A DNA stretch of 64,000 nt from assembly GCA_963920705.1 (NCBI GenBank), contig OY987231.1:22173024-22237023 (forward strand). The letters are read 5' to 3'. How positions within the stretch are numbered: position 1 is the stretch's first letter; each line of letters begins with the position of its first letter. Positions 1 through 64,000 of this stretch are shown in pieces. A program made the position numbers and the translations under genes. Source of the stretch: Odiellus spinosus. Lineage: Eukaryota; Arthropoda; Arachnida; Opiliones; Phalangiidae. A model generated the notes under the pieces. That model saw nothing but the letters and a program-made list of their open reading frames with translations, did not search any database and was not told where the DNA came from.

Positions 1-307
1 TTGAATATTGCATCGCTATAAAATAAAATGCACGGGGAAAACTTTTGTATGCATTTTATTTTTAAAAAAGTAAATTATTTTGATTTATGAGTTACCGCTG
101 AAGGAAAAATATTTCGACGCGATTATTCCGGTTTTGCGTAGGAAAACGATGATATTTCCTGGATATGAATTTATATTAGAAATAAATAATAGTAGAAGGG
201 TGCTTCTAATGTAGATAATTATAACAAAAGTCTGGCACGAACTAATCGGCCTTGTTAAATATTATTTGCTCAAGTTCAAATATGTATAGGCTTAAGCCTT
301 TAAGTTC
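1..307. other. AT-rich sequence, no feature seen
   Basis: No reading frame, inverted repeat or known family was recognised here. It ends where the first word-repeat element begins. Confidence 0.5.
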
Positions 308-859
308 GATTGGGGTCGATTTGATCGAATCCCAAATGATCGAACGCTGTCTCAAATGATCGAAGGTCATATGATCGAAATTATTTGGTTTTAAAGGTAG
401 TCTCAATTGATCGAATATCATTTGATCGAAGTGTCATTTGTACGAATGCTTCCTGATCGAAATCAATTTTAGGAGGAAACTTCTAAGACTTGAAGCCCTG
501 CCCGTTTACGCTTCCCTTCCATTGGACCTAACCTAACCTAACCTAACCCAACGTAACCCAACCAAACATAGCCAAGCTTAGGCTTAAGTATTTTTTTGTA
601 CAAAAAAAACTACTTAATTAGTTCGATCATTTTAGGTTCGATCTAATGAGAATAATCCCTAAAGGATTTAGTTCTACTACAATAGTATTTTAAATACTAC
701 TACTTCGATCAATTGTAATTCGATCCAATGGACATCGATCAAATGCCACAAAAGTTAAAACGAGAATAAAATAAATTTGATCGAATTCGATTCGATCATT
801 TGAAACAAAATTTGATCGAATTCGATCAGACATTTTTCGATCTAATGGAAATAAACCAA
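308..859 (+). repeat. Word-repeat element W1, copy 1 (GATCGAA arms, CCTAA core)
   Basis: The phrase TTTGATCGAA or AAATGATCGAA recurs at irregular spacing in the left part and its complement TTCGATCAA in the right part, with a CCTAA run between. The whole 552 bp is nearly identical to 21515-22072. The two copies differ mainly by one CCTAA unit and one A in a homopolymer. No target duplication is visible here, because the right edge abuts a piece of another word-repeat family. I infer a non-autonomous mobile or recombinogenic repeat; no protein is encoded. Confidence 0.8.
526..549 (+). repeat. Telomere-like CCTAA core of W1 copy 1
   Basis: Four perfect CCTAA units followed by degenerate CCCAA and CGTAA variants. 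It matches the insect-type TTAGG telomere unit on the other strand but is far too short for a telomere. Confidence 0.85.
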
Positions 860-868
860 CTGGCACGC

Positions 869-1027
869 CGTCAGCTGAGAATCTTTTCCGCGGATAATGA
901 TTGTAATTTCCTGGCTTCTTGAAAGAACTTTAAATTTCCCTGACTTTTTAAAATATCTTAAAATTCCCTGACTTTTTTTGGTTCATTTTCAAATTCCCTG
1001 ACTTTTCCCTGGTCTGTGGCAACCCTG
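869..1027 (+). repeat. Right half of a TTCCCTGAC word-repeat element
   Basis: From GTCAGCTGAGAATC through three TTCCCTGACTTTT phrases to GGCAACCCTG this matches the right parts of 55930-56215 and 60801-61045. The left half is missing, so this is a truncated copy lying against W1. Confidence 0.7.
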
Positions 1028-2349
1028 ATAGTCTAAAGCACTGTAGGGACACTTCTGGTATTAGTATACTTCTGATTATACTTGATTATAAAGCGCGAAT
1101 ATGGCCTTAAGGAGAATTATAATATAGCGTGTTTGGAATTAACTTTAAGGAAACATACACGAATTAATTAAGTAAAAATTGTCGATTAGCTAAAAAGCTT
1201 GCATGCGCGTTAAAATAAACCTTGAACCTATATTATGCTAATTTTCTCTTAATAGATTCAATATGATTTAGAACTTAAAAAAATATATATTAACGCCCAA
1301 CGAAATATGGCCTAAATCTAAGTATTGCCTCATTTAAACAAACTTCAAAGACGAGTAACCGAATATAACCTTCTGAATTATTCAGGGTTTCAACCCATGA
1401 ATTGTTAATTTCCCTGATTTTTCTATGAATTCCATATATTTTCTAGGTTTTTAATTATAATTAAATTGTGTTTGCTAAATAATTTTAATTAAGGTTGGAT
1501 TCTTTAAAAGGCACGATACAGCCTGGGATAAAAAAGTGGCGACTCCAGGAGGGCCCAAAATATATACTAGGAATCATGTTGGAGGGGCCCCAAATTTTTG
1601 CTCTATTGCAACACTATTCGAACCAAAAATAGGTATCTCGATCAATACTGCAATCTACAATACATTAATATATATCAAGTAAAGTAGGGCAAAAATATCG
1701 AATAAAAAATGATATATAAAATCATGGGAAAAAAAAAATTGGGGGTGGGTTTTTTTTTCCTAACAGCTCGTTCATCTTTTTACAATTTTTATGCCCATGT
1801 CCCTCCTCTTCCCGCAGACGGTACGCGCGTTTTTTTCCCAGAACTAACGCGAACGTATAACGTCTAGGAGCTTTCGTAGGAATTCGAGGAGGTGCCATAA
1901 TGGTGCGTCATTAGACAAAATCAAAAAAAATATATATATATTCTTCAAAAAATAAAAAAAATAAGAATGATTCGAAGCATTATCGTTCGGCTGAAAGACA
2001 GGTCCCCCCTGCACCTTCCTAGTAAAAGCTGGAGATTTATATAATATTATTCATTCTTACTTGTCACTACAGTCAAAGGCTGTTAAATAGCGTATATTAA
2101 AGTTTATTCGAATCTCAAGTAACTTTGATTTCGAAAATGGGATGGGGCTAAAATTTCTCTTCAATCGGATGGGTGGGCAAGAAAGATAGCCGAACTAGGG
2201 CGGCTGAACATTACCGGCTCTTGCATTTCGTACCAATACGACACTACATTGTAAAACCGAAAGACGCTAGTAAAGGGTGGGTGAAACGCAAAAATTTCAT
2301 TTTTTAAATCATCCAATAAAATAACGATGCGAATGCCTCAAGCTTTTAG
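1028..2349. other. AT-rich sequence with a TTCCCTG remnant
   Basis: At 1383-1435 there is a short CAGGGTTTCAACCC segment followed by a TTTCCCTGATTTTT phrase, probably a decayed relic of the same word-repeat class. GC-richer patches near 1540-1600 and 1990-2030 show nothing I recognise. Confidence 0.4.
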
Positions 2350-2686
2350 CAGAAGCCGATGAAACCCTCCTTTGAAGTCTACTACTCTAATGTTCCATAT
2401 AGCGCTCCTCTCTGTATGGGTAAAATTCCCAATTTTACGAGATCGGAGGGGTCCTACTTCATCCCCCCTGTCTACGGAAAATTGGAAATTCTCTCTCTCC
2501 ACAAACGACGACGTTTTTTTGACGAACTCCGAGACTGCTAGAGATATTCGCTCGACGAACTCCCGCTTCGAAAATATCTACCGTTAGGAGGCGTACGAAT
2601 TGCGCTTTTTGAAACTAACCCATACAGAGAAGGGTAGACAAGACCCGAGAGTAATAGACTTCAAAGGAGGGTTTCATCGGCTTCTG
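2350..2686 (+). mobile_element. Family A miniature element (CAGAAGCC ends), copy 1
   Basis: 337-bp non-autonomous element. It begins CAGAAGCCGATGAAACCCTC and ends with the inverted form, with terminal inverted repeats of about 36 bp. A second inverted pair, CTCTCTGTATGGGT, lies just inside. It is flanked by a perfect 7-bp target duplication CTTTTAG (2343-2349 and 2687-2693). Orientation is called + when the CTCTAATGTTC arm is on the left. Short open frames on both strands are by-products of the repeat. The superfamily is uncertain: 7-bp duplications with CA...TG ends would fit P-like elements or atypical hAT elements. Confidence 0.92.
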
Positions 2687-2693
2687 CTTTTAG

Positions 2694-3770
2694 GTATTCG
2701 TGGAATTTATTACTGGCACTCTGAGGTCAGAGGTTATACCTTTATTAGTGTACAATTTCAACAGTTTTTTATTCTGAAGTAAAGCAAAGTAGTATAGTTA
2801 AAAATATATTATTCCACGTTAGGGTTAACGGAGTTTGAAATTAAAATAGGTGATCTCTGATTGGTTGCGATAATTTTAAACAACTTTCTTGTCTAACGGA
2901 AGCTCCTATATGTATTCCTTATTAGATATCGTCTGGTTAAGAGTTATCTGGTGTTTTATTGGTTAATGAATATCAAAGCGATGTAAAAACATAGCATACA
3001 CTAAAATAAACTTCATAAATTGAAGAAAAAATTTAAGGTGTACGTTTTCGAGTTAAGGTAGGCTTAGCGGAGTATGAAATTGAAAAATGATGAGCGATTT
3101 TACCCTCCCTTTATGATATTTCGGAACATAGGAATAGGTACCTTTTTAGGGTATAGAACAATCATTTTGAGACGAATTCAGGCATCCCCAAAAATAAGAG
3201 GAAAAATAATATAAATTTTAGTTCGTTTTTCATCCGTTTCGTGATAAATCAGAGTACAATTCCGATCTGGGATAGCAACTCTCTTGGAGCGAAGCTTATA
3301 GAGACAACGAGGGATAGTAAAGGGCGTAGCTTTAATCGCGTTGTTTTAAAGTAGTGGGACGGACTAAAAGCGCGCACCCCCGCGTTAAGGGAGTTAAAGG
3401 ACGTCGCCAAGCCTTCAACGATTTTTGCCAAATCTCGGTACGTAACGAAATTTGTGTGCATAAATCAGTTTGGACAGGTAGTGATTATATGAAGAGAGAG
3501 AGAGAAAGAGAAATGGTAGGGGGAAAAGGTACAAATGGGGGAAATCCCTCCATATAGCCAAGGCTTAGCTTTAGTTCGTATTATATATCAAGCTTTTCAT
3601 TTTTAGTCACACCTCAAATTCCCATCAGTGGTGGATGTAGCTCTTATATTGTCCTAGAATGTGGAAAAAGACGAAATGTCTCCAGTCTCACAAAAATTAA
3701 ACTTAAATCCAAAAAACTTGTAAAAAGGACAATTCTATTATAAAGTTTACAAAAAAACATTAAAATCCTA
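2694..3770. other. AT-rich sequence with an internal short duplication
   Basis: A motif reading TTARCGGAGTWTGAAATT occurs at about 2826 and again at about 3066, the second with TAGGCTTAGCGG at 3059. A GA-rich run lies at 3490-3515. No gene was recognised. Confidence 0.4.
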
Positions 3771-3912
3771 TACATAGTTTTCAATAAAGTAGGAAATTAG
3801 CTTTCATTTCATTATTAGCGCAGTTCAGAACAGATCAGTTCCAAAACTTAACTTCTAACCTTTCGCTCCGATTTAGTTTGCGCTCACAATAGTTGGCAAC
3901 ACTGCGGGAACT
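3771..3912 (-). mobile_element. Decayed relative of the TA-bounded element at 63543
   Basis: Starts TACATAGTTTTCA and contains CAGTTCAGAACAGATCAGTT and GTTGGCAACA, matching the reverse complement of 63543-63744 with internal deletions. The second terminal repeat is not visible, so the copy is truncated or degraded. Confidence 0.65.
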
Positions 3913-4823
3913 AAAAAATCTAAATAAAGGTCTAGCCTCACAAGAATTTCAAAGTAAAAATGACACCATTGTTCAAAAACTAGCATCTAGGGTGTCTCTT
4001 CTCTTATAGCCTTGAGCATCTTGTTTAAATCTCTCGGCTCCGAGTTCAGCTTCGCTCTTTCTCTCTCCTCTGAATTTCTCTCAGTTGCGGGTCGAGTGTA
4101 CTTGTCCCTAGTACAGCCGCAATATCCCCCCATATAGTATTCAATCACTTATTACATATTCTAGCGAAGTATGGCTGGTAACGCCCGGATTTCGACCCGA
4201 GCTTGTATAATGTTCGTAAAAAGCATCACTCAACCGCGAGCAACATGAACACGCTTTGTGTTGAAATGATTTACAAATAATATATTCCTATATTCGTGTA
4301 CACATATACATATACATCTTATCAATCGCGCTGGATACGTTTAAACATGATCATGCGCAGTGTAGTATTCAGATATTTACGAATAGACATTTTACATATT
4401 CCATAGAGAGTAGGAGTGTTTCTACAGGTCTGATAAGCTATATTAGGGCCATTATCTTAATATATAAAGATAATAAACAAAATTTTGCCTTGATAAGCGT
4501 CCTCTAACGGCAAACAGGGTTTGATGAGTTATATTTGATTGTAAAAAAATTTCAGAATCACGAGAAGCTAATTTCGATGTAAATTATGGCTATTAACAAT
4601 GAACACCTACCTTAATATATAAATATGAATAATAAAACTTGGCCTTAATAAGCGTCCTCTAACGGCAAACGATGGATAGCATCGAATATAACCATAGAAA
4701 TCGCCTTTTCCCATTCAGGAAAAATTGCCTTGAGATCCAAATTGGATAATCCAAACTGAATTCGTCCAAAATAGACCAAATAACTTGGACCGAAATTTAA
4801 ATAATTTTGATCGATCAAGGTAG

Positions 4824-4899
4824 GAATTAAGTCTTTTCACGAAAGAGACGGCGTGAAAGCAACAATATCACGTGCCAGAAAGCGTGGGAATCAACTGTA
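4824..4899 (+). repeat. Family K dispersed core
   Basis: Contains TTTTCACGAAAGAGACGGCG, then GCAACAATATCACGTGCCAG and GCGTGGGAATCAACTGTA. The reverse complement at 50231-50309 matches throughout, and shorter matches lie at 6421-6464, 35021-35060 and 55131-55187. Confidence 0.6.
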
Positions 4900-5090
4900 G
4901 GCCAGAATAATAGCCACTTGACCAAATGTCGAAAAAAATCTTTAAATTCTACATTTAAATTGAGAGAGAAATTGATGACAACGTCACTTTAAAATAAAAT
5001 ATCATAAGAACGGTGTAATCAAAAGAGAATAAAAAGCTTAACATCTGGCAAAGAAATAAATCTCATACGTGGCAGTGATAAAAGTATAAG

Positions 5091-5140
5091 ACTAAGGCGG
5101 ATTAATACCTAATACCTAAACTTCATAAAGATAAAAATAG
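5091..5140 (-). repeat. Family J dispersed core
   Basis: On the minus strand it reads TCTTTATGAAGTTTAG then TATTAATCCGCC, the hallmark shared with about eleven other sites in the window. Confidence 0.55.
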
Positions 5141-5497
5141 TTTTGGCAACTTATATGTGTAGAAAAAATAATATATTTCTTATATAAGAATCAAAAGCTG
5201 GCGACATTTAATTTGGACAGCACCCTTAGGGGTTATTACTAAAAACCAAATCTTTAAATTAAGGCGAGCATTGATATCTTTTGAGAATCTTCCGGAATAA
5301 TAATTTCATCCAATTCAATAACCTTTCTAAGAATCCCCTCCTATTAATAAAAAAAAACGTTGCAAATCAATTTTTTTTTGTTACATGGGTCTGTACAGAG
5401 TGCATAGAAATTTTATTTAAGATGTAATAGATTTGTAGAATAAATTAAATTGATATTAATGTGAGTAGACCTATAATATACAATATTTATTACAAGA

Positions 5498-6110
5498 ACT
5501 AGCCTTACAAGGCTAAAATTGACAAATCAATTTGTCTGGACACTAGCCTTACAACGAAATCAATAGCCAATTGACAAATCAATTTGTCTGGACACTAGCC
5601 TTACAACGAAATCAATAGCCAATTGACAAATCAATTTGTCTGGACACTAGCCTTACAACGAAATCAATAGCCAATTGACAAATCAATTTGTCTGGACACT
5701 AGCCTTACAACGAAATCAATAGCCAATTGACAAATCAATTTGTCTGGACACTAGCCTTACAACGAAATCAATAGCCAATTGACAAATCAATTTGTCTGGA
5801 CACTAGCCTTACAACGAAATCAATAGCCAATTGACAAATCAATTTGTCTGGACACTTGCCTTACAACGAAATCAATAGCCAATTGACAAATCAATTTGTC
5901 TGGACACTAGCCTTACAACGAAATCAATAGCCAATTGACAAATCAATTGGTCTGAACACTAGCCTTACAACGAAATCAATAGCCAATTGACAAATCAATT
6001 GGTCTGGACACTAGCCTTACAACGAAATCAATAGCCAATTGACAAATCAATTTGTCTGGACACTAGCCTTACAACGAAATCAATAGCCAATTGACAAATC
6101 AATTTGCCTG
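5498..6110 (+). repeat. Tandem array, 52-bp unit, about 12 copies
   Basis: Eleven units of 52 bp begin ACTAGCCTTACAACG at 5542, 5594, 5646 and so on to 6062, preceded by one shorter variant of 44 bp. The units are almost identical; rare changes are ACTTGCC at 5854 and TTGGTCTG near 5948 and 6000. Each unit contains GACAAATCAATTTGTC, a perfect 7-bp stem with a 2-base loop. The last unit breaks off at 6110. Confidence 0.97.
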
Positions 6111-6253
6111 GTGGCGAACTTTGGAGAGTACCATTGGACAGCGCTAAACCTTCGATTAATAATCCTAGCGGGGAAATTGGGACTATATAACCGCGTTCAT
6201 ACTAGGCCTTGTAATCGATTTAAAGCGTTTAAAAACGTTTCGTTAGAGTCTTG

Positions 6254-6300
6254 TGAAACTGCTTCGGGAACCAGTTTCATACCGATTCGTTTTCAACAAC
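6254..6300 (+). repeat. Family L dispersed segment
   Basis: GAAACTGCTTCGGGAACCAG followed by TTTC-TACCGATTCG and TTTCAACAAC is repeated almost exactly, inverted, at 62611-62657. Confidence 0.7.
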
Positions 6301-6420
6301 CAGGTGATTTGAATATCGATTTGTTTTTACCATTTAGTGTGACCGTAGCTATCCAGCGCTAAAATTTAATTTAGTGGAGAACTTTGGAGACTAGCAGTGA
6401 AGCCAATTAACGAGGGGTTT

Positions 6421-6464
6421 CATTTCGCGCAGTCTCTTTCGTGAAAGTACACGTAATTCAGTAA
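6421..6464 (-). repeat. Family K dispersed core
   Basis: CGCGCAGTCTCTTTCGTGAA followed by AGTAC, the inverted form of the K core at 4824-4899. Confidence 0.5.
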
Positions 6465-6815
6465 AACATCGTTAATCACGTCATGAAGTGGAAAAAATTA
6501 AATTTAAATATTTTTGGACATTTTAATGATGGGTCAAAAATATCGAAATCGAGCATTATTTTACTTTAACCTTAATCTCAAGTTTATCATCTTGATATTA
6601 ATCTTATTTCAATAATTATTTCATAAATATGAAAATATTAGAATCTAGAAGAGGGGAAATTTGGAGGACCAGGTTGTTTTATAGCGTGGATATAAGGGTA
6701 AGATCCTTGAGAATAAATTAACGTATAAAAAACATTTAAGACAATCAGATTAAATCCGATTTGCTGAAATGAAATATGTTTCCTATATTTTGAATTACAC
6801 TCGGAATTTTAAGAT

Positions 6816-7182
6816 TTAAAGGGAAACTGAATTGTATAATTAACAAATATATAAATATGATAAGAAACTGTCAAGTTTTGCGTATCAAATATGCTAATTT
6901 GTCTAATTTATTCATATCCGTGTTTATGTTTTAATTATAGTCATTAGATTTAAAAACAAACTTTCTAGAATTCGGAAAAAGGGTTAAGAAAATTGGCACA
7001 AAAGATTTAGAATAGTGTTAAGGTCAGGAAAAGGTTAAAAATCATGTAAAAAGCTCTGAGAAATTTGGTTTTTAAAGGTATTTTAAAACTCATATTTTAG
7101 GAATTGTGATCTTTTGGTCGTGGAATTTGATTCGACAAACCCCGTCCATATTAAGGTAAGTTACAGTTCATTATCCCTTTAA
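6816..7182. mobile_element. TTAA-bounded miniature element
   Basis: 367 bp between TTAA at 6816-6819 and TTAA at 7179-7182. The ends are similar inverted repeats: TTAAAGGGAAACTGAATTGT on the left and, on the opposite strand, TTAAAGGGATAATGAACTGT on the right. TTAA duplication points to a piggyBac-like or Kolobok-like mobiliser. No transposase is present. Confidence 0.65.
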
Positions 7183-9726
7183 GAAATTCAGATTTTTCTG
7201 TTGTATAGGCGCGAGGCCCAAAAGAGGCGTCGCCTTAAGATCTCTAGTAATCCGATCACGTGCCTCGAAACAAACTTATAATATTTTTCTCTCCCTTTTT
7301 TCCGCGAGAGTTCTGGTATTCTTTTTCAAGTCGAAAAAGCACAAATCTATATATAAAAACCAGGCCGAGATTTCAATAAAAACAAGGCTAGAACGCCTTA
7401 TTTTCAATCTTAAAAGAAAGAAATAAAAGTATGATTTGGGTTTGAAAGCGGTGTCAACTCCGATTGGTTCTTATAACTAAAATATATAACTTTTTCTTCA
7501 CGAGCTTTCATTCTCGCGCGCTTTTCCCACCTCCCTACCCTTCTCCTCCCTTTTCTGAAACAAAACGTGCTTGGCAAAATAAAACCTGACTAAACTACGA
7601 ATGAAGAACGAATCAATTGAAATCGGTAGCGCGTGAGATACCGAGCGAATTTGGTTACAAAGGTAAGATATATCGAGGTGGTTATACTTCGCACGCGCTA
7701 TAAATTCAAACTGAAAACCATTTCTAAATGCCCCGCCTCGAGCGCGTGAGACTGACGCCATCTAGCGAACGTAACTTAAAGAATAAATAGAAAAATACCA
7801 TCTCTATGGCAAATCCGGTTAATCTCCAAACTCACGGCGAAGACTCGAGACTTTTTTTCTCTTTTTCCTATATACCTTTTTAACTTATTATGCGCATAAA
7901 TATCATACATCATTTTTAGGGCACGCCGTCGCTTTATAGGGCTATATCTACTATCTTACGAAGTGTCAAAATATTTCTTAAGCTTTTAATAAAATACTAT
8001 TTTAAAAGGAAAATTTACTTCAGTTTTTTCCTTCCAAATTTTAAAATCTTGATCTGTATTTTAATATAATTGAATATTTTGAAAATTAAATTGTTTATTG
8101 ATATTCAAATTAAGTAAATTAATTAATAATTAAAATTAAACTGATTTAAAATAAATTTTTGGGATTTTTTTTTTATAAAAAAAATGTAATTTTTGGTTTT
8201 TAATTTAAATATTTAAAGAAATTTTGGTTATAAGCAGTTAAATTATATACTACCTACCAAATTATACTTAAAAATGGTAAGGTAGTACCACTACCTAGCT
8301 TAAATAGGTTGTGTATATAATTTAAAAAATATTTCCCAAAAGATAAGGTCGAGTTTTTGTAGAAGAAAAAAAAAGTAAAAAAAACTTTTCTACGAATGTT
8401 ACGAGTTTCGAATAACTAAATTTTCATTTAGATATTTAGACACAAGGGTGCCAAATTGCGCGTAGCTCCGAGCTACATGTACCCCCTTTCGACAAGCAAT
8501 TTCGCAAAGATTTCCAAATTTCAAAGATATTTATCTTTGATATATTTTAAATTTAACTGCGGGCTTATGCCAAAGTAATAAAAATTTAAAATGATATTAA
8601 AAATATTAATAAATCAATAAGTTTGGTAATTTTCCAATCAGGAGATAATAAAGATAGAGTCCTGGGTTAAGACCAGTTTGGATGGGAGCCCATAACACGT
8701 ATGGGCGACACAAATTGGGGCGTTTTAAATTGGGAGCTCATTTAGCCTCAAAATTCGAGTGTTTGTTTAAAGCCAAAGGTGAAATAGGGTCAAAACTGAA
8801 GCCCCCACGCACTTTTGGATGGAGCACTGGTTCCTGCGCCTGGCATCCATGCCCAAAGGACCCAGCAACTGCACTGAAATTTTTACAAGTTCTTCCCAGA
8901 TTTTCCTACGTTTTACCGTGTTTTACAGGCAACTTTCCTAAATTTTTCATGTGTCAATTTTTAAATAAATGAACATTGCCTGACACTTTACGTCAAATTG
9001 GAAGTTCTTCAAAAACGCGCCAATTTAGAAGATATAAAATTTTAAATATATTTTAAATAATATTGAAAAGCCTAAAATATAAATGGTAATAGCACCTTTT
9101 TTTGGCACTTTCTTCTGGCTAACCATGAAGCCAACAACACAGGGATGCTTATCAGATTATTTTCATCTAAATCATTAGTGTTTCAGTTCAAATATTATTT
9201 TATTCTTGTTTAATAAAGTATTAATCAGGTAACAGATAGTAAAAACGTAATTTAAAAATCATTTGATACCAAAATAAAAATAATTCCAAAAACCAAATAA
9301 TGTTTCGCTTGATAAGATAATTGCAGTATTTATAAAAATGACAAAAAAAATCATAGTAACATGGATACGAGCCCACTTTTAACCACAAAAATGAAAATGA
9401 TAGCGCAAATCTAACGGTAAACTTTTGTATACGTCATACGCTTAATATGGCATTACAGCCAATTGTGGTTTGAAAGGCTGCAGAACGAAAGGAGATAAAA
9501 CTTCATAGATAAATTTAATGATGTTTATAATAATGCATTTTATTATCACTACTATTCAATCTATTGGTTGAAATTCAGCGAACACTATAACATTTACGAT
9601 AGATGTAACAATAGAGTGGAACCCTAATATTTTCTCAAGGGCTAAATAATAGGTTCTTTATGAGATAACCTCAAAAGAAAGTGAGGCCATTTTTAAGATA
9701 ACCGATCATATGTAGTAAAAATTATC
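7183..9726. other. AT-rich sequence, no confident feature
   Basis: A GC-richer patch at 7200-7330 and a 96-codon frame at 8682-8972 (plus strand) were inspected. The predicted peptide resembles nothing I know and has no domain signature. Confidence 0.4.
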
Positions 9727-10170
9727 TTAAAGGGAGGATGCAACCTAACAACAAGTGATTTTTTATCGATTCCTTATTGTTTAAATAGGCCTAATCCACT
9801 AGTGAAAAAATTTACAAACAAATATTAAACTAGAAATAAATTTAAAACTTACCCTGAAAATAGGCTTAGTGGGATTCATGGAGCTCCTGATTTCCTCGCG
9901 TGTAAGGTCTAGCGACCAATCGCGCGCGACGTAAGTCTCGTGGAGATCTCGCGTGAATGACGGGCCTTCGCTCATTGGTCGCTAGACCTTACACGGACGC
10001 GATTCAGGATCTCCACGAATCCCGCTAAGCCTATTTTCAGGGTAAGTTTTAAATTTATTTCTAGTTTAATATTTGTATTGTAAACTCTTTATCGATGGAT
10101 TAGGCCTATTTAAACGATAAGGATTCGATAAAAAAAAATCACTTGTAATTAGGTTGCATTCTCCCTTTAA
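9727..10170. mobile_element. TTAA-bounded palindromic element B, copy 1
   Basis: 444 bp including the TTAA at both ends. The left end reads TTAAAGGGAGGATGCAACCT and the right end is the inverse of TTAAAGGGAGAATGCAACCT. The two halves are inverted copies almost throughout, including CTTACCCTGAAAATAGGCTT and ATTGGTCGCTAGACCTTACA, so a single strand could fold into a hairpin of about 200 bp. A near-identical copy in opposite orientation lies at 54591-55031. TTAA duplication suggests a piggyBac-like mobiliser. Confidence 0.92.
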
Positions 10171-10706
10171 AGGTGGGATGAAATTAATTTAATTTCACTT
10201 TTAATTAATTTCATTTCCATAAAATTAAATAAAAATTATAATAGGCTTAGCAAAGTTATTATTTTTAAATAGAACAGAGCTAGATTAATTTTAATTATGG
10301 GTTTCTCTATAACGAATCATTAGTCCACCCCATATCGAGTTTTACCCCCTAAAACCTTTTGAAATCACAACAAATTGACTCTAATAGGGTTTTTTTTGGG
10401 CCATTAACGTCAAATTCTGAGCCCATGGAAGATTATGGGCCCATGCAATTGAAATAAAAGTATATACCCCAATAAAACCATTTGAAAACCAAAAAATTGG
10501 CTCGAATAGGGTCTTTCTGGGCCCCCTAACGACAAATTCTGAGCCTATCTAAGTTTATTTATGGGCAATTGTAATCGGGCTCACCCTATAATTGATCTAA
10601 TTGGATCATACGCGCTGAGATGGGCGCCATTTTCGTCCCAATATTAAGTAAAATTAATATGGAAAACTAAAAAATTCATTTTTTTTCCACTTCAATCTCC
10701 CTTTAA
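10167..10706. mobile_element. Second TTAA element, sharing a TTAA with element B
   Basis: The left end is TTAAAGGTGGGATGAAAT, beginning in the same TTAA that closes the preceding element. The right end, on the opposite strand, is TTAAAGGGAGATTGAAGT. It carries TAGGCTTAG at 10242 and an imperfect tandem duplication of about 125 bp. The terminal match is imperfect, so confidence is moderate. Confidence 0.55.
10336..10575 (+). repeat. Imperfect ~125-bp tandem duplication
   Basis: Two diverged copies, each running from a TACCCC-AAAACC segment through AATAGGGT to CAAATTCTGAGCC and ATGGGC (about 10336-10444 and 10461-10575). Confidence 0.6.
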
Positions 10707-12500
10707 AATATAAACGACTCGTATTAGAGTTAAATAAAATCAAAAGCGTTGAAATACTCGAGTAAAGGCTAGATAAGTGACGTCACGCGCAACTTACACG
10801 AAATATATAATTCTAAAATGCGTGGAATGGCAATTTTGGGTTTTCTATCTGAAAATAACAGTCGTGCGTGTTACGAGTTGAGCTTAGCCTAAAGAGAAAA
10901 TTCAGTCCTTACGTATTATAAAGGTGGCCAATTTAGATTCGACCCCAAAATCATCATGATGCTGTATTATTTTCCCCCTCAATTTAAAAAAAAAAAAAAG
11001 GAAAATAAAAAAATACATGTACTCTGGCAGACTTATACGCTCGCAAATAACAGTTTTCGAGATATCTGGCCGGGTTCTATAAGCTCTAATTGGAGTCGTA
11101 TCGGTTTATGCGCCGGGGAAATTCGAATAAAAATACTAGGTGATTATCTCCGATAGTAAATTTGCACTTATCATATCGAAATTTTTGCTTATATGATTAT
11201 ATATCTCGGGTAAGTTGAGGACGTCGGGGTTTTAAGGCTACACCTTACAGTACATACAGATAGATATAGAGGATAGAGCCCCCTAATTTAGTAAATCGTA
11301 ATCGTATCTATATTATAAATATATACGTTTGCTTTGGAAAGAAAAAAAAAAAAAAGGAAAAACATTATAAGAGTCCGTGTCTAGAAAAATATGAATTTAT
11401 TTAACGTTGGATTTTGAATGCGATAGGATGTAAAAATTGCAGAGTTTTCAAAGATTTATTTATAAGCACGTTATTTATGTGTTTGGATTTAAAAGGATAT
11501 GGTGTGCGGCCAGAAAATGCTCCGATTTGACAAGGTACGAAATGAAATTTAATGTTAGTTCAATACGAGAGTAAAATTTCAATCATTTTTAAACTATTTT
11601 GTATTCAAAAACGCGCCAAAATTGCGCCAATTTTAATATATCATAAAAATGGGTGTTTCAATATGATTTAATATTTATTTTTATGTGTTGGCTTCATTTT
11701 GCAACCAAAATGAGTCCAATGTGAACACTATTTAATGGTATTGTTATATCATTTTAAATTAAAATGAGATCTCAGAATTTACGCGCCAAAATTACCTATG
11801 AGTTTTTATCTGTGATACTTGAATCATTTCTTAAAAATAGGGGACGGAGATACGTATTTATCACTTTAAAGGGATACTATAAGCTAAAATTAAGTATTTG
11901 TATACTGATTTCTTATGTAAAAATATGCCCCACCGAATCTAAAACACGCGTATGAATTTCCCTACATCAACTTCTCGACCAATCAACAGTCGCGATAAAA
12001 GAAATATTAAAAAACTAATTTATCTTTAGACTTTCGAAGAAACAAAAAAAGTGATAGAATCACTTTAAGATTCGCAATTAATCTAAATTAATTAATTTAA
12101 TTCGGGACAAGGTTTCGCGAAGTTCATGGGTAAAAGTATTTTTTCCTTATTATTTGTAGGGCTTAAAAGTTAATTAATCCCAACTTAATTGAGGACGAAT
12201 ATGTAAGCTATCTTTATCAAATCATGGAGATAAATTGTGCTGACAAATTACGAAAGTATAATTTAGTAATGATTTAAATATATCATTAGTTAACCATAAA
12301 TTATAAACGTTTGTTTGGCGAAAAACCTTACGCATTAAGTAGAGGTATTCCCTACACAATGTATTCACTGAATCTCAGTAAAGCCCCCTTCACACTAAAG
12401 ATTTTAAAACTGTATTAAATTGTTGTGGAAATGTAAAATTTTAGGATCTCAATGAATAACCCCTACGTTTTTGTCCAAAGTTTTGATTTTAACAAATTAA
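10707..12500. other. AT-rich sequence, no confident feature
   Basis: Short AT-rich frames (66 and 63 codons) look random. TTTAAAGGGATACT at about 11867 may be an orphan end of the TTAA class; no partner end was found. Confidence 0.4.
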
Positions 12501-12581
12501 CCCCTCTTCAGACGACAATTCGTAATTAGCCGTGTTTTAATCAGATTTAACCTTCTCAGTTACACCTCGTCTGAAAAGGGA
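12501..12581. mobile_element. Decayed short TA-type element
   Basis: Ends CCCCTCTTCAGACG and, inverted, CCCTTTTCAGACG. Related ends and the internal AATCAGATT motif also occur in the element at 29074-29232. Confidence 0.45.
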
Positions 12582-13040
12582 ACTTGGCTCAAAACGTCTC
12601 GTAAATAAAGATTTTCGTTCACTATCTCGTTGTTCTTCAACTAAATCTTTACCATGGTAAATAATAACTTTAATATATACCTGACTATATTTATCGAACC
12701 CAACATGTTAGCAACAATTTGGCCAGAGTAAAAAATCAACTAACCTTCTTAACTAATTCTTAAATAAATATAACTTGAAAAGTTTAATTTGCATAATATT
12801 CAAAACGGTTAAATGAAAAAGGTTTCAAAGTATGAACGTGACTTAACTGTTGACTTTCGACAGCAACACGCGAAAGAATGTCTCTAATGACCATTGCGCG
12901 GGAAACATAGGTACTTAAGTCGTTAAGTTACTAGTACTTAAAGGTCGATTTTCTCTAATGGAATTATCGCTTGATGATATTCGTTTTCACGAATGGTTTT
13001 CAATTGAGATTTAAAACATTTTCATTTTGACTCAGTGTCA
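12582..13040. other. AT-rich sequence, nothing recognised
   Basis: No frame or repeat supported between the decayed element and the 178-bp array. Confidence 0.4.
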
Positions 13041-13985
13041 ATAGGGCCCATTTTTGGACTTTTGCTGGATTTGTATCAAGTGGCGAAACACCTTTATCGA
13101 GTGGCGAAACAATATTTTATGATTTTAAAATAATACACAGAATGTGTACTTTCTAATGGTGCAATCGGTTTAAGCCTAGGAGTTGCCAGAGAAAAGTTAC
13201 GGCCATTTGAATTTTAATATAGGGCTCATTTTTGGACTTTTGCTTGATTTGTATCGAGTGGCGAAACACCTTTATCGAGTGGCGAAGCAATATTTTATGA
13301 TTTTAAAATAATATACGGAATGTCTTCTTTTAATGGTGCAATCGGTTTAAGCCTAGGAGTTGCCAGAGAAAAGTTACGGCCATTTGAATTTTAATATAGG
13401 GTTCATTTTTGGACTTTTGCTGGATTTGTATCAAGTGGCGAAACACCTTTATCGAGTGGAGAAACAATATTTTATGATTTTAAAATAATATATGGAATGT
13501 CTTCTTTCTAATTGTGCTATCGGTTTAAGCCTAGGAGTTGCCAGAGAAAAGTTACGGACATTTGAATTTTAATATAGGGTTCATTTTTGGACTTTTGCTT
13601 GATTTGTATCGAGTGGCGAAACACCTTTATCGAGTGGCGAAGCAATATTTTATGATTTTAAAATAATATACGGAATGTCTTCTTTCTAATGGTGCAATCG
13701 GTTTAGGCCTAGGAGTTGCCAGAGAAAAGTTACGGCCATTTGAATTTTAATATAGGGCTCATTTTTGGACTTTTTCTCGATTTGTATCGAGTGGCGAAAC
13801 ACCTTCAATGAGTGGCGAAACAATATTTAATGATCTTAAAATAATACGCAGAATGTGTACTTTCTAACGGTGCAATTGGTTTAGGCCTTGCAGTTGGCTG
13901 AGAAAAGATACGGCCATTTGCATTTTCATAATAGGGTTTAATTTTTGGACTTGTGCTCGATTTTAACCGAGTAGCAAAACCGTGG
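13041..13985 (+). repeat. Tandem array, ~178-bp unit, five full copies plus a partial
   Basis: Units begin ATAGGGYYCATTTTTGGACT at 13041, 13219, 13396, 13574, 13752 and 13931 (spacing 177-179 bp). Within each unit the phrase GAGTGGCGAAACACCTTTAT is echoed 20 bp later as GAGTGGCGAAACAATATTTT. The last units are more diverged than the middle ones. The length is close to nucleosome-repeat satellites. No coding potential was seen. Confidence 0.95.
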
Positions 13986-14003
13986 ATTTATGTCAAAATT
14001 TTA

Positions 14004-14100
14004 GGAGTTTCCCTAATTTTTGTGAACATTAAATTTCCTAATATTTGCTTAATTCTTTACAACAGTCAAATTCCCTGACATTTCACAGTATTTCAGGTTT
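14004..14100 (+). repeat. Fragment of the TTCCCTGAC word-repeat class
   Basis: TTTCCCTAATTTTTGTG, AAATTTCCTAATATTTG, then CAAATTCCCTGACATTTCAC. This is the same phrase type as at 869 and 60801 but degraded. Confidence 0.5.
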
Positions 14101-15158
14101 GTATGAACCCATAGTTTTAAGAGTGCATTATCAATTATTGTTATCAATTATATCTTAGTAAGTTATTAGGTTTCATAAATTACTTATATCAATGTAGAAA
14201 ATACGATATCTTATCATATCCGAGTAAATACCCGACAAATAGAAGAATCGCAATACAGCTGGAAAACAAATAAAAAACTCCAAAAAAAAATAGGCCAAAC
14301 ACGGACACCGATATCCTATCGTCGTCTAGCGTCGAGCCTGAGTGTCTATTTAGTGTTGAATTTCGGGCCCGGGGTATATCTTTCCCTGGCATGGTCATTA
14401 CCGAGTATCCCGACTAAAAAGGGAAAGAATCCTCTCAGAGTGTTCGGACCTAGGACGTTGGGGTATAGAGTAAAAAGATACTACGAAATGGGATTTTAAT
14501 GACTGCTTTTTGCCCGACAGCGGAGTGGAGTCTATAATGACGGTGCTAGCGCTAGAAAAAGCACGACTCCTAGCGCCCGTTCGAGTACGACTCTAGGATT
14601 ATACGCGCGAAGGAAGAACTAATATCGCTAGGCCTTGGCTTCGGCCTTAATGCGTAGTTGTATCAACCCTGCCCTGAAACAGTTTCCCCCCTTCTGTTTA
14701 ACATTGTCGATTTTTTACGTATTATAGCCCCTGGCTACGAGAAATAACATTCGTAAATACGTTTGAACCCCAGAGTATTCCGACGAAACCTTAGTAATAG
14801 TATTTCGTTGTAGTTTTGAAGATTCAACTGCAGATATTTTAAATTACAAAAATAACTCGTACTTGTATTGCTAAAGCATTACTTAATTTCTGACTAAAAA
14901 ACCACCCTTAAATTTAGTAAAAAATATTTTAGTACTTACTGCGAATATAAATGTAAAATTGGCCTACCTTAAGTTGGGATGCATTTCCTTGGTGTATAAA
15001 CAGTAGAAACGGAAGTCGTTAGTAGTTAGGCCTTATCAGTTTTCATGGTATGATGATTGTTGAGATGTATTTCCGGTAAAGAATATGCTGGCTTTAAAGA
15101 TGGTTTCCCTTTCCGGTTCTGCTTGAGGAAGAAATAACACATTTATTTTGGTTTAATC
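14101..15158. other. Unannotated sequence, partly GC-richer
   Basis: 14300-14650 is GC-richer than its surroundings and includes GCTAGCGCTAG. No gene or repeat family was recognised. Confidence 0.4.
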
Positions 15159-15307
15159 TAGGGCTAATCACTCAATGATTTCATGTACACTGATTACGGG
15201 GATTTAGCGTAATCATTTTAGCACTGTCAAATGCAGGTATTTTAATGATTATGCGTAATCGCTTTAGTACAGCCTGTACACCGATTACCCTCAGTGACTG
15301 GCCCCTC
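15159..15307. mobile_element. Possible small inverted-repeat element
   Basis: The left end GGGCTAATCACTCA and the inverted right end GGGGCCAGTCACTGA pair approximately, and further inside GATTACG and GTACAC segments are inverted. Target duplication is unclear. Confidence 0.4.
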
Positions 15308-15969
15308 TAATTTAGGTTACCACTTATAAATATTTTGGTTCAAAATGCCCTAAATATCTTCTAAATCTTAATTACATTGTTTTAAATTCATAGTATTTAG
15401 TGTCAATATTATTAAACAGATGATTATTTAGTCTAGCATACCTTATATTGGTCAAATTGGGATGGCCTTTCTTTTTTAACAATGACCTAACACCGCCTGA
15501 TACGCGTTGAAATCGAATTATCGAAATGCACTATGATTTTGAACGTTATTTACATATCTTTTGGTTCAGAATTAATAAATTTTCACTAATTTTACGGTTT
15601 GCACGATTATAAATTTAAAAAAACACTTCAATTCAATCAAATTGCTTGATCATAAGGGTCAACGAAGCGAGCCGGAGCCATAACTAGCCAGCACATTGAC
15701 GTCTCGACATGAACTGATATACGCGACCCCGTAGATCTAAATTGCTGAGTATTGCGCAATGACTCGCAACAGTCGCTAAACAGATTTTGGCGCAATTTTC
15801 AAACAGCGCTGAATATATTCCTTCGTAAGTTCGAAGTGGTTTGTTAAAAACAATTGTAAAATGAATTAAATAACGTATTTTTATGTGCTTTACGCATTTA
15901 TTTAATGAACAAGTAATACACTGTAGGAAAATAGGCTTAAATTTACCTGAATAATTAGTAATATAAAAA
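15308..15969. other. AT-rich sequence, nothing recognised
   Basis: No supported frame, repeat or inverted structure. Confidence 0.4.
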
Positions 15970-16144
15970 GGCGCGAGATGTTTGGCGGGAAATCTGAGAA
16001 AGTCGCGAGATGTTTGGCGCGAAATCTGAGAAAGGCGCTAGATATTTCGCGGGAAATCTGAGAAAGGCGCGAGATATTTGGCAGTAAATTTATATAGGCG
16101 CGAGAAATTTAGCGGGAAAATTTAGAAAGGCGCGAGAAATTTTA
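15970..16144 (+). repeat. Short tandem array, ~32-bp unit
   Basis: GGCGCGAGATGTTTGGCGGG followed by AAATCTGAGAAA recurs about five and a half times with drift to AGATATTT and AGAAATTT variants. Confidence 0.85.
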
Positions 16145-17095
16145 AATTCGATAATATTAGGCCTAATTTGCTCCAGAAAAATCTAAATAATTGGTTTATT
16201 TTTTAAAATCACATAAATTTAGGCCTAATCCGTTTTGAATGTTTTTTAACGACTTAAAAGCCATTGTTTAAAATTATAATTTCGAGTCCATGACCCCGTA
16301 TATACAAGAAGGCGTAAACTTTGGAGGACTTCATTTAAAATTCTATAAAAGGCTTAGCGTTTTTAAAAACATGGGGGTAGTATTTCTGGAAATGTATTAT
16401 GGAGAATGAATTTTAGATTCTAGTTTTGGCGCGTTTTTTCTTTCTTGATCCTTAAAGTTAGCGCGATCTCGATTTGTACCGAAAACAATAAATCTAACCC
16501 GTGCACCTCTTAAAAAAATATTTGAAGTTTAAAACACTTTTTTGATACTTTCTCGAGATAAGAGTTTCATTTTTTAAGGTTGGTAGGGATATATTAACCA
16601 AAAAGAAAAATTCTTCCTTTTTCCGAAGACGTGAAAGACGACTCGCCCCTCTTCTTCAATACACGCTAAAATAAAAATAAAGAGAACAGACACAAATACA
16701 CGAGGGAAGGTGCGTGTAATTAATGACTTGTAAAAGTTGGAATATTTTATCATTAGCATTAAGCACACACCAAAGTAAATATGAAAATCTTAAAGGTAAA
16801 AGGTTTCAAAAATGTCCCATATAACCTTGACAAGTGCCACGATCTTGTGACACGGTCAAATCTGTTTAAGGATGATGTCGTGCGGAAACAGAGAGGGAAA
16901 GAGTCTATTTGAGATTTCACGATGACTTCATATATCACGTGAAGAACCAAATTTGACCTTAAATCTCAATTTAAACGCACCATCATACAGACTGATCAAT
17001 TTTAATGTCAAGATCAAGTAGCAGCTACTAACTTATCCGACAATCAGTATTCGAACTATATAACGACACTGATTTAGTACGCAACCCTCACCCAT
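16145..17095. other. AT-rich sequence, nothing recognised
   Basis: Two short minus-strand frames (64 and 63 codons) overlap here and show no domain. GGCCTAA-type motifs occur near 16160 and 16220. Confidence 0.4.
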
Positions 17096-17507
17096 TTAAA
17101 GGGATATTAGAAAGAAGGAAAAAGTTTATTTTGAATGTGTGAAAAAACATTATCAAAACTTGGCCAAGGTTTCGTGGTATAATTCGCACGTTGCGAAATT
17201 ATAGGCTCGAAAAAATAAATTCACATATATATTTATTCCTGATGCCAATGAGATTTGGTCTTTAAAAAGGTTTCTGTCGTCTGCAACAAATAACGACGAG
17301 CTATTTAAGAGTGAAATTAGTTTTAAACCCTATTTCATTGGTCAGTTCGCTCCAGAACTTTCAGTCTAAAGTTTCTTCGAAACGGATTTAGGCTTAGTGA
17401 GACTAGTTGTCGACTTTGATAATTAACTGTAAATTAACGCGAAACCATTGTTGATAACGGTAAATAAAATAAAAATAAGTTGTTGTCGGAGTCCAGTATC
17501 TCTTTAA
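17096..17507. mobile_element. TTAA-bounded element with TAGGCTTAG
   Basis: 412 bp. TTAAAGGGATATTAG at the left pairs with the inverted right end TTAAAGAGATACTGG, each with TTAA outermost. It contains TTTAGGCTTAGTGAG at about 17388, as do other TTAA elements here. Confidence 0.6.
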
Positions 17508-19685
17508 ATTAGTATTTCAATGATAGGGGCATAATCATTAAATTGTAAAGAGTCTAATTTGAATATTAATTTAGAAGAGGGTTCGACATAAAATCCATTC
17601 ATATTTTCTCGCGCTTGTAAATGTACAAATTATACATTCGGCTTATATACAGACAGACACCTTTTCAAAGTTCGTTACCATGGTAACAGGAGTACTATTA
17701 TAGAGTATAGTATATATATCACGAGTTGTTTAGGGGAAAGGTTGAACGTAGAGGGGTAAAAGTGAACCTCGACCCGTATGCGAGCGGCCAAGCCGGGGTG
17801 AATCTTCCTCAGAGTTTATAGAGAAGGCTTTTTGATCGATCTTCCAAAACTCTCCGCTACTCGTGGGATAGTGACTGCGCCTAGAATCCTGGGTCGTCCA
17901 ATTGGCTCAAAGCCTCTCAAACTATAGGACCATTGCTAAGGGAAAGGCGGAGCTCAAATACCCCATGGCCTCCGTACGTACATTTCGAAACAGGGGATGT
18001 AAAAAAGAAAAAAAAAATCAAACAAAAAAAAACCAAGCCCCGCTAACTTTCTTTTTTCGTTGCCTCAACTATTCATCCTCGTATTTTATCCTCTGTGATA
18101 TTTAACATTAAGTAATCTTCCGCGCCGAGTTACGGGTACATTACATCTCCATTCGCGAACGAATATATCCTAATACGAGAGTGGTGCCTCTATGTTTTGT
18201 AAAATATAATTTTTCTAAGGATGCCCTAGTACGTGAATATTATACTAAATCATCTCTATACGTTACTAGGAGACTTCAGTATAGATATATAGGGGTTGGT
18301 GCCAATGAATATGCCAGTTACTGTAGCTAGATCTAACCTAGACTTAAGGCAAGATGAAAAGGAAATTTATCATTTTTTTATTTCTATATGAATTAAAATC
18401 TAAATCTTAAACTAGATTTAGCGGGATTTGAAATTATAATAATAGAGTTTGAGAATAGAATAATTGTAATATGTAGATAAAGTACAATTTTCTATTAGCT
18501 CGCTCTCTGATTGGTCAAAGGTTTTTAGGGATTTCCTTATAGATTAAAAGGGATCACTCTGATCCAGAGATTTGTAGAACAACTATTTTTGATTCACTGT
18601 GAAAATTGTGGCAATTTTTTCCACTGATTTGATTGGGGGATATAATCTATTCTAGATAGCGAACTAGGGCAAATGAAGCAATTGGAAATTCTTTCAGATT
18701 CAGAGCGACCTGAGAGTGATCCAGTAGAATTTGGTATAACTAATTGTGAAACTAAATTTTGAGAAGTTTCAATGGTGATATCCAAAAATAGATCATTTAA
18801 AGTTTGAAATTTCGACATACGAGGTAACACGTGTATAAGGAAAATCTGAAAAACGTCAGGAAAAAGTTTAAGAAAATGAAAATTACTTTGAAAGGTATTG
18901 TAAAAATGGAGGAACGGTATATAATTAAATATAAAAATGTAATTAATGTTCTCGAAGGTTCATCTTCCCTTTAAATAATACAATATTGTGGCGGGTCTTG
19001 TAGGGATGTATATAGAAGATTGAACTTTCCTATGGGGATTTTTTTCGCGTTTAATAATTTTTGACGATCATGTCGTGACTCTGAACTGCAGACAATAGGC
19101 CGCCAACATGCGTGCCAACGAATTTCTTAAAATCTATAGCTCTGGAAGGAATTTGGCGAGTCCTCTTTTATTGGAGGATCGCGTACGAATATTTAGGCTT
19201 AGCCACTTAAAAAAATATAGAACTCTCATTAGCGATAATATAGATCTAAATAAATTTGGAATGTAGAGTATATTATAATTTTGGGGGTCTTTCTGGCATT
19301 TTAAATCATTCTTCTCTTCGAAATGAGGAATGATCACTCTCATTATAAAGTCTATACAACACTTTTAAGGTCCCTTGCTCAATTATAAATCGTCAATGAA
19401 TTGGATTAAAATTTATTATCCAATAAAAATCCTTTTTGGATTATATTAAATAAGATAAATTAGCTCGTTTATATCTGATTAAATAAGTACGTACAATCAG
19501 AAGACCGTGAAACTAAATTAGCTTTCAAAATAGTTCAAGTCTAAGAATAAACGTAGGTTTATAATTAAATCTAATTTCTTTCCAATATTTTTGGAAATTT
19601 TAAAATTTACATAAATCCGGAAGATTAGTCACTGATACAATTTTTGATCAAGGAAAAATGATTTGAAAGGTCAAGGGGAAATTGA
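17508..19685. other. AT-rich sequence, no confident feature
   Basis: At about 18412 a TTTAGCGGGATTTGAAATT segment resembles those near 2826 and 3066. TTAAAAGGGATCACT (18546) and TCTTCCCTTTAA (about 18964) are possible orphan TTAA-type ends but do not match one another. Confidence 0.4.
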
Positions 19686-20138
19686 AGTGAAGAACAATTA
19701 AGTGGAAAATAATTGGGAAGAACAATTAACTGGTAAATAATTAGGAAGAACAATTAACTGGAAAATAATTCGGAAGAATAATTAAGTGAAAAAAAATTGG
19801 AAAGAACAAAGGGAAAAGAATTGGAAAGAACAAGGGGAAAATAATAGGGAATATGGGAAGTAGGGAAAATAATTGGGAATATGGGAAGTAGGGAAAATAA
19901 TTGGGAAGATGAGAAGAAAGGAAAATAACTGGGAATAACAAGGGAAAATAATTGGGAAGAACAAAGGGAAAACAATTTGAAAAAGCAAGGTTAAAATAAT
20001 AGGGAATATGGGAAGTAGGGAAAATAATTGGGAAGATGAGAAGAAGGGAAAATAACTGGGAAGAACAAAGGGAAAATAATTGGGAAGTGAACGGGAAAAC
20101 AATTGGAAAGAGCAAAGGGAAAATAATAGGGAATATGG
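19686..20138 (+). repeat. Purine-rich GGGAA tandem array, part 1
   Basis: Irregular iteration of GGGAAAATAATTGGGAAGAA with AACAAG or TATGGGAAGTA variants. Phe/Pro/Ile-rich open frames on the minus strand are a by-product of the low-complexity array and not genes. Confidence 0.9.
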
Positions 20139-20376
20139 TGTATTGTTCTTATGCTTTCCGTACTTAGCTAAGACTATGTTAAATAAATACTACACGGCAC
20201 GCTGGGTTTACTAAGTTTATTGTTCAAGCACATGATTTACTCTGCTCACTATTACAGATGAAAGAATAGAGGAAACCTCTTATGTATATTTATTAAATTC
20301 TTATCTCGCCTACTAAAGTGCGAGGGCGTTATTAAAACCATTTTTTTAAGCATAGTGTTTTTATGATAACACTACA
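20139..20376. mobile_element. Solo LTR of an LTR retrotransposon
   Basis: 238 bp beginning TGTATTGTTC and ending AACACTACA, so it has the TG...CA ends typical of LTRs. It is flanked by a perfect 5-bp duplication TATGG (20134-20138 and 20377-20381). Removing it plus one TATGG restores an uninterrupted GGGAA-array phrase. No internal retrotransposon sequence is present, consistent with LTR-LTR recombination. The clade (Gypsy or Bel-Pao) cannot be told from this. Confidence 0.8.
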
Positions 20377-20605
20377 TATGGGAAGTAGGGAAAATAATTG
20401 GGAAGATGAGAAGAAGGGAAAATAACTGGGAAGAACAAGGGAAAATAACTGGGAAGAACAAAGGAAAAACAATTGGAAAGAACAAGGGAAAAATAATTGG
20501 GAATATGGGAAGTAGGGAAAATAATTGGGAAGATGAGAAGAAGGGAAAATAATTGGGAAGATGAGAAGGGAAAATAATTGGGAAGAACAAGGGAAAATAT
20601 TTAGA
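20377..20605 (+). repeat. Purine-rich GGGAA tandem array, part 2
   Basis: Continuation of the array beyond the solo LTR, with the same AATAATTGGGAAGATGAGAA phrasing. Confidence 0.9.
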
Positions 20606-21514
20606 GTAGATTGAACGATTAACTATGGGTAAATGATTGGGGCCACTCGGTAAAATAAGTAGAAAATTGTAAACTAATTTTTCCCTATCCTACTTTGAAA
20701 ACTTCCCAGAGAAGTCTTCCCTCGAACAAAGATATAGAAACAGTTTAAGAAATCAAATTTTCCATTTCACGTATAGATGTCGCGCGTCATGCCAAAAAAA
20801 ACCCGTTAAACCCGTCACTTTTAGCAAGCTTTAGACGGAATTTGCAAAAACGGAAACAAAAAAAGAATAGCTAACCGAGCTGCGCACAAATTAAATTACG
20901 CCTCCTCGCATGCAACGCGATCAAAAACTAACACGATTTTCTTATATTAATGTTAAATAAATCTCCCATGCATAAATACTCTGTCCAAGAAGAGTTGGCA
21001 ACGACTACTTCTTTCTATATGGGTTTTTAACGTGTCGTATCAACGCGCCGAAGCATCTAACTGTTCCGTCAACGTATCTTGACCACGCATATTTAAGTCG
21101 AAGGGAAAAGGGAATGAAAAACGGCAAACAAAAAAAAATAGCGATTAGTTCAACAGTTAAGCGAAATGTAAATGTCGGAATGCGTGTTAAAGAATTAGAT
21201 TTGCAAATAAAAAAAATGATTGGGCAAGAAATCATGAAACACGCGGAGAATGGTTTTTGTTGTTTACTTTTTTGGAAGAAAATTATAGACTTTTGGTTAT
21301 ATTTTATATATTTGAAAGTTAGGCTTAACAATTTAAACTCGAGTATATAGAAGCCGGATATACCAGTAAAAGAGAAAAAGAAAAAAAAAAAAACTATCTC
21401 GTAATAAACAGGTTTTCTAACTAGAAAAAGAATAATACGTCTACAGGTACAAAATATATATTTGAAAATGTTAAATGTAATAAAACTAAAATGGATCTAA
21501 CCTGGAAATAAATG
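20606..21514. other. AT-rich sequence, nothing recognised
   Basis: Overlapping 108-codon (minus, 21005-21331) and 78-codon (plus, 21114-21350) frames lie here. Both peptides are rich in Lys, Ile and Phe without a domain signature. I regard them as chance. Confidence 0.4.
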
Positions 21515-22072
21515 GATTGGGGTCGATTTGATCGAATCCCAAATGATCGAACGCTGTCTCAAATGATCGAAGGTCATATGATCGAAATTATTTGGTTTTA
21601 AAGGTAGTCTCAATTGATCGAATATCATTTGATCGAAGTGTCATTTGTACGAATGCTTCCTGATCGAAATCAATTTTAGGAGGAAACTTCTAAGACTTGA
21701 AGCCCTGCCCGTTTACGCTTCCCTTCCATTGGACCTAACCTAACCTAACCTAACCTAACCCAACGTAACCTAACCAAACATAGCCAAGCTTAGGCTTAAG
21801 TATTTTTTTGTACAAAAAAAAACTACTTAATTAGTTCGATCATTTTAGGTTCGATCTAATGAGAATAATCCCTAAAGGATTTAGTTCTACTACAATAGTA
21901 TTTTAAATACTACTACTTCGATCAATTGTAATTCGATCCAATGGACATCGATCAAATGCCACAAAAGTTAAAACGAGAATAAAATAAATTTGATCGAATT
22001 CGATTCGATCATTTGAAACAAAATTTGATCGAATTCGATCAGACATTTTTCGATCTAATGGAAATAAACCAA
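21515..22072 (+). repeat. Word-repeat element W1, copy 2
   Basis: Near-identical to 308-859, with one extra CCTAA unit and one extra A. It is flanked by AATAAATG at 21507-21514 and 22071-22078, an apparent 8-bp target duplication (the first two bases also match the element edge). This supports insertion as a discrete unit. Arms carry opposed GATCGAA / TTCGATC phrases. No coding capacity was seen. Confidence 0.85.
21733..21761 (+). repeat. Telomere-like CCTAA core of W1 copy 2
   Basis: Five CCTAA units, then CCCAA and CGTAA variants; one unit longer than in copy 1. Confidence 0.85.
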
Positions 22073-22078
22073 TAAATG

Positions 22079-23054
22079 CAAATAGAATTGATTTTACGTC
22101 AAAAGCTAAATAACTAAATAACAAAATATTCAAATATCCCATAACGAAATAAGTTGGGTATTTAGTTTGGACATTAAAATATGAATTTAAATTAAAGGAT
22201 AGGTGTAATGTGAAACAATTTTTTTTTTTTCTTTTGCTGTTTCAATCAGCTGTCTGTTTTTAAATCGCTTTTTATAAATTGCAAAATAATTGGTTGAATT
22301 GACGCGTGTAGTTTTTTTCTTTAGTTGAAACTTTCCTCTTATATTAAACTCTCAGCACAAGGGCAGCACGAAGGGTTGACAATTGGAGGGGGGAGATTTT
22401 TGACAACTTTCAAATATTAATTTTACCCCCCTTCATCGTCATTTTGCCAACTCATTCCCACTGAATTTAGGTTATGTCCTACTCCTTGGTTTCGGAAAAC
22501 AATTAAGAATATTAAGAACATTTTGTGAAAAATATATGGTCAAGAAAAGTGGTATTATAATTATCAATCGATAATATTACGAAATTCTCGTACTAAACAA
22601 GAATCCAGAACTTTGCAGACAGTGTCATAGTGCACGCAAACTAATTAAGAATAATAAACTAATTCGAAGTAATTTATGGTTGTTGAACTTGAACTTCAAA
22701 TACTCTTGTTCAGACTACTTTTTTCTTTATGAAGCGTAACAATGTATATCAATCCGCCTCTGCTTTTTTCATTAAATCAACTCCTCTTTTAAAAAACTAT
22801 GACTTATAATTAGGCTTAGGATTATGGCGAGTTTCAACAAGGATGTAGAAATCACTGAATATATATACATTAAATAAATAACTAGTTTTGGAATTTCAAC
22901 CTGAACTCTTACGTTATACATATACAGGGCCAAACCCCTTTCAGGCCGAAATGTTTTTATTTAAGCCCTATTCACACAATTTTCTCATTCGAAACTATTC
23001 CCTGACTACGTTACCTTAAAATCGCTGATAAATATATTTCAACTTCGGTATAAT
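22079..23054. other. AT-rich sequence
   Basis: Includes a family J core (listed separately) and a C/G-run patch at 22380-22440. No gene was recognised. Confidence 0.4.
22711..22794 (+). repeat. Family J dispersed core
   Basis: Reads GACTACTTTTTTCTTTATGA, then AATGTATATCAATCCGCC, then TTTTTTCATTAAATCAACTC. Very close to 32103-32172. Confidence 0.65.
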
Positions 23055-23378
23055 CAGAAGCCGATGAAACCCTCCTTTGAAGTCTATTACTCCCGGGTCT
23101 TGTCTACCCCTCTCTGTATGGGTTAGTTTCAAAAAGCGCGATTCGTACGCCTCCTAACGCTAGATATTTTCGGAGCGGGAGTTCGTCGAGCGAATATCTC
23201 TAGCAGCCTCGGAGTTCGTCAAAAAAACGTCGTCGTTTGTGGAGAGAGAGAATTTTCAATTTTCCGTAGACAGGGGGGTATGAAGTAGGACCCCCTCCGA
23301 TCTCGTAAAATTGTGAATTTTACCCATACAGAGAGGCGCGCTATATCGAACATTAGAGTAGTAGACTTCAAAGGAGGG
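23055..23378 (-). mobile_element. Family A element, copy 2, right end lost
   Basis: The left terminal repeat CAGAAGCCGATGAAACCC and the full interior are present, but the right repeat stops after CTTCAAAGGAGGG, and the last ~15 bases of the terminus are absent. A perfect short palindrome replaces them (see 23375-23405). Confidence 0.88.
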
Positions 23379-23405
23379 ATCTCATGTATTATACATGAGA
23401 TCCCT
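23375..23405. other. Perfect 14-bp palindrome at a broken element end
   Basis: AGGGATCTCATGTA, a 3-base spacer TTA, then TACATGAGATCCCT. It spans the junction between the truncated family A copy and a word-repeat fragment that starts with CCCTGAC. Confidence 0.85.
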
Positions 23406-23625
23406 GACATTTACGTCCAATTTTAAAACTCCCTGACTTTTTCTTGACCTTTGATACAACTTTAAATTCACCTAACAACAAATTTCAAAATATTTGTCGT
23501 TTCTTTGACCTTTTGACCCAAGTTTAAAATTCCCTGACTTTCCCTAGAACCTTACCCCTATACTTTAAAAATCCTTGACCCCTTAAGATTTCAAGAATTT
23601 CCTGAAGTTTAGGAGATCGTTACTT
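23399..23625 (+). repeat. TTCCCTGAC word-repeat fragment
   Basis: Phrases CCCTGACATTTACG, CTCCCTGACTTTTTC, ATTCCCTGACTTTCCCT and ATCCTTGACCCC at irregular spacing. Confidence 0.6.
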
Positions 23626-24079
23626 ATCTATCTCTTATAGTTTCCAAACACAACCATTGGATGAACTTAATAAGTTATTAAACTATATTAATGCTTAAAT
23701 CATTGGATTGGTGTGAAAGGCGCTTATGACAAATGTTCAAATATCATTCGCGTAAAAGTATTGGCGAATGGGCCCTCAGGGACGATAAATTTCGTTTTTT
23801 ACCCCAATGGCGTTTACCACTAATGAATTCGAAAAAGCTTTAGATATTCATGATCCCCTGGGCAACAAAATTATTACCAACGAACGAGAAAAAGGAATGG
23901 AAATATGGTGTTTTTTATTTCCCGAACGTTCGCGAGTTGTTCGCATTTTCACGAGATTATCCATTTGATTTTATTAAGGAATGGTGTATGAAAGACGAAA
24001 AAATATAGATATTAAAGTCATAAGACAGTAACAAGCGACGGAATTATCTTTAAATTCAATTAAAATTAATTAGTACGAA
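23626..24079. other. AT-rich sequence, nothing recognised
   Basis: No supported frame or repeat. Confidence 0.4.
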
Positions 24080-24680
24080 CGGTTCTACCCCGATTCGCCC
24101 AAAACATTTGGCCCAATTCCCATTTCGCCAAATCTCAATTGGCCCAATCCTAACTGGCCCAATCCCAACTGGCCCAATTTCCAATCAGCCCAATTTATTA
24201 GGCCCAATTCCCAATCAGCCCAATTTATTAGGCCCAATCCTATTTCGTCCAATCCCATTTCCCCTAATTCCCATTTCGCCAAATCACATTTCGCATAATT
24301 CCATTTTTGCCAAATTCTTATTTCGCCCAATCCACACCCAAGGCATATGCGAACAAAATCCTCTTGATCGGTTCCTTCGTCCTGTTTAATTATTTCTACC
24401 TAACCTAACTTAACCTAACAATTTTAGGCGAAACGGGAAAAGGAATTTTAGGTTGAGCGAAATGGGAATAGATAATTCTTTACTAACTGATAAAACGATT
24501 GGGCGAAGTGGGATTGGGCGAAGTGGGATTGGGCGAATTGGGACAAGGAAATTTTGGTTTGGGCGAATTGGGAATCGATAATTTTGGGCCAAATGATAAT
24601 ATGTTTGGGTGAAGTAGGATTGGGCAAAATGGGAATAGATAATTTTGGGCGAAATATTTGGGCGAAATGGGAACAAACCG
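24080..24680. repeat. Word-repeat element W2 (GGCCCAATTCC arms, CCTAA core)
   Basis: The left arm iterates GGCCCAATCCCA and TTTCGCCAAATC. The right arm iterates the complementary phrase GGGCGAATTGGGA and GGGCGAAGTGGGATT. A CCTAA run (24398-24420) lies between. The ends pair approximately as an inverted repeat (CGGTTCTACCCCGATTCGCC versus CGGTTTGTTCCCATTTCGCC), flanked by TACGAA on both sides (24074-24079 and 24681-24686). Open frames on both strands are repeat by-products. Confidence 0.8.
24398..24420 (+). repeat. Telomere-like core of W2
   Basis: ACCTAACCTAACTTAACCTA: four CCTAA units, one with a T substitution. Confidence 0.8.
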
Positions 24681-25830
24681 TACGAACATTCAGCAAGTGT
24701 CTGTGAATTAAAAAAAAAAAACATCGGAAACCTGACTTTAGGATTAAATTAAAAGTAGAACCTCCGACTAATCAAAAGACGCCAAACCTTTGGCTTAATC
24801 ACATCCCCGCGACACGTGCTGCGGCAAACTCTTTGAATCGCGCCAAATCTCGTTCATGATATATTTTCTCGGGCAAAACCGATTATAGATGGCGCCACGT
24901 GTTCAAAACGTATTTGGTTTCAATCTCAAACTATCTAGCTATATCTTGGCCAATCATCGCGAGGCCCATTACTTACGTTACAAACAACTTAGATTTTAAT
25001 TTTGAAAAATTATCTCTAAAACATTTTTTAAAATTGTTTTGACGTTATATTATCCCTTGAAATTCATAACCCTGATCGTGCTTGACATTTATGTAAAAAA
25101 AAAAAAAAAAGCTAGAGCTAAAAATAAATTGTGTGTGAGTGCGCTGGGAAAAAATGTCTTAAAACTAACTGGGAAAAATATGTCCTAAGCCTAACTAGCA
25201 AACATAGCTCCATGAACAATATATTATGCACAAAAACAACCATAATTGTTATCAGTCATGAAAAAACATTACGTAAAACTATGAAAGGGAACAAATATTA
25301 AGTACTTATAGTAAAAATATTCTTACGAAGTTAGGAACTACTTTTTTTTTTATTACGTATCAATCCAAATCAGGTTTCGATAACTATATAAATTAACTGA
25401 TATTGAAGATATTGCTAAGCCTCGGTTGCAAGTGGGGCATGTTAATACCAATGTTACTGTCTAAAGAAATTGAAATAATGATGGGAAAGATGTAAGGAGT
25501 CAGGAAACAGGTTGGATAAATATTGAAACTATGGATTAATTAGATATTGGCTTTAAATGTAGTTAAACATCGCAAAAAACCTTCGCCAAATAGAAAGAGC
25601 ATGTATAAAGCGAAACAAACGTTCCCAAAATACGTAAGCAATTTTTGAAAACATGCTTCATACTTAATACTTATTAAGGTGACTATCGTGTTGTCAAATA
25701 ATCGACGATCAGTGTCATATGCAACACATCGGACAAATCGACCTATTAAAATAAAGTTATAATTAATTAGTAAAACTATACACACAATTATAGATATCAA
25801 TCCTAAAATTTTAATATATATATATATGAA
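24681..25830. other. AT-rich sequence
   Basis: Poly-A at 25096-25110. A family J relative (TTATTACGTATCAATCC) is at 25335-25370. No gene was recognised. Confidence 0.4.
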
Positions 25831-26142
25831 CAGAAGCCGATGAAACCCTCCTTTGAAGTCTATTACTCCCGGGTCTTGTCTACCCCTCTCTGTATGGGTT
25901 ATTCTCAAAAGGCGCGATTCGTACGCCTCCTAACGGTAGATGTTTTCGGAGCGGAAGCTCGTCGAGCGAATATCTCTAGCAGCCTCGGAGTTCGTCCAAT
26001 AAACGTCGTCGTTTGTGGAGAGAGAGAATTTCCAATTTTCCGTAGACAGGGGGCATGAAGTAGGAATTTTACCCATACAGAGAGGAGCGCTATATGGAAC
26101 ATTGGAGTAGTAGACTTCAAAGGAGGGTTTCATCGGCTTCTG
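25831..26142 (-). mobile_element. Family A element, copy 3, internal deletion
   Basis: 312 bp, about 25 bp shorter than other copies because the stretch after ATGAAGTAGGA is missing. Both termini are intact and a perfect 7-bp duplication ATATGAA flanks it (25824-25830 and 26143-26149). Confidence 0.92.
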
Positions 26143-26306
26143 ATATGAAGAATAGGCGGATTAATAAGCAATGTTAATCCTCAGTGAGGATAAAAGAAGC
26201 TTAACTTAACTGCTCGCGAACAGAAGTATATGTGTATATCAAAATGTTTTCCATATAACTTCTAATTTCAAAATCTTTGCAATTTTGTAAAAAAATATTG
26301 TAACCA

Positions 26307-26756
26307 CAGGGTGACCACTGAAAATTTGAAAATTCTATATAGGAAATATAGCAAATTTATTTGCGAAATATAGGAAAATATAGGAAGAATTTTAAGTAAA
26401 ATATAGGATAAAATAATAAGAAATAAGTGGAAAATATATGATAAAATAGGAAAATAATTATAAGTAGGAACCATGTTTATTATTGCGTCACAACTCTCGC
26501 CACCGGTTTAAACGTGGTATTAATATGATCCAATTGCTTAAATAGTATGGAATTTTACAGACTATTTTAACTGGAAAATGTACAGTTAAGCTAAAATAAT
26601 CTTATACAGCCACAGCTGACAGGATGATTTAGAACTTTACCCTTAACTAGAGATTTTGAGTAGAAATATAGGAGATTATAGGAATTAACATTAAATTATA
26701 GGAGAAAATAGGAAGGAGGTGAAAATATAGGAAAAAATAGGAAAAGTGGTCACCCT
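26307..26756. repeat. Word-repeat element with AAAATATAGGA phrase
   Basis: Ends CAGGGTGACCACT and, inverted, AGGGTGACCACTTTTCC. Between them ATATAGGAAAATATAGGA phrases occur near both ends, with unrelated sequence in the middle. The flanks GTAACCA (26300-26306) and TTAACCA (26757-26763) match at six of seven bases. CAGGG ends recall hAT elements, which usually make 8-bp duplications. Confidence 0.7.
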
Positions 26757-26763
26757 TTAACCA

Positions 26764-28840
26764 TCATGATTATATTATAAACTACTGTTTTCGTAAAGAT
26801 CACGCTTTTCTACAACAATTTAAACTCGAAATTACTATAATAGAAATATTTCACGCGTAGGAAGATCTAGAATTTGTAGTTATTTAAATTTAAACACAAT
26901 GATTTAAGGGATAGTTTATTTTGACTGAAATATGTTTGTAAAATATATCAATAATAACAATATTTGAATAGAATAAGCCTTATTTGAACTAAAGTTTTGA
27001 CCATCTTTACGTATAAATACCCTTTTTAAAAAGCGAGAAGCGAAAGTAATTTTTGTATAATAAAATAATACCGAATGTTCTAATTCCAATAAAATTTAGA
27101 TTATTAAAGCGTGAGTGACACAAACGTGGTATAAAAAGAGGCTTATCATAAGGCACCTGTTGACTTTTCGCAAAACCTATAGTATTATCTTGTCTCTTAC
27201 GTTGAAAGTTAACAAGATGTAAAAGGCAGGCTATCCCATTAGAGCTCGATATCCTATGATTAAATAGTCAAAAAGAATTCTCTCTCCGATCCACGCTCAA
27301 AGACTAGAAGCTAAGGATTTGATGATGGCGCTCGGTCGGTCATCTAACGCGGGGCGATAATAATATTACACAGACAGACAGATTAAGTAAGGGTCAAGCC
27401 ACGCCAAAAAGGATACCAATTATCTATCCGTTAATAGAATTTTTAGGATATGATAACGGTATAAAAAAAAAATATTAACATACACCCAATAATTATATAA
27501 TCTATATAAAGTTTGAATCAGTTTGAAATTTCAGCATGTACAAGATACTCCTATTTATCTTTTGGTTTTTAAAGCTACGTAAAAGCTAGGTAGTCTAGCT
27601 TCGTTCGTATTGAAATTTTAGACTGATTTTAAAGGGAAGATATAATAAAAATAAATAAATTGAATTAGAATTAAATTTAAGGGTAACTTTTGATTAATTT
27701 TCGATTAGTTCACCGAGCTAGGCAGCCTAGGCTTAGCATAGGAACTTTGGAAATTGATTATAAAATAAGGAAATATTTTTGGTGAGTTATATTATTGTTT
27801 TTCTCATTATTTTAGCATTCTTAATCGATTAAAAATAAATTGTTTTTAAATAAATTGTTTTTAAATAAATTAAACATATTCAACAGCGTTCATGGTTCAT
27901 AAAAGTAATATTTTGCAGCCTCCAATCTCCATTTTAAAAAAATATGTAAATCATTACAAAGTATTTAAATATTTTTCCCTAGAGATTTTAAAAACACACC
28001 AAAAAAGGGCTAAAATAATATGATTCGTAATTAATCGATAAACGCCAATTTTGATCTATCTAATAACGAGATATTAATTCTAACACCATTAGACGAATCC
28101 CTATAATAATTGTGTATAAATGTCGTTATTAAAATTCATAGGTTCCGCTAATTATACTCTTTTAATTAATATATAATTAATAATTAAAAGAGAAAAAGAG
28201 GGGGAAAGAAAAGTGGCTAGAATTATATTTTCTAGCCGCTTAAACAAATTAATGAAATTATTTTTTTCGATTGCAGAAATGACGAGATAGGGTCGAAATG
28301 ACTGATCTAATGATCCGAGATACTTTTTTTTTATCGAAAAAAAACAGGCACGCATCGTTGAGTATGATTCTTTCTCGCCTCTCTGTCAAAAATCTGGATT
28401 TTCATCTTTTTTTATTGGTCGACACTTTCAACAAATTGGCATCCATTACGAATGCATCATCGAACTTTAGACGTTATCTCGCTTAAAATAATTTATTATA
28501 TTGATTTTTTATTACCGTTTCTTGTATGTTTATATTACCTAGGTAATATAACAAGTGTTTAAAGGGATTATATCACCCGGAATAATTATTATTATCTTCA
28601 CGTGGTTTGAATAATAAAATAAAATTATTTTCGTAATTTATATTCGAATTTTTATTCACGTTTTTCTAAGAATATGAAAAAATTAGGCAGTTTATGGGAA
28701 ATTCTCTTCGAACAAATAAATGGTATGGTGATCATCAAAGCGTATTTCAAGGTAAGATATTTCATAGAAAAATATCCACCGATTAGTAGCGTATTTTCAG
28801 AATAAAATGTCTTACAGGTAAGTAGATATAACGAAATTTC
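26764..28840. other. AT-rich sequence, no confident feature
   Basis: TTTTAAAGGGAAGATATAAT at about 27628 and TTTAAAGGGATTATATC at about 28558 look like same-orientation orphan ends of the TTAA class. TAGGCTTAGC occurs at 27728. No gene was recognised. Confidence 0.4.
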
Positions 28841-28990
28841 GAGGGGTCAGACACACTTGAATTCGCTGTACACCTATTCAACTTTGACAGTGACTTGAGT
28901 TCGAACTCTTATGAACTCAGAGTTCAGCTTTAATAGTGGAAAGAGTTCAAAACTTTTGTACACCTGAGTTCGCGAGTGTCTGCCCCCTTG
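28841..28990. mobile_element. Small inverted-repeat element
   Basis: GAGGGGTCAGACACACTTGA on the left pairs with the inverted right end AGGGGGCAGACACTCGCGAA. GTACACCT/AGGTGTAC and GAGTTCGAACTC segments add internal symmetry. AAATT occurs near both edges, but the exact duplication is unclear. Confidence 0.6.
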
Positions 28991-29073
28991 CAAATTGATT
29001 TTTAAATTATCCCTAATTAGTGTTAATTCAAAATACTAAAATTACATATTATTCTTTATAATTTTTCCCCTAA

Positions 29074-29232
29074 TACCCTTTTCAGACTAGGCGTAACTAG
29101 CCTCTTTAATTAGATTTAATCGAGGTTTAATCACAATTAACCGAGGTTTATTGAACTTCTCTGAGAAGGCTATATATACACTTTGGTTCAATCTGATTAA
29201 ACTATAGTTACGCGGCTCATCTGAAGAGGGTA
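29074..29232. mobile_element. TA-bounded miniature element
   Basis: 159 bp including the flanking TA at both ends. The left end is CCCTTTTCAGACTAGGCGTA and the inverted right end is CCCTCTTCAGATGAGCCGCG. A 2-bp TA target is typical of the Tc1/mariner group. A shorter relative is at 12501-12581. Confidence 0.7.
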
Positions 29233-29523
29233 TCACGCTTACGTCTTTAATTAAAACCTTAGATATTAATTTAACAAATGGTTCCTAAACTTTAAACCAG
29301 ATGGCGACTAAAATCAATGATCCCCAAATATATGAAAATCTGTTCGCGATAGATTTTCCCAAACTATTTGCGATTCTTACGAGGTTTTAAATTATGTATT
29401 AATCCGCTTAGGTTACGGCTACGTTATAATAATGCTCGCGAACTAAATTGAAGTATTTTCGAACAGGGAAAAAGCGAAATAAAATGTGGAACATTCAGAG
29501 GAGTTATAGGTAGGTGTTGGCAG

Positions 29524-29554
<31 letters not shown>

Positions 29555-30100
29555 GGAAGGGAAACGTTTCAATGTTTTTTCCTGAATTGGTCGGGAAGTT
29601 ATTTTAAGTTTCAAAGTAAAAAGGGATTATGATAATCAATAAAAATCCGGTTTTTGTACGATAATTTAAATCCCTTCCAAGGTTGTAACTTATTATAGGC
29701 ACCGGCAGTATATAAATATATAATTTAAGTTACGCCTATTGGCTTCCCACCTTTCCAGTAGTAGTTGTTTCTTCATTTTGAACAATTCTAACTAGGGCAA
29801 ACCCCATTTATTTTTTTCTCTTCAAAACTTTTAAATATCATATCATATTTTTATTTCTGAAAATTTTACTTAACAATCAAGACGAGTTAAAGTAAATGTC
29901 AAAGCCATGACGGATTGATACAAAATGTTAAATTTGGTAGAGAAAAAGTAGTCAGTTTGATCTATCCTTGAAGATGAAAATATAAATAGGTATAAAAGTT
30001 TTAGTATTACATTAAAAAATTGGATTCTAACGAATACAGTAACGGTTTGCCTAACATTTACTGAATACCTAAATTTATTTAAATTAAATTAATTAATAAT
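29233..30100. other. AT-rich sequence
   Basis: Poly-A run of 28 at 29524-29551. A family J relative (TTATGTATTAATCCGC) is near 29390. No gene was recognised. Confidence 0.4.
29901..29953 (-). repeat. Family J dispersed core
   Basis: On the minus strand GACTACTTTTTCTCTACC, then TTTAACATTTTGTATCAATC, matching the J consensus. Confidence 0.6.
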
Positions 30101-30283
30101 GCGCCCGTTAAGCCTAACTCAATTTAGATACAAATAAAACATGGATAAACGCGTAAGAAAATCTATGGCCAATCAGAGAGCGTTTTAAATTATTTCACGC
30201 GCACAATCTGAAACCCTAATTTTAATTAGATATAGATTGTCAGTAATGATAATTAAAATATCAAGTTAGGCTTAGCGGACGTA
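30101..30283. mobile_element. Possible small element with CTAAGCCTAACT ends
   Basis: GCGCCCGTTAAGCCTAACTC on the left pairs with the inverted right end CGTCCGCTAAGCCTAACTTG. No clear target duplication. Confidence 0.5.
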
Positions 30284-31147
30284 AATAAACAGCAAAAGTT
30301 ACGGGTTCACTACGAGGATATTTAGGTTCCTTCCAAGGTTGTAAATGAGTATCACGTTTCATTTTTTATCTTTCAGAACAATATAGCGGTAAATAGTTAT
30401 TTTTTCCAAACGTGTACGCGAGGAAATTTTTACAAAAACTCGATAGTTCAATTAAAGTTTCATCAACAAAACGTTTAAGTTGACCCACCCACCCAGATGC
30501 TGGCACAAAACATTGTTTACAACTTAATTACGAAAACCATATTTCCCAAACAACTCTAAGCCTTATCATAAATTTAAGGTGGTATCAGAAGCCGATGAAA
30601 CCCTCCTTTGAAGTCTATTACTATTATTATTGCGTTAATACTAATTATTAAATTACAGCGAAACCATTCCACTACAAGCCAAGTTTCTTGTCATAAAAAT
30701 CGATATGTAAAATGATGTAACCGGTTTTAAGGTACGCGAGGGTTAACCGGACAAACCCAACCACTTTTAAAATTCGACAAAAACACGATGAAAAAACAAT
30801 GGTTGAGATAAATTGGTTTAAAAAAATAAAATAAAACTTCGAGTCTGAAAAAAAAAATGAATAAAAAAGTTTGAAATTTTTATAAAGGATGACAAAAAAA
30901 CTAAAAGAACAGGTCCCGAGGCAAAACAGGCTGGGAAAAAGTGTCCTTGCTGTTTAAATCGAAACCACGAAAAAAGCTCCTGGTATTTTTTTTTTTTTTT
31001 TACTTTTTATATATGTATATATATCGTAACTTAAATCTTTCAGCTGCTATTGGTTTGCATGCCTCAGTAAAAATATAACTCTCCCCCATTCCCTGTTTCT
31101 CACAAGGCTGCTTCACACAGCCTATCGTAATTTTCTTTGTTTTATCA
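30284..31147. other. AT-rich sequence with one solo terminal repeat
   Basis: Apart from the family A fragment at 30586, nothing is recognised. Poly-T lies at 30988-31001. Confidence 0.4.
30586..30622. mobile_element. Solo terminal repeat of family A
   Basis: CAGAAGCCGATGAAACCCTC followed by CTTTGAAGTCTATTACT, then unrelated sequence. A 37-bp orphan end. Confidence 0.85.
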
Positions 31148-31449
31148 TTAAACCATGGATTAATTAACCTCACAGGGATAATTCACTCTGGTACGATTTG
31201 CTATAGTTAAAGATGTTTGTTTCAAACATGGCTGCCAGACATTTTATCCGGCCCCTCAATTTTACCCCCTTACCGATACAAATCCGGAAGTAATCCATGA
31301 CAGCATCGTCTGCTTTAGAGTTTTTTCCCCTTCAATATTTCATTCCGTGTATCGGTAGCCAGAAACTTCCGGTGTAGACAATTTTTGTCACCGAACAATA
31401 ATTTTACCAGAGTGAATTATCCCTGTGAGGTTGATTAATCCATGATTAA
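31148..31449. mobile_element. TTAA-bounded element with long terminal repeats
   Basis: 302 bp. TTAA at 31148-31151 and 31446-31449. The inverted repeats of about 45 bp include CATGGATTAAT, then AACCTCACAGGGATAATTCA and CTCTGGTA. The interior has further weak symmetry (ATCCGGAAGTAATC / CTTCCGGTG). TTAA could also be coincidental in this AT-rich flank. Confidence 0.75.
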
Positions 31450-31513
31450 ACAAACTCATTAATCAATGGATGTAAGGATAAAAACATTCTAAATGTAATC
31501 CTTTACGCAAAAC

Positions 31514-31851
31514 CAGAAGCCGATGAAACCCTCCTTTGAAGTCTACTACTCTAATGTTCGATATAGCGCTCCTCTCTGTATGGGTAAAATTCACAATTTT
31601 ACGAGATCGGAGGGGTCCTACTTCATACCCCCCTGTCTACGGAAAATTGGAAATTCTCTCTCTCCACAAACGACGACGTTTTTTTGACGAACTCCAAGGC
31701 TGCTAGAGATATTCGCTCGACGAACTCCCGCTCCGAAAATATCTACCGTTAGGAGGCGTACGAATCGCGCTTTTTGAAACTAACCCATACAGAGAGGGGT
31801 AGACAAGACCCGGGAGTAATAGACTTCGAAGGAGGGTTTCATCGGCTTCTG
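31514..31851 (+). mobile_element. Family A element, copy 4
   Basis: 338 bp, same orientation as the copy at 2350. Perfect 7-bp duplication GCAAAAC (31507-31513 and 31852-31858). Confidence 0.93.
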
Positions 31852-32102
31852 GCAAAACTTATAGAACATGGTGATTAACTTAGAATTTTAATAAATTAAT
31901 TAATAAGACTGCTACTTCATGGTTAAGAAAAATAGTTTATTAAACGTTTTAGGAGACCTTTCGAACGTATATTTAATAAACTGTTTTTATTAACCACCTT
32001 ATAAATTAAATTAAGAATATTCTATCTGAAATATAATTAAATTTATTCTTGAATATATTCGCTAGTAATCGAAACTTCAACGGTGGAGATGAATTGACAC
32101 AT

Positions 32103-32172
32103 AATACTTGTTTCTCTATGAAGTTTAACATTGTATATCAATCCGCGTCGGCTTCTTCCCCTTTAGTCAACT
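32103..32172 (+). repeat. Family J dispersed core
   Basis: TTTCTCTATGAAGTTTAACA, then TTGTATATCAATCCGCGTCG, then GTCAACTCC. Closest to 22711-22794. Confidence 0.65.
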
Positions 32173-32463
32173 CCAATCGTACAAATCGTTTGAATTTATC
32201 AATTAGAGTTTACAGTATAACCAAACCTAAAGCGGAATGATACCCGACGTTAAACCTCATAGAAATAAAAGTACGCGTAATTTAAACTAATTTGAACAGG
32301 AGTCTTATCTTGTACGTGAATACGTGTTGAAAAGTCTATCAAAAAAACTTAGAAGGTAATTTTGATATCTGATATTTTGACTTTTAGATATTTAAAAAAT
32401 TTTTACTGCTTTCCTGGTTTTAAAGATAGATATAATTTAATTTTACGATTGCAAATTTAGTTA

Positions 32464-32497
32464 CAACACGTTTTCAAAATATATATAGTATATTTTA

Positions 32498-32530
<33 letters not shown>
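32464..32530. repeat. TA microsatellite
   Basis: Runs of TATATA interrupted by TAGTATATTTTATACTA, itself a palindrome. Confidence 0.9.
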
Positions 32531-32532
<2 letters not shown>

Positions 32533-32928
32533 ACCGGAAGTTGTATTCCATTCGTGAGATAGTCTAAACTCCCTCCCCATTTCCGTTCGTTCAATCCCCT
32601 GCAGCAAAAATATTGTTATCGTAATATTTGTTACACGTTATGAAATAAAATATCAAATTACTATAAAGATAACGTTACTTTATTAAACACTAACTAATAT
32701 CAGCTGTTTGCTAATTAACTATTTCGTTACTTATTCCAATCAGGTTTAACGTTGTGTATGTTTATGTACAGATAGTTTTCCAAAAGCTAAAGCCAAAATT
32801 ATTGCAACTAAACAATTTTTATTCACAATCAATCAATCAGAAAATAAAATATCTGAAAAATGTATTTTTAGTCTGTACTCTACAGGAAAGCTCGCCTCGA
32901 GGGTAAAAAGGGACAATGTATTTTCTAT

Positions 32929-32983
32929 TGAACGCCTGTAGAAATGTTTTACCTGCCGTATTTCGATGTTAACGGGGAAAACC
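32929..32983 (+). repeat. Family N dispersed segment
   Basis: AACGCCTGTAGAAATGTTTT, then TTCGATGTTAACGGGGAAA, resembling AACGCCTGTAAAGATGTTTT and TTCGATGTTATCGGGAAA at 53892-53945. Confidence 0.5.
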
Positions 32984-33120
32984 AAGTTACAATTTAAGGT
33001 TCAAGATATTTTTATCTCGATATAAAATCAAGTTTTGCGCGATTAAAATTGTTATTCGAAGATTGCTCGTTGCAAAATTTTGAAATAGCTTCAACAATAA
33101 TTTTATAATAAAACTAGTTC

Positions 33121-33640
33121 ACGTGAAATTCATAAAACAATTGCGCGTGAAATTCGTAAATCAATTGCGCGTGAAATTCATAAATAAATTGCGCGCGAAA
33201 TTCATAAAACAATTGCGCGCGAAATTCATAAAACAATTTCGCGCGAAATTCATAAAACAATTGCGCGCGAAATTCATAAAACAATTTCGCGCGAAATTCA
33301 TAAAACAATTTCGCGCGAAATTCATAAAATAATTGCGCGTGAAATTCTTAAAACAATTGGGTGCTAAATTCATAAAACAATTGCGCGCGAAATTCTTAAA
33401 ACAATTGCGCGCGAAATTCTTAAAACAATTGCGCGCTAAATTCATAAAACAATTGCGCGTGAAATTCTTAAATCAATTGCGCCAAAATTAATTATATGCG
33501 CGCGAAATTCATTAAATAATTGCGCGCACAGTTCATAAAGCATTTGCGCGCGAAATTCATAAAACAATGCGCGCAAAGTTCATAAAACAATTGCGCGCGA
33601 AATTCATAAAACAATTGCGCGCAAAATTCATAAAACAATT
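33121..33640 (+). repeat. Tandem array, 24-bp unit, about 21 copies
   Basis: The unit is GCGCGCGAAATTCATAAAAC plus AATT, with GCGCGTG, TTCTTAAAAC and GCTAAATTC variants. It is more regular in the first 350 bp, with scrambled units at 33480-33540. The 24-bp period is a multiple of three, so every frame stays open and yields octapeptide-like products on both strands. I regard these as by-products. Confidence 0.97.
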
Positions 33641-34628
33641 CAAAAATTACGCGATTGAAAATTAAAAATTAAATGCCTGTTTGCGGTTGAAATTTACGAA
33701 TAAAGATGACAGGCGAAATTTCCCACACAAAATAATTAAATTAAACGTAATATGATTATCAACATCGCGGTCAAAACAAGACACCACAACGCACGATTAC
33801 GCCTGAAGTATTTAACTCTTAACGTAAAAAGAAATAATTTCTTAAAGGTTTAATTACGGCTATTAAAGGTAATTTAACCAATTAGAAACGCGTGCGGCGC
33901 GTATATGTACGCGTAATATGTCAATTAACGTCAAATTATTGTTGAACAATAAATACTAGGTAGATTAAAATCGACACAATAGTTAACGCCTCTACACACA
34001 AGGAATATTTATTTGGAGGAGGAGATTGGAGAGAAGTGGATGGGGGTGAGAAAATTAAGCCGAAATTAAACTTTATAACCCGGCCAGCGTTTAGTTGTGT
34101 GTTGGAAGTATATCATTAGGTACACGCGAATTCTTTCGAGAACAGAAGCTACGACATAAACCCCCCTTCGCGCCACTTAATCTGACCTATTAACTAGTCG
34201 ATGGTATTACTACAGAAACGAAGGTGGCAAGGGGGGCAGGGGGAAGAAGAAAACTAACCCTGGGCTCGCGCCCAATGAGATGCCAAAAAAGAATAAAAAA
34301 AAGAGTACCTATTAAATAGAATTACAGGCCAAAATGACTGTAATTGAAATCTTTTAATCGTACACGTGTGTGAGCTAGCGAGCCAGCTAACCGTTTATCT
34401 TTGATTGATACGGCTTTAATGGACCACGATTAACTCCTTTAATTTAATTAGATCCGTCCGAATGATGTCTTTAAGGCGCTTATCATTATCCTATACCTCA
34501 TTGTATAGATATTTGTATGATATTCTAACTCTTCAAAGTGACGCTGTCAATATTTTTGGAATAGGTTTAAGTTTAAGGATTACATTTGGATTTTATTCAT
34601 AGTATTAAACCAATTGTATACATCTGGG
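33641..34628. other. AT-rich sequence, nothing recognised
   Basis: A purine-rich patch at 34010-34060 and a GC-richer patch at 34140-34270; no gene. Confidence 0.4.
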
Positions 34629-34965
34629 CAGAAGCCGATGAAACCCTCCTTTGAAGTCTATTACTCCCGGGTCTTGTCTACCCCTCTCTGTATGGGTTAT
34701 TCTCAAAAGGCGCGATCCGTACGCCTCCTAACGGTAGATATTTTCGGAGCGGGAGCTCGTCGAGCGAATATCTCTAGCAGCCTTGGAGTTCGTCCAAAAA
34801 ACGTCGTCGTTTGTGGAGAGAGAGAATTTCCAATTTTCCGTAGACAGGGGGGATGAAGTAGGACCCCTTCTAACTCGTAAAATTGGGAAATTTACCCATA
34901 CAGAGAGGAGCGCTATATGGAACATTGGAGTAGTAGACTTCAAAGGAGGGTTTCATCGGCTTCTG
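34629..34965 (-). mobile_element. Family A element, copy 5, no target duplication
   Basis: 337 bp with both terminal repeats intact, but the flanks (TCTGGG before, ACAAAAT after) do not match. Another copy in the same orientation begins 296 bp downstream. Confidence 0.92.
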
Positions 34966-35260
34966 ACAAAATATAAATCATCAGGTAACGTAATTTCTCT
35001 TGAACTTTACGATTTCTGGAGTAAGTACTTTCACGAAAAAGACTGCGCGAATTCCGATGGCGCTTAAATCGATTCCGATTGGTTTGATTTTAAAGTTTAA
35101 AATCGATTTGGATACGCTAGTTTTACAGTAACGTGGATTCTTGTTAAGCCTACTTTTCGGGTTCAATTAAAATTGATTTATAGCCTAATATTTGTTTGTA
35201 TTTTGCGTTAAACGATGAGGAATATATAGGCAATCAATTGTCGCCCGATATCATTCTCAT
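34966..35260. other. Spacer between two family A copies
   Basis: Carries a family K core at 35021-35060 and GTTAAGCCTAC at about 35144. Confidence 0.5.
35021..35060 (+). repeat. Family K dispersed core
   Basis: GTAAGTACTTTCACGAAAAA followed by GACTGCGCGAA. Confidence 0.5.
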
Positions 35261-35596
35261 CAGAAGCCGATGAAACCCTCCTTTGAAGTCTATTACTCCC
35301 GGGTCTTGTCTACCCCTCTCTGTATGGGTTAGTTTCAAAAAGCGCGATTCGTACGCCTCCTAACGGTAGATATTTTCGGAGCGGGAGTTCGTCGAGGGAA
35401 TATCTCTAGCAGCCTTGGAATTCGTCCAAAAAACGTCGTCGTTTGTGGAGAGAGAGAATTTCCAATTTTCCGTAGACAGGGGGCATGAAGTAGGACCCCT
35501 CCGATCTCGTAAAATCGTGAATTTTACCCATACAGGGAAGCGCGCTATATGGAACATTAGAGTAGTAGACTTCTAAGGAAGGTTCATCGGCTTCTG
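35261..35596 (-). mobile_element. Family A element, copy 6
   Basis: 336 bp with perfect 7-bp duplication TTCTCAT (35254-35260 and 35597-35603). The right terminal repeat has small changes (CTTCTAAGGAAGG). Confidence 0.93.
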
Positions 35597-35603
35597 TTCT
35601 CAT

Positions 35604-36516
35604 TTAAAGCTAGGAACAGAATATTCCAATAGAACGTTGAAAGTGATCCAAGTTTAGACAATAACTGGGTTTTCTAGTGAAAATTTCGATCACTTCAAAG
35701 ATTGTAACAGATTAGGGATAAACTAAACAATTATATACGAGAACCAGTTGCAAACTTTAGGAGTGCATGCTGGGCTGAGAAAAATCTGGATAAAAATCAG
35801 ATACGAATATACGAACGATATCAAGAACCCAAAATCCTCGACCTAGTTTAAAGACAATTTACACGCTTAAAGCTCGAATATAAGCATAAGTTAAGCAACA
35901 ATTTTAATCCCTTGGTGGCGCCACGTTGCACTGAAAGTAAACGATTTTAAAGGGAAAGTTAAACGTTTTGGTTTTTGCAGATAAAGAATAACACGCAAAA
36001 CCTCTAGGGAATGATTTGGAAGGTGACCTGACAAGTTTCAGGATTCCACAACAACACTCGCGCCCCTGGTGGTTAGAAATAAAAGCTAATCCACAGTTTT
36101 TTTTTACTCAATCTGTTATAATCGTTTCACTCGCCCTTTTACTGGTGTAATTTCAAAACGCGGGCGCGAAAGTTATTGAATAATGATGGAAAAATATCTC
36201 CATTTAGTGGATAACGGCGTCCTAACATTGCATGCTTTTATAGCCACTAAATAAAAAGTATATAATGACTTCTGTAAGTGACCGGCTATCATCATCACTA
36301 AGAAGATTGCCTTGCCATTTCCAATAAAAGATAAAAAAAGCAGCGCAGTCTTTTGAAAATGATACTACTTTAAACTATAAGGTGTTTTACACCTACACAT
36401 TGGTAATTAAAACAACTTGTTAGGCTGCATAACCACCTTTAAATATTAAAATCGTATTGAATTATGTATTTCTCTAGGTATGGGTGGAAAATAATTCAAG
36501 TCAGACCAGCTAAGAC
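35604..36516. other. AT-rich sequence, no confident feature
   Basis: TTTTAAAGGGAAAGTTAAAC at about 35943 and CACCTTTAAAT at about 36425 may be unrelated TTAA-type ends. No gene was recognised. Confidence 0.4.
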
Positions 36517-36523
36517 ATAATAC

Positions 36524-37240
36524 CAGAGGTATATAATAACCCCCTTCGGGGGGAAGTATGAAAGCCCCTATACTACCAATGCTAAAAATCACGAACAACA
36601 AGAGCCCGTTGCTGACTATCTAGGCCACTAGCTCGCGCTGGACTTCTCAATGTCGCTACTCTAGTAAATGGTCTTTGTATAAACAAGACGGCTCGATTTG
36701 TGTTTAGAACTTCCGGTCTCAGGAGTCGGACTGTCTGTTAAAATGGAGTCGAAGGTTGACTTCGGCTCGCGAGTTCCGGAAGTGCGCGTAGCGAAAATTT
36801 AGTGAGGTTCAAAATGGTGTAACTATTTTTTGGGAGTAAAGCGGTGTGTCGATCCGCCGCGATTTACGCCGGGCACTCGTTGTTCGTCGATTTTACCAAG
36901 GATCCTGTATGTTTAAAAGGATGAGAAACGACCCATAGAGCTTGTATTTTAAAAGCGGCGGCAACGGCGTCGATTTTAAGAGAGAGTCATAGGGTTGGCC
37001 AACTTGTTTTGATATCGTCAAGGACAAATAATTTATTTTCGACCAACCAGCAACGAGTAAGCAGATTACAAATGTAGTATTTGGCGTTGACGATATCAAT
37101 CTAGATAGAGTCTACTGCGCTTGCGCGGCCGCTATCTCAGGCGCGTTTTTTCTCTCGTTTCTCATCCTTCTAAACATACAGGATCCTTGATTTTACCTAC
37201 CTTTCATACTTCCCCCGAAGGGGGTTATTATATACCTCTG
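36524..37240. mobile_element. Element D: 717-bp element with nested inverted repeats
   Basis: The ends are CAGAGGTATATAATAACCCC and its inverse, with terminal repeats of about 40 bp. A perfect 7-bp duplication ATAATAC flanks it (36517-36523 and 37241-37247). Inside, a second inverted pair of about 32 bp (36899-36930 and 37156-37187, including GGATCCTGTATGTTTA) and a third, ATATCGTC/GACGATAT (about 37010 and 37090), are nested. GC-richer than the surroundings; no transposase frame. Confidence 0.9.
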
Positions 37241-37247
37241 ATAATAC

Positions 37248-38238
37248 GAATAAAAGTAGATATGCAAATTCATCTGCACACAAAAGAAAAAATATATATA
37301 AAGAAATTTAATTGGATGGAATGCGAAGAAGATAGAATACATTATCAATTTAATAATAATAAAAAAAGTAGGCTTAACGAATAAAAAACTCGCGCGTTTT
37401 TTTCTTCTTTTCAATTTGAATATAACGAGATACCTCAAGCGCGCGCGAATAAAAAGAGGTGGGAGGAGCTTAATTTTAATTATCCTAGAATGATATATTA
37501 AGCGGAATATTTTTTCTAAAAAGGGATCCACCCCCTATTTAAAAACAAAATATTACGAGAGAAAAATAACTAGAAAAACCATTACCCAAGCCGACAAAGA
37601 GATCTTTTTTTGGGGTTTTATTTTTTTTTTTTTTTTGACACTATACGCTGCTTATGGAAACAGCCAGGGTTGGAAAGCTCTTACTGCAATAATTTGTTAA
37701 GGCCCGGTTGTAATTGAGCGAGGGTGGAACCCTTAAGCCGCGCGACACGAAAACCATTTTCTATACGTGTGTGGATCCCCAAAAAGCTCGTGTTTGGGGG
37801 GGAAACAAACCTCCGGGAAAAGAATAACGCCTTTGGTTATTACCTAAAAACTGCTGGTCAAAGTGCCAATTTTTATAAAGGTTAAAGTATAGTAACTATT
37901 AACTAAGTTTGAGAAACGGGTTACGACCTTTTAGAAATTAATCTAATAATGGGGTTCGAGCGACTGAAACTGGAAGGGGGGAAAATATGGTTGTATTATA
38001 TCGATATCACTCCTCCCATTTGATCCATTTACGGTTTTAGGGGTTTGAGCTTTTTTTGTTCGAGTTACCTTCGGGAATAAGGTGAAGTAGAGTCAATGGA
38101 AGTTTATTTATTAAATTAAAATCGGACATAAACGTAACAGCTTCTTGAAAATTTTGTTTTTTATAAATTAATTAATTTAAAAATATATGACCCCTTGATT
38201 CTGTATTCCACCTTTCCTACAATACCGTGGAATTATAG
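37248..38238. other. AT-rich sequence, no confident feature
   Basis: Overlapping 112-codon (minus) and 87-codon (plus) frames at 37121-37531 begin inside element D and have low-complexity Phe/Lys-rich translations. Poly-T lies at 37620-37636. Confidence 0.4.
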
Positions 38239-38245
38239 ATATAGA

Positions 38246-38582
38246 CAGAAGCTGATGAAACCCTCCTTTGAAGTCTATTACTCCCGGGTCTTGTCTACCC
38301 CTCTCTGTATGGATTATTCTCAAAAGGCGCGATTCGTACGCCTCCTAACGGTAGATGTTTTCGGAGCGGGAGTTCGTCGAGCGAATATCTCTAGCAGCCT
38401 CGGAGTTCGTCCAAAAAACGTCGTCGTTTGTGGAGAGAGAGAATTTCCAATTTTCCGTAGACAGGGGGGATGAAGTAGGACCCCTTCTAACTCGTAAAAT
38501 TGGGAATTTTACCCATACAGAGAGGAGCGCTATATCGAACATTGGAGTAGTAGACTTCAAAGGAGGGTTTCATCGGCTTCTG
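38246..38582 (-). mobile_element. Family A element, copy 7
   Basis: 337 bp with perfect 7-bp duplication ATATAGA (38239-38245 and 38583-38589). The left end carries one change (AGAAGCTGATG). Confidence 0.93.
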
Positions 38583-38810
38583 ATATAGACTCAAGTAGAG
38601 ATAAGGGAGACTTTTAAAGGGTTAGGACATGATAACAAATATAAATAAATTTTAAATATTTAATATTAATAAAAATATATTTAAAATATATATATTTTTT
38701 AAATATTATAATTTTAATTAAAACGTAATACAAAGCCTTTGATTTTGTATCCAACAAGCGTAATAGTTTTTTAAAGAAAATAGCCACGAGATTTACAATT
38801 GCATATTCGA

Positions 38811-39005
38811 TTGGTCGCTAGACCTAGCTTACACGCGAGGAAATCAGCTGATCTCCATGAATCTCGCTAAGCCTATTTTCAGGGTAAGTTTTAAATTTAT
38901 TTATAGTTTAATATTTGTTTTATAAACTTTTTATTTGTGGATTAAGCCTATATAAACGATAAGGAATCGTTAAAAAAATCTTATTAGGTTGCATTCTCCC
39001 TTTAA
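38811..39005. mobile_element. Half copy of TTAA element B
   Basis: Only one arm of the palindrome remains: ATTGGTCGCTAGACC, then CTCGCTAAGCCTATTTTCAG and AGGTTGCATTCTCCCTTTAA at the end. The other arm is absent. Confidence 0.8.
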
Positions 39006-39964
39006 CTCTTATTAGGCCTAATTCTGGAGCACTGCCCCGTTTTCGAGGCATCCTAATGACGTCATTAGAGTTTCATCAACTAGTGGTGGATATTAATATA
39101 TCAATTTTACTTTTTTGATTAGAAAAATATTATTTAAAAATTAAATTTAGGACACTAGTCCTTTAATCGGTGGATTTGAAGAGATAGATCGAGGACCCCT
39201 CGCGTTTAATGACTAAGACAAACAGATATCCTTCAGCACGCGGTCGAGATAGCCAACTACAAATCGAGTAGGTGTAACTTATAGATAAATAAACGTATGG
39301 CGTGTGAATGAGAGTGGGTTAACGCTTACGGCTTTCGCGCTTTACCGTCCGTGGTTAGACTATTCCGTGACCAAAAAACCTTACTAACACTCCCTCCAGA
39401 GACTACTTATAATCCGTACACTGTGTGGTCTAGTATAGTATATATTTCTTTATATTTGATCTAGGCGAATACGTAATAAATGTACCCCAAGTAGGCGGAA
39501 AAAAGCGAGCAAACCCAAAAAGGGGGCGACGCGTTAACGATAAGTGGTTTGTGTAAGGGAAAAATTAGTACTTTTCGTGCGAGTACCATTGTGCGAGACT
39601 CTTGTCAATCCCAGTTTAAGCACGAGATTTCCCGCCAAACTCAGTTAGGCCTAACGACTCAAAAAAAAAAAAAAAAAATCGAAAACTAAACTAAACGACA
39701 AAAAAAAACCGCTTGATGTCGTTTTAATAATACAGATATTAATGGAACTTCTGAAGTTATTGATTTTTATGCACTTAAGAATTCTTTCTTGTGTTAAAAA
39801 CGAACGTTTTTATTAATATTACGGTTAACGCGGTCCAACTGAAGACGCGCATTAAGGAATAATTATAGATAGGCAGTCTAAACTAAGACTAAATACAGAA
39901 TACCTATCTTAAAAGATAACGGAGTTAATAAGCACCCTAAAACGGCAAACATAGGCTAAAAGCA
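39006..39964. other. Unannotated sequence
   Basis: Poly-A at 39661-39678. A GAGTTAATAAGCACCCTAAA segment near 39921 resembles the motif pair near 4490 and 4645. Confidence 0.4.
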
Positions 39965-40249
39965 ATAGTCCTGGTCGATTTGCCGGAAATGGGCCCTTGT
40001 CTCGTAGCCGCGCCGCCATCTTTTTGTAGTAACAGGTTGCCAGACTATTTCTAATTTTATTTCCCACAAACCAATTTCAAGTTGTTAGTCCAACGCTTTC
40101 TATATGATAAAGTATAGGAGGCGTTGGTTAGTCTGTAGCTATTTTCACACTACAAAAAGATGGCGGACGATCACGTGACAAAAAGTTTTCCCCGCCAAAA
40201 TTTTCGCGAGGTTCTCTAGACTTCCGGTTTTGGAAATCGACCAGGACTA
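39965..40249. mobile_element. TA-bounded miniature element (GTCCTGGTCGATTT ends)
   Basis: 285 bp with TA at both outer edges. The left end GTCCTGGTCGATTTGCCGGA pairs with the inverted right end GTCCTGGTCGATTTCCAAAA, and an inner pair CATCTTTTTGTAGT / ACTACAAAAAGATG is also inverted. TA target suggests Tc1/mariner mobilisation. Confidence 0.8.
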
Positions 40250-40360
40250 TAACTAAAAAGTGGTTTTGTTAGTTCCTACTTTCGCCTCTGTTCGCCGGTA
40301 GATGGAGCTTTGAACACCAGGTTTTCTAAGAAGGTAATTAGTTTTATTGTAATTAAAGTC

Positions 40361-40588
40361 CAGGCTGGAAAATAAGGATTATTTTTAAACTGGACTTGTG
40401 GCCAGTAGAGCCCAAGCAGTTTTATTAAAATTTCCATGAGTTTGACACTCTCACTATGACGTAGGATTATGACGTCACTATGACGTAGGCTAAGAAACAA
40501 AACAAAATTTTGGAATTAATTAACTGGCCCTGTTAATTTTTAAACTGCAGGACTTTTGTCCAGTAAAACCACCTTATTTCCCAGCCTG
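40361..40588. mobile_element. Small inverted-repeat element (CAGGCTGG ends)
   Basis: CAGGCTGGAAAATAAGG and inverted CAGGCTGGGAAATAAGG, then ACTGGAC on both sides. AATTAAA follows the right end directly (40589-40595) and occurs 3 bp before the left end (40351-40357). The interior has three ATGACGTAG/ATGACGTCA boxes. Confidence 0.7.
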
Positions 40589-40890
40589 AATTAAATTATT
40601 CTATGATATGCCAAATTAATAATTATCAATTATAGTAAATTAATTTAGCTATATTGTTTATTTGAATACCATTTTGAGGTGTTTTAGAATTTCAAATAAC
40701 GTAAGAAACATTGAATAAAGTTAAATCAAAGATGACCCAATTACACCGCGTCAAAATGTAATTTTGTTTGTTAAAAATTACCTGCCAAATTTTACAAGAA
40801 AACCCTTGTGTATAAGAAATATTTTAAACTTTAAGGAGGGGAAAGATGATATAAAAAGATGGGAAAGTTTAAAAAAAATTCTGATAAAAA

Positions 40891-40943
40891 AAACTACTTT
40901 TTTCCGTATTAGATTTAACATTACGTATTAATACGCGTTAGTT
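40891..40943 (+). repeat. Family J dispersed core
   Basis: AACTACTTTTTTCCGTATTA, then TTTAACATTACGTATTAATA. Confidence 0.55.
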
Positions 40944-41280
40944 ATAAATAGTTTGTAAACTAATTTGGAACGAAAATTTACAATAATTATCATAGTAAAG
41001 ATTTTTCTTGGACAAAAGAATTGCGAAGAAAAATAAAAATTTAAAAATTCGTTGAGAATTTTCGTGAGTTCTTTGGACTCGAGCCGCTAAAACTGACTCA
41101 GTGAAGATCCTGAACGTATACAAGATACACGGAGAAAAATAAAAACGGTTCCTACGAAGCCGCTAACAACGTTAATAACTACCTTTCACTATTTTGATAA
41201 GCGAAAGCCTCGACCGAGAGACGAAAAGTCGAGATATAATACGTTCAAGGAGAACTTTAGTATCGATCAACGAGAATTGA

Positions 41281-41362
41281 TAACTACTTTTGGTTCCTAT
41301 CAGTTTTATCATCGAGTATCAATCCGCGCCAGCTTTTAAGTCAATTGCCAGCTCTTCTTGAA
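41281..41362 (+). repeat. Family J dispersed core
   Basis: AACTACTTTTGGTTCCTATC, then GAGTATCAATCCGCGCCAGC and TTTTAAGTCAATTGCC. Confidence 0.55.
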
Positions 41363-41560
41363 TGAAAGTATGCTTTTAATATAGCCAAGCGGGGGCCACA
41401 GACAGAAATACGCCAGAAATTGAAAGACGCTCTTCGATGAAGATTTTTATAAACTAACAGGCAAACACCAAGTAACTCCTAAGTTTTAGAAAACACTACT
41501 CGAATGAAATCTAATCTACCTAAAAATCAGAGTGCAGTTTTCCATTTCCGCAGATTTTAT

Positions 41561-41579
41561 TTAGGTAGGGCTAGGTTAG
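41561..41579 (-). repeat. Telomere-like core of W4
   Basis: TTAGGTAGGGCTAGGTTAG: degenerate TTAGG units, in the orientation opposite to the CCTAA runs elsewhere. Confidence 0.55.
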
Positions 41580-41661
41580 TGCCTACAAAAAAGTAATGGT
41601 AAACTGCGCAAACGGAAAACTGCGCAAAACGGAAATCTGCGCAAATGGAAATCTGTATAAT

Positions 41662-41997
41662 CAGAAGCCGATGAAACCCTCCTTTGAAGTCTATTACTCC
41701 GTGGTCTTGTCTACCCCTCTCTGTATGGGTTAGTTTCAAAAAGCGCGATTCGTACGCCTCCTAACGGTAGATATTTTCGGACCGGGAGTTCGTCCAGCGA
41801 ATATCTCTAGCAGCCTCGGAGTTCGTCAAAAAACGTCGTCGTTTGTGGAGAGAGAGAATTTCCAATTTTCCGTAGAGAGGGGGTATGAAGTAGGACCCCT
41901 CCGATCTCGTAAAATTGGGAATTTTACCCATACAGAGAGGAGCGCTATATCGAACATTAGAGTAGTAGACTTCAAAGGAGGGTTTCATCTACTTCTG
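41662..41997 (-). mobile_element. Family A element, copy 8, nested in W4
   Basis: 336 bp with perfect 7-bp duplication GTATAAT (41655-41661 and 41998-42004). The right end has two changes (ATCTACTTCTG). Confidence 0.93.
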
Positions 41998-42105
41998 GTA
42001 TAATTGGAAAACTGCGCAAACGACAAACTGCGCAAATGGGAAACTGCGCAAAGGGAAATCTGTATAAATGGAAAACTGCGCAAACGAAAAACTGCGCATA
42101 TGTAA

Positions 42106-45100
42106 CCAAATCTTTTTGTATTCCTCTAGGAAAATCAAGCGCTCGAGGGGCAAGTTATTTTGCTCCGTCTTTTTCTAAAGAGAAAGCAACCCCGAACTAT
42201 TGCTTTTGACTAAAATCATATATATTGTTAATACCTTTTTGAACTAAGATATGTTAACAAAAAGTCAAAAAACAATTTCTGATATGAAAAAGTAAGTCCT
42301 TGTTTTTGAATCAAAACGGGGGACCCGTCAAAATGACGAAAGAAGAAAGAAAACGGGCCCGAAAAGATTATTCGCCGTACAATCCAAACACATCACACAT
42401 CACAAAACTTTCATCAAAAAAAAAAAACAAAAAAACCTAGGCTTAGCTGACAATCTGACAAGACTTAACAGGGGGGATAGAAATGAAGGTGGGATGAATT
42501 ACATCAAGAAGTTATTCCCAATTATGATCTAAGCTTCATCTAACATAAGTCAAGTTACAGCTAGAATCCATCCTTATAATAATATAATCCTTTGTTTATC
42601 ATACCGGTATCATTTACATAATTTATTTAATAATAATGTTAACATAAGTATATAATAAACTCCTTAAGGGTGAAATTTCTAGCTTGAAAATTCCATTCTC
42701 CAGAAGAAATAGACTTTAGTTACTGCGCAATTATAGTTTTAGAAAGGTCGCATTGTAAAATTTTGGGGGTCAATTGTTAGTTTGAATCCTTAATTTGCTG
42801 TAAACAAAATTGAGCAAAGAACTGTATAAATTAAGCGGGTAGAATTCGGCCTATTTTCATTACACTATCTGTTTTTACCACTATATCATCTCAAAATGCA
42901 ATTCAACCAAATCCAAACCTTACTACTAGTTAACCATGTCGTTAAATCTTCAAAGCAAAAGCTTGTAGATCATAGCTCTGTATTTATTGCGTCCTAGGAA
43001 TGAAATAAAACATTCGGAACTGTCGGATTCCGGGGAAATATTTTTTGGTATCAGGCTTCGATAGCTCTCTCTATAATTTAACGCTAAGCGCCTTCAAGCA
43101 GGGCCGAATATATTTTGTTTTCATCCGTGCATTTACCCGCTTTGCTTGTCACTAAGAACATTATAATATCAGGTTACATTATCGTACAATCTTCGGTGCA
43201 AAGAGATAAGAGTCATAACACTTTCACCAAAGCGTAGTATAGAAGAATAAAAGAAATTTATACCCAAAAAAATATATAGAAAAATTCATGGTTTTGAACA
43301 AGGCACGCATCCAGGATGAGAGATAAGAATTTGACCGACTGACCCAATCTTTTTTTTTTGTTTAGTTTACGATTCAACGCGTTGAAAGTTTGTTTTCTTG
43401 ATTTTTTTTATCTATTTTATCTTAAGCCTTGTTCATGCATGTCTCAATGATTCAATGATTCACTTCCTAGCGGAAAACAAAAACAACACATAAAAACTTC
43501 GCTTCTTTAAGTGAAAGTTATCGACTCAATGATTTCGATTTAATTTCGAACCTTTGTTTGTTTCTATATATGATATTTAAAATTTAAAAGTTCGAATAAT
43601 TAAAAACTTAAATGGGTTTAAATAAATTGAATTTAAAGAGATGTTTGGATAAAATTTAATCTTAGAAGCTGGATTAATTAAAGTAGCTCAAACTCAAGCG
43701 GTATTAGGCTTTCCATTGCCATACTTATAATTTAATTTTTATGTTATTTATGGTTATATTATTTAAAATTAAAATAAATTCAAAATATTTATGTTTAAAA
43801 TTATTACGTTCTACCAGTATTGAAAAATTAAATTTAATTGTTAAAATGAATCCAAAAAAATTAAATAAAATCTAAAAGAAATAAATTAACAATTATCCTT
43901 ATAACGTTTAAGGATTAAACCTGTTAAATTTAATTATACTTTAAAAAAATCTTTCGAAATGATTAACTTAGTTTAATTTATACTACCAGTATTAAAAAAT
44001 ACTAAATTCTAGTTATAAATTAAATAATAATGTAAAATAATTGTTAAAATGAACACGAAAAAGCTTTCGTAGGGTGACAATTAAATGAACAATTATCCGC
44101 ATTTAAATATAATTATAATGGGTGTCGACTAATTTCCGAACAAAGAATTAACACGGATAGATTAAAAGTTAATTTTATACCTTCCTTAAAAAATTTGGAC
44201 TATTTTTATCCTACGAGATTTATAATTAGGTATTAATCCGCCCCTAATTTCAGCCGTATATAGTTTGGGAAAATTAAATAAATTTATTAGTTTTAAGCAT
44301 TAAGTAAAGCATTCACGTAAATTCTACATTTTGCCAAATGAAATGAAAACGACGAAAGAATTTGCTTAAAGCTCTTACATAATTAGGTTAATGACTAATG
44401 AAAAAAATAACTCCGCGCAAATGTCGGAAAAAGTGGCAAAATATTATTAGCAAAAGCGAGAAAAGTCTAGAAAGCTTACAATAAATAGCCACGACTCTTA
44501 AATGATACGAAAAACAATTATAACCTGGTCGTTTTTATATGCTAATCTAATCCCAACGGCGTTTTTAATAACGAGACCTATATGTATCATTAAATACCAT
44601 AAACACGACGGATTAAGTCGTAATTATGCTAATTTTTAATCCTTACTCTTACAACGATCAAGCGTTTATGTTCCATTCAAAAGAAGTGTAAAAGTTTTTA
44701 GTGACTATTAATTTTCCTGATATAATTTACGAAATATTTTCCGAAAAGCTAGCTCTTTAATTTTTGTTCGTTTGTGTTGAGTTTTAATAGCAGAAACTTG
44801 TTTAAAATTTAAATCTATTTTAAATAATTTTAATTTTAAGATAAAATTAGTTTTTGAATTTCTTAGAAGTAGGTGGCGTTAAGAACCTATTGGGTTTCCG
44901 TTTTAACTCATCAAATTCTGGTCGTGGGGAATTCTAAATAATGAGGATTTGTTAACGAACGTTCTTCAAGAGAGACTAACAATATCTTATTGTATGTGAA
45001 CAGTCCCTAAGTTAGTCCCATAGCTACTTTCTAAGACTCGGCAGACACGAGACTATTTTTTTTTTATACTTCTTTAGACAAGTGTTTGACGATAGATGAG

Positions 45101-48100
45101 GTTTACGATCGTCAGATTTAATTGTTTCTTTTAACGTAGTTAAATTAAATTTAGCTACTTTACTTTACCAAAAAACATCATAATCACTTTCATACGATAT
45201 CGCAAATTGAAGCTACGAGGGGAAAAATTGTTAATATTTGTCGGTTTATCTTTTAAACGACAATTTTGGGTTTAAAAATCAATTTTAAAAAACTTATTAA
45301 ATAAAAATTATACCACCGTTTCAAAAAAAAAAGGAGCGTTTAATTTACGGTTATGTTCGAATTAAAATTAATTAATGAGCTATTAACTTTAATCGTTTGA
45401 AGGAAAAATAAAATAAATATCAAATTAGATAAATAATCGCCGTAGGATTAATTTTATAATTAGATTCTTAATCTTGATATTAAATTACAACAAACAATTA
45501 AGATTAAAAATACGCGAAAGTTATAGATAGCCTTCTGACTTCGCTATTAATTATTAATTAGATTATTGATAAAAACTAAATATGATTCAGACTACAGATT
45601 TAATAACAAAAGAATGATTTAAGTTACAAAACCACGTAACTTTATATCGATAAATGATATAATTTAATTGGTTTACGCTCTTACATGTTTAACCTATAAC
45701 GTTACTCCGCCCATGATTGGATAGATGATAAAAATCCTATATTAAAAGTTGCTACCGTAATACTAATGAACGGTTGTAAGATTATGCCAAATTTATTAAT
45801 TAATTATATAAGGTGAGAGGCTCCATGAGGGGAAAAATATTACCAAGTTTAGGAGCCCGAATAAATTAAATTTTAGAAACCAATTAATTAATTTTGGGAT
45901 TGTTGAAGTTCCGTTTTTTAACTTTAAAGCAATGGAGTAAAAACGGGGGAGAAATAAGGGTAATTTAATTAATATTAAATTATTTAATAATGAAATTATT
46001 TTGATATTAAAATTTGATCTTTCATCCAATTTTAAAAGGTTTAAGATATTATTGTCGAAAATTAACCAAACAAGCTAGATTTGGCTAATTAAACGATTTA
46101 AAATGAGGCTAATCAGGCCAAAATTAGGCAATACATAAAAATGTATCAACTTTTTAAATAAAATGGATTCTATGATGACGTCATAATGGTATAATCAGTA
46201 TAACTTTCTTATTTATCGTCCGATTTCGATGCAATTTGTTTAATTTAATTCAATGGTGTAAACTATATCCAAAAATGATTAAGTTTAATTATCTAGTAAA
46301 CCCATAAAGGCTAATTAAAATAAAATGCAAAAAAATTAAGAATATGAAGTGAAAATTCAAAATAACTTTTCTATTTATGGTCGAATTTTGATATAAATGG
46401 TCGCATTTTAAAGCTAAGATTAAGCTCCATCCATATATATTTCATTATTAAATCTAATTCTTCATTTAGACCCACAAAAATTAGAAGAACTGGTACTACT
46501 AATTATAAATCTTTGTATATTAAATTCAATAACAAAGAATCTCTGGTCGAGATTTCTCATTTTCGTAGAATAGATTGAACTATTCATTAGGGCAGGGACT
46601 CTTTATTAAATAAGGAGCAAGGTTTGCAAGAGGGTACGGAACAAGCGAGTATACTTCAGAGAAGACGCGGCGTTACTTAACACGAAACAAGCGGGGTTAC
46701 AATATGACCTTTTTTTCCTTTTGTTCAGTCTAGTATATAGTTATAGATGGTTGAGAACTACAGGGTCGCCCTCGAAAAATGCAAAAATAAGGAGGGTGGG
46801 TAAGAAATTAAGCGGGGGGATTGTCATTTATATCAAATATTTCTCACCCTCTATCAAAAGAGACACGTCATTCGAAGTTTTATTGGCCGTTTCCTGTGTG
46901 TGTAAGCCTACATATAAAACCTACACAGTTTGCAATAGAGTTGGCAATATACTTAATCCTAATTTACGCGAGTAATTCAACCGTATTAGCGTAGCTTTGA
47001 ACGCGGTGCAAACTAAAGATTAAATGGAAAATCATCAATGCACTTTTAGTTTTCATCACTGATATATATTATAGTTATAGTAAATTTTACCTTGACTTGG
47101 TGACTCCTACAAAGCTATACACTCGTTATTTCTATGATAATATCTATATATTTGGACAAAGGCTCGCGCGTAACGCGTGGTATTAAATAAAGTTGAAAAT
47201 AACTGACGGAATCCTCAGATACTACAGCTCGAGTGAAGTTAATGCAATGAGTAAAACTTAGGGGTAATATTAAGTAGATAAAAAATATTCATATTTTGCA
47301 AACCATATATTGAAACGCAATTATTAAAATTAGATAATAGAAGTAATTGTAACTGAAGTATAAACTCGGATCTGCCGTGAGTTGAAAGGGAAGACAACAT
47401 AGCCAAGCGCGGCCCGCCTAAATTCCGAGGAAGAGTCCAAACCACTCGAGCCAGACAGGGGTGATGACTTTTTTTGGTTATTTTTAAGTGATGAGCTAGG
47501 CCTTTGCTGATAGTATTAAACTACGTGGCGTTGTTTACTTTTACGGTGATAAAATAAATGCGGAGACCATTCAACCCTGGAATGGAACGAGATGGTTCAA
47601 AGTTCGAACCGAATCGCGTCTAGGGGTGTCGGAATTTCTGGCATGGAGGAAAGATGTCGCCTCAAAATGAGGCTTAACGTTTTCAACGCGAGAAACGTAT
47701 TGTTAGCGTGAGTATTATTATTTCGTTTCGTAAGTATTCTAGATGGTACGGAGATAAGTTGATAAAGAGAAAGACGGTATACGAGATATACTTGGGAATT
47801 TGCAACAGGAAACGTTGACCGGGCAACTCGAGTATTCCAGGGCTATCCCCTTAATTGAGGCTACGAAGAGCCGCTTGGGTGGCTTGAAACAATGGAAAAA
47901 AGAAGAAAAAAATAAAAAATATAAATAAAAATGACACAAAACTTCTAGCGTGCTCCCTTCTCTCCCTCGTTCGTTTCATTCTCTGACGAATAATTTCTTA
48001 GGAAAATATATATTTTTCTTTTTTAAGTTCTTATCAGAATGGACTCGGTTATATCTATAAAATATTCCTCTTAACAGTTGGCACTACGTTTAAAGCTACG

Positions 48101-48746
48101 CTACCCGTTACATCTATTGTAATTAGTACTAACTAGATAAAGCAAAAATATCTCAGAGTTTACTGCCAACTGATGGCGCGACAACCCACGAGTTAAATTT
48201 GGTTTTAAGACAAATAATACGGTTTTAATTTACAGCGCGTATGAAACTACGGCGGATGGATACTTATATACGAATTTCAGTAGCAAGGAAAGTATTCGTT
48301 GAGATCTAAAGGTGATTTTGATTATAGGAAAACTCGGTTTCGTTATGATATGGGGAAAGGGTGTCTTTAATGGGGTTTTGCGGAGATGGGGGTAAGTTAT
48401 TACCATCTTGTGTCATCCGATTGTCGAAAGAGAGAACCTAAAACTAAAAGAAACCCACTCAAGGGTGTCCTCGAGTTTACTAGCTATACCCTAAAGGCTA
48501 TATGAAATGTTATTGTATGTTTTAAGTAAATTATTCTAGATTATTTAAATTTTAAGAAAGATTAAAATTAAATATGGTTAGATATTAGAATTACAATGAG
48601 ATCTCGTATATGGCGAAAGGTATATAATTTTTTATTTATTTAGAGTGAAATAAATGTCTATTTTTATTGATTTTTAATTGGAATTAAGAAAATATATCTA
48701 TTTTATATTTATTTAGAGAAGAAAATTATCCAATTTTTAAATAGAG
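42106..48746. other. Long AT-rich stretch without a recognised gene
   Basis: Scanned on both strands. It holds a J core at 44194-44243, TAGGCTTAG at 42438 and scattered A/T runs. A frame of 84 codons at 46721-46975 (plus) and others of 60-77 codons show no domain. 47380-47470 and 47560-47700 are GC-richer but do not resemble any family I know. Confidence 0.45.
44194..44243 (+). repeat. Family J dispersed core
   Basis: TTTGGACTATTTTTATCCTA, then TTAGGTATTAATCCGCCC. Confidence 0.5.
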
Positions 48747-49038
48747 CAAGAAGGATCAGATAAGGAGAGGAAAAGTGGGAACGGCGCGGCTCCTACTGCG
48801 TCGGCCTAAACTCCCACTCTGGGAGAACGTGGGACAGACGGGGGTAGAGATGCTTCGTGGTAAATTGTTGTCACGTTGGTAAAACGAATCCTTTATGAGA
48901 CGCGCTAGCTAGCGACCACGTGACAACAGTTTACCTCGAGAATTTCCTATCCCCCCTTTCCACCCGAGTGGGAGGTTGGCTCTTCTCTCTCTAACTCAAC
49001 GCAGCCCCACTTTTCCTCTCCTTATCTGATCCTTCTTG
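48747..49038 (+). mobile_element. Family C miniature element, copy 1
   Basis: 292 bp. The ends are CAAGAAGGATCAGATAAGGA and its inverse (terminal repeats of at least 33 bp, through GAGGAAAAGTGGG). The flanks AATAGAG (48740-48746) and ATTAGAG (49039-49045) match at six of seven bases. The interior is a long imperfect palindrome (CCCACTC...GAGTGGG, GTTGTCACGT...ACGTGACAAC). Confidence 0.9.
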
Positions 49039-49399
49039 ATTAGAGTGAAGAAAAATATTCATTATATATTTAGAATATAGAAAGTAATATATTTATCAGA
49101 ATTTTAATTGAGAGACAAAATATTTCTTGTAAAAAATCAAGTGAAATAAAATATAATTTATGGATTCAAGCTAGATCATTTCATAGCCCCTTTAAACGCG
49201 GAAAAAATAGATTCTAGGAATTTTAAAAAATTTTGCGCAAAAATAGGGAAGCACCCCTTTAATGTTTTCTTATACGACGTGAATTTACAAAATCAACCCG
49301 GGTTGCCTGAAATTTCGGTAATAAAAAAATATTTCCTTTTAAAACTGAGCAATAACTTTACGCTTGAACTAATCCTTAAAACTATAAGATTTAGTCAAA

Positions 49400-49783
49400 A
49401 TGATGGCGACCCTTAATTTCTTTAAGCATGCTTTTGATGGTTACGAAAAAAAAACAATGGTTTTGAACTTTTACTCGATTTTGATAGAAAAAAATACCTC
49501 AAGGAAATATAGAACATTTCCCATAGAAAATCCCGATTTCTCTAACAATATTAAATATTGGATCTGTCAAAAAAACAATTACAGACCTATCAACGTTGTC
49601 AATCAATTCGGACAAAGGTTTCTAGTGGTCAGAAATCCGACAATCGCGACTCCACCCATACACTTTGATATATATAATTACATCAAACTCCTAAGACAAA
49701 CAATATCAGCGAACGAAAAATATAGAATTTTGTTCGATATTAAGTTTACACAACGTGAAAAGTGGTGGCGGATTGATACGTAA
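49400..49783 (+). CDS. Unrecognised 127-codon open reading frame
   Basis: I do not recognise this product. The frame starts ATGATGGCG at 49400 with an in-frame TAA five codons upstream (49385) and ends TAA at 49783. The peptide is rich in Asn, Lys, Ile, Phe and Tyr. No signal peptide, membrane segment, coiled coil or metal-binding motif is evident; the C-terminus reads KWWRIDT. The last codons and stop lie in a family J repeat core on the opposite strand (CGGATTGATACG), which argues against a conserved gene. It lies between opposed family C elements. A frame of this length is uncommon but possible by chance in 64 kb this AT-rich. It could be a fragment of an exon, a relic of an element, or random. 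Confidence 0.2.
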   Translation: MMATLNFFKHAFDGYEKKTMVLNFYSILIEKNTSRKYRTFPIENPDFSNNIKYWICQKNNYRPINVVNQFGQRFLVVRNPTIATPPIHFDIYNYIKLLRQTISANEKYRILFDIKFTQREKWWRIDT

Positions 49784-49812
49784 TATTAAATCTTATAGGA
49801 AATAAAGTGGTC
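49762..49812 (-). repeat. Family J dispersed core
   Basis: On the minus strand GACCACTTTATTTCCTATAA, then TTTAATATTACGTATCAATC and CGCC. Confidence 0.6.
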
Positions 49813-49943
49813 AACGCTAACTAAGATCGGATGTCACGACTTTTCATCTTTGGAAGTTACAGTAAAAATACATATTTTATAATTAAATAAAAAATTCCCC
49901 GCAATACTACGTCATCAATATCGTCGCGTGGGTATTGTAGAGT

Positions 49944-50223
49944 CAAGAAGGATCAGATAAGGAGAGGAAAAGTGGGGCTGCGTTGAGTTAGAGAGAGAAG
50001 AGCCAACCTCCCACTCGGGTGGAAAGGGGGATAGGAAATTCTCGAGGTAAACTGTTGTCACGTGGTCGCTAGCTAGCGCGTCTCATAAAGGATTCGTTTT
50101 ACCCACGTGACAACAATTTACCACGAAGCATCTCTTCCCCCGTCCTCCCAGAGTGGGAGTTTAGGCCGACGCAGTAGGAGCCGCGCCGTTCCCACTTTTC
50201 CTCTCCTTATCTGATCCTTCTTG
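49944..50223 (-). mobile_element. Family C miniature element, copy 2
   Basis: 280 bp, opposite in orientation to copy 1 and highly similar. Perfect 7-bp duplication GTAGAGT (49937-49943 and 50224-50230). Confidence 0.93.
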
Positions 50224-50230
50224 GTAGAGT

Positions 50231-50309
50231 TTACAGTTGATTCCCACGCGATCTGGCACGTGATGAGGTCGCTTTCGCGCGGTCTTTTTTATGAAAGTAC
50301 TTAATTTCG
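50231..50309 (-). repeat. Family K dispersed core
   Basis: ACAGTTGATTCCCACGCG, then TCTGGCACGTGATGAGG and GCTTTCGCGCGGTC: the inverse of 4824-4899. Confidence 0.6.
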
Positions 50310-51220
50310 TACGCAAACATGTCGGATAATCTCAGGCGTTTTTAGATATAATAAGCACCCGTCACGTGATCACTACAAAATATTTTCCGAGGGTATTCCT
50401 TCACGGCCGTACGCGTATATGTACTCCGAAGATTCTGTTATGATTCAATATTTTACGACCATAATTAAATTATAATTAGCCTCGAGGGGAGAAGGGAATA
50501 AATTTATATCTGGGTTTTAGGCTTTATTAAATTTAATTTGCTAAATTGAAATTCGATGTAGGCTTAGCGAAAATAAAAAAAAAAACAAAGAAACTAAAGA
50601 ATCGGATGAATTTAAAAAGCGAACAACGTAACAGTGTGTCCCGCGAGATCGAGGAGCCCGCCGAAATTCAACGGGAGTCAAGCGAATCATGAAATTGCTC
50701 TAACACGCGTCAGATAGGAACCCTGGGCTATACGTGTCAACCTGAAGATTGACATACAGATCACGACTTTTTCTCTCTCTCTCTATAAAATTGGCCCATT
50801 ATCCCAACTCGCGTCAAGAATTTATAAATCGGTATATAGACTAAAATCATTTCGGACTCTTTCTAACATGTTCCGATTTTTCAAAAACAAAATAAAAAAA
50901 GACACTGTAAATTGAATACAGAAGGAAATGCTGCATAATGAAGACGCTAAAGAAATCGACCACTAATAAATCTTAATTTAATCTAAGACTTAGTCATTAA
51001 AAAATATTTAACTAAGCATCATTTTTAATAATGATGATATCTTCAAAGATTCTAGGCATAGTCTTATAAATCAAAGAACCAGTCGTGGGTGGGGTTTCAA
51101 CTCGCTATATGTCTCGCAACATTTGATTGGCTTTTGAAGCGTACACCTTAATGACGTAAACCTAAATTGTTTCCTCCTTAAAAACATTTCAGCCTCCTTA
51201 TGGATGAATTTAAGGCTCAG
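50310..51220. other. Unannotated sequence
   Basis: TAGGCTTAGCG at 50559; a CT run near 50770-50785. No gene was recognised. Confidence 0.4.
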
Positions 51221-51671
51221 TACCATTGGATCGAAATTCATTTGATCGACACGGGGTCCATTAGATCGAAATTCAATGGATCGACATGCAGAACCAAATG
51301 ATCGACACTTACAAAAAGAAGATTCAAATGATCGACAGTTAAAAAGATTGAGTGGTATAGATATGAAGTACCATTGGATCGACATGCAGAACCAAATGAT
51401 CGAAAATATCAAATATCAGTTTAAAAAAAGCCAAAAACTCTTGAAGTTTGATCTTATGGGAAGTTAAAAAACGCATATATATATACAAAAAAATTAGAGT
51501 GAGGCTGTCATTATTTTAGAATGCCCATGGATTATTTAATTATTATTTACATCTCTGGGTTGGTGTGGCTAAAAATTGAGGCGGTTGGGTATGTAATGTT
51601 TGTACTCGAGTTTATATAGAGTAACGACTTCAAAGGCGGATTTCATCTACCCCTGTCCAACATTATATATG

Positions 51672-51696
51672 ACCTAACCTAACCTAACCTAACCCT
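51672..51696 (+). repeat. Telomere-like core of W3
   Basis: Four CCTAA units followed by CCCTA. Confidence 0.85.
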
Positions 51697-51842
51697 ACAA
51701 AACCCAATCATTTTATTTATTAACCAAATAATTTCGATTATTTAACACACCATTTTCACGATGCGGATTCAAACTCAGTATCTTTTTACAATCCATGCGG
51801 GCTACCCTTTCGGGCAACGGGTCACGGCATCTCAATTAAAAC

Positions 51843-52112
51843 GAGAGAGACTGTCGATCAAATAAATTTCGATCAATTGGGGCTAATCCGTCGATCAAAT
51901 GAGACACACTGTCGATCAGATAAATTTCGATCCAATGGACCCTATGTCGATCGAATGAATTTCTATCTATTGGTAAAAAAACACGAGAGACTGTCGATCA
52001 AATAAATTTCGATCAAATGGGGCTATCCCGTCGATCAAATGAGACACACTGTCGATCAGATAAATTTCGATCCAAAGGACCCTTTGTCGATCGGATGAAT
52101 TTCTATCTATTA
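51843..52112 (+). repeat. 140-bp tandem duplication of the W3 right arm
   Basis: Two copies starting CACGAGAGACTGTCGATCAA-type at about 51843 and 51982, differing at a few positions (for example CAATTGG versus CAAATGG). Confidence 0.85.
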
Positions 52113-52116
52113 GTAA

Positions 52117-52678
52117 TATCCCGAATTGGCATGATGAAAATGCATCCCACACATTTTCCAATACTCCAATATTGATTCTAAAATATTTCTGAATAGCAAA
52201 ATATTTCTCATAATTTAAAAACTGTTTTAATTACGTAAAAAACCCAGCAAAAAGATATATAACGACCAAAAATATGGTATTAAATTCAAATTATTTTAAT
52301 TTCTTCAATTAAATATTTAATTAAAATTTTGAAATATTGGAAATTAAGTCAATTTAAATTATAATATCCGTTATTGGTTGATGTTCTTTTAAGATTTATC
52401 ACGTTGTTATCTAAACTATCCTTGTTTATGTCATGAGAAAATGCTCGACAGTACGCGATGGGACATTTATGAAACGACTCAAAAAAGATTTATAACAATT
52501 ATAAAAATTGTTGGTAAAAATGTGGCGAATGCTATTATATAGTTTATACGTAAAATGACACTCAAATGAGACACGTAAAGAAACTATTAAATACAAAAAA
52601 TACGCGAATACGAGGCGTGATCTATTATATTAGTCAAGTTTCCCATAAGCCTAAACTAGCATTTTTTTGTATACTATA
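52117..52678. other. AT-rich sequence, nothing recognised
   Basis: ATAAGCCTAAACTAGC near 52648 is a relative of the CTAAGCCTA motif. Confidence 0.4.
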
Positions 52679-53613
52679 TTAAAGGGATAGTATGTTGAGA
52701 AAGCATATTTTCATTGTACAAGGAATATTTAGAGGAAGAGTGATGTTTCAGGGTACATGCAAAATTTCCCTGGCCATAATTAAATAATTTCCCTAACCAT
52801 AATTAAATAATTTCACTCACCATAATTAAATAATTTCCCTGCCCATAATTAATTTCCCTGCCCATAATTAATTTCCCTGCCCATGATTAAATAATTTCCC
52901 TGCCCATGATTAATTTCCCTGCCCATGATTAAATAATTTCCCTGCCCATGATTAATTTCCCCGTCCATAATTAATTTCCCTGCTCAAAATTAATTTCCCT
53001 GTCCATAATAAAATAATTTCCCTGCCCGTAATTAATTTCCCTGCACATAATTAATTTCCCTGACCATAATTAATTTCCCTGTTCATAATTCATTTCCCTG
53101 TCCATAATAAAATAATTTCCCTGTCCATAATAAAATAATTTCCCTGCCCATAATTAAATTATTTCCCTGCCCATAATTAATTTCCCTGTCCATAATAAAA
53201 TAATTTCCCAGTCCATAATTAATTTCTCTGCCCATAATTAAATTATTTCCCTGGGCCCTTAATTAAATAATTTCCCTGACATGAAAAAAGCCAATTTCCA
53301 TGTTTTTCAACTAATAAAAATTATCCTTTCAAATAATAAGTCTTCAATAATTTTTTCAATAACTTTTTCCGGGCATTTTGGGCTCTTTCGCAAATACCCC
53401 AACTTTTCCCAGTTTTGTAACAGAAAATCAGCACAAAAACCTTTCAATTTTGATTTTGGACGAGTGACAAATGCTACGAGATCACCATGACCAATTGGTA
53501 AAATTCGAAATTAGTAAATTTTTGGTAGCAAAAGAACTAGGAATTTCGAGGGAGTAATAAGCATAAATATGATTTTAGAAGAATCAACCACATAGACGTT
53601 ACTACCCCTTTAA
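52679..53613. mobile_element. Possible TTAA element carrying a tandem array
   Basis: The left TTAAAGGGATAGTATGTT and the inverted right TTAAAGGGGTAGTAACGT are similar, with TTAA outermost on each side (52679-52682 and 53610-53613). The interior is mostly a TTTCCCTG-type array. The match is limited to the ends, so the element call is moderate. Confidence 0.5.
52765..53282 (+). repeat. Tandem array of TTTCCCTGCCCATAATTA
   Basis: A phrase of 17 bp (AATTTCCCTGCCCATAA plus variable T/A) or 25 bp when AATAA is inserted, repeated about 25 times with CCTGTCC, CCTGACC and CCCATGA variants. The mixture of two unit lengths suggests repeated unequal exchange. Confidence 0.9.
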
Positions 53614-54590
53614 AAAACTTGTCTTCCCAACTGTTTTTAGGCACAAAAACAAGGAATTTCTCATATTATTGTCGTCGAAATTACTTTAAAATTGAGCTTG
53701 ATTGCGGGAACATTTTTTTATTACTTTGATTATTATGATAGATGTTCGGTCGAGCTATGGGTGCCATACCCGGTTAGTGAACCTCTTTTTATATCAGATA
53801 TGGCGCGCCTTATTATATTCAAACTAACCAGGAAACGACCCTAAAGATAGCTTCGTACCCAATGCCAATTCATAATGAAAAAAGCAATACTATTAACGCC
53901 TGTAAAGATGTTTTTTCCGCGCAGCTTCGATGTTATCGGGAAAGCCGATATCTAGTAATAGTAAGTAAATAAATATCCATTTCAATTTGGATTTATTTAT
54001 TTCTGGTCCGTAAGTCGTTCATCAATCCATTAGCCAAATCATATTAATCCATTAAATATGACAGAATCAATGTGTACCTAAAAACTTTCATTTGTATAAT
54101 ATTCCTAATGTTTAAAAAAAAAAAAAAAAAAAAAAATAGCGAAAAAAAAAAGTCAAATGACAAATCTAAACCGTAAGCCAGAGAAAACAGAAAAATGATT
54201 CAATTCTCTGTTTACATAATAGGTAGGTATATATACCTCCAGCCACCGCGTGCTCAATGCAAATGTTGATTTAACAAACGCCGGGTGAATCAATAGTCGA
54301 GTTCGTATTACAGACATAAAATATTTTTCAATACAGATAGGAGTGTTCAAAACAAAACACGCTTTTTAAATGGATAATATTGACTCTCAAAGTGATAATT
54401 TAACCACTTTTTAATCATAAATAATTTTAAAACGCCTTATTCAAAATTGTACGCCTCTAAGTTGAGGCGTTCTTAAAGGCCTAGGATTACTTGGAAACAA
54501 ACTCTCGCTTCGCTACCCAATAGGAAGCTCAGAAGGTGAGCCCACTTCCCGCGAAACAGGCAGGTGACAGGCGGAAGAAATCCTAAGCCT
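53614..54590. other. Unannotated sequence
   Basis: Family N segment at 53892-53945; poly-A of about 24 at 54114-54137. No gene was recognised. Confidence 0.4.
53892..53945 (+). repeat. Family N dispersed segment
   Basis: ATTAACGCCTGTAAAGATGT, then CTTCGATGTTATCGGGAAA; relative at 32929-32983. Confidence 0.5.
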
Positions 54591-55031
54591 TTAAAGGGAG
54601 AATGCAACCTAATTACAAGTGATTTTTTATCGATTCCTTATCGTTTAAATAGGCCTAATCCACCGATAAAAAGTTTACAATACAAATATTAAACTAGAAA
54701 TAAATTTAAAACTTACCCTGAAAATAGGCTTAGCGGGATTCGTGGAGATCCTGAATCGCGTCCGTGTAAGGTCTAGCGACCAATGAGCGAAGGCCCGTCG
54801 TTCACGCGAGATCTCCACGAGACTTACGTCGCGCGCGATTGGTCGCTAGACCTTACACGGGAGGAAATCAGGAGCTCCATGAATCCCACTAAGCCTATTT
54901 TCAGGGTAAGTTTTAAATTTATATCTAGTTTAATATTTGTTTGTAAATTTTTTAAATAGTGGATTACGCCTATTTAAACGATAAGGAATCGATAAAAAAT
55001 CACTTGTTGTTAGGTTGCATCCTCCCTTTAA
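54591..55031. mobile_element. TTAA-bounded palindromic element B, copy 2
   Basis: 441 bp with TTAA at both edges (54591-54594 and 55028-55031). Near-identical to the reverse complement of 9727-10170, including the central CGCGAGATCTCCACGAG. The two arms are inverted repeats of each other. Confidence 0.92.
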
Positions 55032-55922
55032 GAAACTTTAAAATGAAAATTTCAAAAATATACAAGTGATTTTTTCCCCAATATATGACCTATTTTTTCT
55101 TGGCCGTAATTAACGATAATTATAGGAATTTCTGTATTAAGTACTTTTAAGAGAAAGACGACGCGAAAGCAACCTTATCACGTTAAGGATATATTCTATT
55201 GTATATTAATTATATTTATGAAAAATAACTGTACGATGTAGTAATGCGAACGGGTCTCTTATAAAATTATATTATATATAATATTTGTATATATGGCCTC
55301 AACGCCGTAGAAGTCCGTCAATTGTGTCGCCTTAGCGCTTAGATACAATACTAGCCTGGTGGTTTTTGAATTCGCAACACGCCCGTAACCGATACCCCTT
55401 ACTTTTCTATATAAAATCAAATACGAAAGGTTTGTGTTTGCATTTTCAGTTTGAATCCCTGATTTTTTTTAGGTTATTCAGCTTTTGTTTGTCTACGGTC
55501 CGAAAGAAATAAATTTAATGGACTTATTTGATCCGCTTTGCCGCGAATTTAACGGGGGACCATCCCATTTTGTCCCCAAATATATTAAATAAAATCGGTT
55601 TGAACCGTTTTTATTATTTTACTTTTTTTATTTGATATTATTCAAATTAGGCTCTGCTCGAAATTGTTTCTAGGCTAAGTATAAAATAAAACAAAGGTAT
55701 TGGGAGGTTGGTTAAGATTATTGGCTGGTTTTTTTTTTCCTGGTATTATATACGCAACTGATGCAGTTTGAATTCAGAATTAAAAAATCTAGATAATTTT
55801 ATTCAACTATTTTATTAACAGTCGTTCTCATAAATGGAGTAATAAAGACTGAAGAACTTGGTTCCTAGATCAATCTTTTAGGTCTTTCGTAACACTGATC
55901 TATATTTATTGTATAACTCATG
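55032..55922. other. AT-rich sequence with a K core
   Basis: K core at 55131-55187 (AAGTACTTTTAAGAGAAAGA, then ACGCGAAAGCAA). No gene was recognised. Confidence 0.4.
55131..55187 (+). repeat. Family K dispersed core
   Basis: TTAAGTACTTTTAAGAGAAA, then GACGCGAAAGCAACCTTATC and ACGTTAAGG (minor drift). Confidence 0.5.
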
Positions 55923-55929
55923 GTATAAC

Positions 55930-56215
55930 CAGGTTTCCACAGTTTTTCCAGGTTTTCCCTGACCTTTTCCAACGATTTTCCTTGACCGTTTCGGCTAATA
56001 CTACCCAATTTTTAACCTTTTATTGTTTTATATAATCGCGTTCGCCAAACTGCAGGCGTATCTTTGTTCTAATCTATACAACTGACACGGTCAGCTGAGA
56101 ATCTTTTCCGCGGATAATGATTGTAATTTCCTGACTTCTTGAAGTATATTTAAATTCCTTGACTTTTTAAAATATCTTAAAATTCCCTGACTTTTCCCTG
56201 ACTTGTGGCAAACCT
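55930..56215. repeat. TTCCCTGAC word-repeat element, near-complete copy
   Basis: Ends CAGGTTTCCACAG and inverted AGGTTTGCCACAAG; both arms carry TTTTCCCTGAC-type phrases, with unrelated sequence and GTCAGCTGAGAATC between. The flanks GTATAAC (55923-55929) and GTATAAG (56216-56222) match at six of seven bases. Confidence 0.7.
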
Positions 56216-56222
56216 GTATAAG

Positions 56223-59200
56223 AATAGATCAAATGTTTCACCTATTATTAAAACACTGAAGCGAATGTGTGGCGGCAAAGCACTGATCTGTATTTGCAGG
56301 ACCACCCTGTTTGGCAGTGTATAGGCTTTTCTCTCTCTTTAGCACTCGTTTAAAAACCAAGAGAAATTCGATCCCTAGGCGAGACACTTCTATCTTCTTT
56401 CTCTTTTTCTCCGTTCGCCCGTTGTATAGAGAGTGGGCCACAGTATTCCAGGAATAAAGACGCATTAATCAAGCACCCTCTACACCTTCCACACCCCCCT
56501 CGCGAACCCTAACGCCTCATCAAAAGACTGTGCACATATATAAAACTAGAGGGGTCCAAATTTGAAAAAGGGGGTGACCCCCCATCCCCCTTTAAAGTGA
56601 GTGTGAAAGAGAATATCATTTTAGTTCCAAAAAGAATTGGGACGTTAATTATTGGTTCTCTTAATTTGTACAGAAGAAAGATCTTTCAGGGGTTCACTTG
56701 GTACAAAAGCAGACGTGTTCGCGAATTGGTAAGGAAGTGGACGATTTATTGGTTCTTGAGGTAGGGAGACCTTTGATTGGTTCTTCTTGTACATAAGAAA
56801 GACGTTTTGAGGGTCTTCCTGGGACAGTACCCAACGTTTTAGAGAACTTTCCTGGTATAAACACTAACAAGCGGACTATTGTCCATATTCTGGACCATTA
56901 GAATCTCTATTAGACGTACCAAAGCTCTAAAATTTGGGAATATTCTAAAATATCGGTATGACGTAAGAACAAGAACTGGTATATCTGGTGAATCAAAAGA
57001 ATGTCATAATAGATAGTTTTAAAGACTCATGATGAAAATATTCTTATTAAACGATTAGTACTGTTAAAATAGGAGTGGCGAATTAAATTCACTAAGCCTA
57101 ATCTTTATCCTTTTTCAATGTGAAATTTATTCGACAATTTACCTCGAGTTTGTCGCGTAATTTAAGTTCAAATCGATTACAAATAACTTGTCTTTAAAGT
57201 CTCTATCTCTCCCAGAGAAAAATAAACACGCACTTAAAACTATTTCAATTTCCTTTTCAACTTCCCAGATGTAATATCTTAAAAAAAAAAAAAAAGAAAA
57301 AAAAAAAAAAAAAAAAACTAACTCACTCTAAAGGGGAGACGAGAGCTTTTGAGAAAAGATGGGGAAATGGGCGGGTCTCTACGCGCTGTACGGATTCTCT
57401 AGCAGTATATATGTCTTAAGACAAAGGGTGCATGCAGGCGGTATACGTAAAGCTTCAATACGCATGCCCAAATCTCCCTATGATGGATGTAAAAAAAAAA
57501 AAAAAAGAGGGTCCCTTGCTTAAATCGATAACTGAGGTCAATGAAGGGGGTTTTGACACACACGACCCCCCTTACAGTAAGTCCCTTTAATGTTTAAGCG
57601 CGTGCCAATGCATACTATGGACTTTGATCTTCATATTAGTTTACAGTTTAACTATATTTTACGATATGTTAATTAACAATTAACTCGTTCTTTTTAATCA
57701 ATTAAGAACGTTAAAATATGATAAATACGCGGACATATTGATTATTAAAATTCGTGTTAATTTGCAATTAATGATCAACTGAATTCGCTAAGCCTAATTC
57801 ATTAAAGCGTCTCAACTTTTCTTAAAAACCTCATTTGGTTCAGGCGCGTTATTTAAAGACCAATTTTCATTGGCTATTTCAATCTGAAATATCTTTTGAT
57901 TCTAATTTTACGACTGCAATAATTAACAGCGAATTTTCATAATGTTCTTATGTGAATTTTAAAGTCCAAATCAAATAAATAATTTTGTTTCTAAAGCTTA
58001 CAATCAGTTTCTATTATTAATTACTGTAACCAAATTTTACGTAGAATTAATTAAAGGTAGGCTAAAGTTAAAAAGTCGCAATTTTCAAACTATATAGAAT
58101 ATAATTTGTCTAACTACTTGCAAATATGAGCACGAGTATAAAATAAAAACACACATAATAAAAGCTTATAAAACTAGTAATTTTAGAAGGCAAAACTTTC
58201 TCAACAAAGACAATATAACCATATTGGCGCCTAGATCAGTTCCGGAGTATTCGATTGGATAATACAATAGGTTCAAAGGTAATAACCCCCTCTTTTTTCT
58301 CACGGTTACGGTCAAAAAATGACCCGTATTTTAAATATAATTGAACTTTAGTAATGGGACGAACTCGTACGGATATATAAAATTTTACCTTAGGCCTTAC
58401 GAGGGGTCGTACGATTTTTACTTCGGAGCGAGATTTCTTCCCAGTTTTTCCGCCTTTTTTGGCGGGTTTTCCCGAGCGTTTGCCGTCTGCCTCTCGCCGC
58501 TCAAAAACGGGCCATCATCGAGCGCTTTTTGGGAGGAAAAAATATATCTCCCCGCGTAGATACGTTGAAGTGAAAAGAAGACTAAAGCGGCAAAGGCAGT
58601 GAAAAACCAACCGATGATACGGGAGAAAATGCTCTCCGTACTGTAATTATTACGTTTGTTCCAACGCCGAGTCGGCAAAGATGTGAGGAAGCAACATTTT
58701 TACGGGCCAAAAAAAAAAAAAAAAAAAACGCGGGAAAAGTTTAGGTGGCGGCAGACAGTCGCGGCTGTATTCTCTAAAACCCCTGGATGAAACTTATTTC
58801 AAAAATAATTCACTATATAGGTGCCATTTTACGAGAATTGAGTATATTTTCGGATTCTTATTCTACCAGGATTCGTGGTTTGATAGGTAGTTTGGAAATA
58901 GGCCCAAAATATCAGCCAAAAAACTGGATTGAAAATGGACTAAAAGCTCTCCAAAAATTTAATGAACTTAATTTTCTTATATCACGTTAAAATAAAATAA
59001 AATATCATTAATTTGAATTAAAATTTTACAGCGTACGTTGATTATTATTTGATTAATAAAATTAACCTGATTAAATGTATAAAATACCAAAAGGATTACT
59101 TGATAATCTCATCAAAGAATTAAACGCTAAGCTTAAAAGATTACGACAATGACAATGGGACATAATTCAACTCAAAAGTTCAAAACCAAGTCTGGGATTA

Positions 59201-60204
59201 ATTATAACACGAATTTGACACTCGCGAATGGATACTAGGACATTTTCACCCCAATTTAAATATTTTAATTAAATTAAATGAATTATTACATACTTGAACT
59301 GTACCAAAAATATGGAAGAACCCAACAAGCCGAAGTAGAAACTTTAAATGATTTGTAAATGAAGAAAAAATATTCTCTACTAACGCGTTTTTCCCACTCC
59401 ATAACTTTCGGTATTTTCCATAATAAATTAGTATACACATTAGGCCTTAACATCATTAGCATCGAGTACGCGGGTAAACGATTGGCTGCCCAAAGAGAGC
59501 TATAGACCATCGGGAGAAAACTAGTCGCGACCAGGAGGGTATATTATAGATATTTTTACTGTCGTATTTATCAAAAGCTATTTGTAATGAATGATAATCA
59601 ACGGTAATTTAAGTCGCCGACCTAGACGATCGAGAGAGAGAAAGAGTGGCTGAGGGCTTCGCTTCTGCGCAGCCATTTACCAAAAAACCCCGGGAAAAAG
59701 ACCTCTCTTAATCTCTTTCTCTCTCCTTTCGAAAGAGAGTCACTTGGCTCCCGGTCCTCTGGGATAATCGCCTTAGCTTTTAGTTCTGTTATAGAGATTA
59801 AATGTCTTTTTGAAACATATCAGTAGAAAAATTAAATTGAAAATGTCATTATATTTTCAAAGGCAACACAAACTTTTAAGCAATTTAAATCCCCATATGA
59901 AAATTGATTTTTAAATGATAATTAAATATCTTATATCTTGTTTTTGTTGACACTTAAAAACGTGCTGTGTTTTCCCATGGGTTTTGTTTTTATAACTTAT
60001 ATCCTAAAAGAATGCCTATCCTTTCCCTCGTTTAAAAACTTCCATCTTCAAACGCGAATAAGTTTAAAATGATGTAAACAAAACTGACCCATATACTTTG
60101 ACATCTGAAATGGATGCTTTTGTTTTGATATTACCCAAGACGCGAGTTAGGCGCGGTACCCAAGTTTTTCAACAAAACTAAACTCACCCGTCATGAATAC
60201 GAGT
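56223..60204. other. Long stretch without a recognised gene or element
   Basis: Poly-A at 57281-57317 and 58709-58728. CTAAGCCTAA occurs near 57098 and 57785. A GC-richer patch at 58380-58690 holds overlapping 86-codon (minus) and 72-codon (plus) frames that I judge to be chance. 59620-59770 carries GAGAGAGAAAGAG and CTCTTTCTCTCTCC, which are roughly complementary low-complexity tracts. Confidence 0.45.
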
Positions 60205-60494
60205 TTAAAGAGAGAATGAAGTCGACACAGACATCGCGTAAGGAAATGTAGCGATCAGGGGAGAATGGGTAGACATTTCTACACGTGCTCACCAATTGTG
60301 GAATTTTCCCCAGATTTTTATAGGCGACGTATACATCGCCCTACTTATTCACTATAATAAATTTTAAGTAGGCTTAACAAGGATCAATGTAGAGTTGAAA
60401 AGCTCACCGTTAAACAGGGCAAGAATTAAAAGAACTAAGCACACGCTCGTTTAAATAAAATAAAAACATTTGTCAAGCTTCATTCTCCCTTTAA
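60205..60494. mobile_element. TTAA-bounded element with GGGAGAATGAAG ends
   Basis: 290 bp. The left TTAAAGAGAGAATGAAGTCG pairs with the inverted right TTAAAGGGAGAATGAAGCTT, TTAA outermost. Contains TAGGCTTAAC at about 60370. Closest in termini to 63411-63896. Confidence 0.7.
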
Positions 60495-60800
60495 ACAATT
60501 TTATTTAAATATGTCGTTCTATTTAAGCCTATAGGGTGCGCCTAAAATTAACAGGTGTTGTATAAAATTCCTGGTTAATATAGCTTTCAAAATTGCGTAA
60601 ATCTGTCAACGAGTCATTTTTAAAACAACTTTCCATCATATAACACGTGACTCCTATTCAAGTTAAGTTTGATATATGCAAATTTATATTAAATTAAAAT
60701 AAATATAGAAAAAATACCAATATTTAGATTAAATCATTAAGTATTTGGTTTTATGTTAAATAACAATTGTTAAACTTTAGTTGTAACTAATGTATTTTAA
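60495..60800. other. AT-rich sequence, nothing recognised
   Basis: No supported frame or repeat. Confidence 0.4.
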
Positions 60801-61045
60801 CAGGGTTGCTAGGGTTTTTTCAGATTCAAATTCCCTGACTTTACCAGGTTTTCCCTGACCGTTTCAGCAAATACAACCCAATTTTTAACCTTTAATTTTT
60901 TATAATACTTAAAAATAAATATATTCAATTACGTGGTAATCCTGGCTTCTTGAAAGATCTTTAAATTCCCTAACTTTTTAAAATATCTTAAAATTCCCTG
61001 ACTTTTCCCTGTTTTCCCTGTTTACCCTGACCTGTGGCAACCCTG
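60801..61045. repeat. TTCCCTGAC word-repeat element, complete copy
   Basis: 245 bp. Ends CAGGGTTGC and inverted CAGGGTTGCCACAGGTCAGG. ATTCCCTGACTTT and TTTTCCCTGACC phrases fill both arms. No clear target duplication. CAGGGTTGC ends resemble hAT termini. Confidence 0.75.
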
Positions 61046-63410
61046 CTAATAGGAGATTAAAATAGTTTGGTAAATATATTCAGAATCAGGGAAATTTCTT
61101 CTAATAACAGAGAGGTTTTTCCTATCTATTAGTAATGGAATTTAATTAAAATATAATTTACTTTTGAATTAAATAACCCTTTAAGGTATATTTAGCGAAG
61201 TTCAGAACGATTTTGAATATATATTAACCATTTCAAATATATTTTATCATATTTTTCCCACTACTACAATAAAGATTTAAAAAAAATCTACAAAGTTCTT
61301 AACCGGAACTGAATACCAATAAATTGTATTGAATAAGCGAATGAATGAAAATCAAAAATAAAAGAAATATCAAAAACTAAAATATCTACGTTTGGAAAAA
61401 AGGCAGAGATTTCTCTATTGACGTACTTTCTAAGCTTTTTCTAAGTCTAAATTGTAAAAAAACACGCCGTCCGACGGACCGCCGCCAACGAATAATACTG
61501 CCAAATTCTATGAATATAAAATTTTCGTTTTCATTATTACGAAGCCAACTTTGGCGTTTGTTAGCGAGGTTTGTTGTTTCATTGTTTAGTAAAATCTTTT
61601 CACTCTTTGCCAGCCGTCAAAACTCATCTTCCTTTTCTTTAAGAGTCTATTTCACTTTGAGATTACAATAAATAACGAGGCTATGATTCGAAAGAAATCA
61701 AGTCGCCTAAAGTTAGCTTTCAAAAACGCTGAAAAAAATCGAGATTAAATAGACAATATTTTGTTCGGGAGTCGTGATACAATACAATTCTAAACTAACG
61801 CGGATTGATACGGGAGCCTTGTACCCGCAATCAACTCCGATAGATATTTATAAGAGCTTAGCCATCGGTCAAAGGAAAAAAAAAAAAAAAAACTGTGATT
61901 TCTTTCAAATACAAAACATTGAATAAAAAATAAAAAAAATTAAAAATTGTGTTTGGAAAAGAACTAGGATAAAAGCAAACTATTGTGTTTTTTTCGATAT
62001 GCTTTTGGTTTGAAGGAAAAAATACTTTCACGGCCTTATAGTATACAACTTCTTGTCAAATAGAGAACAGTCTAATTTGGGAGTGATTTATTAGGCGTAA
62101 GCTCCGTGGAAAGCTATCTTTGAGCCTTTGACAGTTGATATAGTTAAAAGAAAAAATGACTCGCGTGATTAGGTTAGTGTTATTATCATTTTTACGTAAC
62201 TAGCTGTGGTACAATATAGATATTAAAAGGGATAAAGAAGGCGATGTTAGATCATATTTAAAATATTATATAAACAATTATTTGAAACTAACATTTGTAT
62301 TTCAATTATTGATTGAATTTTGTAATTATCAAGCTCCTAATGATGTTTATTTGATTAATTTATAACGAGAATAATAATATTTTTAAACTTGAGATAAAAT
62401 TCAAGTGACTCTGACTCGAATGTTGCCATGATTACACTCTGATGGAGGGGGCGCGTTGAACGCGCGAGAGAATCTTTAATTGGTTGGAAACTCGGTTACT
62501 TTTAAAGATGACTGGCCATTGAATTATTTTTAAATTAAAAAAGCTCGAGTTGTTTTTGTCGATTTTAAGAGATATTTCGAATTAACATATATTTGGAGCT
62601 TCATCTATCGGTTGTTGAAACCGAATCGGTACGAAACTGGTTCCCGAAGCAGTTTCGAGGCCTAAAAGTATCCTGGCAGCATTCCTTACTAGTCAATAAC
62701 GCGTGTATTAACGATAACAAATGGTTATAAAAACCAGGCTTCATTATCTCTTTAACACGAAGAGTCCGCGGTAGACGAGGCTTAAAGATACGCAGGTGGG
62801 AACGTGGTAAAAGTCAAGCTTCCGCCGAGGAGTCTGAGAGTCTCCGAAAAACAGCTCTCTCTCTCTCTTTATCATCGCAACACAGTTCTATCGTACATGA
62901 TGACCGCAAAGTATCCCGAGGCCAAAGATAAGTTCGCCGGAATGGCGCCAATTTCATACGCGAGAGGCTGGAGGATTTTTTAGATACCTTATTTATCAAT
63001 GTTAATTAAAAGCGCTACGAAAGGCTACGAGATCTTTACAATCATCGTAAAATAGTCTCGGGTAAAATTGAACAGGCGGTGAGGTTGGATAAATACAGCG
63101 CCGCCAGCGGGAGAGAGTAAAAGCTTTCATTTATATATGAAAATAAAATAATAAAAAATATGGTTATGAATGAGGGGGTAGAAAGATGTTTTCGCGTAAA
63201 GAAGTGATAGAAAGAAAGGCGGGGAGAAAGAGACGAAGTGGTCTTTCACGTCGCCTTTTACCATATTGTTTCAAAAGCATCGAACCAACTGTGGGACTCT
63301 CTATTGAAGAAGAAAGAATATTAAAGAAAATCTTAAGATTCATTTTATAAAGAACTAACTTCCTTAAAATAATTTATTAGTGTCATTGTGCCTGAGTCTT
63401 CTCATTCTAT
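61046..63410. other. AT-rich sequence, no confident feature
   Basis: Contains the inverted L segment (62611-62657), a J relative near 61800 (CGCGGATTGATAC), poly-A near 61878, and GC-richer patches around 62440 and 62760-63110. No gene was recognised. Confidence 0.4.
62611..62657 (-). repeat. Family L dispersed segment
   Basis: Reverse complement matches 6254-6300 at nearly every base. Confidence 0.7.
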
Positions 63411-63896
63411 TTAAAGGGGTAATGAAGTCGCGCAACTATTTTCTATAGATTCTTAAGCCTAATCGTTAGAAATAACATTTGAAAGTAGGCTTAACACTGT
63501 CCCATATAGAGTTTCAAATCTCGCCTCTTAAGAGTGTTTTAATACATAGTTTTCACTAAAGTGGGTAAGTGCCGTTCCCCCCATGTTGCCAACCACTTGT
63601 GAGTGCAGAGGGAAAGGCTAGAGTTCAGTTTTGAAACTGATCTGTTCTGAACTGCACTCACAAGCTCCTGGCAACCTGGGAATGAAAGCAAAGCTGGGTA
63701 AGAGGGGTGGAATTATCTTTTGCCCCTTTACTGAAAACTATGTATAACCGAACAAAGCGCGTGATTGGCCGATGGCACATTTAGCTTAACTTCTGAACAG
63801 TTCGTGAATCCGTGCTAAGCCTATTTTTCAAAGGAAGTTAAAAACTGATCTCCAAACGCCGTTATTTTCGAAGGTAGGACTTCATTCTCCCTTTAA
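63411..63896. mobile_element. TTAA-bounded element, interrupted by a TA element
   Basis: The left TTAAAGGGGTAATGAAGTCG pairs with the inverted right TTAAAGGGAGAATGAAGTCC; TTAA at 63411-63414 and 63893-63896. It carries TAGGCTTAAC near 63485 and GCTAAGCCTA near 63816, and it hosts the insertion at 63543-63744. Confidence 0.75.
63543..63744. mobile_element. TA-bounded miniature element, nested
   Basis: 202 bp with TA at both edges. The ends are CATAGTTTTCACTAAAGTGG and inverted CATAGTTTTCAGTAAAGGGG. Inside, GTTGCCAACCACTTGTGAGT is inverted as GTTGCCAGGAGCTTGTGAGT, so almost the whole element folds on itself. A degraded relative is at 3771-3912. Confidence 0.8.
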
Positions 63897-64000
63897 TACA
63901 AGTTCTAAGCCTCGCGCTAAAAAGGAATTAAACCAAATCTGGCTACAATTTGGTAACAGAAAAGATTGACGTAATGAAAAGGTTTATAGGAAAGAAAAAA
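63897..64000. other. Window end, nothing recognised
   Basis: Ordinary AT-rich sequence. Confidence 0.4.

Follow-up and report, generated by a model that had tools for sequence, protein, structure and literature searches.

The closest described systems are the foldback transposons of animals and, in the strand transfer that may be involved, the bacterial IS256 family. The Tm1 elements of root-knot nematodes (Mutator/Foldback family) are described as having iterated ~14-bp units in opposed arms and 9-bp target duplications (PMC3169594), and the account of Galileo places additional transposase-binding sites within its arm repeats (PMC3688188). IS256-family elements are reported to make 8-bp duplications, the 3'-OH of one end attacking the flank of the other end, with a 6-bp spacer best for integration and with junctions of non-uniform length; their transposases are said to resemble eukaryotic MULEs (PMC7780238).

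The DNA analysed here is a stretch of 64,000 nucleotides from Odiellus spinosus (contig OY987231.1), called the window below. An earlier note had reported in it five intervals of iterated words in opposed arms about a CCTAA run, and had known of no named class with such a plan; foldback transposons have it, as in the published description of nematode Tm1 (PMC3169594). What recurs as words forms the arms of small mobile elements of the fold-back kind, and T1, T2 and T4, 550-909 bp in length, are non-autonomous DNA transposons of foldback type.

Elements of the window

The five intervals make up 5.0% of the window. T1 (copies T1a and T1b), T2 and T4 have a common plan of short inward-reading words in opposed arms with a CCTAA run at the centre. 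The features are:

308..857, + strand: T1a, GATCGAA words, 550 bp, ends as in T1b, without target duplication
527..546, + strand: CCTAA run of T1a, 4 units
21507..21514, + strand: left target duplicate of T1b, AATAAATG
21515..22070, + strand: T1b, GATCGAA words, 556 bp, differing from T1a by 1 mismatch and 6 gap columns
21734..21758, + strand: CCTAA run of T1b, 5 units
22071..22078, + strand: right target duplicate of T1b, AATAAATG, exact, unscarred
24073..24080, + strand: left target duplicate of T2, GTACGAAC
24081..24679, + strand: T2, 599 bp, left end GGTT, GCCCAAT words recurring every 15-16 bp
24399..24408, + strand: CCTAA run of T2, 2 exact units followed by imperfect ones as far as about 24419
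24680..24687, + strand: right target duplicate of T2, GTACGAAC, exact, unscarred
about 41515..42107, strand not given: T3, damaged, GCGCAG words, 2 left and 8 right, ends uncertain
41662..41997, + strand: MITE M, inserted in T3 and foreign to it, with 7-bp duplicates GTATAAT at 41655-41661 and 41998-42004
51206..51213, + strand: left target duplicate of T4, GAATTTAA
51214..52122, + strand: T4, GATCGA words, 909 bp
51673..51692, + strand: CCTAA run of T4, 4 units
51838-51976 and 51978-52116, + strand: right arm of T4, doubled in tandem
52123..52130, + strand: right target duplicate of T4, GAATTGGC, the first 5 letters from the target, the last three GGC (scar at 52128-52130)

An unbiased scan of the whole window for opposed 7-mers gives scores of 48 for T2, 22 each for T1b and T1a and 17 for T4, the maximum in three Markov-1 shuffles of the window being 2; two tandem satellites (20 at 33325 and 15 at 5775) and three further weak peaks of 4 each are also scored. 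The folding of single-stranded T1b, T2 and T4 is far better than that of their dinucleotide shuffles (z of -6.5, -7.7 and -5.5, respectively). T3 is interrupted by the unrelated MITE M (41662-41997), has two words in its left arm against eight in its right, and scores 0 in the scan; of the single architecture claimed for all five intervals, the iterated words are present in each, and the opposed arms are lopsided in T3. T3 appears to be a lopsided, damaged relative without a clear CCTAA run, whose kinship with T1, T2 and T4 is putative.

Full-length T1 copies in the genome, among 40 of 157 candidates scored, are 93-100% identical. The earlier note's observation is largely real and partly confirmed, and its interpretation is partly supported: it was right on several word types with one architecture, on a common mobilising mechanism and on real target duplications. 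Its view that the phrases are unrelated, rather than derived from one family, goes too far for two pairs: the GATCGA word and a similar core are common to T1 and T4, and 12 of 15 letters match between the right ends of T1 and T2. For T3 common descent is putative. A hand-picked consensus for all word types (CCATTT plus core) is reached by 4 of 20,000 letter shuffles. In a stricter column-permutation test the observed value is reached by none of 2000 permutations for T1-T4 and by 31 of 2000 for T1-T2 (weak support), the other pairs giving 143 (T2-T3), 214 (T2-T4), 669 (T1-T3) and 1693 (T3-T4) of 2000. A unit common to all word types was dropped because this test backs T1-T4 and, weakly, T1-T2, and it is kept as a hint.

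None of 12 proteins of the window has a Pfam match above the cut-off, an Rfam search gave no match, and neither did a pattern search with the word pairs in viral contigs and prokaryote genome contigs (collections not expected to hold the host). Helitrons make no target duplication and insert between A and T, and SINEs have a Pol III head and an A-rich or simple 3' tail. A known Helitron or SINE origin, which the earlier note had named as a finding that would overturn its view, does not fit; Helitrons are rejected by the 8-9 bp target duplications, and SINEs by the inverted word arms at both ends and by the result of ARAGORN, which finds no tRNA in the window.

The CCTAA runs

Across the window, CCTAA/TTAGG repeats with at least 20 of 30 matches occur four times, once each in T1a, T1b, T2 and T4; a run had been claimed for all five intervals, and T3 is not among the four places. 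The number of units varies from 2 to 27 among 38 T1 loci, and the run therefore behaves, and is best described, as an internal microsatellite of the T1, T2 and T4 elements. The earlier note had instead suggested that telomere-type DNA is perhaps involved; on that view a telomere-linked mechanism builds word-repeat elements around CCTAA runs. All four CCTAA-like places of the window do fall inside these elements, and in 38 fetched loci (139,008 bp) all 24 runs of at least 3 units are flanked on both sides by T1/T4 arm matches, as a partial look at loci chosen for their T1 or T4 content; the roughly 79,900 bp of these loci that lie outside the neighbourhood of such matches are free of runs of at least 3 units. 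Against it, the fixed ends, target duplications and near-identical dispersed copies indicate that whole elements transpose, the run length drifts as in a microsatellite and T3 is without a run, and we give the telomere-linked mechanism almost no credence. Interstitial telomeric sequence from break repair, which would be inserted at a break and not carried by a mobile element, is also rejected, since the runs belong to elements that have ends and duplications of their own.

Target duplications and a scar in the right flank

The T1 sample consists of 38 fetched copies and the two of the window (40 in all), drawn from 44 match rows, some of which are halves of one copy; loci L002-L008, which duplicate seven T1 copies, were dropped. 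The T4 sample consists of 30 loci including the window copy, with both ends recognised in 18, and L052 was merged with L050, whose junction letters are identical. The genome candidates scored were 40 of 157 for T1 and 40 of 168 for T4, so copy numbers are lower bounds.

Target duplications of T1 and T4 genome copies are 8-9 bp long. Their first 5 bp (N5) are the same on both sides in 37 of 40 T1 copies and 14 of 18 T4 copies; the three T1 and four T4 copies without an exact N5 are counted against the scar model discussed below. With the stagger (8 or 9) picked for each copy by the best N5 match, 23 of the 37 T1 copies have a 9-bp duplication and the other 14 one of 8 bp; for the 14 T4 copies the counts are 11 and 3. 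Within the window, the two plausible target duplications noticed earlier are exact 8-bp repeats at T1b (AATAAATG) and T2 (GTACGAAC). The T4 duplicates, GAATTTAA and GAATTGGC, agree at 5 of 8 letters, and the GGC in the right flank is T4's own first letters, which fits the scar rule found afterwards. T1a has no target duplication at its ends; two copies may have recombined, an origin also proposed for a Tm1 copy. No duplicate can be read at T3, where N5 matches at the candidate ends are no better than background, and this too is counted against the scar model.

In T1 and T4 the right duplicate usually has its final 3-4 bp replaced by the element's own first 1-4 letters, the left ends being GATT and GGCT, respectively. 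Among the 37 T1 duplicates with exact N5, 11 are exact along their whole length and 26 are not; this prefix rule fits 21 of the 26 non-exact T1 copies and 11 of the 14 T4 copies. When all 256 tetramers are tested, a family's own left end is the best in both cases and the median tetramer fits no copy. The whole tetramer occupies positions 6-9 in 8 of 26 T1 and 7 of 14 T4 copies, and is one base off in one T1 and two T4 copies. Position 6 of the right copy is G in 25 of the 26 non-exact T1 copies, the left copy having no such bias, and G is not preferred there in the exact class (2 of 11). Misfits (5 of 26 T1 and 3 of 14 T4, three of the eight having the tetramer one base further out) are counted against the scar model, as is T2, known here from one copy with an exact duplicate. 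As a control, the 7-bp duplicates of MITE M, read by eye, are exact in 6 of 8 copies.

Usable empty sites were found for 11 of 51 copies (one, L006, at just 72% identity), with queries that include the left duplicate and so lean slightly towards it. At positions 6, 7, 8 and 9 the uninterrupted consensus equals the left duplicate in 9/11, 11/11, 11/11 and 6/6 cases and the right duplicate in 2/11, 6/11, 7/11 and 3/6; the left is therefore the original and the right the changed copy. T4 copy L053 sits in a 21-bp satellite whose phase resumes after the scar, so letters were replaced and not added. The pattern is a left flank of N5 + x, an intact element, and a right flank of N5 + the first k left-end letters + the rest of x.

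Possible origin of the scar

We suggest, with confidence just short of even, that the T1 and T4 elements are scarred by abortive left-end strand transfer about 5 nt outside the right end. A putative transposase, probably binding the inward-reading words, would move the elements, and integration produces the 8-9 bp target duplication. In an integrated copy the left end would be nicked and its 3' end would attack the same strand outside the right end, about 5 nt (seldom 6) beyond it, giving on one strand a left end - N5 - right end product like the figure-eight of the bacterial IS256 family. Were the joint undone through flap trimming and not completed, 1-4 left-end letters would replace 1-4 target letters at the right and the left end would be refilled from the complementary strand; the scar would mark copies that attempted a donor role. 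The flank letters are consistent with such putative IS256-like joining of one end to flanking DNA 5-6 nt outside the other. The wider reading, that this eukaryotic foldback group has IS256-like asymmetric strand transfer and a copy-out route, scarred copies being fossil figure-eights to the extent of 1-4 letters, is put forward with greater reserve. A completed copy-out should leave no scar, which therefore shows at most abortive events; this is counted against the scar model, as are the statement that eukaryotic DNA transposons are largely cut-and-paste and a title in the same paper's reference list that draws a parallel between MULE transposition and that of hAT and V(D)J (PMC7780238). Also counted against the model is that neither a transposase, with 12 proteins of the window compared with Pfam, nor an autonomous copy came to light.

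Ordinary cut-and-paste movement, with no figure-eight, might give the same letters if a polymerase that fills in the 8-9 nt left open at the right junction copied target, jumped to the left end lying beside it at that end's 5' tip, copied the last 1-4 letters of the tip outward, ran off and returned to N5. This template switch at integration predicts the same letters in the same polarity at unchanged length, and the evidence for a figure-eight here consists of those letters, yet it does not readily explain why the offset is so nearly constant at 5 nt, and we think it less likely than the strand transfer. We know of no template switch of such a kind at integration, and count this against it. 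The offset is near the figure-eight spacers described for the IS256 family (PMC7780238). A plainer account, in which the 8-9 bp duplications of foldback transposons were eroded by mutation or small conversions and the left-end letters reflect coincidence or target preference, draws on the 11 of 37 T1 duplicates that are exact throughout and on published cases of foldback elements that make duplications of 8-10 bp, with altered copies among them (PMC4079207, PMC3169594). It is strongly disfavoured, and to our minds very improbable: the own left end leads all tetramers in two families, the empty sites place the change in the right copy, the exact class has no preference for G at position 6, and full-length T1 copies are too similar for such decay.

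A directional scar in two families with different left ends is a sequence-level handle on the copy-out question in eukaryotic DNA transposons, and on the strand-transfer reading it would tell which end attacks, where and how often. It can be looked for in any assembly that holds foldback or Mutator-like elements, and "imperfect" target duplications dismissed as decayed may carry information. The word arrays and the CCTAA cores, for their part, reduce to ordinary components of a mobile element. If the copy-out reading is true, a record of strand transfer is legible letter by letter in assembled sequence.

Comparison with known systems

As in the foldback class, T1, T2 and T4 have inverted arms of short internal repeats (T3 being lopsided), and T1 and T4 have fixed ends and constant-length duplications (8-9 bp) in dispersed copies, T2 being represented by one copy. 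The ~9-bp target duplication of Mutator-like elements (MULEs) is found as well (9 bp in 23 of 37 T1 and 11 of 14 T4 copies); 8-bp duplications also occur in superfamilies other than MULE. The sea-urchin TU elements, likened to T1-T4 from their description, are foldback elements with ~15-bp tandem units and 8-bp duplications. Galileo and the Drosophila Foldback elements have long, internally repetitive inverted arms like those of T1-T4, a likeness by description, but Galileo belongs to the P superfamily (PMC3688188). Tetris of Drosophila virilis is likewise a non-autonomous foldback element with tandem repeats in its arms and 8-10 bp duplications, but its arm repeats are about 220 bp and its arms up to 1,735 bp long (PMC4079207).

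KolobokP is eukaryotic and its excision traces are termed reminiscent of IS3/IS256 copy-out by its authors; in contrast to T1 and T4 its duplications are TTAA, and its traces are a loss of 1-5 flanking bp on one side at excision, as distinct from left-end letters next to a resident copy (PMC9587614). ISCth4 of the IS256 family, compared for its manner of working, has 8-bp duplications, attack beside the other end and 5-6 nt spacers, but is bacterial and autonomous with simple ends, and the available portion of its description mentions no flank scar (PMC7780238). Tm1 differs in its unit sequence, in duplications of 9 bp as against 8-9 bp here, and in its known MULE transposase, whereas the 12 proteins of the window have no Pfam match; the available part of the Tm1 report mentions no CCTAA core and no scar in the right flank (PMC3169594). 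Like T1-T4, Tm1 elements have opposed arms, variable unit number and short end motifs that differ between the ends, and they also have fixed-length duplications, are mostly non-autonomous and include some copies without a duplication (PMC3169594).

Structure of the elements

The word-repeat elements of the earlier note, in which iterated words stand in opposed arms around a CCTAA run, are real: the words were read directly, and an unbiased scan, looking for 7-mers that recur within one 350-bp half and occur as reverse complements in the other, scores 48 for T2 (GCCCAAT words), 22 each for T1b and T1a (GATCGAA words) and 17 for T4 (GATCGA words) in the window. Beyond these elements, a pair of tandem satellites reaches 20 and 15 and three weak peaks stand at 4; shuffled windows (n=3) never score above 2. 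T3 (GCGCAG words, about 41515-42107) scores 0 in the same scan, and its words number 2 on the left versus 8 on the right, with another element splitting it. As single strands, T1b, T2 and T4 form much better folds than their shuffled versions do. The elements are foldback transposons.

The first word starts 15 nt inside both ends of T1b and of T2. The right ends of these two share 12 of 15 outer letters, a level of agreement reached by 5.5e-5 of all window 15-mers in this comparison, and the left ends share only 6 of 15. Each end of T4 matches the T1 right end in 10 of 15 letters. T1a and T1b align with a single mismatch and six gap columns between them.

Repeats in the window
308-857, T1a, both ends intact, without target duplication
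21515-22070, T1b, exact 8-bp target duplication AATAAATG
24081-24679, T2, exact 8-bp target duplication GTACGAAC
51214-52122, T4, ends set by the 15-nt rule
2347-2692, 23048-23388, 25825-26146, 31512-31851, 34629-34965, 35259-35596, 38240-38586 and 41655-42001, MITE family M
5517-6111, 13041-13963, 33125-33640 and 52763-53278, tandem arrays with periods of 52, 178, 24 and 19-42 bp

MITE family M (~340 bp, inverted ends CAGAAGCCGATGAAACC) has eight copies in these 64 kb. Short tandem arrays at 905-977, 56125-56195 and 60946-61006 are built from a 28-bp motif that contains ATTCCCTGACTTTTTAAA or something similar. T4 arms expand through tandem duplication. In the window copy (51838-52116) the right arm has ~140 bp duplicated; in many genome copies (several of loci L048-L076) it is the left arm, with ~153 bp.

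Genome copies and the flank scar

The host genome (443,074,358 bp in 286 contigs) gives at least 44 matches to a T1 query, of which 37 span almost the whole element with 93-100% identity, and at least 179 to a T4 query, many of which are pieces of the same copies. The 38 T1 copies fetched from it and the two in the window make a sample of 40.

The surprising part of the findings is the flank scar. The first five letters of the target duplication (N5) are identical left and right in 37 of the 40 T1 copies, with a duplication length of 9 in 23 and 8 in 14; they take 34 different forms among these 37, which are therefore independent sites. Duplicates are exact over their full length in 11 copies. 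In the remaining 26 the right duplicate departs from position 6 on, with G at that position in 25, where the left duplicate has no G bias; 21 of the 26 fit a rule in which GATT, the left terminus of the element itself, supplies its first k letters and the original follows. The T4 left end is GGCT and its right flank shows N5 + GGCT, as in the window copy (GAATT TAA left, GAATT GGC right). N5 is exact in 14 of 18 T4 copies having both ends; none of the 14 is exact throughout and 11 fit the left-end prefix rule. Among all 256 tetramers GATT fits best for T1 and GGCT for T4, and the median tetramer fits zero copies. The full tetramer occupies positions 6-9 in 8/26 T1 and 7/14 T4 copies, and lies one base further outward in 1 and 2, respectively. 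The 7-bp duplicates of MITE M in the same window, read by eye, are exact in 6 of 8 copies.

Eleven of the 51 exact-N5 copies lie in repeats with uninterrupted versions among the available sequences. The left duplicate equals this empty consensus at positions 6, 7, 8 and 9 in 9/11, 11/11, 11/11 and 6/6 cases, the right duplicate in 2/11, 6/11, 7/11 and 3/6; at positions 1-5 both agree with it equally. A T4 copy (L053) inside a 21-bp satellite (GTTTTAATCTTCTTAATCCCA and variants), which was used as its empty site, has GTTTTAATC on the left and GTTTTGGCT on the right, and the satellite then continues in register. Letters of the right duplicate are replaced, with no lengthening; the sequences and the side that changed are direct observations.

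The CCTAA run

Four places in the window, in T1a, T1b, T2 and T4, match a CCTAA/TTAGG repeat at 20 or more of 30 positions. Thirty-eight longer loci (139,008 bp), selected for holding T1 or T4, contain 24 CCTAA runs of at least 3 units. Matches to T1/T4 queries stripped of their cores flank 24/24 on both sides within the limit of 250 bp, and the ~79,900 bp of these loci distant from such arm matches hold no run of that length. The longest run per locus varies from 2 to 27 units across the 38 fetched T1 loci. The run looks like an internal microsatellite. Nothing links it to telomere function, and the part for telomere-type DNA suggested in the earlier note is not supported.

Three T1 copies are lengthened at or near the run (C1:20695310-20695933, C1:19332333-19332981 and C3:13418497-13419161 of the host genome); a long exact run, of 27 units, is present in L044 alone of the three loci fetched (L044-L046). 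The T4 core directly before its run (51615-51655) holds a fragment like one end of MITE M.

Possible origin of the scar

From these patterns we infer strand transfer, trimming and the type of transposase. The 3' terminus of the left end would be attached to the strand at a point 5 nt beyond the right end, placing there the letters seen after N5, a strand-transfer step that would correspond to the opening of IS256-family copy-out transposition. The joined left strand would then be a 5' flap at the nick; its trimming 1-4 letters inside, followed by sealing, could give the prefix rule, the unchanged length and the one-sidedness, and refilling would leave the left end intact. The main rival to strand transfer, a template switch during filling of the right gap at integration, predicts the same scar letters, and we regard it as possible, if rather unlikely.

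Comparison with known systems

IS256-family transposases resemble eukaryotic MULEs; ISCth4 of this family produces duplications of 8 bp, and its integration works best when the junction carries a 6-bp spacer (PMC7780238). KolobokP excision traces have been likened to copy-out (PMC9587614). No report of such a right-flank scar was found in the literature surveyed, in searches aimed more broadly than at this exact feature and covering few papers of subscription journals. Extra transposase-binding sites are demonstrated in arms of such kind in Galileo (PMC3688188). Foldback elements whose opposed arms consist of short iterated units are already established, and among the systems surveyed Tm1 comes closest (PMC3169594).
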